From IMG/VR virus record IMGVR_UViG_3300033153_013152, positions 1-64,000 of that record: 64,000 nucleotides of DNA; one strand, 5' to 3'. The position numbers and the translations under genes were made by a program. The notes under the pieces are model-generated. The model searched no databases and was not told where the DNA came from. It was given only the letters and a program-made list of their open reading frames with translations. Shown here one piece after another: positions 1 to 64,000 of the stretch. The stretch's first letter is position 1, and the number at the start of each line of letters is the position of its first letter. The DNA is from a virus.

Positions 1-313
1 CACTTTTGTTTTTTTCCTCTTAAGATCATTTGTTTTCACTCCCAGACCTAGGCCCAGACCCAGACCAAAACCTAGACCCAGACCAAAACCTAGACCCAGA
101 CCAAGACCTAGACCCAGACCAAAACCTAGACCCAGACCAAAACCTAGACCCAGACCCAGACCAAGACCTAGGCCTAGACTCAGACCCAGACCAAGACCCA
201 GACCCAGACCAAGACCTAAACCAAGACCCAGACCCAGACCAAGACCTGGACTCAGACCCAGACCAAAACCTGGACCACTTTTGTTTTTTTCCTCTTAAGA
301 TCATTTGTTTTCA
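1..313. repeat. Hexamer repeat block between 38-bp direct repeats
   Basis: Positions 1-38 and 276-313 are identical over 38 bases. Between them about 235 bp is a degenerate 6-bp repeat built from GACCCA, GACCAA and GACCTA units. The plus strand of this block is rich in C and A and almost free of T. It is open in several frames only because a 6-bp period with no stop never closes, so I do not call it coding. The first 38-bp copy touches the window edge, so the array may continue leftwards. A replication or packaging site, or a recombination hot spot, is possible but unproven. Confidence 0.85.
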
Positions 314-324
314 ATCTTTTGGAC

Positions 325-367
325 AAAAAAATATCTTGGTGCAGTGAATAATTTGCCACACCAAGAT
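325..367 (-). terminator. Rho-independent terminator
   Basis: On the minus strand a 9-bp stem (ATCTTGGTG pairs with CACCAAGAT, 333-341 with 359-367) with a 17-nt loop is followed by AT and then six T residues. It begins 9 nt after the stop codon of the gene at 377-664, so it should end the leftward transcript before the repeat block. Confidence 0.8.
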
Positions 368-376
368 GATTTATTT

Positions 377-664
377 TTACTTCTTTTTGATGAGCTTTGG
401 CGCTAGTCCATATGATTCAATGTGAGACTTTTGCACAAATCGTTCTTCTTGATTAAATGACTCTGCAAATTTATAACCAGCATGATCATCAAGTTTGCCA
501 GTTTCATACACAATACAACACTCAGCAAGACAAACATCCATTTCATTTACCCCGACCAAACGACCAGAGTAAATATAGTTGAGACAATAAAGTTCAACAT
601 ACTCACCCAAAAGTTTCTCAAGACCATCGTTATCAGTTTCGACTACATCAAGAATACGCTTCAT
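377..664 (-). CDS. Conserved hypothetical protein (95 aa)
   Basis: A small protein with a central stretch resembling a family common on phages and plasmids (LGEYVELYCLNYIYSGRL, then a YETG motif and a C-terminal IESYG). The family has no function I can name; a small beta-barrel fold is only a guess. The start was chosen at MKRILDVV because AAGGAGAAAACA lies just upstream, 8 codons inside the longest frame. It is the last gene of the leftward cluster and is followed by a terminator. Confidence 0.75.
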   Translation of the reverse strand: MKRILDVVETDNDGLEKLLGEYVELYCLNYIYSGRLVGVNEMDVCLAECCIVYETGKLDDHAGYKFAESFNQEERFVQKSHIESYGLAPKLIKKK

Positions 665-730
665 TGTTTTCTCCTTGTTGGTTGGCAAAAATACGTTTCT
701 TATTTTTCTATTTTCTCACCTATTCACAAA

Positions 731-753
731 AATGTCAAAACAATTTTGACATT
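731..753. promoter_or_regulatory. Perfect 10-bp inverted repeat
   Basis: AATGTCAAAA at 731-740 is the exact inverse of TTTTGACATT at 744-753, with a 3-nt spacer. On the minus strand it overlaps the stop of the upstream gene and is followed by TTTT, so it could be a weak AT-rich terminator. The right arm also gives a perfect TTGACA -35 on the minus strand, but I see no good -10 at 17 bp. An operator is equally possible. Confidence 0.5.
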
Positions 754-1087
754 ATTTGTTAGAAAATCTTTCAACAAATTTGTTCACATCTTTGTTTGAT
801 ACTTTCTTTTTTCCATTTTGTTTTCTGCCCTTTTTAAATTTAATCTTTTTCTTTTCTTTTTGCACCTCCTTCTTGAAACCTGGTTCCTTTTTCTCTCTTT
901 CCTCAACATACTTTATCATACCATCGCGCAACCTTGCTCTCTCCTTGGTTGCTCCTACATCCTTGCCCAATAGCTTGTCCAATCGAGCAAGCTGTTGCTT
1001 TGGACTAAGAGAATTTCTCATTGCTTGCCTTGTTTGTGCTTCATCTCTTCGTTTCTCTTTGCGTCCTGGAAAATTCATTCTTAGCAT
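752..1087 (-). CDS. Lys/Arg-rich conserved hypothetical protein (111 aa)
   Basis: A highly basic protein. Its N-terminal half (RKEKRRDEAQTRQAMRNSLS, then QQLARLDKLLGKDVGA) resembles a small family frequent in phages and bacteria, with no function I know. The C-terminal third is nearly all Lys with hydrophobic residues, suggesting nucleic-acid binding or aggregation control (inference). Start MLRM is supported by AAAAGGA 8 nt upstream. No membrane or signal segment is visible. Confidence 0.75.
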   Translation of the reverse strand: MLRMNFPGRKEKRRDEAQTRQAMRNSLSPKQQLARLDKLLGKDVGATKERARLRDGMIKYVEEREKKEPGFKKEVQKEKKKIKFKKGRKQNGKKKVSNKDVNKFVERFSNK

Positions 1088-1164
1088 AGTTTAATTCCTT
1101 TTGTGTTAGATGTTAGTTGGGGTATAGTGTAAATGTAAACACCTTTTGTCTTGGCCTTTCTTTG

Positions 1165-1437
1165 TCAAATCATTGGAATATGATCTGACCTTACTATCTT
1201 TACGATCTCTTTGCAATATTTAATTGTAGCTTCATTGCGCAAATCATAACGATCATCTTCTGTGTTTGCCCATGCTTCAATTACCCTAAGAAACATCTTG
1301 AACACAGACTGTTGAAGAGTTCCATGTGAACAAATAATCTCCTCAATAAATGCATCTTCACCTGGAGGACCACAAAGACTATTGGTATAATTAACCAACT
1401 GCTTCGCCAACTCTCTTGCTTTCATTTCTTTTTTCAT
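1165..1437 (-). CDS. Hypothetical protein (90 aa)
   Basis: A mostly helical small protein (KARELAKQLVNYTNSLC, then FLRVIEAWANTEDDRYDLRN). I do not recognise the family. The start MKKEMKAREL was preferred over an upstream codon because GGGAGG lies 10 nt before it. This Shine-Dalgarno is inside the last codons of the upstream gene, so the two are probably translationally coupled. Confidence 0.7.
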   Translation of the reverse strand: MKKEMKARELAKQLVNYTNSLCGPPGEDAFIEEIICSHGTLQQSVFKMFLRVIEAWANTEDDRYDLRNEATIKYCKEIVKIVRSDHIPMI

Positions 1438-1439
1438 GA

Positions 1440-1628
1440 TTACAATACCTCCCAAAGAATACATTCGATTTGATCAATGTGAGACCAAACTTCATCTAGA
1501 TTCTCATTATTATTGATGTATTCAATTTGTTCTTTGATGTCCTCCAAAGCTTTTTTGTATTTGTCCATATTGTTTTTGTGCAAATAATCCCAAGTATCAT
1601 CTCTGTGTTTTTGTTCGATTTTTTTCAT
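1440..1628 (-). CDS. Hypothetical protein (62 aa)
   Basis: A short, charged, helical protein (KKALEDIKEQIEYINNNENL) with three Trp residues. Start ATG at 1628 is preceded by AAGGGG 6 nt upstream; the adjoining GTG is less well placed. A promoter at 1649-1677 lies directly upstream, so this is the first gene of a short two-gene unit with 1165-1437. Confidence 0.65.
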   Translation of the reverse strand: MKKIEQKHRDDTWDYLHKNNMDKYKKALEDIKEQIEYINNNENLDEVWSHIDQIECILWEVL

Positions 1629-1648
1629 CACTTGCCCCTTTCGTTTTC

Positions 1649-1677
1649 AATTTACACTTTTGGGGATATGATGTCAA
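1649..1677 (-). promoter_or_regulatory. Sigma70-like promoter
   Basis: On the minus strand a perfect TTGACA (1672-1677) is separated by exactly 17 bp from TAAATT (1649-1654). It lies between two genes, 21 bp before the start codon of 1440-1628. Confidence 0.65.
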
Positions 1678-1680
1678 CAA

Positions 1681-1869
1681 TTATTTGTCACTCATCCTGT
1701 CATATACATGATCAATCATGGTGCCCATATAATCTGCTGCATAGTCTTCTGCTTCTTCATCAAATCCTTTGGCATAATCGTCACATTCATCACACCAACA
1801 ATAGAACTTGGGGAAGTCTCCCTCAACTATACATTCTGAAAAACATTTGCGACAAGTGTAATAGATCAT
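1681..1869 (-). CDS. Small zinc-ribbon protein (62 aa)
   Basis: Two Cys pairs, CRKC near residue 6 and CWCDEC near residue 24, could hold a zinc ion; the C-terminal half is strongly acidic. No known function. Start ATG has TAGGAT 7 nt upstream. It follows 1879-2070 in the same direction with 9 nt between them. Confidence 0.7.
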   Translation of the reverse strand: MIYYTCRKCFSECIVEGDFPKFYCWCDECDDYAKGFDEEAEDYAADYMGTMIDHVYDRMSDK

Positions 1870-1878
1870 TTGATTATC

Positions 1879-2070
1879 CTATAAAGTAAATGAGATATAA
1901 TAATCAGACATTTCTCCAGAACAATACTTGGACACTCGTGTTGTAATTGGATTTGTTTTGTTCTTTCTATACTCCCTTGCTTCCTTTCTCGTGAGGAATG
2001 TAGCAATAGGTTTCCAATATAGATTGATTCTATTCTTGATTTGTTTTCTTTCTACGACCCATACTTGCAT
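1879..2070 (-). CDS. Hypothetical protein (63 aa)
   Basis: Contains WKPIATFLTRKEAREYRKN, a pattern seen in many small phage proteins of unknown role. It is basic and has no Cys cluster or membrane segment. An AGGAG site 6 nt before the ATG fixes the start. It lies downstream of the tRNA gene and is probably co-transcribed with it. Confidence 0.7.
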   Translation of the reverse strand: MQVWVVERKQIKNRINLYWKPIATFLTRKEAREYRKNKTNPITTRVSKYCSGEMSDYYISFTL

Positions 2071-2089
2071 TTGAAACTCCTAATTTAAT

Positions 2090-2166
2090 TGGCACCCCTG
2101 GAAGTATTCGAAACTTCAATCCACGCCTTAGAAGGGCGTTGCTTTATCCTGTTAAGCTACAGGGGT
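2090..2166 (-). tRNA. tRNA-Arg (UCU anticodon)
   Basis: A 77-nt cloverleaf on the minus strand with encoded CCA. Acceptor ACCCCTG pairs with CAGGGGT, D stem GCTT/AAGC, anticodon stem ACGCC/GGCGT around loop CTTCTAA (7 nt, anticodon TCT at 2130-2132), T stem GAAGT/ACTTC around TTCGAAT. It reads AGA, the usual Arg codon here. It lies just after the zinc-knuckle gene and probably shares that gene's promoter. Confidence 0.95.
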
Positions 2167-2174
2167 ACAATCAT

Positions 2175-2651
2175 TCATACTCCAACAACTTCCCACCTTA
2201 GCATATATGGTTCAAAGGCAGAAACATATTCATAACCATTATTAATAAACTTAATTTGTTCTGTTGCAATAAATGTTCCCAACGTATCTTCCCAAACAAC
2301 TTCTCCGCTTTTTTTGAAATAAGAAATACGACCAGCTACTTTCTTTTTGTCTACGTTAACAATCCAATAACCTTTCTTGGGAACGATGTCGTTGATAGGA
2401 ATTCTTTCTTTCTTTTGTCTTTGCTGCTGCAGAAGCCTGTGTGCTTCTTCTTTTGCTCTGAGCCTTGATTCTTCTGAATTAATTTGAGTTTCAGTCTTAT
2501 TTTTATTTGGACAGGTACGAGCATTGTGTCCAAGTTGACCACACAATCCACACCTACGCTTACCTACATGAGCTAAGTTTTTAACTTCTTTGACCTTTCC
2601 GCAAGTAGCTGCATTATGACCGGGCTTACCACATTTGCTACACCGTCTCAT
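2175..2651 (-). CDS. Protein with two CCHC zinc knuckles (158 aa)
   Basis: Residues 4-17 (CSKCGKPGHNAATC) and 34-47 (CGLCGQLGHNARTC) are two retroviral-type CX2CX4HX4C knuckles, which normally bind single-stranded RNA or DNA. A charged helical linker follows, then a beta-rich C-terminal domain (YWIVNVDKKKVAGRI, GTFIATEQIKF). The start has AGGAGAAAACA before ATG. Codon 3 is CGG and must be read as Arg here, because a frame change would destroy both knuckles. Its promoter is at 2675-2703 and tRNA-Arg follows directly. Role unknown; RNA binding is the likely activity. Confidence 0.85.
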   Translation of the reverse strand: MRRCSKCGKPGHNAATCGKVKEVKNLAHVGKRRCGLCGQLGHNARTCPNKNKTETQINSEESRLRAKEEAHRLLQQQRQKKERIPINDIVPKKGYWIVNVDKKKVAGRISYFKKSGEVVWEDTLGTFIATEQIKFINNGYEYVSAFEPYMLRWEVVGV

Positions 2652-2674
2652 TGTTTTCTCCTAATGATAATTTT

Positions 2675-2703
2675 ATATTAGCAAATGTAGAATTAGATGT
2701 CAA
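2675..2703 (-). promoter_or_regulatory. Sigma70-like promoter
   Basis: Minus-strand TTGACA (2698-2703), a 17-bp spacer and TAATAT (2675-2680), directly upstream of the zinc-knuckle gene and its downstream tRNA. Confidence 0.65.
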
Positions 2704-2713
2704 TGATTATTTT

Positions 2714-3301
2714 TTATTGTTCATCTTCTGGAAAAACTTCTTTACATTTTCTTACAACATCAATATACATTTGTCCTTCGGCATTTAAATTTAATTGTTT
2801 ATCGTTTCTTGCCGCCCATATAATAAAAATATTTTTTACATTATGATTGATATTATTTTTATTAGATATATTTGTATCATGATCAATAATAAAATGTAAA
2901 AATTCATGCCCTAAAACATAATAGTTAGAAATACAACGTGCTCTTAGAGAATGAATACTTATTTCATTTTCATACAAATAACCTGCTACATAAATTTCAT
3001 CTTCTGGAAAATGAATGCAACCTCTTGCATTTTCAACATTACTGCACAATGATGGAATTGAATCAGGATCTGCATACATTACATATAGATTTTCTTGTTC
3101 AGCTAATTTAGATATGTTATGTTTTTTATTTGTATATTCTAACATTCTTTTTTCAACTGAATCAACAACAAAAGAAACCAATTGTGATTCTATATCATAT
3201 TGTCCTACATTTACACAAATATTATCTGCATAAAAATTACACAAACGTTCTTTGCCACACGAAAAAGAAAACAAAAGAATAAATGGAAACAAATATTTCA
3301 T
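2714..3301 (-). CDS. Predicted lipoprotein with HExxH metalloprotease motif (195 aa)
   Basis: An N-terminal hydrophobic segment ends in FSFSC-GKE, a lipobox-like site, so the mature protein is probably tethered to an envelope membrane. Near residue 140 the sequence YVLGHEFLHFIIDHD carries HEFLH, the zinc-binding HExxH of many metalloproteases; the following acidic residue or His could be the third ligand. Several Cys residues suggest disulfides. The ATG overlaps the stop of the upstream gene (ATGA) and has AGGAG before it. Protease activity is inferred from this motif alone. Confidence 0.7.
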   Translation of the reverse strand: MKYLFPFILLFSFSCGKERLCNFYADNICVNVGQYDIESQLVSFVVDSVEKRMLEYTNKKHNISKLAEQENLYVMYADPDSIPSLCSNVENARGCIHFPEDEIYVAGYLYENEISIHSLRARCISNYYVLGHEFLHFIIDHDTNISNKNNINHNVKNIFIIWAARNDKQLNLNAEGQMYIDVVRKCKEVFPEDEQ

Positions 3302-3945
3302 TTAATATACTCCTGTTGATAAATTTTCATACTCGGAATATGAATTCCAGTCAATACTTTTTCTCTTGAAGTATCAATACCAATTGCAAATTCACCTTCA
3401 TCATCACTAAATCTTTTTAAACCAAACTGACTATTGTGTCCTGCAATTTGATATAGTTCTCTTCTAATTGGCCTACTTCTATTCCAAATAATACTATAAT
3501 CAAAATCAATATTGTTTGTGTCATATTTCCATACCATATCACAAACTTCTTTCAAATTAAAATTTGAATGTACAAATGCATGAGATACAAGAAATTGTTC
3601 ATTAATAATCTTATACAATGGTCTATGTTCTAACCACCTAATAATTTCAGGTGCAATATAGCCATTAAATGAATCAAATGTGTCTCCACCTCCATTATAA
3701 AACCAAGTACCTTTTTCATATAAATTATATTGTTTATAATAATCAACCATCAAATGTTCATGATTTCCTAATAGTGAATTTCCTTCGCCCATTTTTTCTT
3801 TTTCCATAAACCATTCAATTACCTTGGAAGAATCGGGACCACGATCAACAAGATCTCCGACACCCAATACATAATCATCTGGCATCTTTTTAAGTAATGC
3901 CATAAGAGTTTTATATTGACCTGCAATATCCGATATAATATTCAT
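3298..3945 (-). CDS. Calcineurin-like Ser/Thr protein phosphatase (215 aa)
   Basis: Shows the metallophosphoesterase pattern of lambda-type protein phosphatases: SDIAG at the N-terminus (D but no DxH), GDLVDRGPDS near residue 31, GNHEHL near 60, a central SHAF and a late GHN. The first metal motif is atypical (DIAG rather than DIHG). Length matches the lambda PP family, about 215-220 aa. Start ATG overlaps the previous stop as TGATG. Substrate unknown: protein phosphate or a small phosphate ester. It is one of three calcineurin-fold enzymes here. Confidence 0.85.
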   Translation of the reverse strand: MNIISDIAGQYKTLMALLKKMPDDYVLGVGDLVDRGPDSSKVIEWFMEKEKMGEGNSLLGNHEHLMVDYYKQYNLYEKGTWFYNGGGDTFDSFNGYIAPEIIRWLEHRPLYKIINEQFLVSHAFVHSNFNLKEVCDMVWKYDTNNIDFDYSIIWNRSRPIRRELYQIAGHNSQFGLKRFSDDEGEFAIGIDTSREKVLTGIHIPSMKIYQQEYIK

Positions 3946-4265
3946 CAATTATCAAACCTCTGACCCTTAATATTCCAATTCTGAAACATATTTGCTTCAT
4001 TTTGATTTTTTTGTTCTGTTTGATTGATATGGTTGGCAATTTCTACAATCATAATTCCAGTCAATTCATCTCGAAATTCTTCACATTCTGGAAATGCACC
4101 AAAAAAAGAATCAATAATTTGTTCTGTAATCAAAACATTATCTGCATCAGGATAATTTAATTTCATAGTATCATACAAATTTACGCATTCTTCTTTAACA
4201 AATTCCACTATCATTTCATAATTGCCAAATTTATCAAACAATGTTTCTTCTTTTTGATCGCTCAT
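3945..4265 (-). CDS. Hypothetical acidic protein (106 aa)
   Basis: An acidic, helical protein (FGAFPECEEFRDELTGIM) with no motif I recognise. AGGGGA precedes the ATG. It overlaps both neighbours by 1-4 nt, so it is part of a tightly coupled run 4594-2714 ending with the phosphatase and the lipoprotein. Confidence 0.65.
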   Translation of the reverse strand: MSDQKEETLFDKFGNYEMIVEFVKEECVNLYDTMKLNYPDADNVLITEQIIDSFFGAFPECEEFRDELTGIMIVEIANHINQTEQKNQNEANMFQNWNIKGQRFDN

Positions 4266-4429
4266 AAATTTCCCCTTTTAATATTATTAATAATTTTCCA
4301 CCCTTTTAGGTCAGCCAATAAATTAGCAGCTTGAAGCCTAATTGGTTTATGATTCGATTTATCATCTACAATTTCTTCAAGCATTTCAATAATCATATTA
4401 TATCTTTTTTTATCTCTTCTCAAAATCAT
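4262..4429 (-). CDS. Small hypothetical protein (55 aa)
   Basis: An ATG at 4429 opens a 55-codon frame starting MILRRDKKRYNMIIEMLEEI and containing PIRLQAANLLADLKGWK. It ends in an ATGA overlap with the next gene and has AAGGGAAG upstream, as expected for genes in this cluster. The helical, HEAT-like RLQAANLLADL segment hints at a binding role only. Confidence 0.6.
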   Translation of the reverse strand: MILRRDKKRYNMIIEMLEEIVDDKSNHKPIRLQAANLLADLKGWKIINNIKRGNL

Positions 4430-4432
4430 TTT

Positions 4433-4594
4433 TCAATCTTCCCTTGAACAAGTACAATGTCCTTTAATTACAAGCCAAATTTCACCATCAGAATTGATAT
4501 TATCATCTGGTTTGTAAAATACAATTTCATCTTCTGATAATTCATTCTCATCATATGTCCAACCTAAATCTTCTATTGTTCTAATATCATTCAT
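4433..4594 (-). CDS. Small protein with possible zinc ribbon (53 aa from first ATG)
   Basis: The frame MNDIRTIEDLGWTYDENELS runs to HCTCSRED. The same frame continues upstream of this ATG through TYCENC, which would pair with the C-terminal CTC as a zinc site, but no canonical start exists there in frame. The best-placed upstream start, an ATGA overlap with the preceding gene, is in another frame and reads MIGVKYVL then stop. The true N-terminus is therefore unclear. Confidence 0.5.
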   Translation of the reverse strand: MNDIRTIEDLGWTYDENELSEDEIVFYKPDDNINSDGEIWLVIKGHCTCSRED

Positions 4595-4624
4595 GCAATT
4601 TTCACAATACGTATTTAACTCCTA

Positions 4625-4957
4625 TCATAATTCTCCACATATCATTGCATGTTCTTCTGGACTCATTTGTTCTGCACCACCAGAAACGCAACCATCAGAA
4701 TGTACAAATACTCCGTAATGTTGAGAACATATGGCAAATGTTCTATCTGGTCCACATATATCTATATCTTTTTTATCATAATCATATTGTGAAATTATTT
4801 CATAAGCAATAACAGGTTTCAATATTTGTTTTATTTTTTGTTGCTCTACTACCTTCTCTTCCATGTGTTGAGGAGAACCACAAGCATATATAATAACATA
4901 CATAAAAACAACAAAACCAATTATAATTAAAATATCCCAAACAACTTTATTTTTCAT
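4625..4957 (-). CDS. Predicted small lipoprotein or anchored membrane protein (110 aa)
   Basis: A strongly hydrophobic N-terminal segment (residues 6-25) ends at YAC-GSPQ, which fits a lipoprotein cleavage site. The rest is soluble, with Cys residues near residues 68, 77, 90 and 107 that could form disulfides outside the cytoplasm. GGGAG stands before the ATG, and the start overlaps the stop of the radical SAM gene (TAATG). Function unknown; the coupling makes a link to the radical SAM enzyme possible. Confidence 0.65.
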   Translation of the reverse strand: MKNKVVWDILIIIGFVVFMYVIIYACGSPQHMEEKVVEQQKIKQILKPVIAYEIISQYDYDKKDIDICGPDRTFAICSQHYGVFVHSDGCVSGGAEQMSPEEHAMICGEL

Positions 4958-6072
4958 TATTTCTCCCTACATGCACTTATGTCAAAAATTGGACAAGTTC
5001 TACAATATTGTTTAACACTACAACTAGCGCAACCTGAAGAAGATGTCAATAGATTTTTTCTCCATTCATTAACCCTATCCGAATACCACACTTCTTTCAT
5101 AAAGTTATTAATTTTACTCAAATCAATTCCTTCTTTCCATTCGCCAATTCCCTCAGCAAAAGAACATGGATAAGCTATACCTTGTGTATTGATATACCAA
5201 CTGAATAGTCCTGATTCACAAGGCTCAACTGATTGAATAACTGATTCCCTATTTGTTTCATGTGCCCATTTCAACGCAGCAAATGAACTGCAACTATCCA
5301 TGCCAAATGAAACACCTAGTTTTGTAGCACCCTCAAACAAACGCTTAAAGTCATCCATATTTCTAATAGAATGATATTTGTTTCTCTTTCCTCTTGGTTT
5401 GAGCAAAAGAAACACAATAGCATTCAATTTATCAACAAGTCTTGGATCATCTTTTGCATCATGAAGCAATTGAAAACAGGAGTCATATGTTTCTTCCGCA
5501 AGCAACTGATGAATATTCACTTGCTTTAATCCTGCTTCACTTAGCATATTGATTACATCATAACACAAATCAGGCATATGATATCTACTTACACTTACTG
5601 CTCCACAAGTATTGGCCAACCATTCTGCCTTCTCTTTGGTCAATCCCATTCCATTTATTGTTACATTTGGAACTACCTGATTATATTTATTGTTCCTGCA
5701 GTAATCCATAATCTTTGGCAAATCAGGATTGCCATCTAGATCCCCAATACCAAAAGCAATTTGTGTCAATGTCTTGGGAAACTTGTGGAATATATCCTTG
5801 AATGTTTCGAAAGACATATTCTCTCCATATTCTGTATTTGATTTGTAACACCATGGACATGGCTTTCTTGTGTCCATAGATTTACCAATACCATTACAGA
5901 TTGTGCTTACTTCAATGTCGAGAATCTCTGGTCCGTATGGTGAGAACATAGGATCATCTTCTTGTTTCTCTCCCCATCGTTCAAACAAACCACTTTCTTT
6001 ATTGAAATTATAATTGTAATACTTGCTGCGAAATAGCTTTACCCGATTGTTTTCAAATAGTTTGGGCTTCAT
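4957..6072 (-). CDS. Radical SAM protein with SPASM-like C-terminus (371 aa)
   Basis: LDIEVSTIC near residue 60 opens a CX12CX2C cluster (C-NGIG...KPC-PWC-YKS), a stretched version of the radical SAM CX3CX2C iron-sulfur site. A GIGDLDGNPDL motif follows and fits SAM binding. The C-terminus has Cys-rich motifs (GIAYPC, GCASCSVKQYC, RTCP) typical of SPASM auxiliary clusters, found in enzymes that modify peptides. The start MKPKLFENN has AAAAGG upstream; an earlier TTG is less likely. Codon 10 is CGG, apparently read as Arg. It follows the tag-bearing gene 6084-6470, a candidate substrate by proximity only. Confidence 0.85.
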   Translation of the reverse strand: MKPKLFENNRVKLFRSKYYNYNFNKESGLFERWGEKQEDDPMFSPYGPEILDIEVSTICNGIGKSMDTRKPCPWCYKSNTEYGENMSFETFKDIFHKFPKTLTQIAFGIGDLDGNPDLPKIMDYCRNNKYNQVVPNVTINGMGLTKEKAEWLANTCGAVSVSRYHMPDLCYDVINMLSEAGLKQVNIHQLLAEETYDSCFQLLHDAKDDPRLVDKLNAIVFLLLKPRGKRNKYHSIRNMDDFKRLFEGATKLGVSFGMDSCSSFAALKWAHETNRESVIQSVEPCESGLFSWYINTQGIAYPCSFAEGIGEWKEGIDLSKINNFMKEVWYSDRVNEWRKNLLTSSSGCASCSVKQYCRTCPIFDISACREK

Positions 6073-6083
6073 AGATTTGCCTT

Positions 6084-6470
6084 TTAACAACTGCTACCTA
6101 GAATTGTAACATTACTCATTCGATCAAGAATCTCTTTGGTTCTTTCATCATAATATGAAATGCGAACAATAGCAAACTTATGTCCCCTATGTTTTTTCAT
6201 CTCTTCATTCCACTCAACATAATCTTCATAGTCTTCGTATGTCTCTTCACCATAACACCATTGTTCATTGATAAAGTCAAGAACTTCTTGCCTATTTCCA
6301 GACATATGAATACAAGTTTTATCTGAATCATATATCCTTGATTCATTTATGAATACATCTTCTATGGTTGTATCTTGTCTGCCACATACCTTACACTTAA
6401 TTGGTTTGGTATAAGCAATAAGAAAAGAAGAAGAACTACTATTTGAAACAAAACCATTTCTAGATTTCAT
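6084..6470 (-). CDS. GFVSNSSSSSF-tag protein with CxxC (128 aa)
   Basis: Begins MKSRNGFVSNSSSSSFLIAY, the N-terminal tag shared by five proteins here. After it comes a possible zinc site (CKVCG and later CIHM), a very acidic stretch (EETYEDYEDYVEWNEEM) and a basic C-terminus. The body is unlike the other tag proteins. The tag resembles neither a signal peptide nor a membrane segment. It lies directly upstream of the radical SAM gene. Confidence 0.75.
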   Translation of the reverse strand: MKSRNGFVSNSSSSSFLIAYTKPIKCKVCGRQDTTIEDVFINESRIYDSDKTCIHMSGNRQEVLDFINEQWCYGEETYEDYEDYVEWNEEMKKHRGHKFAIVRISYYDERTKEILDRMSNVTILGSSC

Positions 6471-6473
6471 AAT

Positions 6474-6728
6474 TCACCCCGCATGAAAGTCACAAAGTAT
6501 AACACCCTCTTCACCATCTGGTTTCAATTCTTTGCAAATTGAATAATCTGGATTCAACCAAAAATCTTTTTTGCCACAATTAACTTCATCTTCTCCATCA
6601 TGATTAGCTATTTCTCTAGCTCTTTGTTCAGTTTCTGCCTCAATTACAAATCCCCAACAACAATCATATGTACAAATTTCCCAACCTACATCTGTTGTTG
6701 GCTTAAGAATCCATAGTTTGTTTGCCAT
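6474..6728 (-). CDS. Conserved hypothetical protein (84 aa)
   Basis: Pattern W-I-L-K-P, YDCCWGFVIEAETEQRAREIA and a C-terminal GVILCDFHAG match a small phage family of unknown role. Four Cys residues are present but not in classic pairs. GAGGTAGG precedes ATG. It lies 3 nt upstream of the tag gene 6084-6470. Confidence 0.7.
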   Translation of the reverse strand: MANKLWILKPTTDVGWEICTYDCCWGFVIEAETEQRAREIANHDGEDEVNCGKKDFWLNPDYSICKELKPDGEEGVILCDFHAG

Positions 6729-6731
6729 AAC

Positions 6732-6935
6732 CTACCTCAAATACTCGTTAAAATACCATTCAAAACTTTCTGAATTTCCACCATCTTTTAGAATATAATC
6801 ATACACATTTCCAATTACTGTACCATCTTCGTCACCAAAAATACATTCTTTTTTCTCTCCTGGCTCAAATACAATATCTTCTTGTTCTACACTCTCAAGC
6901 AATTCTTCTTGAGTATAATCAAACCAATCATACAT
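6732..6935 (-). CDS. Acidic hypothetical protein (67 aa)
   Basis: A strongly acidic small protein (EELLESVEQEDIVFEPGEKKE) with no recognised domain. No clear Shine-Dalgarno is visible before the ATG, so the start is less certain than its neighbours. It lies between the tag mini-gene 6957-7067 and 6474-6728. Confidence 0.55.
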   Translation of the reverse strand: MYDWFDYTQEELLESVEQEDIVFEPGEKKECIFGDEDGTVIGNVYDYILKDGGNSESFEWYFNEYLR

Positions 6936-6956
6936 TGCGCAGAAATCAGCAACAAG

Positions 6957-7067
6957 CTATGGAGTTTCTTTTACGAAATCAACAATAGTTTTTCTTTCAT
7001 TTGTCTTATTGACAATAGTAAAACTACAAGATGAACTATTACTTACGAAACCCGATCTGATTTTCAT
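6957..7067 (-). CDS. GFVSNSSSCSF-tag mini-protein (36 aa)
   Basis: An ATG at 7067, overlapping the upstream stop as ATGA and preceded by AAAGGTGAAG, opens a 36-codon frame: MKIRSGFVSNSSSCSFTIVN, then a short basic tail ending KETP. It is almost nothing but the tag, with one Ser of the run changed to Cys. That makes it either a decayed family member or a minimal functional version. Confidence 0.7.
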   Translation of the reverse strand: MKIRSGFVSNSSSCSFTIVNKTNERKTIVDFVKETP

Positions 7068-7303
7068 TTCTTCACCTTTATCCAATAACCCATTTTAAAA
7101 TCATCTCTAATTCTTTTACTTGGCAATGGTATTGAACTATTTTTAATATATACATCTGAAAAAAATTCCCACTTTTCTTCTTTTGTTGATATTTTTGCAA
7201 ATGTTCCAGAAGCAGAAACGTGAGCATCATATTGTGGTATAGTATCTTTATCTATGTACCTACACAATTCTTTTTTCTTTTTTTCTTCTTGGGTGGTTGC
7301 CAT
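7064..7303 (-). CDS. Hypothetical protein (79 aa)
   Basis: A small Lys-rich protein (MATTQEEKKKKELCRYIDKD, then SASGTFAKISTKEEKWEFF). AAAGGGGTGG before the ATG supports the start at 7303 rather than the GTG three codons earlier. No recognised domain. It is coupled by ATGA to the tag mini-gene. Confidence 0.6.
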   Translation of the reverse strand: MATTQEEKKKKELCRYIDKDTIPQYDAHVSASGTFAKISTKEEKWEFFSDVYIKNSSIPLPSKRIRDDFKMGYWIKVKK

Positions 7304-7331
7304 TCTTTCCACCCCTTTACTTTAATTTCAC

Positions 7332-7550
7332 TCAACTTGAACTCCAAACACCATCTTTTTTGAATGTAGCATCCAAAATAATATTTCCATCTTCCCAATA
7401 CATTCTAACTTTTTTAATATTATCTGATGTTATTTCATCTACTTCCAAATCTTCTTTTGCATCATCTCCTAATTGATTAATAATAAATTGTTCAACTGTA
7501 TTTTTGGCTGTTTCTCCCAATTGAATTGTGCCTACATATGTTCTTCGCAT
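7332..7550 (-). CDS. Hypothetical protein (72 aa from first ATG)
   Basis: Reads MRRTYVGTIQLGETAKNTVE and later MYWEDGNIILDATFKKDG, a beta-rich small protein with no family I know. The start is uncertain: a strong GGAGG lies 20 nt before this ATG, and the only other in-frame initiator is a TTG at 7577 overlapping that GGAGG. A promoter (7592-7620) precedes it, so it is the first gene of its transcript. Confidence 0.55.
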   Translation of the reverse strand: MRRTYVGTIQLGETAKNTVEQFIINQLGDDAKEDLEVDEITSDNIKKVRMYWEDGNIILDATFKKDGVWSSS

Positions 7551-7591
7551 TGTTTTAGATATTATTATATCCTCCAAATTATATTAAGAAC

Positions 7592-7620
7592 ACTTTACAA
7601 TAAAAATTTACTATTGTCAA
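7592..7620 (-). promoter_or_regulatory. Sigma70-like promoter
   Basis: Minus-strand TTGACA (7615-7620), a 17-bp spacer and TAAAGT (7592-7597), pointing into the gene at 7332-7550 with GGAGG about 20 bp further downstream. Confidence 0.65.
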
Positions 7621-7688
7621 GTTTTATTTTTCATAGGAAGAGGTTCTTTTCTATATATTTCTGATACTATTTCTTTCAAAGAAACCAT
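7617..7688 (-). CDS. Possible micro-protein (23 aa)
   Basis: A 23-codon frame, MVSLKEIVSEIYRKEPLPMK plus three residues, with AAGGA 8 nt before the ATG and only 11 nt after the previous gene's stop. Its stop lies within the -35 box of the next promoter. Too short to judge by sequence; kept because spacing and ribosome site match the surrounding genes. Confidence 0.4.
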   Translation of the reverse strand: MVSLKEIVSEIYRKEPLPMKNKT

Positions 7689-7699
7689 TGTACTTTTCC

Positions 7700-7846
7700 T
7701 TAGTGATTTTTCAATTCTTCTATGAAATCAAAATAACCCACATCATCAAAATACTTTTTGGAATTGTTTTTTCTTTTGCTCTTTTTGTTTTTCTTGTTTT
7801 GCTTTTTTTTATTCCACTGCATTCTGCGAAAATCTTTGTCCTGCAT
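7700..7846 (-). CDS. Very basic small protein (48 aa)
   Basis: ATG at 7846, with GAAGGATT upstream, opens MQDKDFRRMQWNKKKQNKKN, then a Lys/Asn-rich run and a C-terminal YFDDVGYFDFIEELKNH. The extreme basic N-terminus suggests nucleic-acid or membrane-surface binding (inference). Confidence 0.55.
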   Translation of the reverse strand: MQDKDFRRMQWNKKKQNKKNKKSKRKNNSKKYFDDVGYFDFIEELKNH

Positions 7847-7867
7847 CACTACAATCCTTCTTTTTTA

Positions 7868-8185
7868 TTAATCTATTGTTATCTCTTGTGGTTTAGAACC
7901 ATTTTCATAAATACGAGATATATCTTTTTCTAATATTCCATTTTCTATTGCTTCTTTATAGGCCTCTACAAATTTTCCCCTAAATTCCAAACCATAAATA
8001 TTACCACACTCACATTTATACCAAGCTTCAATAAAATTACCATTTTCAGATATGCCATGATTATCCAATTTCATAATTTTATAGCACATAATACACTTTT
8101 CTTTAATGGGAATTTTTCCCAAAATCTTATTTTCATTTAGTCTTGATGGACTGTACGAATATGCTGGTTGTAGTTTTTTCGACAT
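7868..8185 (-). CDS. Zinc-ribbon hypothetical protein (105 aa)
   Basis: Cys pairs CIMC (near residue 31) and CEC (near 58) form a plausible CX2C...CXC zinc ribbon around a short acidic loop. Helices follow (KFVEAYKEAIENGILEKDI). AAAGGA precedes the ATG. Its 5' end overlaps the small gene 8137-8310 in another frame. Confidence 0.65.
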   Translation of the reverse strand: MSKKLQPAYSYSPSRLNENKILGKIPIKEKCIMCYKIMKLDNHGISENGNFIEAWYKCECGNIYGLEFRGKFVEAYKEAIENGILEKDISRIYENGSKPQEITID

Positions 8186-8310
8186 TTTTTCTTATTCCTT
8201 TCTTTTTTCTGATCTTTCATTGGACCAGAACGTCTGAAGTGAGCATTGACACAAATCCAATCCCTACCAAAATTTGATTTCGACTTCTTTTTGTTTTTTC
8301 TTTTTGTCAT
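8137..8310 (-). CDS. Small basic protein of a common phage family (57 aa)
   Basis: The frame MTKRKNKKKSKSNFGRDWIC, then VNAHFRRSGPMKDQKKERNK, matches a recurring small phage family with DW-x-V-x-x-HFR and a trailing K/R-rich tail. Function unknown. It overlaps the 3' end of 8264-8452 and the 5' end of 7868-8185, each out of frame. AGG about 9 nt before the ATG is a weak ribosome site. Confidence 0.6.
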   Translation of the reverse strand: MTKRKNKKKSKSNFGRDWICVNAHFRRSGPMKDQKKERNKKKCRKNYNQHIRTVHQD

Positions 8311-8452
8311 TTTTTCTGCCTACAATTCTGTACAACAATGCTGCACTACCAATTAGTATCCCTCCTGGGAAAAAAACCGCTGGAATTAAAAAAGACAATA
8401 TATCATTTCTCAATTTTTGCATCTTTGTTTGTGTTTTTGTGCAATAATACAT
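8264..8452 (-). CDS. Small single-pass membrane protein (62 aa)
   Basis: One hydrophobic segment (ILSFLIPAVFFPGGILIGSA) is followed by a very basic tail (GRKNDKKKKQKEVEIK), predicting a cytoplasmic C-terminus. AAGGAAATA precedes ATG. Small membrane proteins of this type in phages include lysis regulators and superinfection proteins, but nothing here decides. Confidence 0.6.
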   Translation of the reverse strand: MYYCTKTQTKMQKLRNDILSFLIPAVFFPGGILIGSAALLYRIVGRKNDKKKKQKEVEIKFW

Positions 8453-8473
8453 ATTATTTCCTTGTTATAATTA

Positions 8474-8824
8474 CTAACTATGTTTATCAATATACTCCAA
8501 AAGATATTTCAAAGTTGGTTTTGTTTCCCTTTCAATTTTCATTATACATTTTTTAGTTTCCAAGTCAACAACTTTAAAATAAGAAACGGCAGGTGTCCAT
8601 TTAATAATTGTTTTACAACACATTACATCTTCTCCTGCAATCGCCACATCAAACCATTTTGGTTTTTGATATCCTGCACAGAAAATCATGAATCTTCCAT
8701 CCATTACTAAATCATGCGGATCTTGTTCATTTAATTTAATACACTTATCTGATTTAATATAATCAATCAGATTAGCCTTCCATTGTTTCTGATCTTCAGT
8801 TAACTTTGGTTTCTTGCGTCCCAT
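8474..8824 (-). CDS. Hypothetical protein (116 aa)
   Basis: A globular alpha/beta protein with a basic N-terminus (MGRKKPKLTEDQKQWKANL) and a core VDLETKKCIMKIERETKP. No family recognised. The ribosome site is weak (GAAAGAAA). It sits 2 nt upstream of 8827's partner in a run of small accessory genes. Confidence 0.6.
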   Translation of the reverse strand: MGRKKPKLTEDQKQWKANLIDYIKSDKCIKLNEQDPHDLVMDGRFMIFCAGYQKPKWFDVAIAGEDVMCCKTIIKWTPAVSYFKVVDLETKKCIMKIERETKPTLKYLLEYIDKHS

Positions 8825-8826
8825 TG

Positions 8827-9015
8827 TTATTTCTTTCTGGACTTACATACAAATCTAATATTATTAATATGAATTTTGTCACCTTTATAATCAATAAAAT
8901 TATCTTTACAATTAATTCCTTCCAATGTCAATACTTTTTGTACGGTATGAGTACCGGCTTGTAGTCTTTTGTTGTTTGTCCAACTAATTTTAATTGGAAT
9001 TTTATTTGTTTTCAT
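8827..9015 (-). CDS. Hypothetical protein (62 aa)
   Basis: A basic, beta-rich small protein (IPIKISWTNNKRLQAGTHTV). AGGAG precedes the ATG at proper spacing. No motif recognised. It follows the lipoprotein gene 9029-9472 by 13 nt. Confidence 0.6.
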   Translation of the reverse strand: MKTNKIPIKISWTNNKRLQAGTHTVQKVLTLEGINCKDNFIDYKGDKIHINNIRFVCKSRKK

Positions 9016-9028
9016 TTTAATCTCCTAT

Positions 9029-9472
9029 TTATTTTGGACACTTGTCTGGAATTTTAATTCCAACAAAATCAGCATGTTCTGTTAATCTATGAATATTACA
9101 CTCTTCTTCTGTTGCTGTACCAACGTCTACAAATAAATCACCATATCCTTCAAATGTATTACCATCTGGAAATATTTTTACAGTAAACATTTGCTCGAAT
9201 AAACAATTATATTTATATTCTTTTTTTGATTTAAGAAATACAATACTATTTTCCTTTTCTTTTCCATCCACCTTTGTTGAGCCTCCCACTACTTCCATTT
9301 TATATTTACCATTGCTCTTATCTGTAATTTTCCAGGTAGCATCACTTTTTACGTTATATTGATTAAATAAAGTTTTGGCATATGTAATATCTACTTTATA
9401 ATAACCTTCATCAATCATACTTCCGCAAGAGCAACAGAAAGCAAATAGAATACATGCAATTAGATTTTTCAT
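9029..9472 (-). CDS. Predicted lipoprotein, paralogue of 36467-36916 (147 aa)
   Basis: Signal segment MKNLIACILFAFCCSC ends at a lipobox Cys. The mature part begins near GYYKVD and carries W-K-I-T-D-K-SNGKYKMEV, the same order of motifs as the lipoprotein at 36467 (GYYKVD, W-Y-I-M-E-K-TNGSYDI), so the two are probably paralogues. Two further Cys residues near residues 90 and 123 could pair. The start overlaps the previous stop (ATGA). Envelope location is predicted; function unknown. Confidence 0.75.
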   Translation of the reverse strand: MKNLIACILFAFCCSCGSMIDEGYYKVDITYAKTLFNQYNVKSDATWKITDKSNGKYKMEVVGGSTKVDGKEKENSIVFLKSKKEYKYNCLFEQMFTVKIFPDGNTFEGYGDLFVDVGTATEEECNIHRLTEHADFVGIKIPDKCPK

Positions 9473-9663
9473 TTCTTACTCCATTTTATACATGGTGGTT
9501 CTTTAGTAACTGGACTAGCACCCGAATACTTCTCTTTAGGACTATAATGAGGATGTCCTGGTGGAAAATGAAACACACCAGAAAGCCATTTTTCTACACC
9601 ACAATATTCACATACCCTTATTGTACCACTTTTTACCCATTTGTGTCCTCGTTTAGCCACCAT
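9469..9663 (-). CDS. Small CxxC zinc protein (64 aa)
   Basis: RVCEYCGVEKWL, followed much later by PPCIKW, matches a widespread small phage family with one CxxCG and a late PPC, presumably one zinc site. Function unknown. Start and stop overlap both neighbours (TAATG and ATGA), placing it between the RNA ligase and a lipoprotein gene. Confidence 0.7.
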   Translation of the reverse strand: MVAKRGHKWVKSGTIRVCEYCGVEKWLSGVFHFPPGHPHYSPKEKYSGASPVTKEPPCIKWSKK

Positions 9664-10601
9664 TATTCATTCTCCATTAGCCATTTCTTCCAAGCTTGAC
9701 ATGCTTTTTGGGTTATAATCTTATTATACACATTTGCTTCCTTGTTGTCCAATCTAACATACAATTCACCGAATTCTTTCTGTACATCCTTAATAAATTC
9801 CCTTAGAAATTCACCAGTTCTAGAAATCTTCATCTCTGGATTTCCACTATCTCTGGCAATATGATCAATAATTGTAGCTGTTCTACCCATAGTAACAATA
9901 CGATTAGCAAATTCATCAGCTTCATTTTGCAATGTCATTTCTTCTTCAGTTAATTTCTTTTCTTTCTTTGTCCTCACTTGCTCTACCCACTTTTTAGATT
10001 TATATTTGGCCATCATCCAATTGCCCCTACGATCTCTTTGCATCTTTAGTGCCTTAATTACAAATCCTTCTTGGATATTATCTGGTTTATCAAATCCATT
10101 CTTAGCACCAGTTGGAGTTACTTGATCAATTATCTTATTTAGTTCCTCTAGAGTAACAATACCTCTCATAATTTCAGGCACTGTTTCTACTCCAACTTCA
10201 TTGCAAATACTTACAACATCATCCCAATCTAGATAATTGCCATCTGGATCTCTAATATCAAAAACAGCAATGTCTTTGTGATCTTTGTATTCTATTCCTT
10301 TTTGCACTCCAAACCCATATACTTCACCATAAAAAGTATAGTTTACATACTTTTCTTTTATCTTTTCCCACATCTTTGGCATACTCAAAAGAATATGTAC
10401 AGAATTATAATGGGCATTATTCATTTGTCCATCTTTGAAAACAACATTGTTTCTTGAACCAATAACAATACCATGAACTTCATTGTAACTAAAACGTAAA
10501 TTGCTACCATGTAGTTTTTCTTGCACCACACACTTATGATTCAACACTTCACAGTTTTTACCTAGACCTGAGATGCTGGAATACTTTTTGAAGAATTTCA
10601 T
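9663..10601 (-). CDS. RNA ligase, Rnl2-type (312 aa)
   Basis: The nucleotidyltransferase signature is clear: EKLHGSN near residue 28 supplies the Lys that is adenylated (KxxG motif I); FYGEVYG near residue 90 is motif III; EGFVIK near residue 180 is motif IV; MAKYKSKKW near 198 is motif V. The C-terminal domain is helical and charged. Family members seal 3'-OH/5'-phosphate ends in RNA, often tRNA cut by host defences. The window also has an Rnl1-type ligase, a P-loop kinase and an RlaP-like gene, which fits a repair role. Confidence 0.9.
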   Translation of the reverse strand: MKFFKKYSSISGLGKNCEVLNHKCVVQEKLHGSNLRFSYNEVHGIVIGSRNNVVFKDGQMNNAHYNSVHILLSMPKMWEKIKEKYVNYTFYGEVYGFGVQKGIEYKDHKDIAVFDIRDPDGNYLDWDDVVSICNEVGVETVPEIMRGIVTLEELNKIIDQVTPTGAKNGFDKPDNIQEGFVIKALKMQRDRRGNWMMAKYKSKKWVEQVRTKKEKKLTEEEMTLQNEADEFANRIVTMGRTATIIDHIARDSGNPEMKISRTGEFLREFIKDVQKEFGELYVRLDNKEANVYNKIITQKACQAWKKWLMENE

Positions 10602-10855
10602 TCGTTTTCCTCCCAGGTTATATTAAGACCCAAATGTCCATTATAAATTCCTAACCTTTCCTCAACACAATAATCTAACATTTCCAAAACACTAATGATT
10701 TTATCATAAGCTTCTCTTCCAAATCCCGATGGAAACTCATAATAAAGATCGAAATGCCCAAAATTGGCTCTCTTTTCTATTTCTTCGTTTATCTTATTCA
10801 AATATTCCATTTTTGATTTTTCAACCAATTCTCTGGCTTCTTTTGCGTCAATCAT
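10598..10855 (-). CDS. Hypothetical protein upstream of RNA ligase (85 aa)
   Basis: Helical N-terminus (IDAKEARELVEKSKMEYLNK) and an aromatic C-terminal half ending ITWEENE. It resembles small jumbo-phage proteins with IxAKEARE, function unknown. GGAG stands 5 nt before ATG and directly follows a long hairpin (10867-10945) that may control access to it. It overlaps the ligase start by 4 nt. Confidence 0.65.
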   Translation of the reverse strand: MIDAKEARELVEKSKMEYLNKINEEIEKRANFGHFDLYYEFPSGFGREAYDKIISVLEMLDYCVEERLGIYNGHLGLNITWEENE

Positions 10856-10866
10856 TTTTTCTCCAT

Positions 10867-10945
10867 AGAAGGTGGGCTCGGGAGTGAGTAGTAGGAATTT
10901 CTTCAGTCATACTAAACACTGCAGAGCCCTATATGATAACCTTCT
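10867..10945. ncRNA. Long rod-like hairpin in a leader region
   Basis: A 79-nt inverted structure fills most of the 99-bp gap. Outer stem AGAAGGT/ACCTTCT (10867-10873 with 10939-10945), second stem GGGCTC/GAGCCC (10874-10879 with 10924-10929) with a one-sided 9-nt bulge, then AGTG/CACT and TAGTA/TACTA separated by a 2x2 loop, 22 pairs in all, and a 16-nt apical loop. On the minus strand it starts 9 nt after a stop codon and ends a few nt before the GGAG of the next gene. There is no U tract, so it is not a standard terminator. Cis-regulatory RNA or processing site is inferred. Confidence 0.6.
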
Positions 10946-10954
10946 GTTGCGCAA

Positions 10955-11395
10955 TTAAATCTCTCGAATTTGACCCTCTTTCATAGCTTCTTGAACAAAA
11001 ACACGCTCTGAATCAGTAAGACCATCCTCGGAAACCGTTTCGACTTCATCAACTTCATCGGTTTCATTTCGTTCTGCTTCAACTGCTTCCGCCTCTGGAA
11101 CATCAGTTGGCTCATTTGCACCAAGAACCTCATCAAATGGAATTTCAGTACTATCAAACTCGCCATTAGCAAGAGACATGAGATCACTTGCCATTGCAGC
11201 AATGTCCTCTCGACTGAGCATACCAAAATCAGCGTTCCAACGCTCTTTGCCATAATTGCCCACATCAGCAAAACTAACGCCAAACCTACCATTGCCATCA
11301 CTATAAGCAAACAACCTCAAATGACCCTTTCCACCACGCTTAACCTTGTCTCCTGCCTTACTAGTAGCACCATTACTCTTAAGAACTGTCAACAT
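10955..11395 (-). CDS. Acidic-tailed hypothetical protein (146 aa)
   Basis: N-terminal part MLTVLKSNGATSKAGDKVKR is basic and Gly-rich; the C-terminal 50 residues are almost all acidic (EAEAVEAERNETDEVDEVE). Codons are noticeably richer in G and C than in neighbours. Such basic-plus-acidic layouts occur in DNA mimics and abundant structural proteins, but no family is recognised. AAAGGCG before the ATG fixes the start inside a longer TTG-initiated frame. A promoter (11443-11471) drives it. Confidence 0.65.
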   Translation of the reverse strand: MLTVLKSNGATSKAGDKVKRGGKGHLRLFAYSDGNGRFGVSFADVGNYGKERWNADFGMLSREDIAAMASDLMSLANGEFDSTEIPFDEVLGANEPTDVPEAEAVEAERNETDEVDEVETVSEDGLTDSERVFVQEAMKEGQIREI

Positions 11396-11442
11396 TGTCT
11401 TCGCCTTTCTTTGTTTGAGTTTAATTCCCAATGTCTGATACT

Positions 11443-11471
11443 AACTTAACATTGAATTTAAAAAGTGTCAA
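11443..11471 (-). promoter_or_regulatory. Sigma70-like promoter
   Basis: Minus-strand TTGACA (11466-11471), a 17-bp spacer and TAAGTT (11443-11448) in the gap upstream of 10955-11395. Confidence 0.6.
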
Positions 11472-11480
11472 GAAGAAAAT

Positions 11481-12011
11481 TTACAAAATAACAACTGGCT
11501 TGTCTTTCATTTTTTTAATTGTATCTACTGTTCCACCAGAAACTTTGTCCCATACTGCAATCAACATATCCGAATCTCTTGCAATTAAAGTATTGCGATT
11601 ATAACAAGCTCTGGCATATTCCCACTTTGGAATAGTATCAAAAGTTCCTCGATCTAATTCTGGATAATGTATGGTTATTCCTAATTCATATTCTTTGGCC
11701 AATTCTTCTGCAAATTTATCTGCACCTTTTCGACAACCACCAGATACTAAATGTAGTTGAACATTTTTCTTTTTTGCTTTATCGATCAAATCAATTAAAA
11801 CATTTTCAAGTTGTTTTTTGTCTTGTGGGGCATTTCTGCTTCTGCTTCCCACAATTCCTATGTTCATAATTTTCATTTTACACCTAGGACAAACTGGTTT
11901 AAATGTTTCTCTTTCCGGAAACTTGTTCGATAATAATATTTCCCATTTATGACCACAACATTTCCATTCTCTTAGCCACCAATACTTCCATTCGTATGTT
12001 TCAAAAAACAT
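11481..12011 (-). CDS. SLOG/YspA-like nucleotide-binding protein with zinc ribbon (176 aa)
   Basis: Residues 18-45 hold CC and CPRC, a likely zinc ribbon. From residue 50 the Rossmann-type pattern NIGIVGSRSR, then HLVSGGCRKGADKFAEELA and ARDSDMLIAVW...GGTVDTI matches the SLOG superfamily (DprA, YspA, LOG), which bind nucleotides or their derivatives. Phage members have no settled role. An internal ATG at MKIMNIG could give a version without the ribbon. Start overlaps the previous stop (TAATG). Confidence 0.8.
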   Translation of the reverse strand: MFFETYEWKYWWLREWKCCGHKWEILLSNKFPERETFKPVCPRCKMKIMNIGIVGSRSRNAPQDKKQLENVLIDLIDKAKKKNVQLHLVSGGCRKGADKFAEELAKEYELGITIHYPELDRGTFDTIPKWEYARACYNRNTLIARDSDMLIAVWDKVSGGTVDTIKKMKDKPVVIL

Positions 12012-12259
12012 TAATCTTTTCGTTTCTTATTTTTTTCTACAAATGAATTCAAAATTTCACAATCTAAATTCAAATGATCTAATACATTTTTTATCCAATT
12101 ATTTTTTCCTAATCTGGCTTTTACTTTCTGAGAATAAGGACAAAACATATTGTGGTTTATTCTAAAATTAGGTTTGAAACAAGCTATACAAAATACATTT
12201 TTTTCATTCTTCTTTCTCTGTAGATTCTTTTCCCTTTTGCTCCTCTTGTTCTGCTTCAA
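12011..12259 (-). CDS. Small zinc-binding protein, start uncertain (82 aa)
   Basis: Core CIACFKPNFRINHNMFCPYS holds CX2C and a third Cys, a probable zinc site, followed by a helical, basic C-terminus. The only initiator in frame is a TTG deep inside the upstream gene. An ATGA-overlap start exists but reads MKKMYFV and stops; it would join this frame by a -1 shift or one more T in the TTTT run. Either a TTG start, a frameshift or a sequence error is possible. Confidence 0.5.
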   Translation of the reverse strand: MKQNKRSKREKNLQRKKNEKNVFCIACFKPNFRINHNMFCPYSQKVKARLGKNNWIKNVLDHLNLDCEILNSFVEKNKKRKD

Positions 12260-12548
12260 TTAATTCTTCTAACTCTTGCTCTTGTTTCTCTTTAGTTCTT
12301 GTTTTTTTGGCTTTGTCTTCTAGTGATTCAAACTTAGGATCAACCCAAATTAATTTGGTATTGTCTTTGCCCTTATGGGTATGAACCTTTTCTACAACTG
12401 TAATTGATTGATATATTGTTACACTTGGATATTCAGATTTCCAACTAACTGCACATAGACCATTTTCAAACTCCACCCCATCAGCAACTCTTCCAATACC
12501 ACTAACACCACTCACATCTTCTAATCGTTTCAAATAAAAACGTCTCAT
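12204..12548 (-). CDS. Conserved hypothetical protein (114 aa)
   Basis: RRFYLKRLEDVSGVSGIGRVADGVEFENG matches a family spread across bacteria and phages with unknown function; the pattern continues SYQS...VEKVHTHKG and VDPKF. The C-terminal 40 residues are a charged Lys/Glu helix. Start overlaps the previous stop as ATGA. Confidence 0.75.
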   Translation of the reverse strand: MRRFYLKRLEDVSGVSGIGRVADGVEFENGLCAVSWKSEYPSVTIYQSITVVEKVHTHKGKDNTKLIWVDPKFESLEDKAKKTRTKEKQEQELEELIEAEQEEQKGKESTEKEE

Positions 12549-12970
12549 AATTTTTCCTCCAAATGAAAATCTTTATCTGGACTTTTTTCTATATAGTCTT
12601 CGGAAAACGTGTATATGTGTTTTTGATTTATTGGTCTAGCTATCTTATTGGTGGAATCCCACCAAGTTTCATTATCAAAAATTAAACCATACACAAATTT
12701 TCCTCTACAATAATCAATTTCTCTTATTACTGCTGCTGCACCTTTCTTTAAAAAATGTTTGCTACCCTTCCATCCCCAAGATTTTTCTTTGGTTATAATT
12801 GGAGTTTTAGATAGCACAACTCTATCTCCAACTCTAAATGGACAAAACCTCTCAAATAATCCCTCAATGTATTCTTTAATACGTTTAGTAAAATATGGTT
12901 TGTTGTGAGAACTACCACACAAAAACTTGATTTGTTCCATCAAATCAATTAGTTCGTCAAACTTTTTCAT
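12545..12970 (-). CDS. Hypothetical protein with possible SH3-like core (141 aa)
   Basis: After a helical N-terminus, FRVGDRVVLSKTP and GKFVYGLIFDNETWWD look like a small beta barrel of the type used in nucleic-acid and ribosome binding. The family recurs in phages with unknown role. GGTAAG is a weak ribosome site. Confidence 0.6.
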   Translation of the reverse strand: MKKFDELIDLMEQIKFLCGSSHNKPYFTKRIKEYIEGLFERFCPFRVGDRVVLSKTPIITKEKSWGWKGSKHFLKKGAAAVIREIDYCRGKFVYGLIFDNETWWDSTNKIARPINQKHIYTFSEDYIEKSPDKDFHLEEKL

Positions 12971-12989
12971 ATTTTCTTACCATTTCATA

Positions 12990-13724
12990 TTATACCTCAA
13001 TAATCATATTAGAATCAAAATGATCATTTAACAAGTACAATTGTTCTTTTGGATATCCACATGGATTACAAATACATTTTGTATTATACAACTTATCTTT
13101 CTTTGGCAAATGAGTATGCCCATAAAACCAATAACTTGGCTCATTTTCTTCAATAATTTTGTCCATATCATTTGCAAAATAAATATTCAACCTACTCTGT
13201 TTATAAATAGTATGTATCAAGTCCCATGACGGAATATGATGAGTTATGCAAATGTCTCCTTTTTTCACATTGTTACGGAAAAATTCAAATGTTTCTTCAT
13301 ACTTTTCAAATGCAATTGGATCACATTTTTCAATCCAAGAAAAATCAGAAAGACAATGCTTTAACATTTTAGATTGAGCATATTCTGGAAACCAACCTAC
13401 AGCTCCAACAAAACCTTGTCCATTTATCTCTATGCGCTTATTCTCAAGCCACACGAGATTGCTCAAGGATGCCTCAGTTTTTGCCAATTTATCTTCTACG
13501 TCTGGAAATGTGGAATCATAATAGCAATGATTTCCCAACACTAAAATAACCTGATTAAATCTGTCACACAACATTGGTATTTTATATTCCAACCCTTTCG
13601 ATTGACACAAATCACCAGCAAAAATCATTATATCACAATCATTTGGAAGTTTGTTGATAAATTCTCTACTTTTTTTGTGAGAATAAAAATCCAAATGAAA
13701 ATCACTAGTAGGAAAAATTTTCAT
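12990..13724 (-). CDS. Calcineurin-like metallophosphoesterase (244 aa)
   Basis: All five metal-binding blocks are visible: SDFHLD (residue 7), FAGDLC (about 36), LGNHCYY (about 63), THHIP (about 160) and YGHTHLP (about 200). This fold includes phosphodiesterases acting on nucleotides, RNA ends or proteins. GGAGAAAAAGT directly before ATG sets the start, 17 codons inside the longest frame. It is transcribed away from the homing endonuclease gene, from which only 64 bp separate it. Confidence 0.88.
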   Translation of the reverse strand: MKIFPTSDFHLDFYSHKKSREFINKLPNDCDIMIFAGDLCQSKGLEYKIPMLCDRFNQVILVLGNHCYYDSTFPDVEDKLAKTEASLSNLVWLENKRIEINGQGFVGAVGWFPEYAQSKMLKHCLSDFSWIEKCDPIAFEKYEETFEFFRNNVKKGDICITHHIPSWDLIHTIYKQSRLNIYFANDMDKIIEENEPSYWFYGHTHLPKKDKLYNTKCICNPCGYPKEQLYLLNDHFDSNMIIEV

Positions 13725-13745
13725 ACTTTTTCTCCAATATATGTT

Positions 13746-13772
13746 ATAGTTACTTATAGCACATATAACTAT
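13746..13772. promoter_or_regulatory. Inverted repeat between divergent genes
   Basis: ATAGTTA (13746-13752) and TAACTAT (13766-13772) form a 7-bp inverted repeat with a 13-nt spacer, in the only divergent gap of the window. TATAA-like hexamers occur on both strands inside it. An operator or overlapping promoters serving the endonuclease and phosphoesterase are plausible; no strong -35 is present on either strand. Confidence 0.4.
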
Positions 13773-13788
13773 CAAAGGGAAGAGAAAA

Positions 13789-14658
13789 ATGTCAAAAAAA
13801 TATTCACAAGAAGAAATAGAAATATTAAAAAAATATTATCCTATCAAAGGTAGAAATTATTGCAGTAAATTACTAAAAAGAACTCCAGAAGCCATTGGGA
13901 CAATGGCATATAAATTAAACATAAAAACCACAAAAGAAAGAAGAATAGAACTCATGAAACATTGCAATGAGATCCAAAAAAATAAACCAAAAACTTACAA
14001 AGTAGATCCATGGCAATTCATGGAAAATTTTTCTCCCGAATCTGCTTATATTTTAGGATTGTTATGGGCAGATGGTAGTTTAGATATGTACAAAAAATCA
14101 ACAAAAATCTTACTAGGATGCATAGAAACTGATATTCAAGAAATATATCCAATCTTTTTAAAAACTGGTCCATGGGCTCATCATGTAAGATATCCACCAA
14201 ATAGACAACCACTGGGAATAGTTCAAACATCTAATAAAAAACTTTTTAACTTTTTACTAGAACATAATTATAGACCGCACAATACAAATTCTGCAGATTC
14301 AATTATAAAACTAATTCCGGAACATTTACAACATTATTGGTTCAGAGGATTAATAGATGGAGATGGGTGTTGGTTCGTAAGTAAAACAAAAATTACCAGA
14401 ATGTTCTCTATCAATAGTTGTTATGAGCAAAATTGGAATTATGCAGAAAATCTATTTAAGAAACTAAAAATTAAAAAATATAATATAAGAAGAATTTTGC
14501 AAAAATCTGGGAGTCGTTCTTCTATGATTAAATTCTGCGGAAAAGAAAATTTTATTAAGATGGGAAATTACATATATTATAATTATGAAAATGACCAAAT
14601 AGGATTATCTAGAAAATATAAAAAATATAAAGAAGTTATTGATTCATATATTAGATAA
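13789..14658 (+). CDS. LAGLIDADG homing endonuclease (289 aa)
   Basis: Two copies of the family motif stand about 105 residues apart: YILGLLWADGSLD (near residue 87) and WFRGLIDGDGCWF (near residue 184), each carrying the catalytic Asp, so this is a monomeric two-motif enzyme. The N-terminus (QEEIEILKKYYPIKGRNYCS) looks like a helix-turn-helix of the kind that reads DNA in free-standing endonucleases. AAAGGGAAG precedes ATG. It is the only plus-strand gene and its end overlaps the next minus-strand gene by 15 bp, as expected of a late insertion. Confidence 0.92.
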   Translation: MSKKYSQEEIEILKKYYPIKGRNYCSKLLKRTPEAIGTMAYKLNIKTTKERRIELMKHCNEIQKNKPKTYKVDPWQFMENFSPESAYILGLLWADGSLDMYKKSTKILLGCIETDIQEIYPIFLKTGPWAHHVRYPPNRQPLGIVQTSNKKLFNFLLEHNYRPHNTNSADSIIKLIPEHLQHYWFRGLIDGDGCWFVSKTKITRMFSINSCYEQNWNYAENLFKKLKIKKYNIRRILQKSGSRSSMIKFCGKENFIKMGNYIYYNYENDQIGLSRKYKKYKEVIDSYIR

Positions 14659-15201
14659 TTCTCTTTTCTTTATTTCTTCTTTAATTTGTTCGTATGAAAC
14701 TGGATAATAATTCCAAGCTTCCACACTAACATCTATTCTCCTTTCCATTCCCTTTCTGAGTGGTAAACGACCATGCGAATGACCGCATACATGTATAGAA
14801 TTATAGTGTTTATTTCTCCATTGTTCAATTGGATAATGAAAAATACAAATTAATTGTTTACCACCTTTTGCGTCTGGATCTTGAACCCACAAATCATAAT
14901 AATTTCTAACCCAAACAAATTTTTCCATTGTTCCTTCTTTATATGCATAATCTTTATGATTTCCCATGATAAAATGTTTTTTTCCGTTCATCTGATCAAT
15001 CATTTTGTCGAATCTTTTTCTACTTCCAAAGTTCATATCGCCCTGCAAAAAAACTAAATCATTTTTATGAACAACTTTATTATAATTTTCTATCAATTTT
15101 TGTTCCATCTCAAAACAATTTTTGAATGGACGATTTGCCAAAGTAATTATTTTAGAATGATTGGCATGCCAATCTGATGTGAACCATATATTATTTTTCA
15201 T
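14644..15201 (-). CDS. Calcineurin-like phosphoesterase (185 aa)
   Basis: Motifs SDWHANHSK (residue 9), LQGDMNF (about 53), MGNHKDY (about 80), FHYPIEQW (about 122) and CGHSHGR (about 139) define the fold. This subgroup (DWHxxH, GHSHG) is common in phages and bacteria; substrates are mostly unknown nucleotide or phosphate diesters. It converges with the homing endonuclease gene, sharing 15 bp of coding sequence at the 3' ends, and sits next to the kinase gene. Confidence 0.88.
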   Translation of the reverse strand: MKNNIWFTSDWHANHSKIITLANRPFKNCFEMEQKLIENYNKVVHKNDLVFLQGDMNFGSRKRFDKMIDQMNGKKHFIMGNHKDYAYKEGTMEKFVWVRNYYDLWVQDPDAKGGKQLICIFHYPIEQWRNKHYNSIHVCGHSHGRLPLRKGMERRIDVSVEAWNYYPVSYEQIKEEIKKRELSNI

Positions 15202-15211
15202 ACATTAACTC

Positions 15212-15667
15212 CTATTTTTCAAATCTCTCCATCATTTTCACTACTTTTTTATATGAAACACCATGAACATTTCTTCTGGCATATTCTTCTGCCATTGTAA
15301 CGTCAAGTGAACCAACAATTGTTTCTTTTACTTTGTATCCATATTTATTTGCTAATTCTATATATTTTCTATAATTCCACTTTTGAATATTGGTATTATC
15401 CAAAATAATCAAATCACAATCACCATTCCAATTATCATCTAATTCTGGCTGCATATTTTTTTCTACTTGTTCATAACACCATTGATGTGCCCTATTTAAC
15501 AATTTAGGATTCCAATCATAAAATCCATCTTTTCTTTCAAAGTAATAATCTGCCGAACAAATACAGCCAGATAGACCAAACATTATACAAAATCTATCCA
15601 AAACTTTTTTAGCATATGTACTTTTTCCACTACCTGGACTTCCTCTCAACACTAAAAAATATTTCAT
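15212..15667 (-). CDS. P-loop kinase, polynucleotide-kinase-like (151 aa)
   Basis: Walker A GSPGSGKST is at residue 9. SADYYF, then AHQWCYEQ and LDNTNIQKWNYRKYIELA match the AAA_33/N4BP2L-type kinase group that includes T4 polynucleotide kinase N-domains. The C-terminal RRNVHGVSYKKVVKMMERF is the lid and nucleotide-gripping Arg region. No phosphatase domain is fused. With two RNA ligases and three calcineurin-fold enzymes nearby, 5'-end healing of RNA is a reasonable inference. Confidence 0.8.
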   Translation of the reverse strand: MKYFLVLRGSPGSGKSTYAKKVLDRFCIMFGLSGCICSADYYFERKDGFYDWNPKLLNRAHQWCYEQVEKNMQPELDDNWNGDCDLIILDNTNIQKWNYRKYIELANKYGYKVKETIVGSLDVTMAEEYARRNVHGVSYKKVVKMMERFEK

Positions 15668-15915
15668 TTGTATTTCCTCTTGTCAAAACACATAGTTCCG
15701 CCACACAAAAATCTCCAACATTTTTCATAATATCTCAAAATAGCACCACAACCAGCTTCATACTTACTTTCTTTTGTTGAAGCCAACAAAAAATCCTTTT
15801 CCAAATGAATAGCATAATAGTATTCATTCGCATAATCAATCTCTTTTTTACAATGAGCACAAACAACTTTATTTGTAAACTTTCTTAATATATTTGGTCC
15901 TGGAAAAGTTGGCAT
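15664..15915 (-). CDS. Small zinc-finger protein (83 aa)
   Basis: CAHCKKEI near residue 19 and later CGA, CW, CGG and CF Cys residues give several possible zinc ligands. No known family. It overlaps the kinase start by 4 nt and follows the FlbD-like small gene. Confidence 0.6.
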   Translation of the reverse strand: MPTFPGPNILRKFTNKVVCAHCKKEIDYANEYYYAIHLEKDFLLASTKESKYEAGCGAILRYYEKCWRFLCGGTMCFDKRKYK

Positions 15916-15916
15916 A

Positions 15917-16138
15917 TCAATTCATATCCTTATCTTCTGATTCAATTTCTATTTCTTCATAGGCTATTTGATCCAATGCTTCTATCACTTCCTCAACTGT
16001 TTCTTCTATCGCATAAGTATGTCCACTTCTAGTTGTAATAATTGTACAATCAGAAATGGATTGATATTCAACTGACATAATATATTGAATATTAAGAAGA
16101 ATTGGTTTGCTACTGGTAGAATATAAACAGATGAACAT
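15917..16138 (-). CDS. Conserved hypothetical protein (73 aa)
   Basis: Pattern FICLYSTSSKPILLNIQYI, then SDCTIITTRSGHTYAIEETVEEVIEAL, looks like a small beta-rich unit common in phage and bacterial genomes (FlbD-like layout); function unknown. The ATG at 16138 is 10 nt after GGAG and is preferred to the TTG three codons earlier. The ribosome site lies within the end of the tag gene. Confidence 0.65.
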   Translation of the reverse strand: MFICLYSTSSKPILLNIQYIMSVEYQSISDCTIITTRSGHTYAIEETVEEVIEALDQIAYEEIEIESEDKDMN

Positions 16139-16143
16139 TAATA

Positions 16144-16494
16144 TCAATCTCCATGAATCTCAAATTGATCTTCAGTTAATCCTATTTGTCTTAAAAACCA
16201 TTTCATATTAAAATTATCCATTGTGGTCCAACCTTCAACAGTATCTTCTTTTTCTTCTATTTCCCAAGTAGCTTGACAACAAAGATCAAAGCTCCAATAG
16301 TTATACATATCTTTTTTATCCAATTCTTCAAAATCATAAACATCTTCTACTGTCTTGTTCATACTATCTTCAAACATCTTTGCCAACTCACCATGATTTT
16401 TAATACATTCAATTTGAAATGGTGTTAGATATTTCTTTTGAACAACAAAAGAAGAAGATGAACTATTACTTACAAAACCTGATCTAAATTTCAT
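16144..16494 (-). CDS. GFVSNSSSSSF-tag protein (116 aa)
   Basis: Begins MKFRSGFVSNSSSSSFVVQK. The remainder is acidic and helical (FQIECIKNHGELAKMFEDSM, then DVYDFEELDKKDMYNYWSFD) and does not resemble the bodies of the other tag proteins. Its ATG overlaps the stop of the SPOUT methylase gene (ATGA). Confidence 0.75.
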   Translation of the reverse strand: MKFRSGFVSNSSSSSFVVQKKYLTPFQIECIKNHGELAKMFEDSMNKTVEDVYDFEELDKKDMYNYWSFDLCCQATWEIEEKEDTVEGWTTMDNFNMKWFLRQIGLTEDQFEIHGD

Positions 16495-16928
16495 TTCTTA
16501 CTCTCCCTGTCATACATAACAATTGATCCTGCAACTGATACATTCATACATATATCACCAGGCAATTGTACCACAGAATTACATTTGGACAAACACTTTT
16601 CTGACAAACCTTTATCTTCAGATCCTAATACATATACACATGATCCTGGATGAACAAAATTCTTTAATGGTCTGGATCTATCATTTATTTCTATGCCCAC
16701 CAATTTACAACTCTTTGGCATATGTGAATAAAAATCATCAAAGTTATTATAATAATACTGTGGCATATGTTTCCAAGTTTTAATTGTATCTCCTCTATAT
16801 TTCTTGTATCTTTCTCCGACAACAAAAACAAATGAAGCACCTAGAATATAAGCACTCCTAAACAATGTACCTATATTGCCAGGATACTTTATGTTTTCGA
16901 CACCTATGCCAAAGTAACCACGTTTCAT
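16491..16928 (-). CDS. SpoU/TrmH-like RNA 2'-O-methyltransferase (145 aa)
   Basis: Three SPOUT motifs are visible: NIGTLFRSAYILGA (motif 1, residue 18), VYVLGSEDKGLS (motif 2, residue 99) and MNVSVAGSIVMYDR (motif 3, residue 129), which form the knotted SAM site. It is about the length of TrmL, a minimal tRNA wobble-position methylase. Phage copies may mark tRNA or rRNA. Neighbours include RNA ligase and tag genes. Confidence 0.88.
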   Translation of the reverse strand: MKRGYFGIGVENIKYPGNIGTLFRSAYILGASFVFVVGERYKKYRGDTIKTWKHMPQYYYNNFDDFYSHMPKSCKLVGIEINDRSRPLKNFVHPGSCVYVLGSEDKGLSEKCLSKCNSVVQLPGDICMNVSVAGSIVMYDRESKK

Positions 16929-17110
16929 TGTTTATCTTCTTTCTCTCTTTTTTTGACTGCAACATCAAATTTATTTAGTGTTTCAACCAAAGTATTTCCC
17001 CACACAGTAATCAATATCCCACCATCTGGATGTACCAATGAAACAATCCAATACTTAGTATAAGCATTACTTAAATTATCAATATAGTCTCTTCTAATTT
17101 CAACTTTCAT
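16925..17110 (-). CDS. Hypothetical protein (61 aa)
   Basis: A small protein (YTKYWIVSLVHPDGGILITV) with a basic C-terminus (KKREKEDKQ). No recognised family. It is coupled to the SPOUT gene by a 4-nt overlap. Confidence 0.6.
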   Translation of the reverse strand: MKVEIRRDYIDNLSNAYTKYWIVSLVHPDGGILITVWGNTLVETLNKFDVAVKKREKEDKQ

Positions 17111-17113
17111 TTT

Positions 17114-17665
17114 TTATCCTTTCATTGACAATACATTAAATGGTTTTCTTACTCCTGCACTAAATTCTTCTGCTGCAGCAAGAGCTATTCTAATTCTTTT
17201 TTTAGGATTCATTTTGATTTTACTAGTTGTATATAATGAACCCAAACACAAATCATCTCCACACCCACATGCTTCATAATTACAAGAAGAAATGGCAACT
17301 TGAAAATCATTATCTACAGAAAACAATTGTCCTTTATAACCTACAATAAATTTTCCTCCGCTATCATTGTTACCATCTATTTTTCCATATCCTCCATTTT
17401 TAAAACAAATTTTAACATAATCTATAAAAAATGTATTCATATAAGTTTCTATATCCATATTTTCTGGATGTTCTGGTGGTACAAAATAATATTTAAGCAA
17501 TTGACCCATTCTAAAAGAAGTTGTAAAACCAATAAGAAACAAACCCTTTTTAAATACTTTTGTATCTTTTCTTGTTCTTAATTCTAAATTACCAACATTT
17601 ACTCCCGCACTATCTCCACCCATATAAACAACGCCATTTTCTGCTATTGCGGCTATTGCTGTCAC
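17114..17665 (-). CDS. HslV/proteasome-like Ntn hydrolase (183 aa)
   Basis: Translation begins at GTG, fixed by GAGGAG 4 nt upstream, giving M-T-A-I-A. Thr2 is placed to become the N-terminal nucleophile after Met removal. GVVYMGGDSAGV, then RTRKDTKVFKKGLFLIGFTTSFRMGQLL match the beta-sandwich start of HslV and proteasome beta subunits, including the catalytic-type Asp and Lys. I see no HslU/ClpX partner beside it; the AAA+ gene at 18784 is two genes away. Activity and assembly state are inferred. Confidence 0.78.
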   Translation of the reverse strand: MTAIAAIAENGVVYMGGDSAGVNVGNLELRTRKDTKVFKKGLFLIGFTTSFRMGQLLKYYFVPPEHPENMDIETYMNTFFIDYVKICFKNGGYGKIDGNNDSGGKFIVGYKGQLFSVDNDFQVAISSCNYEACGCGDDLCLGSLYTTSKIKMNPKKRIRIALAAAEEFSAGVRKPFNVLSMKG

Positions 17666-17668
17666 ACT

Positions 17669-18784
17669 TTACTCCTCTGAATTTAAAACCACATTTTGTA
17701 AATTAAGAAATTCTTCCAATCTTTTTATATGCATCTTAGAATAAAAGTCTCTTGCATTTCTAGCCTTTCCACTTCTTATACTAAACAAAGCAGAAAAATG
17801 TTTTAAATCTTTTATGTGCATAGCAAATACTTTTTGTTCTTTTATGTTGCCGAATCTTTTCCACAATTCTTCTGTCTCAGTTATAGCTCTTTCATATACT
17901 GCTTTGATTTGATTGTGGATTTTTCTCCATTCACCAAAATGTACAAGCCATTCTTCTGACTCGGCTTTTTGAATAATCTGAAGCATTTTTCTTGTGGTCA
18001 TTCCAGATACAACATAATGCAAACGAACATAATCTTTGCACTTTACTTTAACTCGATTGAAATTCCTATCACAAACAACGAACCCTTCTTGTTCTAAACC
18101 ATTCATGTTGGCAACATTGTCCAACACTTCCTCTTTAGAATTGAAGTTGTATGTTTGTACAACTTCCCAATTCAAATTTTGTTCAGCAACAACTTGTTGT
18201 GGCCACAATTCTTGATAATGATTCATATCTCTTGCACCATGAAGAACCAAACGATCATTTGGGTGGCTGATCACAATTCTATTATGCTTTGTCATCAATT
18301 CGAAGAAATAACATTTGTCAGTTTGTTTGGGCAAATCATAATCCAATTCTTTCCACACCCTCCAAAATAATTCCTTGAAAGTAAACTCACCCATATTAAC
18401 TGAACCAGACGCATCTGGAGAACCAGATGTTGCTATGTGCCACATATCATTGTAGTAATACAATTGGCACAATGATCCATCTAGCTTTTCAAATACTTGA
18501 GAATTTGCCCAATTGACTGGAAAAGCATGTGTCTCCAAATAATTAAAAAATTTATTATAGGGGTAACAAACAGGTTTCCAATCATTGTCTTTATCTACAA
18601 TTATACCTCTACATGCTTGCACCATGGGCAATGATATATTACTTTCAATCTGATTATATTTCAAAAGATATAGATTGGGATATAGTGAATGTTGTCTTAC
18701 GATAATAGAATACTTCTTCTCTAATGCTTCCAAACCACTGTGCCGAAGAAAATAAAGCAATCTTTCAAGTTTAGTTCTTCCCAT
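17669..18784 (-). CDS. RNA ligase, T4 Rnl1-type (371 aa)
   Basis: FEKLDGSLCQLYY near residue 98 is motif I with the adenylated Lys; CRGIIVDK near 59 precedes it as in Rnl1; FFELMTKHNRIV is motif III, LEQEGFVV near residue 230 is motif IV, and RVKVKCKDYVRLH is motif V. The C-terminal helical domain is about the size of that of T4 Rnl1, which joins cleaved tRNA anticodon loops. ATG overlaps the previous stop as TGATG. Codon 14 is CGG, apparently read as Arg. Confidence 0.92.
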   Translation of the reverse strand: MGRTKLERLLYFLRHSGLEALEKKYSIIVRQHSLYPNLYLLKYNQIESNISLPMVQACRGIIVDKDNDWKPVCYPYNKFFNYLETHAFPVNWANSQVFEKLDGSLCQLYYYNDMWHIATSGSPDASGSVNMGEFTFKELFWRVWKELDYDLPKQTDKCYFFELMTKHNRIVISHPNDRLVLHGARDMNHYQELWPQQVVAEQNLNWEVVQTYNFNSKEEVLDNVANMNGLEQEGFVVCDRNFNRVKVKCKDYVRLHYVVSGMTTRKMLQIIQKAESEEWLVHFGEWRKIHNQIKAVYERAITETEELWKRFGNIKEQKVFAMHIKDLKHFSALFSIRSGKARNARDFYSKMHIKRLEEFLNLQNVVLNSEE

Positions 18785-20007
18785 CAAAAGAATCCTACCT
18801 TCCCATCGCTATCTTTTTCTTCTTCAAGCAAATCTTCTTCAAATGTTTTATCTCCAAATGCCTTGTTATAAACTTCACCCAATGTCACATCTTTCTCAAA
18901 TATAAACGAATCTCCACCATCTGTCAAGCGATTATAAATTTCATTGGCTTTTTCAGGTTTCAATTTATTAATTGCTATATGCTTACACAATCTTCCTGGT
19001 CTAGTTAAAGCTTTATCGAACTTTAATTTATTAGCATTTGTTGTAGCAATGATTCTTAAATCTAAAATTGTACCAAAAATACCATCAGTATAATTTAACA
19101 AAGAACTAATAAGAGAAATATTATCTCCTCCTCTTGGTACCAAACAAGCATCTGCATCTTCAATAATAAACACCAAAGGACTATCAGCCTTTTCTACTTC
19201 ATCTCCACTTTCTGTTGCATCACCAATATCTGTTGCATCATCAGAAATATCTTCAAAATAAAATCTTCTTTTTCCTCCAGAAGAATATTTTTGATTTAAC
19301 AATGCTGGAATCAAAGTTGGTCCATCTAATTCGGAAATGAACTTTGCTGGAAGAAAAATAAAAGTACAATCTTTGCCCAATTCATTTACAAGACCTTTGA
19401 CGAAATACGTTTTTCCTGTTCCTGCTGGACCAGATAATATTGTCAATCTTCCTCTTGGTTCTTTTGCAATAAGTTGCATAGCAATATGATCAAATCCACC
19501 CATTACTTTATCAGTGTAATTTCTTCTTTCTAGTGGAGCATCAATCGAACCAATATCACTAAAAGAATAATTTCCTGCTTGTGCAGTTAACATATAAATT
19601 GTATTTTCTTTTTTAGTATAAAAATTATTTATGCCAATATCTTGAATTCTTTTTTCTTCTTCTTTTGTTGGCACAAGATAGATAACACTCATTTTCTTTT
19701 CTTTTTCTGTTGTTCTGCGCATACCAATAGAAATATACCTATCACCTTTTTCATCATAAAAATTATGAAATATTTGTCCCGACATTTCTTCTTTAATAAT
19801 AAAATGTTTTTCCATATCTAATTTTAATTCTTTAACCAATTCATCAAATTTTAATTTACTATATCCTCTATATCCACCTTTATACATTTTTTTATTTCTA
19901 TCAATAAGAATTTCATATAGCATTTTTGTCATAAAAGTATGAATCAAATATCCCGATTCTGTAAATTCAGAAAAACCCACTCTACTGAATACTTTATCCC
20001 AATCCAT
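18784..20007 (-). CDS. AAA+ ATPase (407 aa)
   Basis: SGPAGTGKTYFV near residue 200 is Walker A, VFIIEDADACLV near 285 is Walker B with the catalytic Glu-Asp, IATTNAN near 325 is sensor 1 and RPGRLCKH near 340 is the Arg-finger/box VII region, as in the classical FtsH/BCS1-type clade. An unusual acidic insertion lies between A and B. The start ATG (MDWDKVFSRVG) lies within the end of the HNH gene, 12 nt after AAGGA. Substrate unknown. Confidence 0.82.
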   Translation of the reverse strand: MDWDKVFSRVGFSEFTESGYLIHTFMTKMLYEILIDRNKKMYKGGYRGYSKLKFDELVKELKLDMEKHFIIKEEMSGQIFHNFYDEKGDRYISIGMRRTTEKEKKMSVIYLVPTKEEEKRIQDIGINNFYTKKENTIYMLTAQAGNYSFSDIGSIDAPLERRNYTDKVMGGFDHIAMQLIAKEPRGRLTILSGPAGTGKTYFVKGLVNELGKDCTFIFLPAKFISELDGPTLIPALLNQKYSSGGKRRFYFEDISDDATDIGDATESGDEVEKADSPLVFIIEDADACLVPRGGDNISLISSLLNYTDGIFGTILDLRIIATTNANKLKFDKALTRPGRLCKHIAINKLKPEKANEIYNRLTDGGDSFIFEKDVTLGEVYNKAFGDKTFEEDLLEEEKDSDGKVGFF

Positions 20008-20393
20008 TATTTTTATACCATCCTTGCTCTTTGGCGGTTTTTCTTGCATGACAATTTGCACATCTTACTTCACACTTCTCTATTTCTTCTTTAAGTTTTT
20101 CAAAGCTTCTTCCTTGTCGAATCATTTTTGATACATTCATTTTTTTATCACAAATATGATCAAAAGTTAATACTACTGGATCAGTTTCTCCACAATCAAC
20201 ACAAGGATGTACCAACAAATATTCATAAACATATTTTCTATTCCTAATTCTTCTCATTTCATTCGATTTTAAAGTACATTTAATACATTTTCTGCTAATT
20301 ACTCCGTTTTGATTCATAGTAATACTTTCTTTGTTTGGCAGAATTACACATCGGACATATTTTTGTAGTATTCCAGGTCCAAGAAAATCCCAT
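19994..20393 (-). CDS. HNH endonuclease, frame broken at a CGG codon (132 aa if joined)
   Basis: The ATG at 20393 has AGGAGAG and a TAATG overlap with the upstream gene, as is normal here. It reads MGFSWTWNTTKICPMCNSAK and on to codon 30, CGG (20304-20306), then stops after RSN. Skipping the C continues GVISRKCIKC and then CVDCGETDPVVLTFDH and RCANCHARKT, the HNH fold. The N-terminal CPMC and the downstream CIKC then pair as the usual zinc site, so the two frames clearly belong together. A later ATG in the second frame lacks a good ribosome site and would drop CPMC. Programmed +1 shift, natural mutation or read error cannot be told apart here. Confidence 0.82.
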
Positions 20394-20719
20394 TACTTCT
20401 CTCCTATGTCAAGAAGCAACTTGTACAATTCATCTAGAAATGGTAATTTCGGAGAAAGAGAAAGTAAATAAGAATAACTTGTTCTCAAAGCAAATCTTAT
20501 TCTTTTGTCTTCTTCTATTGTTTGTCTCAAATAAACACACAAATCTCCAACTTCTTGATATGCATCAACCAAAGAATTTCTACCATTGAAAGGTTGGAGC
20601 ACAGTTCCATATTTCTTTTTACCAATTTCCTTTCTTTTTTTCATATCCTCAATCACAAGATCTTGGATACACTTTTCCTTATTTTTCTTTGGTTTTGGCT
20701 CTTTGTTATTGATATTCAT
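20393..20719 (-). CDS. Conserved phage protein, MazG-like helical pattern (108 aa)
   Basis: DLVIEDMKKRKEIGKKKYGT, then LQPFNGRNSLVDAYQEVGDLCVYLRQ, is a strong match in layout to a family widespread in phages. The acidic DAYQEVGDL helix recalls all-alpha NTP pyrophosphatases, but the full ExxE/ExxD set is not visible, so the enzyme call is tentative. It ends in a TAATG overlap with the HNH gene. Confidence 0.65.
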   Translation of the reverse strand: MNINNKEPKPKKNKEKCIQDLVIEDMKKRKEIGKKKYGTVLQPFNGRNSLVDAYQEVGDLCVYLRQTIEEDKRIRFALRTSYSYLLSLSPKLPFLDELYKLLLDIGEK

Positions 20720-20720
20720 A

Positions 20721-20930
20721 TTATCCCTTTAGAATATTTTTCTTTGTTTTGTTTTCAATACAAGTACCACCACAACACTTATGATCAACTGTTGCAATAA
20801 TAACTTTACCACCCTCGTTAACCATAGAAACAATAACTTCACCACTACTAACAATTTTTTTCTTAGTTTCTTCTAGTTTATTATCAAAATCGGAATCTGT
20901 TGAATCCAAAACATACATATTACTCTTCAT
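20721..20930 (-). CDS. Hypothetical protein (69 aa)
   Basis: Reads MKSNMYVLDSTDSDFDNKLE and later KVIIATVDHKCCGGTC. AAGGAG stands exactly 7 nt before this ATG, so it is preferred to an earlier TTG. The CC-GG-TC cluster may bind a metal. It overlaps the preceding gene by 11 nt. Confidence 0.6.
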   Translation of the reverse strand: MKSNMYVLDSTDSDFDNKLEETKKKIVSSGEVIVSMVNEGGKVIIATVDHKCCGGTCIENKTKKNILKG

Positions 20931-21234
20931 CTTCAAGCTCCTTTATTGCCTCATCAAAATCAGATAAGGGGGAATGTTGTTCCGCATACTTCAAAATTTC
21001 TTCTGCTTCTAATTCTGTCACACCATATCTTTTTTTCTTGTTTTCTTTATCATCGGCATATTTCAAAACCAATTTCATTATTTCTTTATTATTTCTCATA
21101 TATGCTTTAAATAAAATTTCACCTAGTTTTTGATACGTAATTTTATCTACAACCATTTTTGCTTTTATTTTTTTCCAATCATCGGGCATAAATCTAAGAG
21201 GTGCTTGCTTTTTTAAAACCGTAATATTTGCCAC
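20920..21234 (-). CDS. Hypothetical protein with possible ribbon-helix-helix (104 aa)
   Basis: The N-terminal LKKQAPLRFMPDDWKKIKAKMVVDKITYQKLGEILFKAYM has the layout of an MetJ/Arc-like strand followed by two helices, so DNA binding is possible. The C-terminal 45 residues are charged helix with an acidic end. No family is recognised with certainty. Confidence 0.55.
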   Translation of the reverse strand: MANITVLKKQAPLRFMPDDWKKIKAKMVVDKITYQKLGEILFKAYMRNNKEIMKLVLKYADDKENKKKRYGVTELEAEEILKYAEQHSPLSDFDEAIKELEDEE

Positions 21235-21434
21235 TATTTACTCCACTTTTCAAATAAAGATTTTAGCAAACAATCTCTTGTAATTTTTAGATTTTCTATT
21301 CTCTCCAAATTATTATCGGGCTTTATTTCTAATTCTCTTATTCTACCACGAATTTCATTCAAAGATGAAAATAATTCAAAAACAAAAATATGATAAGGCA
21401 TTTTATTTGAGTGACATTTGTTTGACTTTTTCAT
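21234..21434 (-). CDS. Small helical protein (66 aa)
   Basis: FELFSSLNEIRGRIRELEIK is a likely coiled coil. Start at 21434 (MKKSNKCHSNK) is chosen because GGAG lies 8 nt upstream; a second ATG at 21401 (MPYHIFVFE), just past the upstream stop, is the alternative. It overlaps the deoxynucleotidase 3' end by 32 nt if the first start is used. Confidence 0.5.
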   Translation of the reverse strand: MKKSNKCHSNKMPYHIFVFELFSSLNEIRGRIRELEIKPDNNLERIENLKITRDCLLKSLFEKWSK

Positions 21435-21984
21435 AAAATTCACTCCAAGCTTTATTCTTATCGGTAAATGTCCAATTTGTTTTGCAATCCTTGTTATAGG
21501 CATATTTTATCTTAGCAGTAAAGCCTTTTGGGTTCTTTTTTTTCCATGGTTTTATATGATTTGGGCAATCATCAAACATAATATTGCCTCTCACATAATA
21601 TTTTTTGTGTGTAAATATAAGATTTTCTAGAGGAAAATTAGGCAAATACTTTTTTATCCATTTTCTCTTGTCGTTTGCTGCAAAATCAGATTTTCTAGGT
21701 AATTGCGTAACTATTAACACTTCATGATCATCTTCAAGTAATTTATTAAAATATTTCACAGCACCAGAAATTGGTTGTACTTCTCTAAAAAACCCTGGCA
21801 ACTCAAGAAGATAATCAAGAATTTCAGGAAACTTACATAATTCTTGAATATTATAATCAGTTACATCTTCTTCTGTTAATACCTCTCCAGTTATAAAATT
21901 GTACTTATTTAACCAATAGGGAAAAAAATCAACCAAAATTGAATCCATATCAATCAACAAAACTAACTTCTTCATACTACCCAT
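21403..21984 (-). CDS. 5'(3')-deoxyribonucleotidase-like HAD phosphatase (193 aa)
   Basis: LLIDMDSILVDFF (residue 8) is the HAD motif I with nucleophile Asp and the DxD pair seen in NT5C-type deoxynucleotidases. VTQLPRKSD is motif II, and NIMFDDCPNHIKPW near 135 is motif IV. It should remove phosphate from deoxynucleotide monophosphates, tuning pools alongside the adjacent deaminase gene. The ATG at 21984 has no good ribosome site; M4 preceded by GGGTAG is an alternative. Confidence 0.78.
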   Translation of the reverse strand: MGSMKKLVLLIDMDSILVDFFPYWLNKYNFITGEVLTEEDVTDYNIQELCKFPEILDYLLELPGFFREVQPISGAVKYFNKLLEDDHEVLIVTQLPRKSDFAANDKRKWIKKYLPNFPLENLIFTHKKYYVRGNIMFDDCPNHIKPWKKKNPKGFTAKIKYAYNKDCKTNWTFTDKNKAWSEFYEKVKQMSLK

Positions 21985-21999
21985 AATAACACAAAATTA

Positions 22000-22383
22000 T
22001 CAAATTGACAAACTTTTTATTTCTCCATTCCAATCAGAAAATACTATTGTTTTTATACCACATTTTTTAATAAATTTGTAACATTTTTTGCACGGCATTG
22101 CCATAGATAGAGAATTGTCTTTCAAAATACGAACAACTATTATTGTATCACCATCTTTTTTGGCTCTAACTAGAGACAATGCTTCAGCATGTATACTAAA
22201 TTTATAACCCAACAGCTTAAAAATATCATTAGTAGTTTTACAATTATATCCTCTTCCAATTATTTTTCCATTTTTTATTACAATTGCTCCAAGCCGATAA
22301 CTACTTCCATTGACATAAGAAAACTCAGATTTTTTCGCTTCTTTAATTGCCTCATTGACGTATTTATAGTTTAAAATACTCAT
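22000..22383 (-). CDS. Cytidine/deoxycytidylate deaminase-like protein (127 aa)
   Basis: HAEALSLVRAKK (residue 66) and MPCKKCYKFIKKCG (residue 96) are the HAE and PCxxC zinc sites of the cytidine deaminase superfamily. Length matches free-standing deaminases. The likely reaction is dCMP or deoxycytidine to the uridine form, supporting dTMP supply. GGAAAATAA precedes ATG. Codon 30 is CGG, read as Arg (SYRLGAIVIK). It overlaps the upstream membrane gene by 20 nt. Confidence 0.82.
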   Translation of the reverse strand: MSILNYKYVNEAIKEAKKSEFSYVNGSSYRLGAIVIKNGKIIGRGYNCKTTNDIFKLLGYKFSIHAEALSLVRAKKDGDTIIVVRILKDNSLSMAMPCKKCYKFIKKCGIKTIVFSDWNGEIKSLSI

Positions 22384-22741
22384 TTATTTTCCTTACATAA
22401 TTAACCAAATAAATGCCAACTATTTCTTTTTCTTTTTGAGTCAATTCCCTTTCTGGAGATATTTTTGCCTCTATTTCTTCTAATTCATCTATTATTATAT
22501 TAATTTCTTTAGCTATCTTATATTTTTTAACATTTTTCTTTCCCCAAGTCAAACAAAAAATTGAAAATATTGACATAAAAACAAAATAAATAAAGTCTGT
22601 AGTATTAGCTCCACAAACACAAAATTTATACAAATAATAAGATGACCAAATACAATTAAGTGGAAACAAAATAAAATAAATATATGAAAAAATTTTATGA
22701 AATTTTATTGGATATCTATTTTTTTTATTTAAAAAATTCAT
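22364..22741 (-). CDS. Two-pass membrane protein (125 aa)
   Basis: Two hydrophobic segments (IFSYIYFILFPLNCIWSSYY and FIYFVFMSIFSIFCLTW) separated by a short Cys-bearing loop, then a long charged helical C-terminus (IDELEEIEAKISPERELTQK). No family recognised. It overlaps the RlaP-like gene stop by 4 nt. Confidence 0.6.
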   Translation of the reverse strand: MNFLNKKNRYPIKFHKIFSYIYFILFPLNCIWSSYYLYKFCVCGANTTDFIYFVFMSIFSIFCLTWGKKNVKKYKIAKEINIIIDELEEIEAKISPERELTQKEKEIVGIYLVNYVRKINEYFKL

Positions 22742-23814
22742 TTTATCAATTCCTTATCTACCAAATAATCTTCAACCAAATTATAACACAATTGATCCAA
22801 AAAAGCTCTATCAGGATTCTTGGGCAATTTAGTTGTTTCATACAATTCAGCTACTTTTTGTTCACATTCTTTTGCATATTGAATAATTTGATCATATGTC
22901 CAAGCACCATTCCTAATAGATTTTAATTCTTCTCTATCTGGTCTATATACTTTAACCCTACCTTCTTCTAGAATTTCAATACACATACGCATCAATCTTA
23001 CCAAGTGCATAGCGTGTTTTGTATCATAGCCATAATCTTTTTCTAATTTCATTCTATCTTTATTTCTTTTTTTCTTCCATGTTTGATATGCATTCCATTC
23101 ATTTAAAGCATTGATATATCTCTTTTCGCGCATCATTGATTCAATCCATTCATCAGTTGCACCAGTCAACTTCTGAACTTCATTCCAGCATTTATCCGGA
23201 ATTCCTCTTTGAACTGCACCAATATAATTCACATCTTTTAGTTCTGCTTTTGCCTCATCAGACAAATTCATATAGTCCAATGTACCTTTGAGCAAATGAG
23301 CTAACAACCATTGAAATGCACCCATATCATCATTACTGATTAACTTTTGCTTTTCTGGCAAACCATAGTCAGATCTCTCTGGCTTTTTATTTGGAGGATT
23401 CAAAAGATATCCTCTGTGTCTCTTAATGCGATTTAGTTGTGCATATGCATAACCAGTGAATCTATAGCGAACATTTTTAGATAAAAACTTATGTCTATGT
23501 CTATGTAATTTCCTCCAATACTTTGAACTATGAAACCAATGAGATTCATCTGTAAAAAGTAATTCGAGGATATTGGGATTATTTTGAGCAGCTAATCCAA
23601 TGAATTTTCTTATATCGTAAATAACCCTATCGTCTTCAAATCCCTTATCCATCTGCTCAAACTTATTTATGCCCATTCCAAAATAGTAAGACTTATCTGG
23701 AATAATACATACTCCCCTAATATCTGTATCCGATTCTGGAGTATTGGTTCCATAGGCTTTAGAACCACCAATAGTAAGAAAAATGGTATTATCAACTACT
23801 AGTTCTTTCTTCAT
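22738..23814 (-). CDS. RlaP-type nucleotidyltransferase (358 aa)
   Basis: TIGGSKAYGTNTPESDTDIRGV (residues 14-35) is the GS...DxD catalytic site of the DNA polymerase beta superfamily, in the PF10127 form named RlaP for its frequent neighbourhood to RNA ligases. Downstream helices (ERSDYGLPEKQKLIS, then KHAMHLVRLMRMCIEILEEG) are typical of the family. It is predicted to act in RNA repair, although its exact reaction is not established. The presence of two RNA ligases in this window fits. Confidence 0.85.
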   Translation of the reverse strand: MKKELVVDNTIFLTIGGSKAYGTNTPESDTDIRGVCIIPDKSYYFGMGINKFEQMDKGFEDDRVIYDIRKFIGLAAQNNPNILELLFTDESHWFHSSKYWRKLHRHRHKFLSKNVRYRFTGYAYAQLNRIKRHRGYLLNPPNKKPERSDYGLPEKQKLISNDDMGAFQWLLAHLLKGTLDYMNLSDEAKAELKDVNYIGAVQRGIPDKCWNEVQKLTGATDEWIESMMREKRYINALNEWNAYQTWKKKRNKDRMKLEKDYGYDTKHAMHLVRLMRMCIEILEEGRVKVYRPDREELKSIRNGAWTYDQIIQYAKECEQKVAELYETTKLPKNPDRAFLDQLCYNLVEDYLVDKELIK

Positions 23815-24434
23815 TCCACAACCTCAAGATAATCATATGCTTCTTGACAATCATTATCAATACATATTTTTAATCTAAACTCCCATATTCCAATATTTCC
23901 AGGATCATCCATTAAACTTAAAGAATAAAAAGAATACCACGTATCAGTAACAAAATTAGTATTAGGAACGAATGGAAGAGTATATACATAACCATTTGGA
24001 AAGGTAATAAAAGATTGCATTAAATCAAATTCATTCACTTCTAAAACAAAATAAATAAAAATAATATCTCCTAACCTAAAACATTTTTTGTTCTCACTTG
24101 GAACATAATAAGAATATTCATTAAAAAATATAATATCAGAAATCCATTCTGTAATATTGTTATCAGGTAATTCTTCCATGCACAAACTTAAATTTGGATC
24201 TCCATTAGAATATTCATCACCCTGTAAAATATAATCATCACCAGGATTATATTCATCTCCTTCGTTTTCATTTGATGGCATGTAATCATCTGATGGAATT
24301 GGATCTCCAGTTACTGAAATATCAATATATTCATCACCTTGTGGAGACATATTATCACTTTGAATATCTGGCTTTATAGGTTGTGGGGCACAAGAAAAAA
24401 GAAAAATTAGAAATATTAAATTATTTAGATTCAT
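23811..24434 (-). CDS. Predicted lipoprotein with GDEY repeats (207 aa)
   Basis: MNLNNLIFLIFLFSC-APQP is a short signal peptide with lipobox, and GAGGATGGAAA before this ATG fixes the start, 23 codons inside the longest frame. The mature N-terminus is an acidic linker with repeated GDEY/GDDY units (GDEYIDI, GDEYNPGDDY, GDEYSNGD). The C-terminal half is beta-rich with Cys pairs, like an Ig or carbohydrate-binding fold. Surface display or adhesion is a guess. Confidence 0.7.
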   Translation of the reverse strand: MNLNNLIFLIFLFSCAPQPIKPDIQSDNMSPQGDEYIDISVTGDPIPSDDYMPSNENEGDEYNPGDDYILQGDEYSNGDPNLSLCMEELPDNNITEWISDIIFFNEYSYYVPSENKKCFRLGDIIFIYFVLEVNEFDLMQSFITFPNGYVYTLPFVPNTNFVTDTWYSFYSLSLMDDPGNIGIWEFRLKICIDNDCQEAYDYLEVVE

Positions 24435-25041
24435 TTTCCATCCTCGCTTTCGTTTCATAAACTCTCTTCTTAAATTTATAAAATGATTCCAATTTTGGTT
24501 CAATCATCTTAACATTATGAGCCATATGATCAGCATATGACAATACAAACAAATCATCAAGCAAATCATATTTGGCATTAACTCTATTGATAAATCTTTT
24601 AATTCCTTTTTCTTTTACTCCACTATTCATGAGCAATGTTGGAGTCATATGTTCAAAAACTAGAACTGCAACCTTATCTTCAAACGTGGGATACAATCCA
24701 TATTTATGGGCAAATTCAATCCAAATCTTTGCACTTTTTGCTGGATGTCCATAAAAATGAATATTTCCATCTTTGATTGAATACGTATATGGTTTTCCAA
24801 TATCATGAAACAAAGCTGCAAATTTCAAATGTAGCTCATTAGGAACATGATCAACAACACCCAAACTATGTTCCCATGCTGATTTATCATGCCACTTACC
24901 TTGATCTTTATCAAAATCAACGAGATTCTGAATATTGGGAAACTGCTTAAAGAAGCCTGTTTTTTCAAGTCTTTTAAGATTGGTTACAGAATCGCCTGTG
25001 ATAAGAGATTCACGTAGAATTTCATAAGCATTCATCATTTT
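24421..25041 (-). CDS. HD-domain phosphohydrolase (206 aa)
   Basis: WEHSLGVVDHVP (residue 58), then LKFAALFHDIGKPYTY with the HD pair, FYGHPAKSA and a late ASYADHM-like LSYADHMAHN give the H...HD...D metal set. The DGNIHFYGHPAKSA stretch is like the HD domain of bacterial CCA-adding enzymes and phage HD proteins next to tRNA-repair genes. Start at 25041 follows GGTGA; an earlier GTG is less likely. It could trim 2',3'-cyclic phosphates, by analogy only. Confidence 0.8.
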   Translation of the reverse strand, partial: KMMNAYEILRESLITGDSVTNLKRLEKTGFFKQFPNIQNLVDFDKDQGKWHDKSAWEHSLGVVDHVPNELHLKFAALFHDIGKPYTYSIKDGNIHFYGHPAKSAKIWIEFAHKYGLYPTFEDKVAVLVFEHMTPTLLMNSGVKEKGIKRFINRVNAKYDLLDDLFVLSYADHMAHNVKMIEPKLESFYKFKKRVYETKARMENESK

Positions 25042-25342
25042 ATTCACCAAACAATTTCAACTGTTTCTTTTTCATTTCCTCATCTAGTTCTTTTTGCTTC
25101 TTCCATTCTTTATATTGTTCTAGATATTCTTTGCAAGTAATATCTTCATCTGGTCCCCAAGGATAATAATCTGCCCATCTTCCCGCCTCTTCTTCAATTG
25201 AATAAAGAATAAATGATTCAACACGATTTGAATCAAACAATTCTTGTGCTGCTTCTTCTACAACATCACGCATTTCTTCATCATCACAAAGTACCGGAAC
25301 AATTGCTTCCCATTGAATTTGAACTACTCTTAGTTTTTTCAT
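25040..25342 (-). CDS. Hypothetical protein (100 aa)
   Basis: Start MKKLRVVQIQWEAIVPVLCD has AGGAG 5 nt upstream, just past the tRNA-Asn gene. The middle is acidic (DEEMRDVVEEAAQELFDSN) and the end basic (KKKQLKLFGE). No family recognised. Confidence 0.65.
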   Translation of the reverse strand: MKKLRVVQIQWEAIVPVLCDDEEMRDVVEEAAQELFDSNRVESFILYSIEEEAGRWADYYPWGPDEDITCKEYLEQYKEWKKQKELDEEMKKKQLKLFGE

Positions 25343-25357
25343 TGCATCTCCTATTTT

Positions 25358-25432
25358 TGGCTCCGGAGGCGAGGCTCGAACTCGCAACTTGCGGATTAAC
25401 AGTCCGCTACTCTTCCATTGAGTTACCCCGGA
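25358..25432 (-). tRNA. tRNA-Asn (GUU anticodon)
   Basis: A 75-nt minus-strand cloverleaf with encoded CCA. Acceptor TCCGGGG pairs with CTCCGGA, D stem ACTC/GAGT, anticodon stem GCGGA/TCCGC with loop CTGTTAA (7 nt), T stem GCGAG/CTCGC with loop TTCGAGC. Asn codons AAT/AAC are abundant in this AT-rich genome. A promoter lies 18 bp upstream. Confidence 0.95.
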
Positions 25433-25450
25433 TTAAAGACCATTGAGTGA

Positions 25451-25479
25451 ATTGTAATAGAATTCTATTCGAAAATCAA
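25451..25479 (-). promoter_or_regulatory. Promoter for tRNA-Asn
   Basis: Minus-strand TTGATT (25474-25479), a 17-bp spacer and TACAAT (25451-25456), pointing at the tRNA 18 bp downstream. The -10 matches consensus at five of six bases. Confidence 0.6.
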
Positions 25480-25482
25480 GAA

Positions 25483-25839
25483 CTATTTTCGATCAAATTG
25501 ATTTCTCAAATCACCATACGGATCTGTTTTGGCTTCTGTTGCTTCAACAATTTCTACCAATCCATTTTTATATAATGCTTCTGCCAATTTCGCAACAAAT
25601 TCATTAATATACTCTTTTACCTTTGGATCTTTAGCATTCATACCAATAACTTTTTCATTAATTTTATAATTCATTTCCTTTAGAGCCTTTTCATCAAAAA
25701 CAACATTTTTATTCTTTTCGATACATTCAAATGTTACTTGAATATTTTCTGGAGTTGTTTGAAATACTCTAATCTGTACTAAATCCAAAAAAGAAACATT
25801 TTGCATAATATTTATTTTTGGTTTAATTTTATTTTTCAT
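25483..25839 (-). CDS. Hypothetical protein (118 aa)
   Basis: Start MKNKIKPKINIMQNVSFLDL follows AGAGGG. The rest is alpha/beta with a helical C-terminal half (KVKEYINEFVAKLAEALYKN) and an acidic patch. No family recognised. The ATG lies inside the end of the preceding gene (11-nt overlap). Confidence 0.6.
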   Translation of the reverse strand: MKNKIKPKINIMQNVSFLDLVQIRVFQTTPENIQVTFECIEKNKNVVFDEKALKEMNYKINEKVIGMNAKDPKVKEYINEFVAKLAEALYKNGLVEIVEATEAKTDPYGDLRNQFDRK

Positions 25840-26071
25840 TTTTTCCCTCTTTTGGAAATTCATCAAAAGTATCACTATAAACTTTTGTTAGTTTCATTAC
25901 ATCTGGTTCTTCTTCATCATCCGTATTTCTCTTATAAGAATTAGGATCATAAGTATGTTTGTGTTTTATTGGAGATATCAATTTTTGAACACCACTTCTA
26001 CTAAATTCTGAATCAGCACCATTAGTACCCCTAGAAAAATCAGCTCCCAACTCTTCAATATTCTTCTTCAT
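25829..26071 (-). CDS. Hypothetical protein (80 aa)
   Basis: Start MKKNIEELGADFSRGTNGAD is chosen over longer versions that lie fully inside the upstream gene; its ribosome site is weak. Low complexity and polar (SYKRNTDDEEEPD), probably unstructured. Short linear GADFSRG patterns occur in small phage proteins of unknown role. Confidence 0.5.
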   Translation of the reverse strand: MKKNIEELGADFSRGTNGADSEFSRSGVQKLISPIKHKHTYDPNSYKRNTDDEEEPDVMKLTKVYSDTFDEFPKEGKNEK

Positions 26072-26276
26072 TTTTCTTTTTCGAAAATGATTCAAAATTG
26101 TTTCTAATATTTTTTTCAATTGCATTAATATAATCCTCTTTTATTTTTGCAGAATTTAACAAATTAGATAATTCAACACTATTCGATAAAGCATCTAAAC
26201 CATTGGCCCTTAAATTTAAATCAATTAATAATTTAATATTATTAATTTGTTCCATAGAAATCTCTAAAATATACAT
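26055..26276 (-). CDS. Helical hypothetical protein (73 aa)
   Basis: Nearly all helix (EQINNIKLLIDLNLRANGLD, then SVELSNLLNSAKIKEDYINA). AGGAGG stands 5 nt before ATG, the strongest ribosome site in this area, so it is a real and probably well-translated gene. No family recognised. Confidence 0.65.
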   Translation of the reverse strand: MYILEISMEQINNIKLLIDLNLRANGLDALSNSVELSNLLNSAKIKEDYINAIEKNIRNNFESFSKKKNEEEY

Positions 26277-26300
26277 CTTAACCTCCTAATAAATAGTTAT

Positions 26301-26528
26301 TTATTCGACCAATTCTTCTCTGAACTTTTTATAAAATATATACCTTGTCCACTCTAATTCTTTTTCTAGATCTTTAGCAACTATTTCACATCCCCTTAAA
26401 GCATAACAACAATTATTTTTTTCATTATTTTCAATATATTTTTCATAATCAACTTTACTATCATAACGACCAATAAAATATCCAATAACTAGAGTTAATG
26501 CACAGAATACTATCCAATTCTTTCGCAT
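26301..26528 (-). CDS. Small single-pass membrane protein (75 aa)
   Basis: WIVFCALTLVIGYFIGRYD is one transmembrane helix near the N-terminus, followed by a charged helix with CC and C residues. GGAATAAA precedes ATG. Function unknown. Confidence 0.6.
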   Translation of the reverse strand: MRKNWIVFCALTLVIGYFIGRYDSKVDYEKYIENNEKNNCCYALRGCEIVAKDLEKELEWTRYIFYKKFREELVE

Positions 26529-27100
26529 TTTATTCCAGATCTCTTTAATATATTTATACCCTCTAAATCTTCCAAATATTCATTTTCATAATAAACCTCT
26601 GAAATTGCTTTAGTATTTATTATTCTTCTTGCACACATTTTACAAGGATTATAAGTAACATATAATTTACTACCCTTATTTATTGTCGGATCAAATTTAA
26701 TAATACAATTTTCTTCTGCATGTATAAAACCAGATTTTCCGGTATCCATTGAATCTCTTTTGTTTGTTCCCCCGATTTCATCTCCATTATATCCTGGATA
26801 TAATACACCAAATGGTGTGACTATTACAGCACCAATTTTATATTTGGGATCTTTACTTTCTTTAGCAAATTCTGCAGCTATTCTTAAATATAATTTGTGA
26901 ATTTTCAATTCTTTATTTTCTTTTTCTTCTTTTTTTTTCATTAAACTATCTGAACATCTGCACTTATGTTTTTCACAAGCCCTATATCCTTTACAAGTAT
27001 CATATATTGCTTCATTATTACATATTTCTACTTTTGGTTCATCATCCCAAATTGGATCTCCAATATCAAACCAACCACATTTTTCTTTTTCATTAGGCAT
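26510..27100 (-). CDS. dCMP-deaminase-like protein with N-terminal Cys cluster (196 aa)
   Basis: HAEENCIIKFDP (about residue 130) and NPCKMCARRIINT (about 158) are the HAE and PCxxC zinc sites; AAEFAKESKDPKYKIGAVIV and GGTNKRDSM match deoxycytidylate deaminases. The first 55 residues add an extra Cys-rich region (ICNNEAIYDTC, ACEKHKCRC), probably a structural zinc. It would turn dCMP to dUMP. It overlaps the IMPDH/GMPR gene end by 8 nt. The start ATG has only a weak GAGAGA upstream. Confidence 0.8.
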   Translation of the reverse strand: MPNEKEKCGWFDIGDPIWDDEPKVEICNNEAIYDTCKGYRACEKHKCRCSDSLMKKKEEKENKELKIHKLYLRIAAEFAKESKDPKYKIGAVIVTPFGVLYPGYNGDEIGGTNKRDSMDTGKSGFIHAEENCIIKFDPTINKGSKLYVTYNPCKMCARRIINTKAISEVYYENEYLEDLEGINILKRSGIKCERIG

Positions 27101-28109
27101 GAAACAATCTCTCAATCTTTGCAGAATTAGATAATAGCACAAAATCTTCATCTGGTAAATACTTAAAATCTGACAAATATTTACAATTCATATATGACAT
27201 TGCAGATCTAAATGCTTCTCCCAATGAATGCCAAAATACTTCAACTGAACCAGTATATGGAATTAGCGTATCATCTCCCTCAATATTTTTTTTACTTTTC
27301 TTTACCGCATATGAAGTTTGACCCCCATATTGCTTATACAATTTTTCATTGAATTTCACAACTGGTCCAGGACTTTCTTTGCACGAAGCAAATAATTTAC
27401 CCGAAATAATTCCATCACATCCCAAAGCAATTGCCTTAACACAATCTGCAGTTCCTTTAACTGAACCATCACAAATAATTGCTGGACCACATCCACCCGT
27501 AATAACATTTCTATAGGTAGCAATTTCTCTAATCAATGTAGCTTGTCCCACACCAATAGAAGTTTTGGCCGAAGTAAGACAAATAGAACCATTTCCTATT
27601 CCTAACCTTACCCCATCTACTCCTAAATCAGCAAGAAATTTATATCCCTCAACACTAGCCACATTACCCGCAACAAGATAAGTACCAGGATATCCTTTCC
27701 TTATTTCTTTTATTGCAGTCTCAACTACAGAATTAAATCCATTTGCCGTATCAATATTGAAATATCTTATGCCCAAATCAAACGCATATAGAAATGGCTC
27801 TTCAAAATCTTTTGCCGGAATTGATACAAAAAAATCTCCCAATCCCTTATCGATCAAATGTTTAATAATTCTAGCATCATAATATTTATCATCACTTCTT
27901 GGTAAAAATCCTATACCACCAAGTTCATCCATCTTTTCAACCATTCTCTCTCCAGTAACCAATTTCATTGGAGAGGGAAAAATTGGCAAACTCATTTCTA
28001 AACAACCAAAAAGATAAGAGATAGTTTGAACACCTGTTCTACTTTCAATTTCTGATTTCTTATTTGGTCTCAATCCAATGTCATCAAATGAATAAGTTTG
28101 TTTAAACAT
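27093..28109 (-). CDS. IMP dehydrogenase / GMP reductase family enzyme (338 aa)
   Basis: A TIM-barrel protein without CBS domains. YSFDDIGLRPNKKSEIESRT opens it as in both enzymes; GNGSICLTSAKTSIGVGQ (about residue 175) holds the catalytic Cys; ICDGSVKGTADCVKAIALG and GKLFASCKESPG are the phosphate-binding parts; IEGDDTLIPYTGSV is the late flap. Lack of CBS domains and the ~340-aa length recall GMP reductase, while KESPG is closer to IMPDH, so direction is undecided. With PurA and PurB nearby it may link GMP to AMP synthesis. AGGAG precedes ATG. Confidence 0.82.
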   Translation of the reverse strand: MFKQTYSFDDIGLRPNKKSEIESRTGVQTISYLFGCLEMSLPIFPSPMKLVTGERMVEKMDELGGIGFLPRSDDKYYDARIIKHLIDKGLGDFFVSIPAKDFEEPFLYAFDLGIRYFNIDTANGFNSVVETAIKEIRKGYPGTYLVAGNVASVEGYKFLADLGVDGVRLGIGNGSICLTSAKTSIGVGQATLIREIATYRNVITGGCGPAIICDGSVKGTADCVKAIALGCDGIISGKLFASCKESPGPVVKFNEKLYKQYGGQTSYAVKKSKKNIEGDDTLIPYTGSVEVFWHSLGEAFRSAMSYMNCKYLSDFKYLPDEDFVLLSNSAKIERLFHA

Positions 28110-28117
28110 ATATTCTC

Positions 28118-31100
28118 CTATACTATTTGACTCGCTTCAATTAGTTCTCTTCCCCATTGTACACTAATAAAGCCACGATTGTTGACAAATAATGGGGCAA
28201 CATATACGCAGTTTTCTTTTATATCTTCTTGTCCACCACCAAAATAGTTTAAATACCTAATTCTATCATCAATATCCGATATTTTCATATTAAGATATAG
28301 ATTATTATTTCTGGTTAATTTTCTTTTTATCTCTTTCACAATAAACCAATGCAAATGAGTACCATCAGAAAGATCGGCCAATGGTAAAACATCATACTCC
28401 AAAAGAATATCTAACAATTTTTGATCAAACAACAATCCTTTATCGTAGTAACCCAAAACATCTCTTTGAATATTTATTTTTTGTTGCTTCGTGTAATCTC
28501 TTTTGTCATCACATTCTGCTGCAGCTTCACGCAAATCTAATTTCATTTTCTTTATGGGATCAAAATTATTAGAAATAACCTCAAACATATGCCTATAATT
28601 ATCAAACATTTTGCCGTGACCCACACAACCCAAAGAGTCTAAACCCTCAACCATAATAAATCTTTCTAGGCATTTCTTGTTGAATTTGCTCCATCTCCAA
28701 TTGCCATCTTCATCATAAAAGAAATCAAACAAGTCATTGAACTGACCTTGATGCTCTCTTGTTTTCATCAATTCTCTGGCAGCTATTTTGCCAATACCCT
28801 TGATTGAAGATATAGCTGGATAAATCTTCTTTCCATCAACTTTCCAAGTATCAACTGATTTGATTATATCGGGTTTTTGAAATTTGTATCCTATGTATGA
28901 AATATCTTGAATTATTTTATCCCTGTCTTCATCAACTTCCAAACAAGCTTGAATCCATTCCTTTTCGTAATACGTCATCAACCAAGCACATTGAAATGAT
29001 ATATATGAATAAGAAATTGAGTGGCTCTTATTAAATCCATAGCTAATGAATCCAACAATATCTTCATCCCATAAACTCACAGCTCTATCATATTCAATTC
29101 CCTTTTTAATACACCCACTTACAAACTTTTCTCTAGCTTCCAACCTTTTCTTCTTTAGTTCTTCGCCCAATTCATGACTTGGCTTCATCAATATTTTTCT
29201 TAACTTATCGGCCTCATCCAATTCAAATCCAGCCAATTTATTTGCCAATTGCATAAATTGTTCTTGATAAATCAAACAATTATTTGTTGGACCCAATATC
29301 TTTTCTAAAATTGGATGTTCGTAATTTATGTGCTTACCTCTATTTTCTAACAATTTTTTATCAGCATTCCCAGATAGAGGTCCAGGTCTAAAGGTTGATG
29401 TACATGCAGATATATCATCAATCTTTGTTGGAACAATTTGATTAATAAATTTTTGCACAGGAATTTCTGTGAATTGAAATATATTCACAAATTTTCTATT
29501 CCAAAAAACATTTTCATATACGTTTTGATCATTTGTATTAATAACATCTGGATGCAAATGTTTATCATAAAACTCTTTAATGTTGTATTCTCCTGCAATT
29601 AATTCAACACATCTCTCCATCATTCTCAATGTAGCTACGCCAAGAAAATCATATTTAACTAAACCCATTTGCTCTAAATGTCTTGCATTTAATCCTTCAG
29701 TCCATGGAGTTTGAATCTTACCTTTCGATTTAATGACTGGCATATCTTCAATAATATTCTCACATAATATTGTACCACCAGCATGACATGAAGTTGCTCT
29801 AACTTGCCCATACAATTTCTCAATGTATTCGGCTACTTCCGGATATTTATTCAAATATTGTCTGAATGTAGGAGAATGTTTTCTGGCTCCCTCAAATGTA
29901 AATTGGTACAATTTTTGGTCACCACCAATTTCATCTAGAATTTTTCTCCTAGCTTCTACCTCCATAATTTTAGTAACTTCATTTACTTCTTGGAAATTAA
30001 TATCGTGCAATTTACTTATATCTTTTACAAGAGATTTTAATTGCAATGTAGAATAATTTGAAACATACGATACTTTGCTTTTCCCGAAATAATCTATAAG
30101 TATTTCAATTGCAATATCTCTATTCGAAACATCAATATCAACATCAGGAAAATCTGCTCTACTTATTGATAAAAATCTTTCAAACAACAATCCATGTTTA
30201 ATTGGATCTAATTGTGTAATATCAATAAGATAACAAACTAATGAACCTGCTGCTGAACCACGAGCTGGACCCAAAAACAATTCTTTTCTTAATTCTCTAA
30301 TTGCTTCATGTAAAACAATAAAATATTGTGAAAAATCTTTTTCTCGTATAACTTTTAATTCAAATATAGCCCTATCAACATATTTCTTATTTTTATCTAA
30401 TCCTCTTCGCTTTAATCCTTCAATTGTCAATCTTTTCAATCTTTCAAAAGAACCTTCAATCTTTGGCAACTTTGGTTTTGACCCTGGATCTATTTGCTCA
30501 ATATATTCATGAGCAATCACATAAGTTCTTTCAATTGCTTCTCTTACAATTTCTTCTGGCAATTCAGGTTGATACTTTTTGTAGGCCCCATATATTTGAT
30601 CACCATTATGAGGATACAATAAACACTTAAGATCATCAATTTTCTTATCAAGAACTTCAACATTTATTTTTTCTCCCTTCCTTTGCCAACCTAATGCCTT
30701 ATATATTTCCCTATGCTTCCAATGATCTGGAGTTGGATAATGAGCATCTGATGTTACAATCAACTGATGACCATTGTTCTTGGCGTATTCAATCAAAGCT
30801 AAATTTACAAGCTTCTGTTCTTCAAGAGCATTAAATTGAAGCTCTAGGTATGATCTCCCTTCGAACATGTTCAAAATAGGTTCGAGATGCTTCGAGAATT
30901 GATTCTGAGCAATTTTTATAATATTTTGATCACTGATACCGGGTTCATTATTTTTAATCTTTTGAACCAAATATGAAGGAAATCCTTGAATACAAGCTGT
31001 AGATAATATTAATCCCTTGTTGTACTTCTCCAGTAAATTAAAATCTATTCTTGGGAACCTATAAAATCCTTCGATGTATGATGATGATATTAATCTGTAG

Positions 31101-31513
31101 AGGTTCTTTAAACCTTCTTGATTGTAAGCCAATAAAACCAAATGATGTCTTCTATTAATTGGATCTAATAGTTTAGATTTAGATTCATCTTCATTTTCTA
31201 TTACAACTTCATCTTTTTCTTTTTTCTTTTTCTTGTTCTGTAAATTTTCTTTAACAATTTTCCAATCTTCAAAACTTGGAATGTAATAAGTTTCAACTCC
31301 ATAGATGCACTTGAATGGAATTCCTTTATCTTTTAGTTTCTTTTGTTGTTGGTATAAATAACCATATGCTCCAGCAGTTCCATGATCAGTTAAAGAATAT
31401 GCCATAGAATCTTCACCAGCATTTTCTAATATAAAATTAATATAATCTGCCGGATACCCTAAAGCATCAAAAATAGATAATGTTGTATGCGAATGTAAAT
31501 TTACATATTTCAT
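28118..31513 (-). CDS. dnaE: DNA polymerase III alpha subunit, DnaE-type (1131 aa)
   Basis: The N-terminal PHP domain keeps its metal motifs (NLHSHTTLS, TDHGTAGAYG, TSDAHYPT), so a PHP proofreading nuclease could be active. GPARGSAAGSLVCYLIDIT (about residue 420) and DFPDVDIDVSNRD carry the polymerase motif with the catalytic Asp pair. GFISYGFNKSHSISYSYIS and a helix-hairpin-helix-like SIKGIGKIAA follow, in DnaE order. Length matches bacterial DnaE. A bacterial-type replicase in place of a family B enzyme is notable for a phage. The start overlaps the upstream stop (ATGA). Confidence 0.93.
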   Translation of the reverse strand: MKYVNLHSHTTLSIFDALGYPADYINFILENAGEDSMAYSLTDHGTAGAYGYLYQQQKKLKDKGIPFKCIYGVETYYIPSFEDWKIVKENLQNKKKKKEKDEVVIENEDESKSKLLDPINRRHHLVLLAYNQEGLKNLYRLISSSYIEGFYRFPRIDFNLLEKYNKGLILSTACIQGFPSYLVQKIKNNEPGISDQNIIKIAQNQFSKHLEPILNMFEGRSYLELQFNALEEQKLVNLALIEYAKNNGHQLIVTSDAHYPTPDHWKHREIYKALGWQRKGEKINVEVLDKKIDDLKCLLYPHNGDQIYGAYKKYQPELPEEIVREAIERTYVIAHEYIEQIDPGSKPKLPKIEGSFERLKRLTIEGLKRRGLDKNKKYVDRAIFELKVIREKDFSQYFIVLHEAIRELRKELFLGPARGSAAGSLVCYLIDITQLDPIKHGLLFERFLSISRADFPDVDIDVSNRDIAIEILIDYFGKSKVSYVSNYSTLQLKSLVKDISKLHDINFQEVNEVTKIMEVEARRKILDEIGGDQKLYQFTFEGARKHSPTFRQYLNKYPEVAEYIEKLYGQVRATSCHAGGTILCENIIEDMPVIKSKGKIQTPWTEGLNARHLEQMGLVKYDFLGVATLRMMERCVELIAGEYNIKEFYDKHLHPDVINTNDQNVYENVFWNRKFVNIFQFTEIPVQKFINQIVPTKIDDISACTSTFRPGPLSGNADKKLLENRGKHINYEHPILEKILGPTNNCLIYQEQFMQLANKLAGFELDEADKLRKILMKPSHELGEELKKKRLEAREKFVSGCIKKGIEYDRAVSLWDEDIVGFISYGFNKSHSISYSYISFQCAWLMTYYEKEWIQACLEVDEDRDKIIQDISYIGYKFQKPDIIKSVDTWKVDGKKIYPAISSIKGIGKIAARELMKTREHQGQFNDLFDFFYDEDGNWRWSKFNKKCLERFIMVEGLDSLGCVGHGKMFDNYRHMFEVISNNFDPIKKMKLDLREAAAECDDKRDYTKQQKINIQRDVLGYYDKGLLFDQKLLDILLEYDVLPLADLSDGTHLHWFIVKEIKRKLTRNNNLYLNMKISDIDDRIRYLNYFGGGQEDIKENCVYVAPLFVNNRGFISVQWGRELIEASQIV

Positions 31514-31857
31514 TTTCTTGTTATGGGATAATGTTCACCCAAAAATTCACGTAATATAGTTGCAATTGCAGGAAGAAGAAATACTTGTTTTAAAACCTCA
31601 CCATCTTTTTTCCAATAATGACCTTCTCGCAAAGAATAACATACTTCACATTTTCTAGAACAATTTCCCGGCATAACAAAATGTTTTATGACTCTCATTG
31701 CATTCTTTAGGGAACAACATTTAGAACAAATATTGTTATTTTTGCAATATTTTCCACGAATATGATTTTTTGATTTTTCTGTACTTTTTCTTGCATCAAC
31801 ACAAGATTTGTGTTCCATACAACCATTTTTATAATTTGGACATTCATACCATTTCAT
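31510..31857 (-). CDS. Cys-rich hypothetical protein (115 aa)
   Basis: Thirteen Cys residues in the first 75 (CPNYKNGC, CKNNNICSKCC, CSRKCEVC) indicate two or more zinc sites. The C-terminus is hydrophobic helix (LLPAIATILREFLG). No family recognised. AGGAT precedes ATG; it sits immediately upstream of dnaE and overlaps its start. Confidence 0.65.
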   Translation of the reverse strand: MKWYECPNYKNGCMEHKSCVDARKSTEKSKNHIRGKYCKNNNICSKCCSLKNAMRVIKHFVMPGNCSRKCEVCYSLREGHYWKKDGEVLKQVFLLPAIATILREFLGEHYPITRK

Positions 31858-31858
31858 T

Positions 31859-32044
31859 TTAAAATCCTAAAAAATTTTTAATTGTTAAACCAACAAAATA
31901 ACCAAAAATACCAGAACACAATAACAAATATATAATATTTATCTTATCTATTTTATCTTGTTTTCTTTTTAAATTGTTTATTCTCTTCCACCGTTCTACA
32001 TTAATTTTATTGTTTAATCTTTTATTTATACTTTCTTCATACAT
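31859..32044 (-). CDS. Small tail-anchored membrane protein (61 aa)
   Basis: A basic N-terminal half (NKRLNNKINVERWKRINNLK) is followed by one transmembrane segment (INIIYLLLCSGIFGYFVGLT) near the C-terminus. GAGG precedes ATG. Codon 18 (31991-31993) is CGG and appears to be read as Arg, since a shift there would end the protein. Confidence 0.6.
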   Translation of the reverse strand: MYEESINKRLNNKINVERWKRINNLKRKQDKIDKINIIYLLLCSGIFGYFVGLTIKNFLGF

Positions 32045-32480
32045 ATTTTTTTACCTCAAACAAAAGATTTGTGCCAAATGTCCAATATTTAAAAAAATAT
32101 TTATTTTCTAACCATGTTGCAACCATTTCACAATCAGGAAGATTTTTAATCAAAATCATTCCTTTGTGATCACAACAACTAATCAAACGATTAATTACTA
32201 CCAATGGTTCATTTCCAAATAAATATCTATCATATTCGCATACAATTTTATCATACGCCCCTTCATCTAAACCATCAATTGAATCTACAAATTTAACATC
32301 TAAAAATTCTTTTTGCAAAGAATGTCTCAAATTGTTATTTAATTCGGCCACAACAATTCCTGAAACTGAATTGCAAATCCAAGGAATCACATCATTGCTT
32401 CTTTCGTTACCAACATAACAAAAGAAATCAGTTGTCTTTAGATTCACTTGATTAGAAATTGTTTCGTGCATTACTGACAT
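32037..32480 (-). CDS. Hypothetical protein, faint methyltransferase-like pattern (147 aa)
   Basis: CNSVSGIVVAELNNNLRHSL, then YDKIVCEYDRYLFGNEPLVV and GMILIKNLP, have the strand-helix order of a class I SAM fold, but the Gly-rich SAM loop is missing, so this is at best a degenerate or remote member. GGAGAAATAA before ATG supports the start. Confidence 0.5.
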   Translation of the reverse strand: MSVMHETISNQVNLKTTDFFCYVGNERSNDVIPWICNSVSGIVVAELNNNLRHSLQKEFLDVKFVDSIDGLDEGAYDKIVCEYDRYLFGNEPLVVINRLISCCDHKGMILIKNLPDCEMVATWLENKYFFKYWTFGTNLLFEVKKYV

Positions 32481-32489
32481 TTATTTCTC

Positions 32490-32903
32490 CTAATATTCTG
32501 AACTACATTCTATAACCAAAAAATCAATATCCTTCAAATCAATATCTACATTATAATACTTTTTGATTCTATTTTGCAACTCTTTTTTAATTTCTGATAC
32601 AATCATATCTTTTTTCAAAAAAGATTCTGCATTAAACCCTATAATTCTATTTTCCATTCCAAAAGTACAAATTTCACTTTTATTTGGAGCTTTATAAACA
32701 CCATATCCATTTTCTACAAAATTTTTTCCTCCACCATAATATTCATATTCCAATCTTTCATCAAATTCTTTTGGAATTTCTAAAACTTTAGCTAATTTTT
32801 TCCAACTATTATTTTCATTTGGATAATTTTCATATCTATTTACACCAACAACAACATAAGAACTACTTGAACTATTTGATACGAAACCTGCTCTTACCTT
32901 CAT
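32490..32903 (-). CDS. GFVSNSSSSSY-tag protein (137 aa)
   Basis: Begins MKVRAGFVSNSSSSSYVVVG, the tag with Tyr in place of the final Phe. The remainder (YENYPNENNSWKKLAKVLEI, then FGMENRIIGFNAESFLKKD) is an alpha/beta protein unlike the other tag proteins. AAGGAG precedes ATG. It is directly downstream of purA. Confidence 0.75.
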   Translation of the reverse strand: MKVRAGFVSNSSSSSYVVVGVNRYENYPNENNSWKKLAKVLEIPKEFDERLEYEYYGGGKNFVENGYGVYKAPNKSEICTFGMENRIIGFNAESFLKKDMIVSEIKKELQNRIKKYYNVDIDLKDIDFLVIECSSEY

Positions 32904-32904
32904 T

Positions 32905-33996
32905 TTATATCTCCTTCATCAACTTTCTATCTGCACCAGTTGATACATATTTAACCTTGACATTAACATAATCTTGAACCATTTGCAACAAAAAATCAAT
33001 ATCAGGTTTTATAGTAACATACTGTGGAACACATCTATCATATTGATATTTCATATATGGAATAGTATTCAAAAATTTATCATTTAATTTATAAAAAGTG
33101 CATACTTTTATTGAATCTAAATCTTGAATTACATCAAATTTAGTTAAAGCTAAACTAGTACAACCATTAATTCTAATTGCATAATTCAATGCAGGTAAAT
33201 CTAACCATCCAACCTTTCTTCTTCTTCCTGTTGTTGCACCAAATTCATCACCAATCCTTACAATATGATCATCATATTTTTCATCTTCAATTAAAGTTGG
33301 AAATGGACCTACGCCAACTTTTGTAAGATATGGTTTAAAAACACCAACAACCTCACGAACTTTAGTTGGACCTATTCCTGCAGAAGAGCAGGCTGCACCA
33401 GCTACATTTGTTGTTGTAGAAATATTTGGATATGTAGTTCCATGATCAATATCCAAAAGAGTACCTTGTGCTCCTTCAAAAATAATAGTTTTTCCTTCGT
33501 CATTTAATTTATTAATTTCATATGGAACATCACAATAATAAGATTCAAAATCTTTTAGAGATTCTATTCTTATTCCTTTCCTCCCATATTTGTCAGAAGA
33601 ACATGGTGACATTCCTCTCTTAGTTGAACCGACGCCATTTTCTGTATTTTCTGCAACACAATCTCTTTCTACATGATTGTTTGTTATTACATGACAATCT
33701 GGAGATATTTTCAAATTATTACTTACATCATAACCACAACTTTTAATTTCCTCTATTTCTTTAGCCAAACTCTCTGCACTAATTAAAACTGATGATGCCA
33801 AATATGATTTTTTATTTGATAAAATACCTGCTGGTATAAGATGTAATTTGAATTTATCATTTCTAATTACAACTGTATGGCCTGCATTTGGACCACCTGA
33901 AAATCTTACACATGCATCAGCTTTTTGCATGAGATAATCAACTATTTTTGCTTTGCCTTCGTCTCCAGATTGAAGACCAACAACTATTTTAATCAT
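32905..33996 (-). CDS. purA: Adenylosuccinate synthetase (363 aa)
   Basis: GLQSGDEGKAKIVD near the N-terminus is the GTP/IMP-binding loop, keeping the catalytic Asp, although the usual aromatic residue before it is Ser. FSGGPNAGHTVV is the second signature; IFEGAQGTLLDIDHGTTYP, ATTGRRRKVGWLD and TKFD are further conserved blocks. It is shorter than E. coli PurA (432 aa), like archaeal and phage forms. It joins IMP and Asp using GTP; purB lies immediately upstream and overlaps it by 8 nt. The kept Asp argues against a PurZ (2-aminoadenine) enzyme. Start at M7 follows AAGGAAAAG. Confidence 0.92.
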   Translation of the reverse strand: MIKIVVGLQSGDEGKAKIVDYLMQKADACVRFSGGPNAGHTVVIRNDKFKLHLIPAGILSNKKSYLASSVLISAESLAKEIEEIKSCGYDVSNNLKISPDCHVITNNHVERDCVAENTENGVGSTKRGMSPCSSDKYGRKGIRIESLKDFESYYCDVPYEINKLNDEGKTIIFEGAQGTLLDIDHGTTYPNISTTTNVAGAACSSAGIGPTKVREVVGVFKPYLTKVGVGPFPTLIEDEKYDDHIVRIGDEFGATTGRRRKVGWLDLPALNYAIRINGCTSLALTKFDVIQDLDSIKVCTFYKLNDKFLNTIPYMKYQYDRCVPQYVTIKPDIDFLLQMVQDYVNVKVKYVSTGADRKLMKEI

Positions 33997-35140
33997 TTTC
34001 TTTTCCTTGGACAATCCTATATGCTTCTTGTCTACCTTTACCTTCCCTTATTAGTTCCAATAATTTACCTTGAGAATCTGAATATTTTTCTAAATTTTTA
34101 TTTATATTATCAAAATTAAATTCTATATTTTCAAATATGTATATGACACGTTTCAACATAAAATGTAACAAATTGAAAGCATCAGGGAAAATAATTCTTT
34201 CAACTGACGAATGAGATATATCTCTTTGATCCCACAAAGAAATATTTTCCATTGCTGGCTGCACATAACTTCTCATTATTCTTGCCAAACCACTTATATT
34301 CTCACAAAGAATTGGATTTCTCTTGGTTGGCATAGCAGAAGAACCTGTTTGTTTTTTGTCAAATGGTTCATATATTTCTTCAATTCCCGACTGTTGATGA
34401 AGTCTAATTTGAAGAACCATCTTTTCTAAACTACTTGCTAATAAAGCCATATTTGCAATTAAACGAGCATATGATTCTCTTGGTACAACTTGAGTTGTTT
34501 CGCAATAACGCAACCCAAGTCTACACAAAATATCAACTTCATTTGAACGAGAAATGTATTTATTATCCCCTACTGCTCCAGAAATTTTTCCACATACAAT
34601 ATCATCACATAAATGATATTCGTGATTTACCATATCTTGTGCAAACACCCTAAACATTCTTTTCAACAAAATTGGTTCAGCATGTTGCCCATGGGTTCTA
34701 CCCATTATCTTTGTGCCATCTACTTTCTTTGGCAATTCATCAAAAAATATCAATCTCAATTTATTATAAGATTTGTGTAATATGTCTAATGAATCTCTAA
34801 TTGCAATTGCATTTCCTGTATCAACAATATCAGAAGATGTTAATCCATAATGAATAAATCTACCATCACTATCAGCTTTAGAAATAAAATTTTCCAATGT
34901 AAATACAAATGCATTTACATCATGATGAATTTCTTTTTCTAATTCTTTAGAATCATGAATTACGAAAGAAACATATCTATCCAACAATTTATCAAAATGA
35001 ATAGACAAATCATTGGAAGGAATAACCTTTTGTTCTTGCAATACATCATTAACTGTTTTTTCTATTTCTATCCAACGTTTATATTTTCCTCTTTCACTCC
35101 AAATTTTCTCCATTTCTGGTGTAGAATACCTTTCAATCAT
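33989..35140 (-). CDS. purB: Adenylosuccinate lyase (383 aa)
   Basis: TGSSAMPTKRNPILCE (about residue 265) is the fumarase/aspartase superfamily signature; IHHDVNAFVF and GRTHGQHAEP carry the two catalytic His regions; SSDIVDTGNA fits substrate binding. Somewhat shorter than bacterial PurB. It releases fumarate from adenylosuccinate to give AMP. Order purB-purA with an 8-nt overlap marks one operon, a complete IMP-to-AMP path. Confidence 0.92.
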   Translation of the reverse strand: MIERYSTPEMEKIWSERGKYKRWIEIEKTVNDVLQEQKVIPSNDLSIHFDKLLDRYVSFVIHDSKELEKEIHHDVNAFVFTLENFISKADSDGRFIHYGLTSSDIVDTGNAIAIRDSLDILHKSYNKLRLIFFDELPKKVDGTKIMGRTHGQHAEPILLKRMFRVFAQDMVNHEYHLCDDIVCGKISGAVGDNKYISRSNEVDILCRLGLRYCETTQVVPRESYARLIANMALLASSLEKMVLQIRLHQQSGIEEIYEPFDKKQTGSSAMPTKRNPILCENISGLARIMRSYVQPAMENISLWDQRDISHSSVERIIFPDAFNLLHFMLKRVIYIFENIEFNFDNINKNLEKYSDSQGKLLELIREGKGRQEAYRIVQGKEND

Positions 35141-35276
35141 CTAATTCACCAAAATATTTTTCTATTTTCTTATCCCTTCTTTTACTCAAAAATGAAAACA
35201 ATCCAATTGTAAATGCAATTATACCACCATATACAATCAAAAACCCAACTAAAAATTCTAACATTCCATCAAACAT
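35133..35276 (-). CDS. Small membrane protein (47 aa)
   Basis: MFDGMLEFLVGFLIVYGGII begins a long hydrophobic helix followed by a basic-acidic tail (KRRDKKIEKYFGELDD). The ATG begins one base after the stop of the 26-aa gene 35278-35358, implying coupled translation. Function unknown. Confidence 0.55.
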   Translation of the reverse strand: MFDGMLEFLVGFLIVYGGIIAFTIGLFSFLSKRRDKKIEKYFGELDD

Positions 35277-35277
35277 A

Positions 35278-35358
35278 TTATTCACTAAAGTTGTGATATA
35301 TACTTCCTGCAGTCCAACCAATTACAATTCCTATTAGTGTCCAGAATATGACTTGCAT
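35278..35358 (-). CDS. Micro membrane protein (26 aa)
   Basis: MQVIFWTLIGIVIGWTAGSI plus six residues is one hydrophobic helix. The ATG shares a base with the stop of the tag gene upstream (TGATG) and has CAGGA 7 nt before it, the arrangement of real genes here. It and the next gene may form a two-component membrane pair. Confidence 0.5.
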   Translation of the reverse strand: MQVIFWTLIGIVIGWTAGSIYHNFSE

Positions 35359-35738
35359 CAATATCCTGCTTCAGAAAAGATTACTTCTACATCATCACTC
35401 TCAATGTCATTTAATCCTCTGTGACACAACATATATTCTTCTGGTTCAGTTTCATCGCAAAAAGAACCAAAGTGAACAATTTTTCCTTCCTCAATTGCTT
35501 TTTTTGGTGCACACCACTCTTTCCAATTCCAATCTCCCTTATTTGGAATTTCTCCACCCCATTTTTGATAATGAGCAATAAGCTCTTCTAGAGTACTAAT
35601 TGACTTATCAACATAATCAGACAAATCAACTTCAATAATAAATTTAACTTTACTATTCATATTGTCGCCTTTGTTCTTTGTAGCAACAACAAAAGAAGAA
35701 GAACTGCTATTACTTACAAAACCATTTCTTGACTTCAT
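35358..35738 (-). CDS. GFVSNSSSSSF-tag protein (126 aa)
   Basis: Begins MKSRNGFVSNSSSSSFVVAT. The body is acidic alpha/beta (VKFIIEVDLSDYVDKSISTL, then IEGKIVHFGSFCDETEPE) and ends EVIFSEAGY. AGGAAATATT precedes ATG and a good promoter (35762-35790) stands upstream, so this is the first gene of the purB-purA-containing transcript. Confidence 0.75.
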   Translation of the reverse strand: MKSRNGFVSNSSSSSFVVATKNKGDNMNSKVKFIIEVDLSDYVDKSISTLEELIAHYQKWGGEIPNKGDWNWKEWCAPKKAIEEGKIVHFGSFCDETEPEEYMLCHRGLNDIESDDVEVIFSEAGY

Positions 35739-35761
35739 AATATTTCCTATATTGTTTTTTA

Positions 35762-35790
35762 GTTATAGCACAAGTTTTTGTATCAGTCAA
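35762..35790 (-). promoter_or_regulatory. Sigma70-like promoter
   Basis: Minus-strand TTGACT (35785-35790), a 17-bp spacer and TATAAC (35762-35767), each five of six to consensus. The -35 overlaps the last codons of the upstream gene. It should drive the tag gene, the membrane pair, purB and purA. Confidence 0.7.
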
Positions 35791-36466
35791 TAGCTTCTAC
35801 AAATTCTTTCATCAATGGGAGCGAAATGATCATAGAACAAATACTATTTGGATTATTTGTGTTCCATTCTGAAAGTCTATGATTTCTTCTTTGAAAATAC
35901 ATTGTCAATGCAGTTTCATAATTCATTGAATAAGTTGCTTTTTGAAGAAAACCCGAAGGGAGAAGATTTTTGTATTCTCTACGAATTTTATTTATCATAT
36001 TTGTATCTTTGTGAAATTTCGCATCTCTGAAACTTTCCCCAATCCCATTTAGTTCTTCTAACAATTCATTAGAAATTGGCTGTTCAAAATCATCTTGAGT
36101 CAAATCTCTTAACCCAAGAGTGTGCATTGTTGAACAACTGTTACGTACTGTTGCAACCTTGTACGTATCGAGTTCACTCCATACATATATTGGTATAGTA
36201 ATATCAAACCATACTTGAACATGTCTTAGAAATTTACGATGTTCCGAACCACCCCTTATAAGATTATAAGCTAATTGAAGATCTTTAGGACCAATACATG
36301 GTAATTCTAAACACTCAATTCTTTGTTTGTAAAAATATCTAGGTTCATACACAAATGAATTTACGTGTCCAAATAGACTATCACTTTTATCCCACGAGTT
36401 CATAGGATTTCTTAAACCACGAAAAGCCGCTTTAAACCCATACACTTCTATATTTTCAATTTTCAT
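35783..36466 (-). CDS. Conserved phage protein (227 aa)
   Basis: LIRGGSEHRKFLRHVQVWFDITIPIYVW, then SELDTYKVATVRNSCSTMH and a late MYFQRRNHRLSEWN, are conserved marks of a family common in phages and Firmicutes. The overall layout faintly recalls flavin-dependent thymidylate synthase (ThyX) but the RHRxxSxNExSxRY signature is absent, so I do not assign it. No thymidylate synthase is otherwise visible in the window. Confidence 0.65.
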   Translation of the reverse strand: MKIENIEVYGFKAAFRGLRNPMNSWDKSDSLFGHVNSFVYEPRYFYKQRIECLELPCIGPKDLQLAYNLIRGGSEHRKFLRHVQVWFDITIPIYVWSELDTYKVATVRNSCSTMHTLGLRDLTQDDFEQPISNELLEELNGIGESFRDAKFHKDTNMINKIRREYKNLLPSGFLQKATYSMNYETALTMYFQRRNHRLSEWNTNNPNSICSMIISLPLMKEFVEAID

Positions 36467-36916
36467 TTAAAACTCCATATACAACTTTCCTTTGAGTCGA
36501 ATAATACTTATTAAATATCTAACTTCACAAACTCCTTCACCAATAAATGCAACATAACCTTGAATTTGTAATGTACCATTAAATTTATCTTCAGCACAAG
36601 ATAATTCTAAAATTTTATAAGATTCCAAATGACAATCATAATCATTTTTTTCTTGTAAATAATAAAAATATAATTTATTTTCATCCTTTTGAATAACATT
36701 TTCCATATACAAAGAAGTTCCTTCTTCTTGAATATCATAACTTCCATTGGTTTTTTCCATAATATACCATGGAGCCTTAAATGTTTTCCCTTCTTTTTCC
36801 GAATCCCAACTTTGTTCATAAACTTTATCAACTTTATAATATCCAGATTTCAAAATAGAACTATTTCCACACCCAACCAACATCAATAACATCAATAAAA
36901 AACCAAACCATTTCAT
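36467..36916 (-). CDS. Predicted lipoprotein, paralogue of 9029-9472 (149 aa)
   Basis: MKWFGFLLMLLMLVGC-GNSS is a classic lipoprotein signal. The mature part opens GYYKVDKVYEQSW and continues WYIMEKTNGSYDIQ and a C-terminal beta segment with Cys pairs, the same order as the lipoprotein at 9029. This suggests a duplicated envelope protein 27 kb apart. Function unknown. Its start is adjacent to the membrane gene 36916. Confidence 0.75.
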   Translation of the reverse strand: MKWFGFLLMLLMLVGCGNSSILKSGYYKVDKVYEQSWDSEKEGKTFKAPWYIMEKTNGSYDIQEEGTSLYMENVIQKDENKLYFYYLQEKNDYDCHLESYKILELSCAEDKFNGTLQIQGYVAFIGEGVCEVRYLISIIRLKGKLYMEF

Positions 36917-37248
36917 TATACTATAACTCCTCCTCTTATTAAAAGAGCACCATTAAACAAAACAACTAAAATATGAACAATAATCATACCAAAATAAATA
37001 CCTAAAATAAATTTAGTCATTATTATATTCAATAACAACCTCATCAATACTAATGACATAGAACCCAAAACAAACGAACAAATTAATCCAATATTTAAAC
37101 TATAATTTTCAATTAAATAATTTATAAGTGGATTTAATTCATAAAACTTAGAACTAGATAAAGCAATATAAGTTGTAACAATATCACCAAATTTAAATAA
37201 TATTCCAATAATCAAAAAAATATTTAACTTTATCTTATTCATTTCCAT
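36916..37248 (-). CDS. Multi-pass membrane protein (110 aa)
   Basis: Three hydrophobic helices with GDIVTTYIALSSSKFYELNP between the first two; the GD-x-x-TT-x-x-A...ELNP pattern resembles the DUF5658 family of small membrane proteins. Function unknown. Start M1 or M3; neither has a strong ribosome site. Confidence 0.6.
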   Translation of the reverse strand: MEMNKIKLNIFLIIGILFKFGDIVTTYIALSSSKFYELNPLINYLIENYSLNIGLICSFVLGSMSLVLMRLLLNIIMTKFILGIYFGMIIVHILVVLFNGALLIRGGVIV

Positions 37249-37499
37249 TTTATTTTTTCTTCTTCCAGATCAATAACAGAAAAACAACCACGATCACACC
37301 TACATATATAAAATATGTCACCACTTATCTTTTTTTGTTTATAAACATATTTCATATCACTCTTACATGTAGAGGTTTTACAATAATTTTGACACCTTCT
37401 ATTAACATAATTTAGGGCACATCCAGAACTAAAAAGTATTAAAAAAATATATCCTAAAAAAATAACACCATAAAATATATACAAACAATTACCATTCAT
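37239..37499 (-). CDS. Predicted Cys-rich lipoprotein (86 aa)
   Basis: A hydrophobic N-terminal region ends at LFSSGC, a lipobox. The mature part holds seven further Cys residues (RRCQNYCKTSTCKSD, ICRCDRGC), a pattern for disulfide-bonded periplasmic or surface proteins. The ATG lies within the last codons of the upstream peptidase gene. Confidence 0.65.
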   Translation of the reverse strand: MNGNCLYIFYGVIFLGYIFLILFSSGCALNYVNRRCQNYCKTSTCKSDMKYVYKQKKISGDIFYICRCDRGCFSVIDLEEEKIKWK

Positions 37500-38013
37500 C
37501 TAACCACCTACCTTCTGTTATAATTTTTTGCCATCCAAATCTCTTATAAAAATAATTAAACCATTGTCTTAAAGTTTCTGGAGTTAAAACATTGTATGGC
37601 AAATGCGTCATACCGGAATCATTCAAAACCCTCAAAACAAAATCTACACAAATCATTTTTTGAAAACTATAACTAGGATTTCTTATTTTTGTTTTTAACC
37701 ATTTTTTAACCAATGGAAACCACGAAAACCAATCCCACCACGCAAATTTTTTTCCCAAATGTTTAAGATTTTTTTTGATAGAATCATCTAATCTTTTATC
37801 ATCAATTTCAAATTCTTCAATTATTATATTATCTCTCTTAAATTCTTTTTCTCTAAGAATACACATTGTACGTTCAACATGTAATATTAATGATTCTTCT
37901 AAAAATTCATCATATATTTTAATGTAAGTATGAGATACTTTTGATCTTGTACAAAAACGAATAATTTTAGAAAACCACATATCACTTGTAGAAAATCCTA
38001 CAACGATTTTCAT
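37489..38013 (-). CDS. Permuted NlpC/P60 (YiiX-like) cysteine hydrolase (174 aa)
   Basis: RSKVSHTYIKI near residue 23 supplies the His, and FQKMICVDFVLRVLNDSG near residue 120 the Cys, in the reversed order of circularly permuted papain-fold enzymes (YiiX/LRAT group). Such proteins cut peptidoglycan peptides or lipids. No signal peptide is present. It lies beside lipoprotein and membrane genes, fitting an envelope task. Confidence 0.7.
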   Translation of the reverse strand: MKIVVGFSTSDMWFSKIIRFCTRSKVSHTYIKIYDEFLEESLILHVERTMCILREKEFKRDNIIIEEFEIDDKRLDDSIKKNLKHLGKKFAWWDWFSWFPLVKKWLKTKIRNPSYSFQKMICVDFVLRVLNDSGMTHLPYNVLTPETLRQWFNYFYKRFGWQKIITEGRWLDEW

Positions 38014-38912
38014 TTCTCATACCTCAAATTTTTAATAATTAAATTTGGAATTGGTTTGCCCAACACCTTATTAATTGGACAACCACTAGCCGATTTATGA
38101 CCACCACCACCATTCAATTCTGCAATTTGTGACACATCAAAATTATCACCTTTAGCTCTAAACGATAATGTTCTTGAACCAACAATAATTGCAAAATCAA
38201 TATCTAAATCAATACTATTACACATTTTATTACCCAATAAACTTTGATGTCTATTGGAATCAATTATACCAATTCTATATTTCTTATCATTGATTCTCTT
38301 GGTAAAGACAGTAACTTGATTTAGTTTCTCTTCAACATACCTATCTCTTTTGCAATCTTCAATTAAAATTATTGCCCTTTCTGTATCACTCAAATCTAAT
38401 GATAAATTTTTGTAGAATCTATCAATGAACAAATCTTGTTCATATGCATGAAACAATGTAGAAATATCTCTTGATTTTGAATTTTCCCAAATCCATCTAT
38501 CAACATCATCAACTACATCAACAAACATTTTTTCATTAATAATGTTAAGTAAATATGAATTTAATTGTAACCATCCCAAAAATATTTTTGAACCACAATT
38601 TTTATTATGCCTATCTATTACTGCCCAAGGATATTTGATTAATTCATTAGCAGACTTGTGATGATCTATCAAAGTAACATCACTTCTTAAGTTGTCTATG
38701 TTATCTGCTACTTGTTTTGATACAGAAATGTCTGCAAATATAATTGGATCTTCCCAATTGTAAATCAAATCCATTGCTATTTCATCTGTTGCATTGTGAG
38801 TAGGAACAGTGAAAACAATGTTTTCTTTTGCTCCTCCTGCACGCATAAATAAAATGGCACAAGCTGCTCCATCCAAACAATTTTTATGAGTAACCAATTT
38901 AGTATTTAACAC
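38010..38912 (-). CDS. DHH/DHHA1 phosphoesterase (300 aa)
   Basis: THKNCLDGAACA (residue 8), FADISVS, and LIDHHKSANE give the DHH metal site; the C-terminal GGGGHKSASGCPI is the DHHA1 substrate-binding motif. Relatives include NrnA (short RNA degradation and 3'-phosphoadenosine phosphate) and cyclic di-nucleotide phosphodiesterases. Degrading host cyclic nucleotide alarm signals is a possible, untested role. Start is GTG, preceded by AAGGATGG. Confidence 0.88.
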   Translation of the reverse strand: MLNTKLVTHKNCLDGAACAILFMRAGGAKENIVFTVPTHNATDEIAMDLIYNWEDPIIFADISVSKQVADNIDNLRSDVTLIDHHKSANELIKYPWAVIDRHNKNCGSKIFLGWLQLNSYLLNIINEKMFVDVVDDVDRWIWENSKSRDISTLFHAYEQDLFIDRFYKNLSLDLSDTERAIILIEDCKRDRYVEEKLNQVTVFTKRINDKKYRIGIIDSNRHQSLLGNKMCNSIDLDIDFAIIVGSRTLSFRAKGDNFDVSQIAELNGGGGHKSASGCPINKVLGKPIPNLIIKNLRYEK

Positions 38913-38938
38913 GTATGTTCCATCCTTTTTTTCATTAT

Positions 38939-39766
38939 TTATCTTACATAAAGACCCACAATCATTTTCTTTTCATATTCATTACGCAACATTCCTCTTA
39001 TATCTCTACCAAAATAATATGTCACACCCAATCTTGTTTCGTAAAGATTATAACTCTTGTCCATAAGAATTGCACCCATTTGAATACTATACTGTAAAGC
39101 ATCAACATCACCTTCAAATGATAAATCATGTGACATATAAAAATTAAAATCTTGATCCATACGTCTTACTTCGGCCGATATTCCAATAAAATCTTTACCC
39201 ATATAATCAGGAACTATATTAAAACAACGACCATATCTTCCATTAACATCAAATGATACACTAGAACTATCAAGTAGATTTCCAAATGACATACGCAACA
39301 TAAAAAAATCTCTAGAATAAACATGATTAACAACATCAATTCTTTGTTTTGGTGGAGCATCATTAGCACCATCTCCAAGATGCGCCGATATATGACCATA
39401 CTCAAACCTAAATGCTGCTTTTCTTGTTGCAACCGTAAATGGAATACCGAATGAAAAATCTTGTGTAAGAAGTGGAAACTCCCAAACTCTATGACCCAAT
39501 GTTACATTTGTAAAACCATAAAGACCAATTTGCCAAACCCAATCGCCTTTGAACTCGGTATAGACTACAATATCCCTACCTAAACTAGCACCCAAATATC
39601 TGACAAAATCACCTTCCTCTGCAATTGTATGAAATGCAATACTACTATCACTATTAAGAGGATTACCATAAGCTATTCTAAATAATTGTTTTTCATCAAA
39701 AAAAGAACCGGCATTAGAAATTACAGGAAACAAAAGAATAAACAAGAAAATAAGTTTTTTCATCAT
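38939..39766 (-). CDS. Outer-membrane beta-barrel, DUF1207-like (275 aa)
   Basis: A signal peptide (FLFILLFPVISNA-GSFF) is followed by FRIAYGNPLNS, LGASLGRDIVVY, SFGIPFTVATRKAAFRFEYGHISAHLGD, and alternating-residue strands to the C-terminus. This order of motifs (YGN, ASLG, HxSxHLGD) matches DUF1207 proteins of Gram-negative bacteria. Phage-encoded outer-membrane proteins can block rival phages or change permeability. AGGTGT precedes the double ATG. Confidence 0.75.
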   Translation of the reverse strand: MMKKLIFLFILLFPVISNAGSFFDEKQLFRIAYGNPLNSDSSIAFHTIAEEGDFVRYLGASLGRDIVVYTEFKGDWVWQIGLYGFTNVTLGHRVWEFPLLTQDFSFGIPFTVATRKAAFRFEYGHISAHLGDGANDAPPKQRIDVVNHVYSRDFFMLRMSFGNLLDSSSVSFDVNGRYGRCFNIVPDYMGKDFIGISAEVRRMDQDFNFYMSHDLSFEGDVDALQYSIQMGAILMDKSYNLYETRLGVTYYFGRDIRGMLRNEYEKKMIVGLYVR

Positions 39767-39798
39767 ACACCTATGATAACATAGATTTCAAATAAAGA

Positions 39799-41655
39799 TC
39801 AAACTATTTCACAACCATTAATTCCACTACATGCATAATTTTCTTTTAGATTAGTTTTGTCTTCTTCTTCTGTTACTTGAGTCAAATCAATATCTTTAAC
39901 GAAACTCATATATTTATCATACATATATTTTGTACATTCTTCAAATGGAGATTGAATATAACTTCCACCATCGTATGGAAGTACACTTAAACCATTATAA
40001 TTGTTACGATTTTTAAACATCCAATCCCTAACCGAATCCCAACACATATCCTTAATTGAAATTGTAGCAGATATGTTATTGGTGTTGTCTCCATTTCTAT
40101 GACCGGCCACCACCCATTCATTATAAAATTTCTTTATCCTTTCCAAAAATGTTATTACTGACTCATCTCTATAAAATGAATTCTTTGGAGCAGCAATTGG
40201 AAAAGTTATAACGGCTTGATTGATTGGATTAAAATAATCATCCTCTACCAAATCTGGTAGATGTTTAGACAAATATACATATATCTCTTCATTCTTCATA
40301 ACTCTAACTCTTCTCAAATAATATGGAGAATGCCAATTATGAATTCCAGAAGAACAACCAAGAACAAGAGATGCTGTTCCACTTGGTTTTATACAAGTTG
40401 TTCTTGAGGCAATATTTATACCAATTAATTTGGCCACTCTTTCATTCTCTTCCCTTACTATTTCTGCAGCTTTTGTTAGATCATATTGCAAAATTTCACC
40501 ACTAGCTATACCAGTCAAACTAACACCAATCAAACAATCCTTTTCAGTTTGTTCTCGCCACTCTTCTCTCAAATAATGAAAATCAGTATAGCCAGCTTGT
40601 AAAGTTGCAATAAAAGCAGCCGCCTTAACTCTTTTATGAAAATCTTTTTCAGACTCCAAATAAGAAACATTTACCTCTGCTAAATTACAAAATTGTTTTT
40701 CACGAAGACTAACTTCAGCACAAGGATTAAAACCTATTTCCATATTATTGCTAAAAATAAATCCTGGTTCTCCACTACCACCATTTCTAATTTTTTGCCA
40801 CAACTCATCAAAATCTTTTCTTTTTATTCTATGTCGTAGCAATACAGCAGAATTATTTGCCATAGCCCTTTGGGGATTATCTTCTTGCCAATTACCATAT
40901 TTACAATGCAACATTTCTTGGTCATCTAACGAAAACAAACTAAGAGCACTTGAACGTCTAATTCCACCAGATAATACTGCATCAGAAATATGACATATTA
41001 AATCATGACATTCTAAAGGACTCAATTTAGAACCAATTGATTTTGAATCTAAAATTGATTTTATACTATGAAGACAATCTTTTAATGGTTGTGGTCCAGG
41101 AGCTTTGCCTCCAGAAGTGTGCAACAAAGATCCCTTTTCCCTAATTAAAGAAAAATCAAATACCGGATCGGATAAATTAAAAAAATATGATTTAAACAAT
41201 ACCTTTACTGCATCTGCCCAACCTTCAATAGTATCTTGAATTAAATGTCTTCTCTTTCTTTCTATTGGCTTTTTAATGTTTGGTAGTTTTTTGACATGAT
41301 GTTGTTGTACAGAAAAACCTACGCCACACCCACAAAGCAACAAAAACATAATCTCTGGGAATGCAAGATAATCATCAATTGGAACATACGAACAATTGAA
41401 CATTCTGCAAGGATTAACTTCTATTGCTCTACCACCAAATTGGAGACTTCTCATTGATGGTAATACTTTTTTATTGTAAACCAATTGATATGCTTTTGAA
41501 ATTTCATCTAACAAATTGGGATATTTTTCCATATGCATAAGCATATTTCTTGCCACAGTTTCATCCCACACTTCTCTCCTTTTTTCGTTTGGCACGAAAC
41601 GGGCATACTTCATAAAAACAATAATATCAGATAGGATTTTTCTTGATAAATCCAT
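39799..41655 (-). CDS. nrdJ: Adenosylcobalamin-dependent (class II) ribonucleotide reductase (618 aa)
   Basis: VLPSMRSLQFGGRA and NPCRMFNCSYVPIDDY are the N-terminal marks of monomeric class II enzymes; GCGVGFSVQ, HTSGGKAPGPQPL and SGGIRRSSALSLF follow; FNPCAEVSLREKQFCNLAEVN carries the radical Cys loop; KPSGTASLVLGCSSGIH is late in the barrel; a C-terminal CSGINGC is the redox Cys pair. It makes deoxynucleotides without oxygen, needing host B12. GGAAGAATAAA precedes ATG. Confidence 0.93.
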   Translation of the reverse strand: MDLSRKILSDIIVFMKYARFVPNEKRREVWDETVARNMLMHMEKYPNLLDEISKAYQLVYNKKVLPSMRSLQFGGRAIEVNPCRMFNCSYVPIDDYLAFPEIMFLLLCGCGVGFSVQQHHVKKLPNIKKPIERKRRHLIQDTIEGWADAVKVLFKSYFFNLSDPVFDFSLIREKGSLLHTSGGKAPGPQPLKDCLHSIKSILDSKSIGSKLSPLECHDLICHISDAVLSGGIRRSSALSLFSLDDQEMLHCKYGNWQEDNPQRAMANNSAVLLRHRIKRKDFDELWQKIRNGGSGEPGFIFSNNMEIGFNPCAEVSLREKQFCNLAEVNVSYLESEKDFHKRVKAAAFIATLQAGYTDFHYLREEWREQTEKDCLIGVSLTGIASGEILQYDLTKAAEIVREENERVAKLIGINIASRTTCIKPSGTASLVLGCSSGIHNWHSPYYLRRVRVMKNEEIYVYLSKHLPDLVEDDYFNPINQAVITFPIAAPKNSFYRDESVITFLERIKKFYNEWVVAGHRNGDNTNNISATISIKDMCWDSVRDWMFKNRNNYNGLSVLPYDGGSYIQSPFEECTKYMYDKYMSFVKDIDLTQVTEEEDKTNLKENYACSGINGCEIV

Positions 41656-41656
41656 T

Positions 41657-43027
41657 TTATTCTTCCAACCTTTCTCTGGATCTTCTTAGGGCTTCTCTTA
41701 ATCTTTCTTCTTCGCTTTGTGGTTGAGGCATAGAACCAGTAAATGAAGCAGAATTATAAACCTTAAGACTAGATATTGATGTATTGACAGTGGTTGGAAA
41801 TATTAAACCGTCTGGCCCCAATCTACTTTTAGCAATATGTAAATTACCAACTCTATCTTCTGTTGGAGAATATCTTTGAGCATCCAATACATTAAACGTA
41901 ATAAACAAATCACAAACCATAGCAATCACAAAAGCTTCTGCAATATGTTGTAAGGTAATAATTTCTTTGTCCAACGAATCTCTATTTGTTTGAAATGCAG
42001 TCCAAAATGGAATATTTAATTCTGCTGCCAATCCTCTCAAATCTTCAAAAACACATTCAGCTTCAAATCTTTTTTCTTTGTAATTATTCAAAGACTTCAT
42101 AATGCCTGCATAATCTACGATAATCAAATCAGGATTAAAATCGCGCATTTTCAATCTATTAATATGATTTCTAATAGTTGTAACTGTAGCAGATTTTGTG
42201 GGGAAAGATTTGATTATAATTTTACCTGGTAAATCTTTAATTTTTTCCTTTACTTCATCTTTTCTTTTGATCAAATCGTCAAAAGGAATTTGAGAAATAT
42301 ATGCATCATATCTATTTCCCACATCTCTTTCAGCCAATTCTAAAGTATAATGAATAACTGTTTTACCAGCAAGAGCTGCAGTTGCACCTATTTGAACAAG
42401 AGCATGAGATTTACCACGACCTGTTGGTGCAGCAAAACAACATATTTCACCACCTGAAGGACCACCACTTCTAAGTAAATTATTAATCTCTTCCCATGGA
42501 GTAGCAATAGGATTCCTAATTTCTTCAATCATTCTTACTTCAAATTGTTCTATAAAATCATGACCCAAATCTCTATCAGTTCCAGCACCCAAAGCTTTCT
42601 GAATTAACTTCTGTATCTCATCATATTTTCTTTCATCTGCTAAATCAACAACTTCATTCAAAGCAACAAGTAATTTTCTCTTTCTACAAAAATCTAAACT
42701 CTCTTCTTTAATAAATTCTAAATCACCATTCAATGGATGCTTCTTAATTCTATCTAAATATTCAACTATTTGATCTTTAACTATTTCTCCTTCAAGATCT
42801 TTTTCTATAATACATTTCAACATTTTGTACGAAGGAAAAGCTCTATATTTATCATAATACTTAAATAATATCTTAGTGGTTCTACTTAAGTATTCTATGC
42901 CGAAATAATTAAAATCTAGAACTTCAACCATTTGTTCAGCAAATTTATGATCGACTATCAATGATTGAACTAGTCTTTCTTCAAAATGACTACCTCTATT
43001 GAAACGATCAACTTCACCCTCAATCAT
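41657..43027 (-). CDS. Replicative DNA helicase, DnaB/gp41-like (456 aa)
   Basis: FAAPTGRGKSHALVQ (about residue 200) is Walker A; LIIVDYAGIMK (about 302) is Walker B; FWTAFQTNRDS (about 345) is the H4-type motif; LELAERDVGNRYDA matches DnaB H1a. The N-terminal helical half corresponds to the primase-binding domain. It unwinds the fork ahead of the polymerase. No primase is visible in the window. Confidence 0.9.
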   Translation of the reverse strand: MIEGEVDRFNRGSHFEERLVQSLIVDHKFAEQMVEVLDFNYFGIEYLSRTTKILFKYYDKYRAFPSYKMLKCIIEKDLEGEIVKDQIVEYLDRIKKHPLNGDLEFIKEESLDFCRKRKLLVALNEVVDLADERKYDEIQKLIQKALGAGTDRDLGHDFIEQFEVRMIEEIRNPIATPWEEINNLLRSGGPSGGEICCFAAPTGRGKSHALVQIGATAALAGKTVIHYTLELAERDVGNRYDAYISQIPFDDLIKRKDEVKEKIKDLPGKIIIKSFPTKSATVTTIRNHINRLKMRDFNPDLIIVDYAGIMKSLNNYKEKRFEAECVFEDLRGLAAELNIPFWTAFQTNRDSLDKEIITLQHIAEAFVIAMVCDLFITFNVLDAQRYSPTEDRVGNLHIAKSRLGPDGLIFPTTVNTSISSLKVYNSASFTGSMPQPQSEEERLREALRRSRERLEE

Positions 43028-43048
43028 ATATTTTCCCTCTACAAAACC

Positions 43049-43975
43049 TTATTTAATAAGATATCTAAATGTTGAAAAAAAATTGTTGTCAATATCTTTG
43101 ATACCATCTTCAAGCAATTTAACACGAAACGATGTTGCATTTAAATTCAATTCTTCCTTCGTCTTTTTTTTTATTTTACCAATATTGACTGAACTAATAA
43201 TTGGCACCTCAAGCTGAATAGCTTCAAAGTTTCTAATAATTATATCTTCACCATCTATAAATTTATTGTATTTTTTTTTATTTTTTTTGCACTTTTTAAG
43301 CAATTGTTTTGCTTCAATTTTTTCTTTGAGTGAAAATTCAGGAAAAAATTTTAGGAGTTTTTTATATGCAATACCATAAATTCCTTTTATATTGTCACTA
43401 CTGTCACCAGCAATTGATTTGGCCAAAGCATAATTATTTGGATGAACACCAAATTTTTCCAAACAATCTTTTTGGGTTATAAATATTTTTTTCTTTGGTG
43501 GATAAATTATTGTATTTTCATTCAACAATTGATAAAAATCATAATCGCCAGAAACAATAATTTTTCTTTCCTTCTCATAATATAGATTTAAATATGCTAT
43601 AATATCATCTGCTTCTATATTATCTATTCTTATTTGATGAACTGGAAGATAAAGCAAATATTCCATTAAAGCAATTAATTGTTTTATTCTATTATCATCT
43701 TGTTCTTTTGGACTCGATTCATAAAACCTATTGAGTCTGGGAATTTTTCTTCCACCCTTATAATTCTCTATAATCTTTTTTCTTTTTTGACTTCCCCCTT
43801 CACCATCCCAAGCAATATAAATTTCATCTGGTTTCATTCTCCAGCAAAATGATCTAAGAGAAGTTAAGAAACCAATGGTGCCACCATATGGCTCTCCATC
43901 TGCATTCAAAGTTGGATTTGCCATATAGCAGCGTATAAAATTGTTTGAACCATCAACAAAGAGAATTGTTTTCAT
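43049..43975 (-). CDS. 5'-3' exonuclease / flap endonuclease (308 aa)
   Basis: LFVDGSNNFIRCYM (residue 5), AWDGEGGSQKRK, NIEADDIIAYL and VSGDYDFYQLL give the metal Asp/Glu set of the PolI-N/T4 RNase H family; AGDSSDNIKGIYGIAYKKLL is the helix-hairpin-helix DNA clamp. It removes RNA primers and flaps. The gene overlaps the HD-like gene by ATGA. Confidence 0.88.
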   Translation of the reverse strand: MKTILFVDGSNNFIRCYMANPTLNADGEPYGGTIGFLTSLRSFCWRMKPDEIYIAWDGEGGSQKRKKIIENYKGGRKIPRLNRFYESSPKEQDDNRIKQLIALMEYLLYLPVHQIRIDNIEADDIIAYLNLYYEKERKIIVSGDYDFYQLLNENTIIYPPKKKIFITQKDCLEKFGVHPNNYALAKSIAGDSSDNIKGIYGIAYKKLLKFFPEFSLKEKIEAKQLLKKCKKNKKKYNKFIDGEDIIIRNFEAIQLEVPIISSVNIGKIKKKTKEELNLNATSFRVKLLEDGIKDIDNNFFSTFRYLIK

Positions 43976-44610
43976 GCTAAAGGATAAATGATGTTATAAT
44001 GTTTCTCTTCTTCAAGAGCCAACCTAATTGCCATTTCCAATACCAAACCCAACTTAGGAACTTTAAAATTATAATATTGTCTTTCTTCTGATACATCACT
44101 TGCCAAAATTGAAACATATTCATTTGGTGAAAGACAAATTTCATATGCTTGTGCCCAATACAAACTTCTTTGGACTGGTCTCATAAACAAAATATTCTGA
44201 TTTACATCATAAAATTGACCTTTGTTTATTTTCCAATTTTCTTGTGTTGGCAAATAATAATCTGGTTCGTCACCACGATCAGCACCAATCTTGCCAAAAC
44301 AATGAAGAATTGAAACCATTACAATACTCTTATCTGACAAACCCATATCTAATTTTTGATTCAACTTATTCATTATTTTTAATACATTAAGAGTATGGGT
44401 TGTTAATCCTCCGGGAAAGCAACAAAAATATTTAGAATTAGATGATGCAGGACATAAAGCATATCTTTCAGAATTATCTTCAATCATTTTCAAAAGATTT
44501 TCCATTTCGATACATTCAAAACGTTTTTGACAAGTAAACAATTTAACAAAACCCAAAACCCTTTCATATTTCTCTACAATATATTCTTCATTGGGAACTA
44601 TCTTTTTCAT
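43972..44610 (-). CDS. Degenerate HD-domain protein (212 aa)
   Basis: FPGGLTTHTLNVLKIM then MVSILHCFGKIGADRG align with the H...HD blocks of HD phosphohydrolases, but the key His-Asp reads His-Cys. A late ILASDVS supplies the final Asp. Activity with Cys in place of Asp is doubtful; it may be a binding protein. It lies in the replication cluster between SSB/RecA genes and the nuclease. GGGGAAAA precedes ATG. Confidence 0.75.
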   Translation of the reverse strand: MKKIVPNEEYIVEKYERVLGFVKLFTCQKRFECIEMENLLKMIEDNSERYALCPASSNSKYFCCFPGGLTTHTLNVLKIMNKLNQKLDMGLSDKSIVMVSILHCFGKIGADRGDEPDYYLPTQENWKINKGQFYDVNQNILFMRPVQRSLYWAQAYEICLSPNEYVSILASDVSEERQYYNFKVPKLGLVLEMAIRLALEEEKHYNIIYPLA

Positions 44611-44769
44611 TTATTTTCCCCTTATTTCGCGTTGCATTTTAGTTATTTTCCTTTTTAGGTATTTAATTTCTTTTTGCAGTTCCAATAATTGCCTATTTAT
44701 TGTTGCAATTGCTCCATTTATTTGATTGCTTTCGTTGTACAAACCAGTAATGTGATCATGTATTGCCAT
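44611..44769 (-). CDS. Small coiled-coil protein (52 aa)
   Basis: MAIHDHITGLYNESNQINGA, then TINRQLLELQKEIKYLKRKI, is a clear heptad coiled coil with a basic end. AGGAG precedes ATG and the stop lies next to the start of the HD-like gene. Probably a small accessory or adaptor. Confidence 0.6.
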   Translation of the reverse strand: MAIHDHITGLYNESNQINGAIATINRQLLELQKEIKYLKRKITKMQREIRGK

Positions 44770-44770
44770 A

Positions 44771-45262
44771 TTATATTCTCCTAGTTAATGCTTTCATTCT
44801 GTCTATATAACCAGAAAACAATCCTTTCTTTTTGTCTTTTCCTGTCATAATTTCTTTCTTGGTTAAAACTTTTATATTCAACATATTTTGCGGAAAATAT
44901 AATCTATAAGAATCGTGTCTAATAATAAATGGTTTAACCACTCTTCTATAAAAATCAAAAGGACTATCTATTTTTGTTCCTACATATGCCGACATTGCCC
45001 CAATACTTGCAAGTCTTTGTCTCATAATTGGATCTTTCTTTGAGAGTTCTTGGGCAAAAATAGGATTGAGAATCGCTTTCATATAATTAATTTCTGGATC
45101 TGAAAGATAATTCCAACATAATCCATGAACTTTTGGAGCTTCTTTTGGAAAATTTCTACGTCTCCAAGATGTGTGCAAAATTAATACTTCTGGAAAAGGT
45201 TCGTGTGAATATTCGCCTTTATATGAAAAACTAACTAAATCTCCAATCCTATAAATTGCCAT
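44771..45262 (-). CDS. Conserved phage protein of replication cluster (163 aa)
   Basis: RIGDLVSFSYKGEYSHEPFP, then VLILHTSWRRRNFPKEAPKVHGLCWNYLS, is a family found beside recombination genes in large phages; a short beta barrel is likely. The C-terminus is basic (TKKEIMTGKDKKKG). Function unknown; RecA/SSB loading is only a positional guess. AGGAAG precedes ATG. Confidence 0.65.
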   Translation of the reverse strand: MAIYRIGDLVSFSYKGEYSHEPFPEVLILHTSWRRRNFPKEAPKVHGLCWNYLSDPEINYMKAILNPIFAQELSKKDPIMRQRLASIGAMSAYVGTKIDSPFDFYRRVVKPFIIRHDSYRLYFPQNMLNIKVLTKKEIMTGKDKKKGLFSGYIDRMKALTRRI

Positions 45263-45264
45263 AA

Positions 45265-46291
45265 CTAATACTTCCTTATTAGATTCGTATCTAATATTTG
45301 CATTATATCTTCCTTATTGTCCCCGAAAAACTTTGACCACTCCGAATGTCTCATTGATTTTTGTTCACCATTCAATTCAAATTTTGTATATCCTGCACTC
45401 TTTTTAATAAAATCAATATCGCACAAATAATCATAAATACTTTGTGCATCATCAACTCCATAATCAAACATTATTGGAAATTTCACTTTTCTTTTAGGTG
45501 GACCCATTCTATTTTTTACCACTTCTGCCTCAGTATTAATTCCCAAAATATCATTCATGGTATCTTTAATTTTTGCTCTTGGAGTCAATCTTATTCTAAC
45601 CGAAGCAGCAAACGGAATTGCTTTGCCACCAGGAGTTGTATATGGATCTAAATATGGATTTTTAACTTTAAGATCTAACTTAATTTGATTTAATACTACA
45701 AACGTAATATATTCTAAACTTATAGTACTAGTTAATTTTCTCATTGCTAAAGATATTTCTCTAGCTTTTACTGCCATATAATCCATTGGATCATAAGAGC
45801 CTTCCAATTCAATCTTAGATGCAGTTTGGGCAAGAGAATCCCAAATAATAGTAACTGGCCTTTCCTTGTTTGGAAATTTCGTCCTAGTCATTTTTGCTAT
45901 TTTCTCAACATGACCAAAGACTTCATCAACCGTTTCTGCTCTTGGCCTTATCAATCTATCCCAATCAACTCCCAACCTTTTCATAAAAGACTTATTTAGG
46001 GCATGTTCGGTATCAATATATATTGCAATTCCACCAAGCTTTTGGGTATTCGCAACAATATGAGAAGCCAATAGAGTTTTGCCAGAACCTTCGAGCCCGT
46101 GATATTTCAGATACCCTGCCTCCTGGAAGACCACCATTTCTACTATTCGTTATTACATAATCCAAAAGAGTAGAGCCGGTAGGAATAAAAAAATCACATT
46201 CTTCTACTGACTGATCATCTTTCTTTAAAAAATTTATAAAATCGTCCATATCACCTTCTGGAACAACTTCTTGCTTTTTTTTTCTTGCCAT
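45265..46291 (-). CDS. recA: RecA-like recombinase, frame broken at a CGG codon (341 aa if joined)
   Basis: The first frame (46291 down) reads MARKKKQEVV... to GGLPGGRVSEIS, then codon 65 is CGG (46097-46099), after which it leaves RecA homology and stops. Skipping the C continues GLEGSGKTLLASHI, the Walker A loop, then VTIIWDSLAQT (Walker B) and FVVLNQIKLD, GGKAIPFAASVRIRL, to 45265. The first Gly of GLEGSGKT must come from the GGG after that C, so the junction is exact. Joined length (341 aa) fits RecA. GGAG precedes ATG. The frame break is either a programmed +1 event, a real mutation or a read error. Confidence 0.9.
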
Positions 46292-46294
46292 CTA

Positions 46295-47065
46295 TTATTC
46301 AATCTCCTTTAATGCTTCATTAAATGCATCTTCAACATCTTTAGTTGGCTCTTCTTTCTTCTCGCCCCCCTTAATAGTTCCATCATTATCATCATCATCA
46401 CCAAAACTTAACCAATCCTCAAGAAGTTTTCTAATTTGAACTGCACTCATTGGTTGAAAAACTTCATTAATTTGTTTTGCAGTTGCCATAATGGCTTTTA
46501 CTTCCTTGGCAGTTGGAGCTAATTTACTTTCCTTTCTCTTGAAATTAAATTCGGTATCTGGATAACTCTTATCCTCTGCCTGAACAACTTCTACTGTAGC
46601 ATCAAGACCTTCTGAAGGACTTAGGAAATTACAATAATCATCATCAAGCAAAGCATTCAAGAGCTTCTTATAAACTGTTACACCAAAACCCCAAAGTTTT
46701 ACCTTTGGCTCTTCATCTGCACGATCAATCATGTAAGCAAAATACCTCTCTCTTGGAATCAACTTCTTACCTAATTCTTTATCTTCTTTTAAATCAGATT
46801 TTGCCAACTTGCGTCCTTCTTCGCAAATGGGACATTCCTTGCCAAAATTTCTCTCTAGACATAGAACAGTTTTCTTTCCTGCTACACGATAATGAAAATG
46901 TAACTCAATAAACGGATCTTCTCCAAAAGGATTGTCTACCAATCTAATTTGAGACTTCTTATCCTTTGGGGGAAACCACCTATCGTCTGAAAATCTTTGC
47001 TGATTTCTCTTTCCTCTATTCATTAAACTATCTAACTTTTTTTTGATTGAATCTTTGTCTACCAT
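46295..47065 (-). CDS. Single-stranded DNA-binding protein, gp32-like (256 aa)
   Basis: FHYRVAGKKTVLCLERNFGKECPICE holds the zinc-ligating Cys/His group seen in gp32-like SSBs; DDRWFPPKDKKSQIRL precedes it as in T4-type proteins. The C-terminus is a charged, acidic tail (DDDDNDGT...EDAFNEALKEIE) for recruiting partners. It coats single strands for RecA and polymerase. AGGAG precedes ATG and a promoter lies upstream. Confidence 0.88.
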   Translation of the reverse strand: MVDKDSIKKKLDSLMNRGKRNQQRFSDDRWFPPKDKKSQIRLVDNPFGEDPFIELHFHYRVAGKKTVLCLERNFGKECPICEEGRKLAKSDLKEDKELGKKLIPRERYFAYMIDRADEEPKVKLWGFGVTVYKKLLNALLDDDYCNFLSPSEGLDATVEVVQAEDKSYPDTEFNFKRKESKLAPTAKEVKAIMATAKQINEVFQPMSAVQIRKLLEDWLSFGDDDDNDGTIKGGEKKEEPTKDVEDAFNEALKEIE

Positions 47066-47090
47066 GAAATATCTCCTGTACGCTTTAGGG

Positions 47091-47119
47091 TTTATATATT
47101 AAAACAAAAATTGCTTCAA
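47091..47119 (-). promoter_or_regulatory. Promoter for SSB and recA
   Basis: Minus-strand TTGAAG (47114-47119), a 17-bp spacer and TATAAA (47091-47096) in the 55-bp gap before the SSB gene. It should drive SSB, recA and the following genes. Confidence 0.6.
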
Positions 47120-47120
47120 G

Positions 47121-47519
47121 TTAACCAATCTTTTTCTCTTCCAAATCTTTAAAATATTTGTTAAAATATTTCAACCACTTAGTTAATCTTTTTCCTTTGT
47201 ATCCATTTGCATAAGCAGCAACTAAAATAGATCTTGCTTTACAATGACTTCTTAAATCTGGACTATCATCTAAAATTTTCTTTATCATCATATGAATAGT
47301 TGTAGCAGTTATTTTGCCACATTTACATTCATCTTTATGCATAAGACATTGAAAACACCTATTGATAGGATTCTTACGACAATTTTTTGCATGTTCGCCA
47401 GCCGGTCCTCTTGTACAACAAGAATCACCAGAAGATTGTTTCTTTCGTGCTATTTCATATTGTTGTTCAAAATTTGTTTTTTTAAAATGTCTTCCGGTAT
47501 TTTTATTGAAAATTCCCAT
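47121..47519 (-). CDS. Cys/His-rich hypothetical protein (132 aa)
   Basis: CCTRGPAGEHAKNCRKNPINRCFQCLMHKDECKC supplies many zinc ligands in residues 34-68, followed by helices with a basic surface (GYKGKRLTKWLKYFNKYFKD). GGAG precedes this ATG, four codons inside the longest frame. The gene overlaps the PolA-like gene end by 17 nt. DNA binding is possible. Confidence 0.65.
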   Translation of the reverse strand: MGIFNKNTGRHFKKTNFEQQYEIARKKQSSGDSCCTRGPAGEHAKNCRKNPINRCFQCLMHKDECKCGKITATTIHMMIKKILDDSPDLRSHCKARSILVAAYANGYKGKRLTKWLKYFNKYFKDLEEKKIG

Positions 47520-48798
47520 ACATCTCTCCAAAATTTTTACCTTTCTTTATGGTTACAGGAAATTTATTATAAAAAATATCATTCATATAAAAATATTCCA
47601 TTCTATTTTTTATTTCTTGCACCAAAAATTTTTCACCATCATGTATTTCAAATACTATACTATCATGAAATGGGAACAAAAGTCTAGAACTATATTTGCC
47701 TTCTTTCAAAAAATTGTTGATTGAGTGCATAACATTAAGAACAAAATCTACCTCTAAAGAACATATGAAATTTTGGAATATAACATTATTTGGTTCATCC
47801 TTCAAAAACAAAATTCTGCCAAAAAAGTTTTTTATCTTTCCTTTTTCATCAACTTCTTTACAAATTTTTTCTCTTAAATTTCTAATGGGTTTGGCAACAG
47901 AATCGAACCTACTATTGGTATAATTTGAAAACATCCAAGCCAAAAAAGATAATTTATTTTTATTTCTATCTCCATTAAAAACAGAATATATATCTTCTAC
48001 CTCTTTAAACTTTTCCTCGAATTTTTTGTTTTTCGTTGAAAATATAGCCAACCTTGGTTGAAAACTACTATAATCAAATTGAACGATATTATAATTATCG
48101 TGTGCAAGTACAAAACGCCTAGCTTTTTGAGACATATTATAAATATTTATTGAATCCCTAAAACACGTTAAACGACCAGTTTTAGCCCCTACGGGATGTA
48201 TTTTAATTCTATATTTTTTATCTTTATAGGCTTTGTTTTCATTTTCTTTAATCAATAATTTGTTGTTAGAAATGTTATAAAAATGCATCAAAAATTTAAA
48301 AAAATGATTTTTATAAAATTCTTTTATATCTGGTTCATTAAAATTTAAATATAAATCTTTTACAATTTCTGATCGTTTTCTATATAATTCTTCCAGCAAA
48401 CCATTTGGAAATAAAAATTTTGATTCAAAATTTTTAATATCAATTTTTGCATTTTTATAGCTATTTAAATGAGACTTAATTTTATCTGATATTTTTTTAT
48501 ATTCATTTGTTTTTTCTTCGCCTAGAACAATATTACTCAATTCTATAATATTAGAATGCTTAATATTTTTTAAGGAATACAGTATTCCAACATCATAAAA
48601 AAACCCCACATCTTCTATTGTATTATATAATTTGAAAAAATCAAAACATAATTTACATTCATTTTCAATATATGTTTTTGGAATTTTATTTTTTTTAATA
48701 TTTAAAATATGTTGATGCGAAAAAGAAAAGTTTTTATAAAGAACAAAAGATATTATTTGACCCGAATTTATTATAGGTTCCAAACATAAAATTTTCAT
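47503..48798 (-). CDS. Family A DNA polymerase-like protein, short (431 aa)
   Basis: VGAKTGRLTCF (about residue 200), VQFDYSSFQPRLAIF (motif A, about 240) and FPFHDSIVFEIHDG (motif C, about 375) are the PolA marks with both catalytic Asp. The O-helix region (LSFLAWMFSNYTNSRFD) lacks the usual R-x3-K-x6-YG pattern, so nucleotide binding may differ. No exonuclease domain fits in the first 190 residues. Alongside a DnaE replicase, a repair or template-switch role is plausible. Confidence 0.78.
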   Translation of the reverse strand: MKILCLEPIINSGQIISFVLYKNFSFSHQHILNIKKNKIPKTYIENECKLCFDFFKLYNTIEDVGFFYDVGILYSLKNIKHSNIIELSNIVLGEEKTNEYKKISDKIKSHLNSYKNAKIDIKNFESKFLFPNGLLEELYRKRSEIVKDLYLNFNEPDIKEFYKNHFFKFLMHFYNISNNKLLIKENENKAYKDKKYRIKIHPVGAKTGRLTCFRDSINIYNMSQKARRFVLAHDNYNIVQFDYSSFQPRLAIFSTKNKKFEEKFKEVEDIYSVFNGDRNKNKLSFLAWMFSNYTNSRFDSVAKPIRNLREKICKEVDEKGKIKNFFGRILFLKDEPNNVIFQNFICSLEVDFVLNVMHSINNFLKEGKYSSRLLFPFHDSIVFEIHDGEKFLVQEIKNRMEYFYMNDIFYNKFPVTIKKGKNFGEMYGNFQ

Positions 48799-48865
48799 TT
48801 CTATTTCCGCACATTTCTAGTTACAATAACTATATCACCAATTCAAATGCAGTGGAAATATTTTT

Positions 48866-50624
48866 CTAATTAAATCTGAATCCTACTTTTGTAAAAAAAC
48901 CTTGTGAATTAATTGTATGTGTAACACTTGTTATGAAATATATTCCATCTACCAAATACATGCCAGAAGATAAATAAAATGTTCTTAGTGGTTTCCATTG
49001 TATATGCCCTACGGTTTCCATTTCTCCCTGCAACGGTAAAGTTAGTGGAGTTTTAGATGTTGTTTCCAGCGAAACATCTGCCGTTAATGGATCTCTAGAA
49101 TTAGTAACTCTATTTTTATACATTTTATTTATTAAATTGGCTTTCATACTTTCGTCAATAATATGAGATAATGAAATATTTTTAATAAAAGAATTTGAAT
49201 GACCCAACCTTATTACCGGAATCCTCTCTTTCAAGGCAGCTTGTTCCATACTGTTGAGACTCTTTTTGCCCTTTAATGTTAAAGTTGTTAACGGTATTCC
49301 CAATTTGGTATCAATAAAAAATATATCAAAATATATAGTATCACCAACTTGTCTATTTGAAAATAAAAGTTTTACACTTGGTCTATTAAAATATTTGATA
49401 TTTTTAATATGGGGCTCCCAATATTTATCTGAATTAATCATAGAAGAAAGAATAGAGAACAATTTTTTAATAGTAAAAATGTCATTATTTCTTCTTGTTT
49501 TATTGTAAAATCTTGCTTTAAAATTTTCCCAAGGAATTGGAAAATCAAAAACATTTTCAATTCCACTTCCATTTTTAATTAACAAAGAATTAAAATCACC
49601 ATAAATAAATCTAAATTTTCCTTTAGAATTTTTAGAAAATGGAATAATTCTTCCGAGGTATTTTTTCCAGAGTTTCTGTGCATAATGTCTCAACTATTTG
49701 CCCAACTGTTATACATTTCTTAGGAACACCACCAAACTTATAAACTTTCCTATCCAATCCCCTTAATCTTTCCCAAAGAATTTCAAAATTTTTACCTATA
49801 TTTTCTCTATATAATTTTTCCGTTATTGTATAACTTTCTGCCATAGAATTTTTTAAATTTTCATCTATTATTTGACCCTTTTTATTTTTATTTTTATTGA
49901 TAAAATTAACTATTTTTTTTATTTTATAATAACTTTTTTGCAATAATGATGGTTCAATTCCTTGGGTTCTTAATTTTTCTTCAGTTTCTACAGACAAGTC
50001 TTTTACCCCTAAATCACCAAGATAAACATTTGTTAAAACATTAGAATTAAAACCCTTTCCGTCAATAGATATATCAATTTCTCCTGTTTCTGTTATATTC
50101 AACGAATATTTCGTAACATTGAAATTAACTATTTCTTTTTGATTTAAAAGATCATTAGGACTATTCCATCCATATTCTAAACGCAATGGTGAACCCGGAA
50201 ACAAAAAAGAAACAAATGCATTACTCACCAAAGAACTTGGCTTATGTATTTTCAAGTCTATTTTAATATCTGTATAATAATAATGTCCCGATGCTTCTGT
50301 TGTTTTAATTTCAATTCCTTTTAAAGACATTTCCGGCCTATCAGAAAATCTTTCTGAGAGCTTTATTTTATCCATTTCCATTTGCTTGTGGAAAAATTCT
50401 AAATTAAAATCTCTGATTATTGAACCATCAAGATCAACAATAGCCAAAGAAATATATGGTAAAGATTGTCCCAATTGAATATTGGAAACACTTTGATATT
50501 CTTTTATAAATTTTTGATTAAAATTAAAAATGGGATTATCTTTATCAGATAAACCAGAGTCGAAAACAATTCCACTCTCATCTTTAATTCTATTCCTTAA
50601 ATTAATATATTTTAACTTTGCCAT
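48866..50624 (-). CDS. Baseplate/tail hub-like protein, frame broken near a CGG codon (585 aa if joined)
   Basis: The first frame (50624 down) reads MAKLKYINLRNRIKDESGI, then beta-rich tail-protein sequence (LRLEYGWNSPNDLL, VGQIVETLCTETLEK) to codon 324, CGG (49653-49655), and stops ten codons later. Skipping the C gives GRIIPFSKNSKGKFRFIYGD, continuing 262 aa to 48866 (HIQWKPLRTFYLSSGMYLVD, FFTKVGFRFN). The downstream part has no good start of its own. Removing one A from an A6 run nine bases earlier would also rejoin the frames (EKYLGRIIPF), so the exact point is unsure. Role by position: tail hub or baseplate. Confidence 0.72.
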
Positions 50625-50625
50625 A

Positions 50626-50904
50626 TCACACTAATTTCAAAAATTCTTCCAAATCTAAAGGTATTTTTAAAATTTTACCAGGAATAAAATCAAATGCATG
50701 TTCTAAGTCATTTACTTGTGCAATCACCCACCAATAAGAACCATCACCTAAATATTTAGCAGCCAAAACGTCCAATCTATCTTCCGCACCAGTTCTTATG
50801 TTAATAGTAGAAATATTATTTAAATCTCTTTTTTTTATTATTTCGGGAGTTTCCAAATATTTATTATCAATAATATTTAAATTTTTATATCTACTAACAG
50901 CCAT
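50626..50904 (-). CDS. LysM-like baseplate protein, gp53-like (92 aa)
   Basis: RTGAEDRLDVLAAKYLGDGSYWWVIAQVNDL is a LysM-type unit as in small baseplate proteins such as T4 gp53. The N-terminus (SRYKNLNIIDNKYLETPE) matches the usual Y-x-N start. The stop of the upstream gene overlaps its ATG (TAATG). It probably links wedge and hub. Confidence 0.78.
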   Translation of the reverse strand: MAVSRYKNLNIIDNKYLETPEIIKKRDLNNISTINIRTGAEDRLDVLAAKYLGDGSYWWVIAQVNDLEHAFDFIPGKILKIPLDLEEFLKLV

Positions 50905-52826
50905 TAAAATAAATTATTCTCCGCATAATAAGAATTAACTTTCTGAATTATACCACGAACTCTATATTCGAAAGGAACTTCTGGAATTTCTTCACCTTCA
51001 ACATCAGATTGTTGCATTGCGCCAAAAATATATTTATCATCAATTTTATATGAACCAGGATTTCCTTCGTGCAAAACCGTAAATCCTAAAGTAACACCAA
51101 CCTTCATCGGACCCCTAAAACCTTCTTCTGTACTCCATACTGTATCATCATAAGAAAAATCCAAAGAATTAATATATCCAGGAATACCTAATTTTCCAGA
51201 ACTTATAAGATCTCCTACCCTTACTCTAATAATTGGAGACCTTTCCAAAAACCCCTTCACATCAAATGCAGGATAAACCATACTTTGCAATTTGTGTAAT
51301 TTTTTATACATCACCGGCAAATCTCTTGGTGACCATGCAACAACATCAAACCCCAAACTTATATTTCTCATTGTTCCTTTATAAATTGGAACTTGATCAA
51401 CCCTTCCATAATATCTATTTAATGTCCAATCCGGAGTAAATGTTTCACTAAAACCATTTCTTATAAAAGCCCTAAAATATAAAAATTCAGCAGGTTCAAT
51501 TCTTAAATCTTGAAACATAAATGGCATATATATGTCACTATCTTTTATTGCTTCTCCCTCTATTACCCCATCTCTTTCTTGGGGAAAAGCAACAGACAAG
51601 TCTTGAGACAAAAACTTATTTGTCCCTTCTTCACCTATTTCTGTAGATTCTCTTGAAAATTTTGGCGGTCTTGCTTTAGCAAACCATTCTCCATCCATAA
51701 ACCCTCTTTGATCAAATAATGCAGATATTTTAGAAGATTGTTTTACTGCTTCATTGGCACTTATTCCGGGTTGTTTTTCTAGTTCTCTAGTCTGTTTTAA
51801 TTGTTCTTCTAATGAAAAAACCTGCCTATCTTCGTATGTATTAGATGGAGTATAAATATTTCTATGTATCAAAAGAGCCTTGGCGGTACCAGCCATTACT
51901 CCTTCTTGATCAACTTGTCCTTCTATAGAAACAGGAGTTAATAGTCCTGGACTATCTAAAGTATCCAAATCACCCCTTTTAGCTACATCACCAATAAATC
52001 CCTTTCTCGGATCCCTAAATTCAAATAATAAATTTGCATTAGGACTTTCTACATATCGACCTTTACGCATTTGCAAAAGCCTACTTTCTCCAATTGCTTC
52101 TTCAATTTCTACAACAGTTTTATAATCATGTCCAATTGCTGGGGCCAAAATTGGAGAAACACCAAGTGGTTGCGATCTAACCAATGGAACTACTGATGCC
52201 GCCAAAGATAAAGGATTCCATATTGCATTTGGAATTCCACCAACAGCAAAATCTGTTGGATTAAGAGAAGTTAACAACAATTGAGATGCGGCCCACTCTA
52301 TTCCTTTACTTACATTTCTTTCTCTTCCTGGAATTGTACTAATGCCCAATTCTGTACTTATATTTCTTAACCAATGTGTTGCGACATATGGATCAAAATA
52401 TCTACCAGCTTGCGGCATTCCTTCTATACCAAATGTTCCACCAGGAGTAAATGGATTTAAGTTTTGATTACTATTATATAAATTATTTTTTATATTATCT
52501 TTTTCTGGTGTTGGAGTTGGTGGTCCAGAATTCCTTTGTTCATTGGAATTATATCTTCTACCATCTCTATTATCATAATAATTATTTTGTATATTCCCCT
52601 GTTCTGGAATTCTATCGTTCAACGATGGTAAAGCCAAAGAAGTAGAAGTACTTTTTGAATAATAATCATTTGTATCCGTATATATATTATTGGCAAATGA
52701 ATCATTTACCATTCGATCTAATTGACTCAAAATTTTAGAAGAATCCCCAACAGTTCTATTTGCTGTTCTAGTTTTGTCTGATGGTTTATCTCCTAAAATA
52801 TCTGTATCTTTTCCAATTGTTGCCAT
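50904..52826 (-). CDS. Baseplate/tail structural protein (640 aa)
   Basis: The first 150 residues are Asn/Ser/Pro-rich and probably flexible. From residue 420, PFMFQDLRIEPAEFLYFRAF, FTPDWTLNRYYGRVDQVPIYKG, MYKKLHKLQSMVYPA and GYINSLDFSYDDTVWS form a block conserved in contractile-tail phages. A baseplate wedge or tube-junction role is likely by position between the tape measure and the LysM protein. AGGAGAG precedes ATG. Confidence 0.75.
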   Translation of the reverse strand: MATIGKDTDILGDKPSDKTRTANRTVGDSSKILSQLDRMVNDSFANNIYTDTNDYYSKSTSTSLALPSLNDRIPEQGNIQNNYYDNRDGRRYNSNEQRNSGPPTPTPEKDNIKNNLYNSNQNLNPFTPGGTFGIEGMPQAGRYFDPYVATHWLRNISTELGISTIPGRERNVSKGIEWAASQLLLTSLNPTDFAVGGIPNAIWNPLSLAASVVPLVRSQPLGVSPILAPAIGHDYKTVVEIEEAIGESRLLQMRKGRYVESPNANLLFEFRDPRKGFIGDVAKRGDLDTLDSPGLLTPVSIEGQVDQEGVMAGTAKALLIHRNIYTPSNTYEDRQVFSLEEQLKQTRELEKQPGISANEAVKQSSKISALFDQRGFMDGEWFAKARPPKFSRESTEIGEEGTNKFLSQDLSVAFPQERDGVIEGEAIKDSDIYMPFMFQDLRIEPAEFLYFRAFIRNGFSETFTPDWTLNRYYGRVDQVPIYKGTMRNISLGFDVVAWSPRDLPVMYKKLHKLQSMVYPAFDVKGFLERSPIIRVRVGDLISSGKLGIPGYINSLDFSYDDTVWSTEEGFRGPMKVGVTLGFTVLHEGNPGSYKIDDKYIFGAMQQSDVEGEEIPEVPFEYRVRGIIQKVNSYYAENNLF

Positions 52827-54891
52827 TTATTTACTTGCTCTCCTAACAACAGCTTTACCAACGGCTTCGCCTTCCATACTCACATTAATATTAATAACTT
52901 CTTCTCTTGGTGTGTCTCCAGGTAATTTAGGTATTTTCGCTCTAATATCTTCAGGATTAAGTGCAGTTTCTGCCAATTCTTCTGCTGGTAATTTTTTAGC
53001 TACTGCTTGACCACTTGCTCTAGAAATCATTTGATTTATTTTTTCATACGAATATCCTTGCATTCTCATCTTTCTTTCCAATATTTGTTTCAAATGTGAA
53101 TCATTTAATCTTTCAGCAAATTCTTTCATCTCATCAGTTTTAAATATCCCAATTCTCATTTGATTTATCATTTTTTTTGCTCTATAGGATAATACTGGAG
53201 AAAACATCGTATCCATAAAATCTTTTGCCGTAGCAACACCATCAATAAATTCACTTATTGTCTTTGTAATATCAATAAAAACATCTTTCAAATTTACAAT
53301 ATTATCTTTTGTTGGATCAATTCCTTTTGCTAAATTATCAATACCGCTAGAAAGATTCAACATTACTTTTTCAATTATATTAGCAATTTTATAAGCACCC
53401 TCCATAGCACTTTCAAATCCAAAAAATCTAGCAATTAAATTTGCAACCGATCTCAATACTTTATCCAATAGTGGTCCCCATGCTAATAAAGTTTTCTTGA
53501 TATTTGAAAGTCCCTTCTCCCAATCTTTATTTATTTTTACTTGCTTCATTCTCTCTTTTTCTTCTGTTTGTAATTTTTTTCTAACTTTTTCTGAAGCAAA
53601 TGCTAATTGCGCTTGTTGTTCGTTAATTTTCAAAGAACTAGTAATAACATTCTTTTCGAAAACACCAAGATTGTCCCAAGTTTTTCCTTGGTTTACTAAT
53701 TCTTCTCTTAGCATTTCCATTCTTTTGGTTGGATCGGTTTCCATCATCAACTCTAAAGAATTTATATTAGTACCAAAAATAGCATTAAGTTTTGCAGCAG
53801 CTTCAGAAGTTCCCTCAAATGTATCCATTCCTTTTCCAAAGGCACTATTTATTTCTTTTATGGTAAGACCATAACTTCTTGCTTTAGCTATTGATTTTGA
53901 AAAGGTCATTATATTTTGAGTACCAAATCTTGCCAAAATATCAATATTTTCACCAACATCTTTTCTTATTTGATTAACTGGAACACCATATTCACGAGTT
54001 AAATCAATAGCATTCTTCATCGCATCATCTAAATTTTTTAAATTACCTTCACTTTTCATAAAAGCCAAAGCTAAATTGCCAGCATTTTTTGCTCCCAATT
54101 GAACATATTCAGATAACATCAAAGTAGTTTTTAAATTATCTTTTGGAATATGAACTGTCATCATAGCTTCTGCCAGACCAGTGACAGCTTCTGCTCCCTC
54201 ATCAAAACTATAACCCAATATTTCAAATTGGACACCAGTACTAACAGTTTGCTTTCTTAATTGAGACATATTAGAACCCATGTTCCCAAATGTCTTATTT
54301 AAATTTGCCATTGCAGGAATAACTTTTTTGTCAAGAAATTCCCAAACTTCTTTAAATGGTGCCAAAACTAAATTTATAATTTTCTTACCAAGAGCAACCA
54401 AACCAAGACCACCCAAAAATCCTTTTATTTTACTAAATAAACTCTCTTGTTGTCCAACCTGTCTTCCCATTAATTTCATTTGTCTCTTTAATTCTTCAGT
54501 ATATTCTTCCTCCAATTCTTTTGCTTCACTTCTAACCTTTATTGCCAAATCTAATTGTTTCTTTTTATTAGTCTCCATAGCTAATTGATTTCTTAACTTC
54601 TTTTCTACTTTTACCCAATAATTTGAAATTTCATTTCTATACGTATTAAAAATTTTATCTTGATATTTTTTAAATTCTTTTTTATTTGAAAGCATCTTCT
54701 TTTCTAAATCAGAAGATGTTTTTATTTTAGATGATAAATTTTCTTCTTTTATTAAAATTTCTTCTAATTGATGATTTATATCAGAAGAATTGGCCAATCC
54801 GCCTTTTAAATGATTCTACTATTTTATCACCAGCACTACCTAAACCAGAAATAAGTCTGCCAATATCATTACCCAAATCTTTTTCGGCCAT
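52827..54891 (-). CDS. Tape-measure-like tail protein, possible frame break at a CGG codon (687 aa if joined)
   Basis: The long frame begins at a TTG (54797) and reads helical sequence with coiled coil (LEEEYTEELKRQMKLMGRQV), a hydrophobic stretch (IKGFLGGLGLVALGKKIINL) and long amphipathic helices to residue 656, as in tape measures. An ATG at 54891 opens MAEKDLGNDIGRLISGLGSA to codon 31, CGG (54799-54801), and stops six codons later. Skipping that C enters the long frame (FKR-GLANSSD). A plain TTG start or one fewer A in AAAA are alternatives. Confidence 0.68.
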
Positions 54892-54900
54892 TAATTATTT

Positions 54901-55161
54901 TTATCCCCACAAATCTTTAACGGTATAATTATACTTTTTGATTAATTTATTCGAATACAATTTCTTATCACATTCCTTACTAAATTTTGTATCCTCAAAT
55001 CTAACATTAGACCAACCATATTTATCTCTTTTTTGGACCCACCTTCTATATTCTCTATCTCCCCACCATTCTGAAATGTGCTCAATAATAATTTTAAAAA
55101 TATTAAAAATACAATAATAAAAAATAATATCAAAAACATTCATTTCGCTTATACTTTTCAT
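54901..55161 (-). CDS. Hypothetical protein (86 aa)
   Basis: Start MKSISEMNVFDIIFYYCIFN follows GAGGAAGAG. A hydrophobic first third is followed by WWGDREYRRWVQKRDKYGW, a strongly charged aromatic stretch. No family recognised; it lies within the tail gene run, so it may be a tail accessory or an inserted gene. Confidence 0.55.
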   Translation of the reverse strand: MKSISEMNVFDIIFYYCIFNIFKIIIEHISEWWGDREYRRWVQKRDKYGWSNVRFEDTKFSKECDKKLYSNKLIKKYNYTVKDLWG

Positions 55162-55218
55162 CTCTTCCTCACTTTCTATAATTACTATGTCACAGAAAAA
55201 GATAAATGTCAAATATAT

Positions 55219-55470
55219 CTATTTTTTGATTGGTTGCATAAAATTAAAAGGCTTGCTTATTCTACCATCAGTTTGACCCAAATCTTGATTTATTTTTAAT
55301 TTTTCTTGAACATTTAATGGTCTATTTGTTGGGGCTTGTTTGGTTCTGGCTTTTTCTTGTTCTTCAATTCTCTTATTGTAGGTCCTAATCAACCACTTTC
55401 TAATTGGAATTGGAAGTTTATACGCATCCCAATATGATGTACCAGGATACGCATACATAATAGATTCCAA
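55219..55470 (-). CDS. Small tail-cluster protein (83 aa), start uncertain
   Basis: ESIMYAYPGTSYWDAYKLPI, then PIRKWLIRTYNKRIEEQEKA, matches the small genes that follow the gp26-like gene in large phages (aromatic, LPI-x-x-R-x-W). The frame is open further upstream through KELFLVEL with no canonical ATG; TTG at 55470 or ATG at 55458 are the candidates. Probably a tail assembly chaperone. Confidence 0.55.
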   Translation of the reverse strand: MESIMYAYPGTSYWDAYKLPIPIRKWLIRTYNKRIEEQEKARTKQAPTNRPLNVQEKLKINQDLGQTDGRISKPFNFMQPIKK

Positions 55471-55489
55471 TTCTACAAGAAATAATTCT

Positions 55490-56323
55490 TTACTTGATGT
55501 CGGGGTAAAGAAAAGAAATCCCTAATGGGATATCAACCTCCGTTTGTTCACCACAATATTGACATTCAACAAATTGTTTCATATTAACACCAGGTTCAAT
55601 ACTACTAATATAATTCCTCAAAGCTCTAGCATCACCAGCAACCATATTGTTAACCATTCTTGCCAATTTATTTCTATCTTTTTCTCCACCAATTGACATA
55701 ACAGAACGGAACAGTCTTGAGGTAACTCCAGATTCTATTTGAGTTTTTGTTATTTTCTTTTTTCTTGATTGTTCTTGGGAAATATCATATTCATCCTTTC
55801 CGGTAAGCAACTTAAATAAAACTTCAACACCAGAAATTGGCAACGTATAAGAAAAGAGATTCATTCCATCTTGAACTGGAGTTGCTCCCAAATCCTTAAT
55901 TTCTAATCTGCCTAAATTAAAAGAGTTTTCAAATTTCTCTTGACACTCAGGACATTCGATTTCAACATCATAACTGGTACCATATCCAGAAACTCTTACT
56001 GCAATCAAAATTGCATTTCTATCACCAATCAATAATTGATCTGGATCAATAAGCTTATTAATCAAACAACTTTGAAGCAATTTTGTAATTACTGTTCCAT
56101 TTTTAATAAGGGCAGTTGACGTAAGAATATCTTCTTCTTTCGCACTCATACATTTAATATCAACTGTTTCGGTCATATACATTGGATGATCTGGAGAATA
56201 AATCAATCCTTTACTTGGTAGCTTAATTGTATCTACAGGAACATCCATTCCTATCTCATTTGATAAACTTTCTAGCTTTTTTTGTTGTTCTTGTTGCTGA
56301 AAAACATTCTTTTCTTTGTCCAT
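55490..56323 (-). CDS. T4 gp26-like baseplate hub/assembly protein (277 aa)
   Basis: IKLPSKGLIYSPDHPMYMTE, VDIKCMSAKEEDILTSTALI and LIGDRNAILIAVRVSGYG are the signature of a broad phage family annotated as baseplate hub or gp26-like. Two zinc ribbons, CPECQ (about residue 140) and CQYCG (about 258), are conserved in the family. AGAGGTG precedes ATG. Confidence 0.8.
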   Translation of the reverse strand: MDKEKNVFQQQEQQKKLESLSNEIGMDVPVDTIKLPSKGLIYSPDHPMYMTETVDIKCMSAKEEDILTSTALIKNGTVITKLLQSCLINKLIDPDQLLIGDRNAILIAVRVSGYGTSYDVEIECPECQEKFENSFNLGRLEIKDLGATPVQDGMNLFSYTLPISGVEVLFKLLTGKDEYDISQEQSRKKKITKTQIESGVTSRLFRSVMSIGGEKDRNKLARMVNNMVAGDARALRNYISSIEPGVNMKQFVECQYCGEQTEVDIPLGISFLYPDIK

Positions 56324-56496
56324 AAAATCACCTCTTACATGCTGTATACTATTAATATATATGTCCCATATTTGCTTTTAAATGTGTTTTTTTATAAAAT
56401 ATGGATTAGACCCCAAATAAATCTATAAATCTCTTAGAATCGAATTGTGAGCTTTTTAGGGGTATTGTAATATTAGATTGGAATGACAAATTGCAC
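56324..56496. other. Intergenic gap (173 bp)
   Basis: No gene or clear terminator seen. It contains an ACCCC/GGGGT inverted pair with a long loop and TATATATTAATAGTATAC, which may be a late promoter just upstream of 55490-56323, but no -35 matches well. Nothing else is supported. Confidence 0.4.
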
Positions 56497-56730
56497 CTAT
56501 TTTTTTTTCTTGGTCTTCTTCTTGGGCTTACCATAATGTTTGTTCAATTGAACCATAAGTAATTTCAAATCAGATCTATCTGGAACAATTTCACTTATAA
56601 CATCCATAATAAATTCCAATCTATCACCCCTTGGTTTATTGGATAAATATGAACGAAAACCTTTTACAAAAAGTTTCTTAATTCTATCTAATTCATATGA
56701 ATAAGCTTCTACAATACGGAATTTCTTCAT
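56497..56730 (-). CDS. Basic-tailed hypothetical protein (77 aa)
   Basis: MKKFRIVEAYSYELDRIKKL, then SYLSNKPRGDRLEFIMDVIS and a terminal KPKKKTKKKK tail. Helical; likely DNA or capsid/tail contact, with no family known. Its ATG shares a base with the stop of the endonuclease gene (TAATG). Confidence 0.6.
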   Translation of the reverse strand: MKKFRIVEAYSYELDRIKKLFVKGFRSYLSNKPRGDRLEFIMDVISEIVPDRSDLKLLMVQLNKHYGKPKKKTKKKK

Positions 56731-58229
56731 TATAATAAATATTCCCAAATATCATTACCAGCATTGAAAATTTTATATATTTTATTTTCTTTGGCTATTT
56801 CTTTCTGTGTTTTACCGTTTTGAGCACGAAATTGAAATCTTCCAAATCTATTTTCAAAATCAGTATAATCATATCCAATTCTAGTATGGCCCAAATATTG
56901 AAAACCAAAATTAGAATATACTTTACCATTTGAATATCTACAATCAGAATATGAAATTATTTTTTTATATCCTTCGTTTTTGGCCCACTCAATAACTTGT
57001 TTCATCAACTTAGAAAAACCACCCCTGACAATATAATTTGATTTAGAACATATTCTGGCTATTTCTATTGAATCTTGTTTGTATTTTTTAATAAATGGTT
57101 TTCGCAATGTAACAGAAAATAATATATTACCAACTTTATCCCTTAAAACAAATTTCTTTTTACATTTACAATATCCTTGCAAATGATTATCATCTATAAA
57201 TTTCTTTATTTCTTTTAATTTTGGATTATTATCAACAATTAAATCTCTTGCATTAATTTTATTTTCGATTAAATTTAAATTAGACTTTATAATACTTTGG
57301 CATATACTTTGCTTATCTCTCCACTCATCTTCAAATATTTGAATCAATTTTATATTGTTTTGTTTGCACAATTTATATTTATCAAAATGATAATTATTGG
57401 GCTTTTTTAATTCAGAATGCCAATACAATCCATTATATTCTATGGCGATATTTTTATCAGGTATGTATATATCTAACTCATATGGAGGTATAATAGATTT
57501 GATGTTTTCTTCAATCTTTAAATTTAAAATGGATTTTATGAATTTTACAAGATCCTTTTCCTGAAAACTAATGCCATTAGTTTTACAAGTTGGACATTGA
57601 ACTCCTATATTTTTTTGTACATATACCATTTTAGATTCAAATATTACATCATGTTTATTACATTTAAATTTTAATTTTGTTCTATTTCCTCGATATTCTT
57701 CTTCGGAAAACAATGGAGTATAATTCTTCTTGTTACAATATTCTATTATTTTATTCCATTCCAATAAATTCCTTTTATTATTTTGGGCATATTCCGATTG
57801 ATTAAAATGATTTGTTCCATATCTTTCTAGACAAGTTTTTCTTGTTTTTTCGACAAATAAAGAAGATTTGGAAAAATGATCTACACCATACTTTTTCAAA
57901 TTTGTTTTAATTGCTTTTTCTTTTACATTTTCATTTTGAAGACTACAAGATGTTCCATATTTTTCTAGACAAGTTTTTTTTCTATTTTTTTCGATTTTTC
58001 TTTTTACTTCATCGTTCTTATGACCCCTTACAAATTTGGCAAAATCAAAACCATTTCCACTTGTAAATTTAGTATATTGACCGCAACCACACAAACATGT
58101 TGGTCTTTTTCCATTATATTTATATTTTACAACATATTGTTCCGCACTTATATCTTTGTGGGAATTAGATAAGTGCTTACTTAAACCAAGATTGCCTTTC
58201 AGTTCTTTTTTACATATAAAACATTTCAT
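56730..58229 (-). CDS. Homing endonuclease with Vsr-type nuclease and repeat zinc units (499 aa)
   Basis: CFICKKELKG (residue 3) and CLCGCG open it; then three TCLEKYG/TNLKKYG units (NUMOD-like DNA-reading repeats); CNKHDVIFES and CPTC follow. The nuclease core is ELDIYIPDKNIAIEYNGLYWHSE (about residue 245) with IFEDEWRDK, the very-short-patch-repair-like active site. A C-terminal acetyltransferase-like domain (IARICSKSNYIVRGGFSKLM, YSDCRYSNGKVY) ends it. This is a Hef-like free-standing endonuclease lodged between tail genes. Leaderless start: see 58229-58260. Confidence 0.85.
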   Translation of the reverse strand: MKCFICKKELKGNLGLSKHLSNSHKDISAEQYVVKYKYNGKRPTCLCGCGQYTKFTSGNGFDFAKFVRGHKNDEVKRKIEKNRKKTCLEKYGTSCSLQNENVKEKAIKTNLKKYGVDHFSKSSLFVEKTRKTCLERYGTNHFNQSEYAQNNKRNLLEWNKIIEYCNKKNYTPLFSEEEYRGNRTKLKFKCNKHDVIFESKMVYVQKNIGVQCPTCKTNGISFQEKDLVKFIKSILNLKIEENIKSIIPPYELDIYIPDKNIAIEYNGLYWHSELKKPNNYHFDKYKLCKQNNIKLIQIFEDEWRDKQSICQSIIKSNLNLIENKINARDLIVDNNPKLKEIKKFIDDNHLQGYCKCKKKFVLRDKVGNILFSVTLRKPFIKKYKQDSIEIARICSKSNYIVRGGFSKLMKQVIEWAKNEGYKKIISYSDCRYSNGKVYSNFGFQYLGHTRIGYDYTDFENRFGRFQFRAQNGKTQKEIAKENKIYKIFNAGNDIWEYLL

Positions 58230-58260
58230 GGTATAATTATACCACAAAAAAGAAAGAGGT
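58229..58260 (-). promoter_or_regulatory. Promoter with 16-bp palindrome overlapping the start codon
   Basis: TGGTATAATTATACCA (58229-58244) is a perfect palindrome whose last base on the minus strand is the A of the endonuclease ATG. It contains a consensus TATAAT with a TTAACC at 16 bp upstream. Transcription would begin at or near the ATG, giving a leaderless message; no ribosome site is visible. The palindrome could also bind a repressor. Confidence 0.55.
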
Positions 58261-58272
58261 TAATATTTTTAG

Positions 58273-58352
58273 ATTGAAATGGTTTTTAGAATTACTAATA
58301 TTGAAATGATTCTTGGAATTGCTAATATTGTAACTAGTTAAAATTACTTAAT
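58273..58352. repeat. Tandem 27-bp repeats
   Basis: Two adjacent 27-bp units (58273-58299, 58300-58326; 23 of 27 bases alike) both begin ATTGAAATG and end CTAAT. A third, weaker copy (ATTGTAACTAG...) runs to the tail tube stop codon. They fill the gap between the tail tube gene and the homing endonuclease gene. Confidence 0.65.
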
Positions 58353-58836
58353 AATTTAGAACAGCATAATCAAAACGAAGTACAAGAGCAATTTCTGCCG
58401 GATCTGAAACTGAGTAGTCAAGGTCTCCATAATTTACGTCTTGTATCCATGTCCCATAAATACTCCAGTCTTCAACAATACCACCCACTGGATCTGCCAT
58501 CTTCAGGTTGATTTGCTTTTTATAAAACTGTGCATAACCAGCTCTACCGCTAACTACCTCATAACAAAGACGAATCCACTCTTGTACTTTTTGAGATGCA
58601 GAAGGAGAAATAGGATCATAAAGAGTAATATTCAACGGAGAAGGAGTCATTTTTCCCGCCAAATATCTTTTTTGGTTCATATAGTCAACAATAGTCTCAT
58701 CGAAAACCATTTGAGGTCTATTAGCAGTTTTAGCAGTAAAAGCATCAATTCCATCAATAGCTAAAATCCACCTAAATTTTCTCTTTGGTTCAAATGTGTC
58801 AGCCAACATTTGATTAGTTTCAAGAATTTCTGCCAT
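58348..58836 (-). CDS. Tail tube protein, gp19-like (162 aa)
   Basis: FRWILAIDGIDAFTAKTANR, MTPSPLNITLYDPISPSASQ and the C-terminal DYSVSDPAEIALVLRFDYAVL match phage tail tube proteins. Its size is that of gp19. It forms the inner tube ring inside the sheath. GGAG precedes ATG. Both flanks are occupied by endonuclease genes. Confidence 0.9.
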   Translation of the reverse strand: MAEILETNQMLADTFEPKRKFRWILAIDGIDAFTAKTANRPQMVFDETIVDYMNQKRYLAGKMTPSPLNITLYDPISPSASQKVQEWIRLCYEVVSGRAGYAQFYKKQINLKMADPVGGIVEDWSIYGTWIQDVNYGDLDYSVSDPAEIALVLRFDYAVLNY

Positions 58837-58871
58837 CTAATTTTATGTCTCCATACAAAAAATACTTTACT

Positions 58872-58883
58872 ATAATTAGATTT
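58872..58883 (-). promoter_or_regulatory. Shared 12-mer upstream of tail tube (candidate late promoter)
   Basis: AAATCTAATTAT on the minus strand, 35 nt before the tail tube ATG, is identical to one at 62210-62221 before the sheath gene. It is followed by TAAAGT here and TAAG there. Candidate phage-specific late promoter element. Confidence 0.45.
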
Positions 58884-58887
58884 ATAC

Positions 58888-59641
58888 CTATAAAATGCCC
58901 AACTCTTTTAATTTTTTCTCATTCCACAATTCAGAATTAGGGTAATTTTTGTGAAACCAATCCCATTTTTTTTCAGCATCATCCCAAAAATAACCTTTGA
59001 TTTCAATCCACAAATCTAAATCTGGCAAATAACAATCTGGATTATAAATTCTACCATCATCCATCACAAAAGATTGTGCGTGCCAATTATAATCTATTTT
59101 GTTTTTATTGAAATATTCTACCACTTTTTTCTCATATGAACCTACGCAAACAATATCTTCATTTGAAAACCAATGTTTTAAAGTATAAGATTTATTAGAT
59201 GATTTAGCTTGTTTTAAATTTATTTCTCTAACTTTATTATGACTATCAACACCGATATTTTTTCAAACAGGTTTGTTTTGTTTTTTCTTTTACCGACTCT
59301 AATTGAATTGGATATTTTGTTCCGTATCTTTTCAAATTGGTATTGTACATTTTTTTTAATATTTTTTTATTTTTTGCCGGACAAATTGCACCATATCTTT
59401 TTAAATTGGTTTGCCTTCTATTTTTTGATTTTCTTTTTGTGTGATTAGCCTTTCCTCGAATTACATTATCTGGTATTGCATAAAATTCACCATATTCTTT
59501 ATCTATAAACCTGCATTTAGTTTTTATATTCACATAAGTAAAATCATCCAAAAATATTAAATTATAGCAATTTTTAGCTAATCTAATTTTAATTTGATCT
59601 ATATCTAATTTTGGTGGCATAAATAAATATATTTGGGGCAA
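58888..59641 (-). CDS. NUMOD-type homing endonuclease, frame broken at a CGG codon (250 aa if joined)
   Basis: The first frame (59641 down) reads MPQIYLFMPPKLDIDQIKIR, then repeated TNLKRYG units (TNLKRYGAICPAKN, TNLKRYGTKYPIQ, TCLKKY), then codon 130 is CGG (59252-59254), Cys and stop. Skipping the C gives the expected KKYGVDS, then LKHWFSNEDIVCVGSYEKK and the nuclease block PDCYLPDLDLWIEIKGYF (Asp and Glu-x-Lys). The conserved KYG places the junction exactly at that C. Only the joined form has a complete endonuclease. No Shine-Dalgarno is strong at the first ATG. Confidence 0.8.
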
Positions 59642-59687
59642 GTTTTTTCTTACCCCACAATATTATACTATATTGTTTTTATAAAAT

Positions 59688-62165
59688 CTAGTCCTCAAAT
59701 GAAGCACCTGAACGAGTAATGATGAAATCTAGTTGAATAAATTCTGCAGTTCTCGTTGGTTTCAAAAACAACTTAGCAGCCATAATATTACGATCAATAA
59801 TATCAGGAGTATTAGTTGTTTCATCCATAACAATTCTAAATGCTTCAAGACCATTTTTGCGTTGAATCTCTGAAAGAATTGGATTGACCAATTGCTTAAA
59901 TCTAGTCCAAGTACTTGCATTATTTTGCTCAAAAACAAGAAACTTAGTTGCTGAAGAAATAAGTTTTTTGGCTCTAATCAAAAGCCTTCTAATATTAATT
60001 CTATCAAGAGCCGAAGCTTTATTTTGTAGGGTCTTTTGGCCCCAAATTGCAACACCTTCACCCGGAAATGATGCAATTGGATTTACTCTATTTTCATAAA
60101 GATCATCTCTTTCATCGGCAGTCAATCTATCAATTGCTTCAGTTGTTTGGAAACCAATTGAATCTTGACTTAAACCACCCCTATTGAGACCAGCAGGAGC
60201 AAACCAAGCTTCAGCAATCCTATCGTTATATGCTATTGCACCAAGAGCGGCAATAGATGCTGGCAACTCAATAACTTTATTATTTACATCATCTACAACT
60301 TTAATTCCAGGATAATATAAAGCAGCATAATTTGAATCATATCCTCTATTTTTAGCTTCAGTAACTGCAGTAGATACTGTCGTTGCAGAAGAAGTATGAT
60401 TTATAAATTCAGCAACATAAAACGCATCTGCTCTTTTTTCAATTTCATCAATAGTATAATCAACAACTTTTGTTGCATAAATACCAGGAATTGCAACCAA
60501 ATTTATATCAATAAAATCAGGATCAGAAATAATATCAACTGCTTGTCTCAAAGCCTGAACACCAATCTGAGAAACAGATGCTAATTGCGTAACATTATCT
60601 AGTGGATCTGCAAGAGTTGGATCCCAACCATCATCACCAAAAGCAACTGGCATAGTAAATTGAGCGTATTTTGGTTCAATTGTTGTATGTCCGCTAGAAT
60701 TACCAGGAGCCTTTTGTGAAGCAACAGGATTAGAAACATTATAAACAAATCCAGTACCAGTGGTTCCAAGTCCTGCAGCAGGAGTACCAGTACCAGTAGA
60801 ACCAGAAATAAACCTTAAAGTAAAATTATCATCAGAACCAGTCATAGTTCCAAATCTAGTAAATCTACCCTTTACACAACCAGAAAGTTCAAATTCTACT
60901 CCCCAATGAATATATGATTTAACATCAGATTGAGTTTCTTTATCATACAAATCTCCAACATATGGAAGAGTTGAAGACATAACCAACATATCTGTACCAT
61001 CATCAGATGCAGATGGGGCCATCATATCTGATTTTACCAAACCTTCAAAACCCCACGGAAGAGCAGCTTCTGGAATTGAACCAGTTGTCATCTCTACCCA
61101 AAAATATTTTGAAACATTTGAATAATTTCCATAAGAAACCATCTTTTCTTTTGTTTGATTCCATTTCCAATGCCTATCACCAACTCTTCTGAGAATGTAA
61201 TTATTACTAGTTGGATCCAATGAAAGACCCGGAAACCTCTCCAAAACAACAGGAGATTTATCTGTATCAGAAAAACTTCTTACTTCCAAATCAAAACTTC
61301 CATGTTCATCTATAGAAGGAATTGGAGAAACACTAACGTTTTTAATTGATATTTTAAATCTACCATTCTCTGCTACACCATGACCTAACGTGTGCATTCT
61401 AAACAATTCATACTCTTGATCACCAAAAATTTGAGAAATAACCCAAGGAGAAGAACCACTATTATAACCATCAGTAAAAGCAGTTAAATTAATACTTCCA
61501 GAACGCCAATCAATAGCATGACCATTGCCACCTAAATGATGATAATTATAATCAAAAATTTCTCTCAAATAATGACCTTTTTCTCTAATTTGTGTAGGAT
61601 CTGTATTTAAAATTTTGCCAATATAATTATCACTAGAAGTAAGCATAGAACCAGTTGCACTAACATAACTTGTTGTATCATCCGAAGAAGAAATTAATAC
61701 CATAAATAAACTATTATCATGAGCAAGTTTATCAATTTTCACATCAACTGTTCCAGAAGTTTCAATTATTGCATGTAAATACATTCTATCATCAGCTTCA
61801 TCAGCACTAAGAGTGCCAGTAAAACTAGAAATTGCCCACAAACCATCTGCAGTATAACCAGGAGTTACAGCAGTACCATTGGCTGTACGACCAGAAGGTC
61901 CTAAAACTCTGACAATATTTGCAACACCAGCATTTTTCAAGTATGATCTTGCTGCATATCCCATGTAATAATCTTCATCAAGATCACCAAAATATTCAGC
62001 ATATTCATTAAAATTCTTTACTGCAACAGGAACAAAAGCTGGACCATGTTGTGCAGTACCAATAATTGCAGCACCAATTTGACCAACACCTGGCCCCAAA
62101 TAAGATTCATCTATTTCACTTGTAAACACGCCAGGACTAATAAATGTTTTAACTTTCTTTGCCAT
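59688..62165 (-). CDS. Tail sheath protein (825 aa)
   Basis: TFISPGVFTSEIDESYLGPG starts it like most sheath proteins; GAAIIGTAQHGPAFVPVAVK and a Rossmann-like middle follow; the C-terminal part (AWFAPAGLNRGGL, GVAIWGQKTLQ, FLVFEQNNASTWTRFKQLVN, FIQLDFIITRSG) is the conserved core that forms the contractile lattice. GAGGAG precedes ATG inside a small hairpin (CTCAT/ATGAG). Confidence 0.95.
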   Translation of the reverse strand: MAKKVKTFISPGVFTSEIDESYLGPGVGQIGAAIIGTAQHGPAFVPVAVKNFNEYAEYFGDLDEDYYMGYAARSYLKNAGVANIVRVLGPSGRTANGTAVTPGYTADGLWAISSFTGTLSADEADDRMYLHAIIETSGTVDVKIDKLAHDNSLFMVLISSSDDTTSYVSATGSMLTSSDNYIGKILNTDPTQIREKGHYLREIFDYNYHHLGGNGHAIDWRSGSINLTAFTDGYNSGSSPWVISQIFGDQEYELFRMHTLGHGVAENGRFKISIKNVSVSPIPSIDEHGSFDLEVRSFSDTDKSPVVLERFPGLSLDPTSNNYILRRVGDRHWKWNQTKEKMVSYGNYSNVSKYFWVEMTTGSIPEAALPWGFEGLVKSDMMAPSASDDGTDMLVMSSTLPYVGDLYDKETQSDVKSYIHWGVEFELSGCVKGRFTRFGTMTGSDDNFTLRFISGSTGTGTPAAGLGTTGTGFVYNVSNPVASQKAPGNSSGHTTIEPKYAQFTMPVAFGDDGWDPTLADPLDNVTQLASVSQIGVQALRQAVDIISDPDFIDINLVAIPGIYATKVVDYTIDEIEKRADAFYVAEFINHTSSATTVSTAVTEAKNRGYDSNYAALYYPGIKVVDDVNNKVIELPASIAALGAIAYNDRIAEAWFAPAGLNRGGLSQDSIGFQTTEAIDRLTADERDDLYENRVNPIASFPGEGVAIWGQKTLQNKASALDRINIRRLLIRAKKLISSATKFLVFEQNNASTWTRFKQLVNPILSEIQRKNGLEAFRIVMDETTNTPDIIDRNIMAAKLFLKPTRTAEFIQLDFIITRSGASFED

Positions 62166-62179
62166 AAAACATAGTTCTC

Positions 62180-62221
62180 CTCATTATGATGAGAGTATAA
62201 AACTTATAGATAATTAGATTT
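62180..62221 (-). promoter_or_regulatory. Sheath gene leader: 12-mer and hairpin over ribosome site
   Basis: The 12-mer AAATCTAATTAT (62210-62221) recurs before the tail tube gene. Nearer the start, CTCAT-CATA-ATGAG forms a 5-bp hairpin whose right arm runs into GGAG, so the ribosome site may be partly masked. Late timing and translational control are inferred. Confidence 0.45.
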
Positions 62222-62258
62222 TTATTTTATAAAAAGAAAGATAAATAGAAATTAAAAA

Positions 62259-63113
62259 TTATTTATCACCAAATAATTTATCAAATTCTTCCGATGAAAT
62301 AACTTTTTCTTTTAAACTAATTATTGGTCTATTTTGATATTTATAGGCAACACTCTTTCCTTCTTCGTCACGACCATAAGAAAGAGAATCAGTTTTTGGA
62401 TCAAGCAACAAATAAAACGGAACTTTTATGTTATAAACATATTTTATTATTCTTTCTGTATCACTAAATTCTTCAAAATTAGATTGAGAAGGAAGTGAAG
62501 ATCCTTCGCGAAATCCAACAAAATAATAAGAATTTCCCTTTGGTTCATCACCATCATATTCTAAAGGCATAACAAAAGAATCATTCCAATTATAGGTATA
62601 AAATATTTTTTCCAATATTTTATTCATATGTTGTTGATATTGTGACCAAATTGTTATTGTATATAATGCACTTCCAAAATCAGGAAATGGAACAGTAACA
62701 TATTCATATATAACTTTATCTGACCTTAATGGTTCAGGAAACCCATTTGTTCTTCTATCTTCATATAAATTTTGTAAATTAGAAGTTTTTTTGTGTATAT
62801 TTTTTCTAATAACTATTTCTCTAGTTTCTTGAGCCATTCCACCAAAACCAGGAATGCGATCAATATCTGTTCTTAAAATACTTATAAGAGGAAGAATTAA
62901 AGTATTATTTTCATCTCTAAAATTCTTTTTTCTTATTGTTGCCCACCTTTCACCAGTAGCAAACATTACTTCTACCTTTTTTTCTCCACTAGGATTTTGA
63001 ACAGACAACTTTAAAGATTTATTAAAATAATCAAAAACCGCCTTATCAACTGAACGAAGAGTGACCTCTTTATATTCAGCTTTACCCTTTTTATCTAAAT
63101 ATCTATTATTCAT
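62259..63113 (-). CDS. Phage structural protein upstream of sheath (284 aa)
   Basis: VEVMFATGERWATIRKKNFR, then LPLISILRTDIDRIPGF, PFPDFGSALYTITIWSQYQQ and YNIKVPFYLLLDPKTD form a pattern conserved in large contractile phages, always near the sheath. A neck, tail-completion or terminator role is likely. It overlaps the protease gene by 8 nt. Confidence 0.7.
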   Translation of the reverse strand: MNNRYLDKKGKAEYKEVTLRSVDKAVFDYFNKSLKLSVQNPSGEKKVEVMFATGERWATIRKKNFRDENNTLILPLISILRTDIDRIPGFGGMAQETREIVIRKNIHKKTSNLQNLYEDRRTNGFPEPLRSDKVIYEYVTVPFPDFGSALYTITIWSQYQQHMNKILEKIFYTYNWNDSFVMPLEYDGDEPKGNSYYFVGFREGSSLPSQSNFEEFSDTERIIKYVYNIKVPFYLLLDPKTDSLSYGRDEEGKSVAYKYQNRPIISLKEKVISSEEFDKLFGDK

Positions 63114-63774
63114 TTAAAAATTTCTTTATATCATTTATTCCTGTTAAAATAATTATATTAGAATGGGGAAAAGTACCAGCAACTAAAACACCTATAACTT
63201 TTCCATTATATAAAACTGGACTTCCACTATTACCAGGATACGCTTCTCCAGAAATTATAATACTTCCATTAAAATATCTACCACCCAAAGAAACAATTTT
63301 TCCTTCTTCTACAACTGGATATATTCCAATAGGAGAACCAGAAATTATTACAGAATTGCCTATTTTTAAATTGTCATAAGAATCTATAAATTTTAGCGGC
63401 TTTAAACCATGTCTTTCCTTTTTCAATATACACAAATCTGATTTTTCATCAATCTTAACCATCTTAATACCGCGCATTGCAACCAATTCATCATTATTAT
63501 TTAAGAAAATCATTCCAACTTCTTGATTCATAAAACCTTTTATATAACCATCTTCAACACCAATACAAAAATGACCAGCAGTCATAATTGTTTCTTTATC
63601 AATAGCAAAACCAGTAGCAGAATACATTACTCTTCCCGTAACACTTTCCGAAAATAACTTAACAACCGATTCAAAATAATTATCATTTTGTACTTGATGC
63701 GTTTTTGTTCCCGTAGAAATAAAACAACAAGATGTAAAAATTAAACATAATAGAGCTATTAAAAACTTTTTCAT
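63106..63774 (-). CDS. Trypsin-like serine protease, predicted lipoprotein (222 aa)
   Basis: MKKFLIALLCLIFTSC-CFIS is a lipoprotein signal. The catalytic triad of HtrA/trypsin type is complete: TAGHFC (His), EKSDLCIL (Asp) and GNSGSPV (Ser). No PDZ domain is present. A secreted protease among tail genes is unusual; it could attack host envelope proteins. GGAAGAATAG precedes ATG. Confidence 0.82.
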   Translation of the reverse strand: MKKFLIALLCLIFTSCCFISTGTKTHQVQNDNYFESVVKLFSESVTGRVMYSATGFAIDKETIMTAGHFCIGVEDGYIKGFMNQEVGMIFLNNNDELVAMRGIKMVKIDEKSDLCILKKERHGLKPLKFIDSYDNLKIGNSVIISGSPIGIYPVVEEGKIVSLGGRYFNGSIIISGEAYPGNSGSPVLYNGKVIGVLVAGTFPHSNIIILTGINDIKKFLNE

Positions 63775-63778
63775 ATTA

Positions 63779-63997
63779 CTATTCTTCCTTAATTGTAAAA
63801 TTTGATTCTCTACTAACTACACACTCTAATTTGTACATTACTTTCTCATTTATTTGTCCAAAAGTAATTTGTGGCTCAGTTACCTTTTTAATTTCATAAA
63901 TAATATCACCAAATTTAACAAAATCTCCTTCCCTCACTCTAACATTTCTTTCATCTGCTTCATGCACATGTATATAAACTTCAATTGAATAGACCAT
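63779..63997 (-). CDS. Hypothetical tail-cluster protein, maybe partial (72 aa)
   Basis: MVYSIEVYIHVHEADERNVR, then FVKFGDIIYEIKKVTEPQIT, is a beta-rich small protein similar to portions of neck/tail proteins. The ATG lies 3 nt from the window end, so the gene could continue upstream. No ribosome site can be checked. Confidence 0.5.
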   Translation of the reverse strand: MVYSIEVYIHVHEADERNVRVREGDFVKFGDIIYEIKKVTEPQITFGQINEKVMYKLECVVSRESNFTIKEE

Positions 63998-64000
63998 ATC

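What the first reader, a model, noticed from the sequence alone, without database searches (positions are those of the whole stretch)
6084..35738. A common N-terminal tag GFVSNSSSSSF on five otherwise unrelated proteins
Genes at 6084-6470, 6957-7067, 16144-16494, 32490-32903 and 35358-35738 begin MK-x-R-x-GFVSNSSSS(S/C)S(F/Y), after which the sequences are unrelated and even differ in size (36 to 137 aa). Such a shared leader on different bodies suggests targeting, co-processing or modification of the Ser run rather than one enzymatic family. I recall similar starts in other large phages and some bacteria, without an accepted function.
Basis: partly seen in the sequence, partly recalled or inferred. 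Interest (0 to 1): 0.75.

Follow-up and report, generated by a model that had tools for sequence, protein, structure and literature searches.

The report
N-terminal tag for a radical-SAM enzyme
A large phage and many relatives put the same 16-residue start (MKxRxGFVSNSSSSSF) on otherwise unrelated small proteins, and wherever that tag occurs there is nearly always one particular radical-SAM enzyme, so the tag is most likely the place where this enzyme docks on and chemically modifies all these proteins: an apparently undescribed protein-modification system shared by phages, bacteria and archaea.

Summary
In detail: five tagged genes in the window, all on the - strand, always at the start codon, with a sixth copy elsewhere in the 186-kb myophage genome. 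The six bodies fall into six different sequence families. One correction: gene B is not 36 aa; an in-frame TAG interrupts a 111-codon gene. The key lies next to gene A: window 4957-6072(-) encodes a radical-SAM/SPASM protein. Linkage was tested three ways. (1) Tag first: this enzyme family is the one recurrent neighbour (86 loci, 46 of 62 cellular ones). (2) Enzyme first: 57 of 59 viral records contain tagged genes, up to 12 each. (3) Body first: 36 of 36 homologues of two bodies carry the tag. In sequenced isolates (RB43, RB16, KP27 and kin) enzyme and tagged genes co-occur almost perfectly. Variant tags (SL-, DF/DY-, GH-VSNSS) change together across unrelated bodies within a genome, and the D variant matches one enzyme clade. 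Best explanation: the tag is the recognition and probable modification site of this enzyme. Chemistry and purpose are not shown. Related cellular operons pair a tagged protein with an Avs-like STAND NTPase. Neither family has an assigned function in PHROGs; the motif is in no paper held here.

The parts
6423..6470 (-). Tag of gene A: MKSRNGFVSNSSSSSF (16 codons)
6084..6470 (-). Tagged gene A, 128 aa, Cys-containing body (body family 12, 'CxxCGRxD')
4957..6072 (-). Radical-SAM/SPASM protein, 371 aa, start 11 nt downstream of gene A's stop; proposed tag-recognising/modifying enzyme; phrog_7293
   Evidence: A1-profile E=9.5e-144, only copy in the genome; SPASM TIGR04085 26.0 bits (cutoff 27), Pfam SPASM 17.6 bits (cutoff 21.5); AF2 pLDDT 92, pTM 0.91; Foldseek to TigE, CteB, anSMEcpe
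5848..5898 (-). [4Fe-4S]/SAM Cys motif C59-x12-C72-x2-C75-Y-K-S-N (extended first spacing)
   Evidence: alignment A1
7020..7067 (-). Tag of gene B: MKIRSGFVSNSSSCSF
6732..7067 (-). Tagged gene B, 111 codons, interrupted by in-frame TAG at codon 37 (relatives have Gln); body family 9
16447..16494 (-). Tag of gene C: MKFRSGFVSNSSSSSF
16144..16494 (-). Tagged gene C, 116 aa, body family 0
32856..32903 (-). Tag of gene D: MKVRAGFVSNSSSSSY
32490..32903 (-). Tagged gene D, 137 aa, body family 16 (remotely family 2)
35691..35738 (-). Tag of gene E: MKSRNGFVSNSSSSSF
35358..35738 (-). Tagged gene E, 126 aa, body family 1, also found as the tagged protein of bacterial STAND-NTPase operons; AF2 model has no secondary structure in residues 1-23

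Best explanation
MKxRxGFVSNSSSSSF is a recognition tag read in trans by one dedicated radical-SAM/SPASM enzyme per genome (here 4957-6072). Proposed steps: (1) the enzyme binds the unstructured N-terminus of each tagged protein, mainly through K2, R4 and the G-F-V part (inferred from conservation and co-variation); (2) it cleaves SAM to a 5'-deoxyadenosyl radical that abstracts a hydrogen from a residue of the near-invariant V-[S/T]-N-S-S core (inferred from the enzyme family); (3) this leaves a changed residue or crosslink in the tag, e.g. an oxidised or epimerised Ser/Asn or an intra-tag C-C or ether link (unknown which); (4) the same modified N-terminus is thereby placed on many small, mostly acidic proteins whose differing bodies set what each does. 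The genetic linkage of tag and enzyme is shown; direct binding, the chemistry and the purpose are inferred.
For: Tag first: in 180 loci fetched by tag, this rSAM family is the only widespread neighbour (86 loci, 46 of 62 cellular ones); of 48 further viral records with no rSAM in the fetched piece, 25 have it elsewhere. Enzyme first: of 59 viral loci found by rSAM alone, 52 have tags within 10 kb, 220 of 221 tags on its strand, and 5 of the other 7 have tags elsewhere in the record. Body first: 36 of 36 homologues of two body families found without the tag carry it. Isolates: rSAM in 172 phage records, two tagged proteins in 174 and 175, with matching organism counts, although in KP27 the genes lie about 20 kb apart. 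Co-variation: same-genome pairs sharing a non-consensus residue 6 number 69 (maximum of 10,000 shuffles 17), residue 7: 27 (maximum 10), with one tag per body family per genome; the three D-tag rSAMs form a 100%-supported clade. Gene pairs often overlap by about 4 nt. Closest sequences and folds are peptide/protein-modifying rSAM-SPASM enzymes: SkfB, SuiB, TigE, CteB, anSME, ChlB.
Against: No modification has been observed. Some tag-bearing records lack the enzyme (23 of 48, including records of 214 and 250 kb; 8 of 16 genomes), though many are fragments. The first Cys spacing is unusual (Cx12CxxC here; Cx7Cx6C in one clade), and the second SPASM cluster site is degenerate in many members. Co-variation could reflect recognition by another factor; three of the five variant genomes were looked at because the standard motif was missing, which favours the test.
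Confidence: 0.82

Rival explanations
1. The tag is only a docking leader: the enzyme binds it but modifies residues in the bodies, as RiPP leaders guide enzymes to a downstream core.
For: K2 and R4 are 99% conserved and look recognition-like; in many rSAM RiPP systems the leader is not the modified part (established knowledge).
Against: The bodies are many unrelated families with no shared target motif, while the V-S-N-S-S core is more invariant than docking alone needs: N and the first S never varied in 221 enzyme-selected tags (N was required by the search).
Confidence: 0.12
2. The tag is an address for another partner (virion packaging, membrane or assembly site), and the radical-SAM gene is merely a frequent neighbour.
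For: T4-type capsid-targeting sequences are a known case of one N-terminal tag on unrelated phage proteins; vWA proteins also recur beside tagged genes (clusters 3 and 32).
Against: The tag also occurs in bacterial and archaeal operons whose one common neighbour is the rSAM; enzyme and tags stay together when 20 kb apart; no other gene family recurs nearly as often.
Confidence: 0.05
3. The tag is the conserved part of a single protein family whose bodies have diverged beyond recognition.
For: A few body families are remotely related (11-14 at 97%, 2-16 at 87%, 1-4 at 72% hhalign probability).
Against: The other 150 pairs are below 30% probability; bodies include zinc-site, LRR and 549-811 aa proteins. 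Common descent alone would not make tag variants change together within a genome across dispersed genes.
Confidence: 0.06

Closest known systems
Radical-SAM/SPASM peptide maturases (SkfB, CteB, SuiB, PqqE, TigE, ChlB)
   Same: Same superfamily fold and Fe-S architecture; nearest PDB relatives by profile and by predicted structure; encoded beside their presumed substrates
   Different: Presumed substrates are complete proteins of about 80-800 aa, up to 12 per genome with unrelated bodies, sharing only the first 16 residues; no leader peptidase or exporter recurs nearby; extended first Cys spacing
Anaerobic sulfatase-maturating enzymes (anSME)
   Same: Radical-SAM/SPASM enzymes that modify a residue (Cys/Ser) of a full-size protein; among the best structural matches (4k39)
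   Different: anSME acts on a C/S-x-P/A-x-R motif inside sulfatases; here the conserved site is N-terminal, lacks that motif, and no tagged protein is a recognised sulfatase
One-leader/many-core RiPP systems (nif11/NHLP-type leaders)
   Same: One enzyme serves many genome-encoded substrates sharing an N-terminal segment
   Different: There the C-terminal core is a short natural product released from the leader; here the bodies are protein-sized
FxSxx peptides with rSAM-SPASM in vWA/AP-ATPase conflict systems (Kaur et al. 2020, PMC7159879)
   Same: rSAM-SPASM predicted to modify a conserved motif, in operons with NTPase conflict modules; vWA proteins also recur near tagged phage genes
   Different: Their motif is in the C-terminal part of processed peptides; GFVSNSS-type N-terminal tags were not found in any held paper
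T4 capsid-targeting sequences on internal proteins
   Same: One short N-terminal tag on several unrelated phage proteins
   Different: Phage-only, and removed by a prohead protease; this tag also occurs in cellular operons and pairs with an rSAM enzyme

Membership tests
Radical SAM superfamily | Three-Cys [4Fe-4S]/SAM motif (canonical Cx3Cx2C) | tested here: met
   C59-x12-C72-x2-C75 in the window protein, so three Cys but a longer first spacing; other members have Cx3 to about x25 CxxC, or Cx7Cx6C in one cellular clade
Radical SAM superfamily | Partial TIM-barrel fold | tested here: met
   AF2 pLDDT 92.4, pTM 0.91; 74 PDB hits at E<=0.001, the top ones radical-SAM enzymes
SPASM subfamily | C-terminal Fe-S domain (Cx9-15Gx4C ... 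Cx2Cx5Cx3C) | tested here: inconclusive
   Window has Cx12Gx4C and Cx2Cx5Cx2C; TIGR04085 26.0 bits against cutoff 27, Pfam SPASM 17.6 against 21.5; degenerate in other members
Peptide/protein-modifying rSAM maturase | Modification of a cognate peptide or protein | not testable with these tools
   Needs reconstitution and mass spectrometry; only co-occurrence and co-variation shown
RiPP biosynthesis | Short precursor with leader cleaved from a core, peptidase/transporter in cluster | tested here: not met
   Median tagged protein 134 aa, range 51-811; no recurrent peptidase or transporter recognised among neighbour clusters
anSME substrate | C/S-x-P/A-x-R motif in a sulfatase | tested here: not met
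   Motif absent from the tag; no sulfatase among 100 tagged representatives in Pfam
T4-type capsid targeting sequence | Found on capsid-internal phage proteins, removed by prohead protease | tested here: inconclusive
   Tag occurs in cellular operons with NTPase/rSAM neighbours, which does not fit; cleavage and virion location not tested
Avs/STAND antiphage system (cellular operons only) | STAND NTPase related to Avs | tested here: met
   Avs2 models hit 5 of 7 NTPases tested, E 3e-16 to 6e-25, over the NTPase region only
Avs/STAND antiphage system (cellular operons only) | Protects against phage | not testable with these tools
   Needs plaque assays

The most novel reading that the evidence does not exclude
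The radical-SAM-modified tag is a shared chemical group, reactive or docking, carried by dozens of unrelated effector-like proteins and used on both sides of phage-host conflict: by phages as sets of up to 12 tagged proteins, and by bacteria in operons joining an Avs-like STAND NTPase, a tagged protein homologous to a phage one (window gene E) and the enzyme.
Probability: 0.3. Interest if true: 0.95.

Novelty: new variant of a known kind. Interest (0 to 1): 0.86.

Why it matters
If right, this would be a general N-terminal protein-modification tag in prokaryotes and their viruses, with one enzyme and many unrelated protein substrates, spread over phages, Firmicutes, spirochaetes, Asgard archaea and others. 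It would give dozens of 'hypothetical protein' families a common biochemistry and put an anaerobic radical enzyme into phage takeover and possibly bacterial defence. It can be tested now in an old laboratory phage: RB43, an Escherichia phage, carries the enzyme family and two tagged proteins.

Tried and rejected
Genetic-code reassignment to explain gene B: rejected as genome-wide, since TAG ends 17 long ORFs. DNA-level repeat: rejected, because Ser codons mix TCN and AGY and body homologues always keep the peptide. Direct tblastn with the tag alone failed in phages, probably through low-complexity filtering. Bodies of C, E and the sixth copy have no match in isolate phages. Foldseek of protein E gave nothing significant. 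Pfam on 100 tagged representatives gave only LRR hits in one. Literature: no held paper contains the motif letters; nothing found linking rSAM to phage protein tags. An aromatic crosslink starting at F7 is unlikely, because F7 becomes L in 4 of 4 tags of L242 and H in 4 of 4 of G048. Two attempts to search with broad body alignments failed for lack of conserved stretches and were repeated with closer sequences.

Full report
What is there. A degenerate pattern for this start matches 5 times in the window and never in 100 shuffles. The window is part of a 185,961-base virus record, 30% GC; tail-sheath, DNA polymerase, helicase and ribonucleotide-reductase genes mark it as a large myophage. A sixth tagged gene lies at 137,444(-), with a Cys-rich body. 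Gene B is not a 36-aa peptide: its frame continues after one TAG at codon 37 to 111 codons, and relatives have Gln there.

The tag is selected as protein. Serine positions 9 and 11-15 use both serine codon boxes, which single-base changes cannot interconvert silently. The tag is always at a start codon; apparent internal copies are over-extended ORFs with M directly before the tag. From loci chosen by the enzyme rather than the tag, the consensus is M-K99-[ITV]-R99-x-G94-F96-V95-S99-N-S100-S100-S90-S80-S94-F96-[IV]-[IV] (N was required by the scan). In the AlphaFold model of protein E, residues 1-23 have no secondary structure and low confidence (mean pLDDT 58 for residues 1-10), as expected for a free tail.

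The bodies differ. Of 432 tagged proteins, the bodies form 107 BLAST clusters; among the 18 clusters of four or more members, one pair is clearly related by profile comparison, two more possibly, the rest not. The six tagged proteins of this phage belong to six families: A 12, B 9, C 0, D 16 (remotely 2), E 1, sixth copy 3. Pfam recognises almost none of 100 representatives. Bodies are strongly acidic: median pI 4.54 against 6.74 for other ORFs of the same viral loci. Only protein E was modelled, so shared folds without sequence similarity are not excluded.

The partner. Clustering all neighbours of tagged genes in 180 fetched loci gave one dominant family, present in 86 loci: a ~350-aa radical-SAM/SPASM protein. 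In the window it is the gene at 4957-6072(-), 11 bases downstream of tagged gene A's stop, and the only copy of that family in the genome. It has C-x12-C-x2-C-Y-K-S-N and a SPASM-like C-terminus. Its model is confident (pLDDT 92.4, pTM 0.91). The best structural matches are enzymes that modify peptides or proteins: TigE, CteB, anSME and ChlB; by profile, SkfB and SuiB.

Testing the link. Tag first: 46 of 62 cellular and 40 viral loci have the enzyme in the fetched stretch. Of 48 viral records without it there, 25 have it elsewhere; of 16 cellular genomes without it nearby, 8 have it elsewhere. Enzyme first: a scan of viral contigs with the enzyme profile, whose search pattern contains no tag, found 59 loci; 52 have tagged genes within 10 kb, 221 in all and 220 on the enzyme's strand. 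Five of the other seven have tags elsewhere in the record; the last two are fragments of 50 and 35 kb. The profile was built from tag-adjacent enzymes and some of these records overlap with the tag-first set, so the tests are not fully independent. Body first: two body families searched without the tag gave 36 homologues, all tagged; three were missed by the automatic rule but read GFVGNSS or FVTNSNSS. In isolates, the enzyme is in 172 phage records and the two tagged proteins of RB16 in 174 and 175, with nearly the same organism counts. These are related phages, so this counts as few independent events. In KP27 the tagged genes lie 20 kb from the enzyme, so close physical linkage does not explain retention.

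Co-variation. In some phages all tags read differ from the norm in the same way although bodies and positions differ: MxR[NT]DFVSNSS in G051 (at least nine copies, three regions), DYVSNSS/DFVSNSS in G052 and L249, SLVSNSS in L242, G/C-HVSNSS in G048. Keeping one tag per body family per genome, same-genome sharing of non-consensus residues far exceeds 10,000 shuffles at positions 6 and 7. The enzymes of the three D-tag phages form one fully supported clade, as do those of the three VTNSS-type cellular loci in the tree. This is what recognition of all tags by one cognate factor predicts. Three of the five variant genomes were inspected because the standard motif was missing, so the shuffle test is somewhat favoured.

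Mechanism. I infer that the enzyme binds the tag and modifies a residue in it. The least variable positions are R4, V8, N10 and S11; S12, S13, S15 and F16 are nearly so, while positions 3, 5 and 14 vary. F7 can be L, Y or H, which argues against chemistry needing an aromatic ring there. The product cannot be told from sequence: oxidation, epimerisation, and C-C or ether crosslinks are all known from this enzyme class (general knowledge). That the tag is only a docking leader is the main rival.

Cellular homologues. A recurrent operon in Firmicutes, Verrucomicrobia, Campylobacterota and others is NTPase - 130-aa protein - tagged protein - enzyme (the last two groups lack a recognised 130-aa homologue by BLAST). 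Five of the seven NTPases tested hit Avs2 models of antiphage STAND proteins. The tagged protein of these operons is in the same family as window gene E. A second cellular class pairs the enzyme with 549-811-aa tagged proteins and, in five loci, a further conserved protein. This suggests, but does not show, a role in phage-host conflict.

Known or new. The enzyme matches PHROGs family phrog_7293 and the tag phrog_7397, both 'unknown function'. No NCBIfam equivalog fits the window enzyme, and some isolate records already call it 'radical SAM protein'. No held paper contains the motif; most subscription papers and preprints are not held, so priority is not certain. The nearest published idea is radical-SAM modification of FxSxx peptides in vWA/NTPase conflict systems (PMC7159879). 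I file this as a new variant of radical-SAM peptide modification. It is not a RiPP system, because its substrates are proteins and no leader-release or export genes recur.

Noticed in passing
window 6957-7067 / 6732-7067: In-frame TAG at codon 37 of tagged gene B where relatives have Gln: nonsense mutation, local readthrough or sequencing error.
   Followed up: partly
L136, L143, L147, L153, L154, L160, L161, L170, L177, L183, L189, L193 and others: Conserved cellular operon: Avs-like STAND NTPase with an apparent N-terminal membrane anchor - 130-aa protein - tagged protein - radical-SAM. The tagged proteins of the Firmicutes operons end in Trp. Possible undescribed defence system.
   Followed up: partly
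L058:8585-10331, L020:3661-4662, L167:1-924: The radical-SAM gene appears split by an intein inserted at the third Cys of the active-site motif ('...HN|CYKSN'); read by eye from the alignment.
   Followed up: no
L141, L142, L156, L157, L175, L184: Very large tagged proteins (549-811 aa), most with a hydrophobic stretch directly after the tag; five of the six loci also hold a conserved 121-329 aa protein.
   Followed up: no
L080, L082, RB43 69755-71974 (RB43ORF119c), L115:4469-5134: vWA-type proteins recur next to tagged genes in about ten viral loci, including RB43, where the two tagged genes flank one.
   Followed up: no
window 32905-35140 and 27093-28109: Phage purA- and purB-like genes lie between tagged genes D and E; 27093-28109 looks like an IMP dehydrogenase (by eye). 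Possible purine or base-modification pathway.
   Followed up: no
G000:157896 (-): A second radical-SAM-type motif (GCPYQCTFC) in a 421-codon frame; not the tag-associated family.
   Followed up: no
tagged bodies in all loci: Tagged bodies are unusually acidic (median pI 4.5 against 6.7 for neighbouring viral ORFs).
   Followed up: partly
alignments A4/A6 (body family 4): Conserved ...FEYSDNDG...LEHGGIF..L.H..IS.H suggests a metal-binding or catalytic site in one tagged family.
   Followed up: no
G043 (RB43) 92778-93816 (-): The radical-SAM match in RB43 falls into two pieces in different frames, so its gene may carry a frameshift or sequencing error in that record.
   Followed up: no
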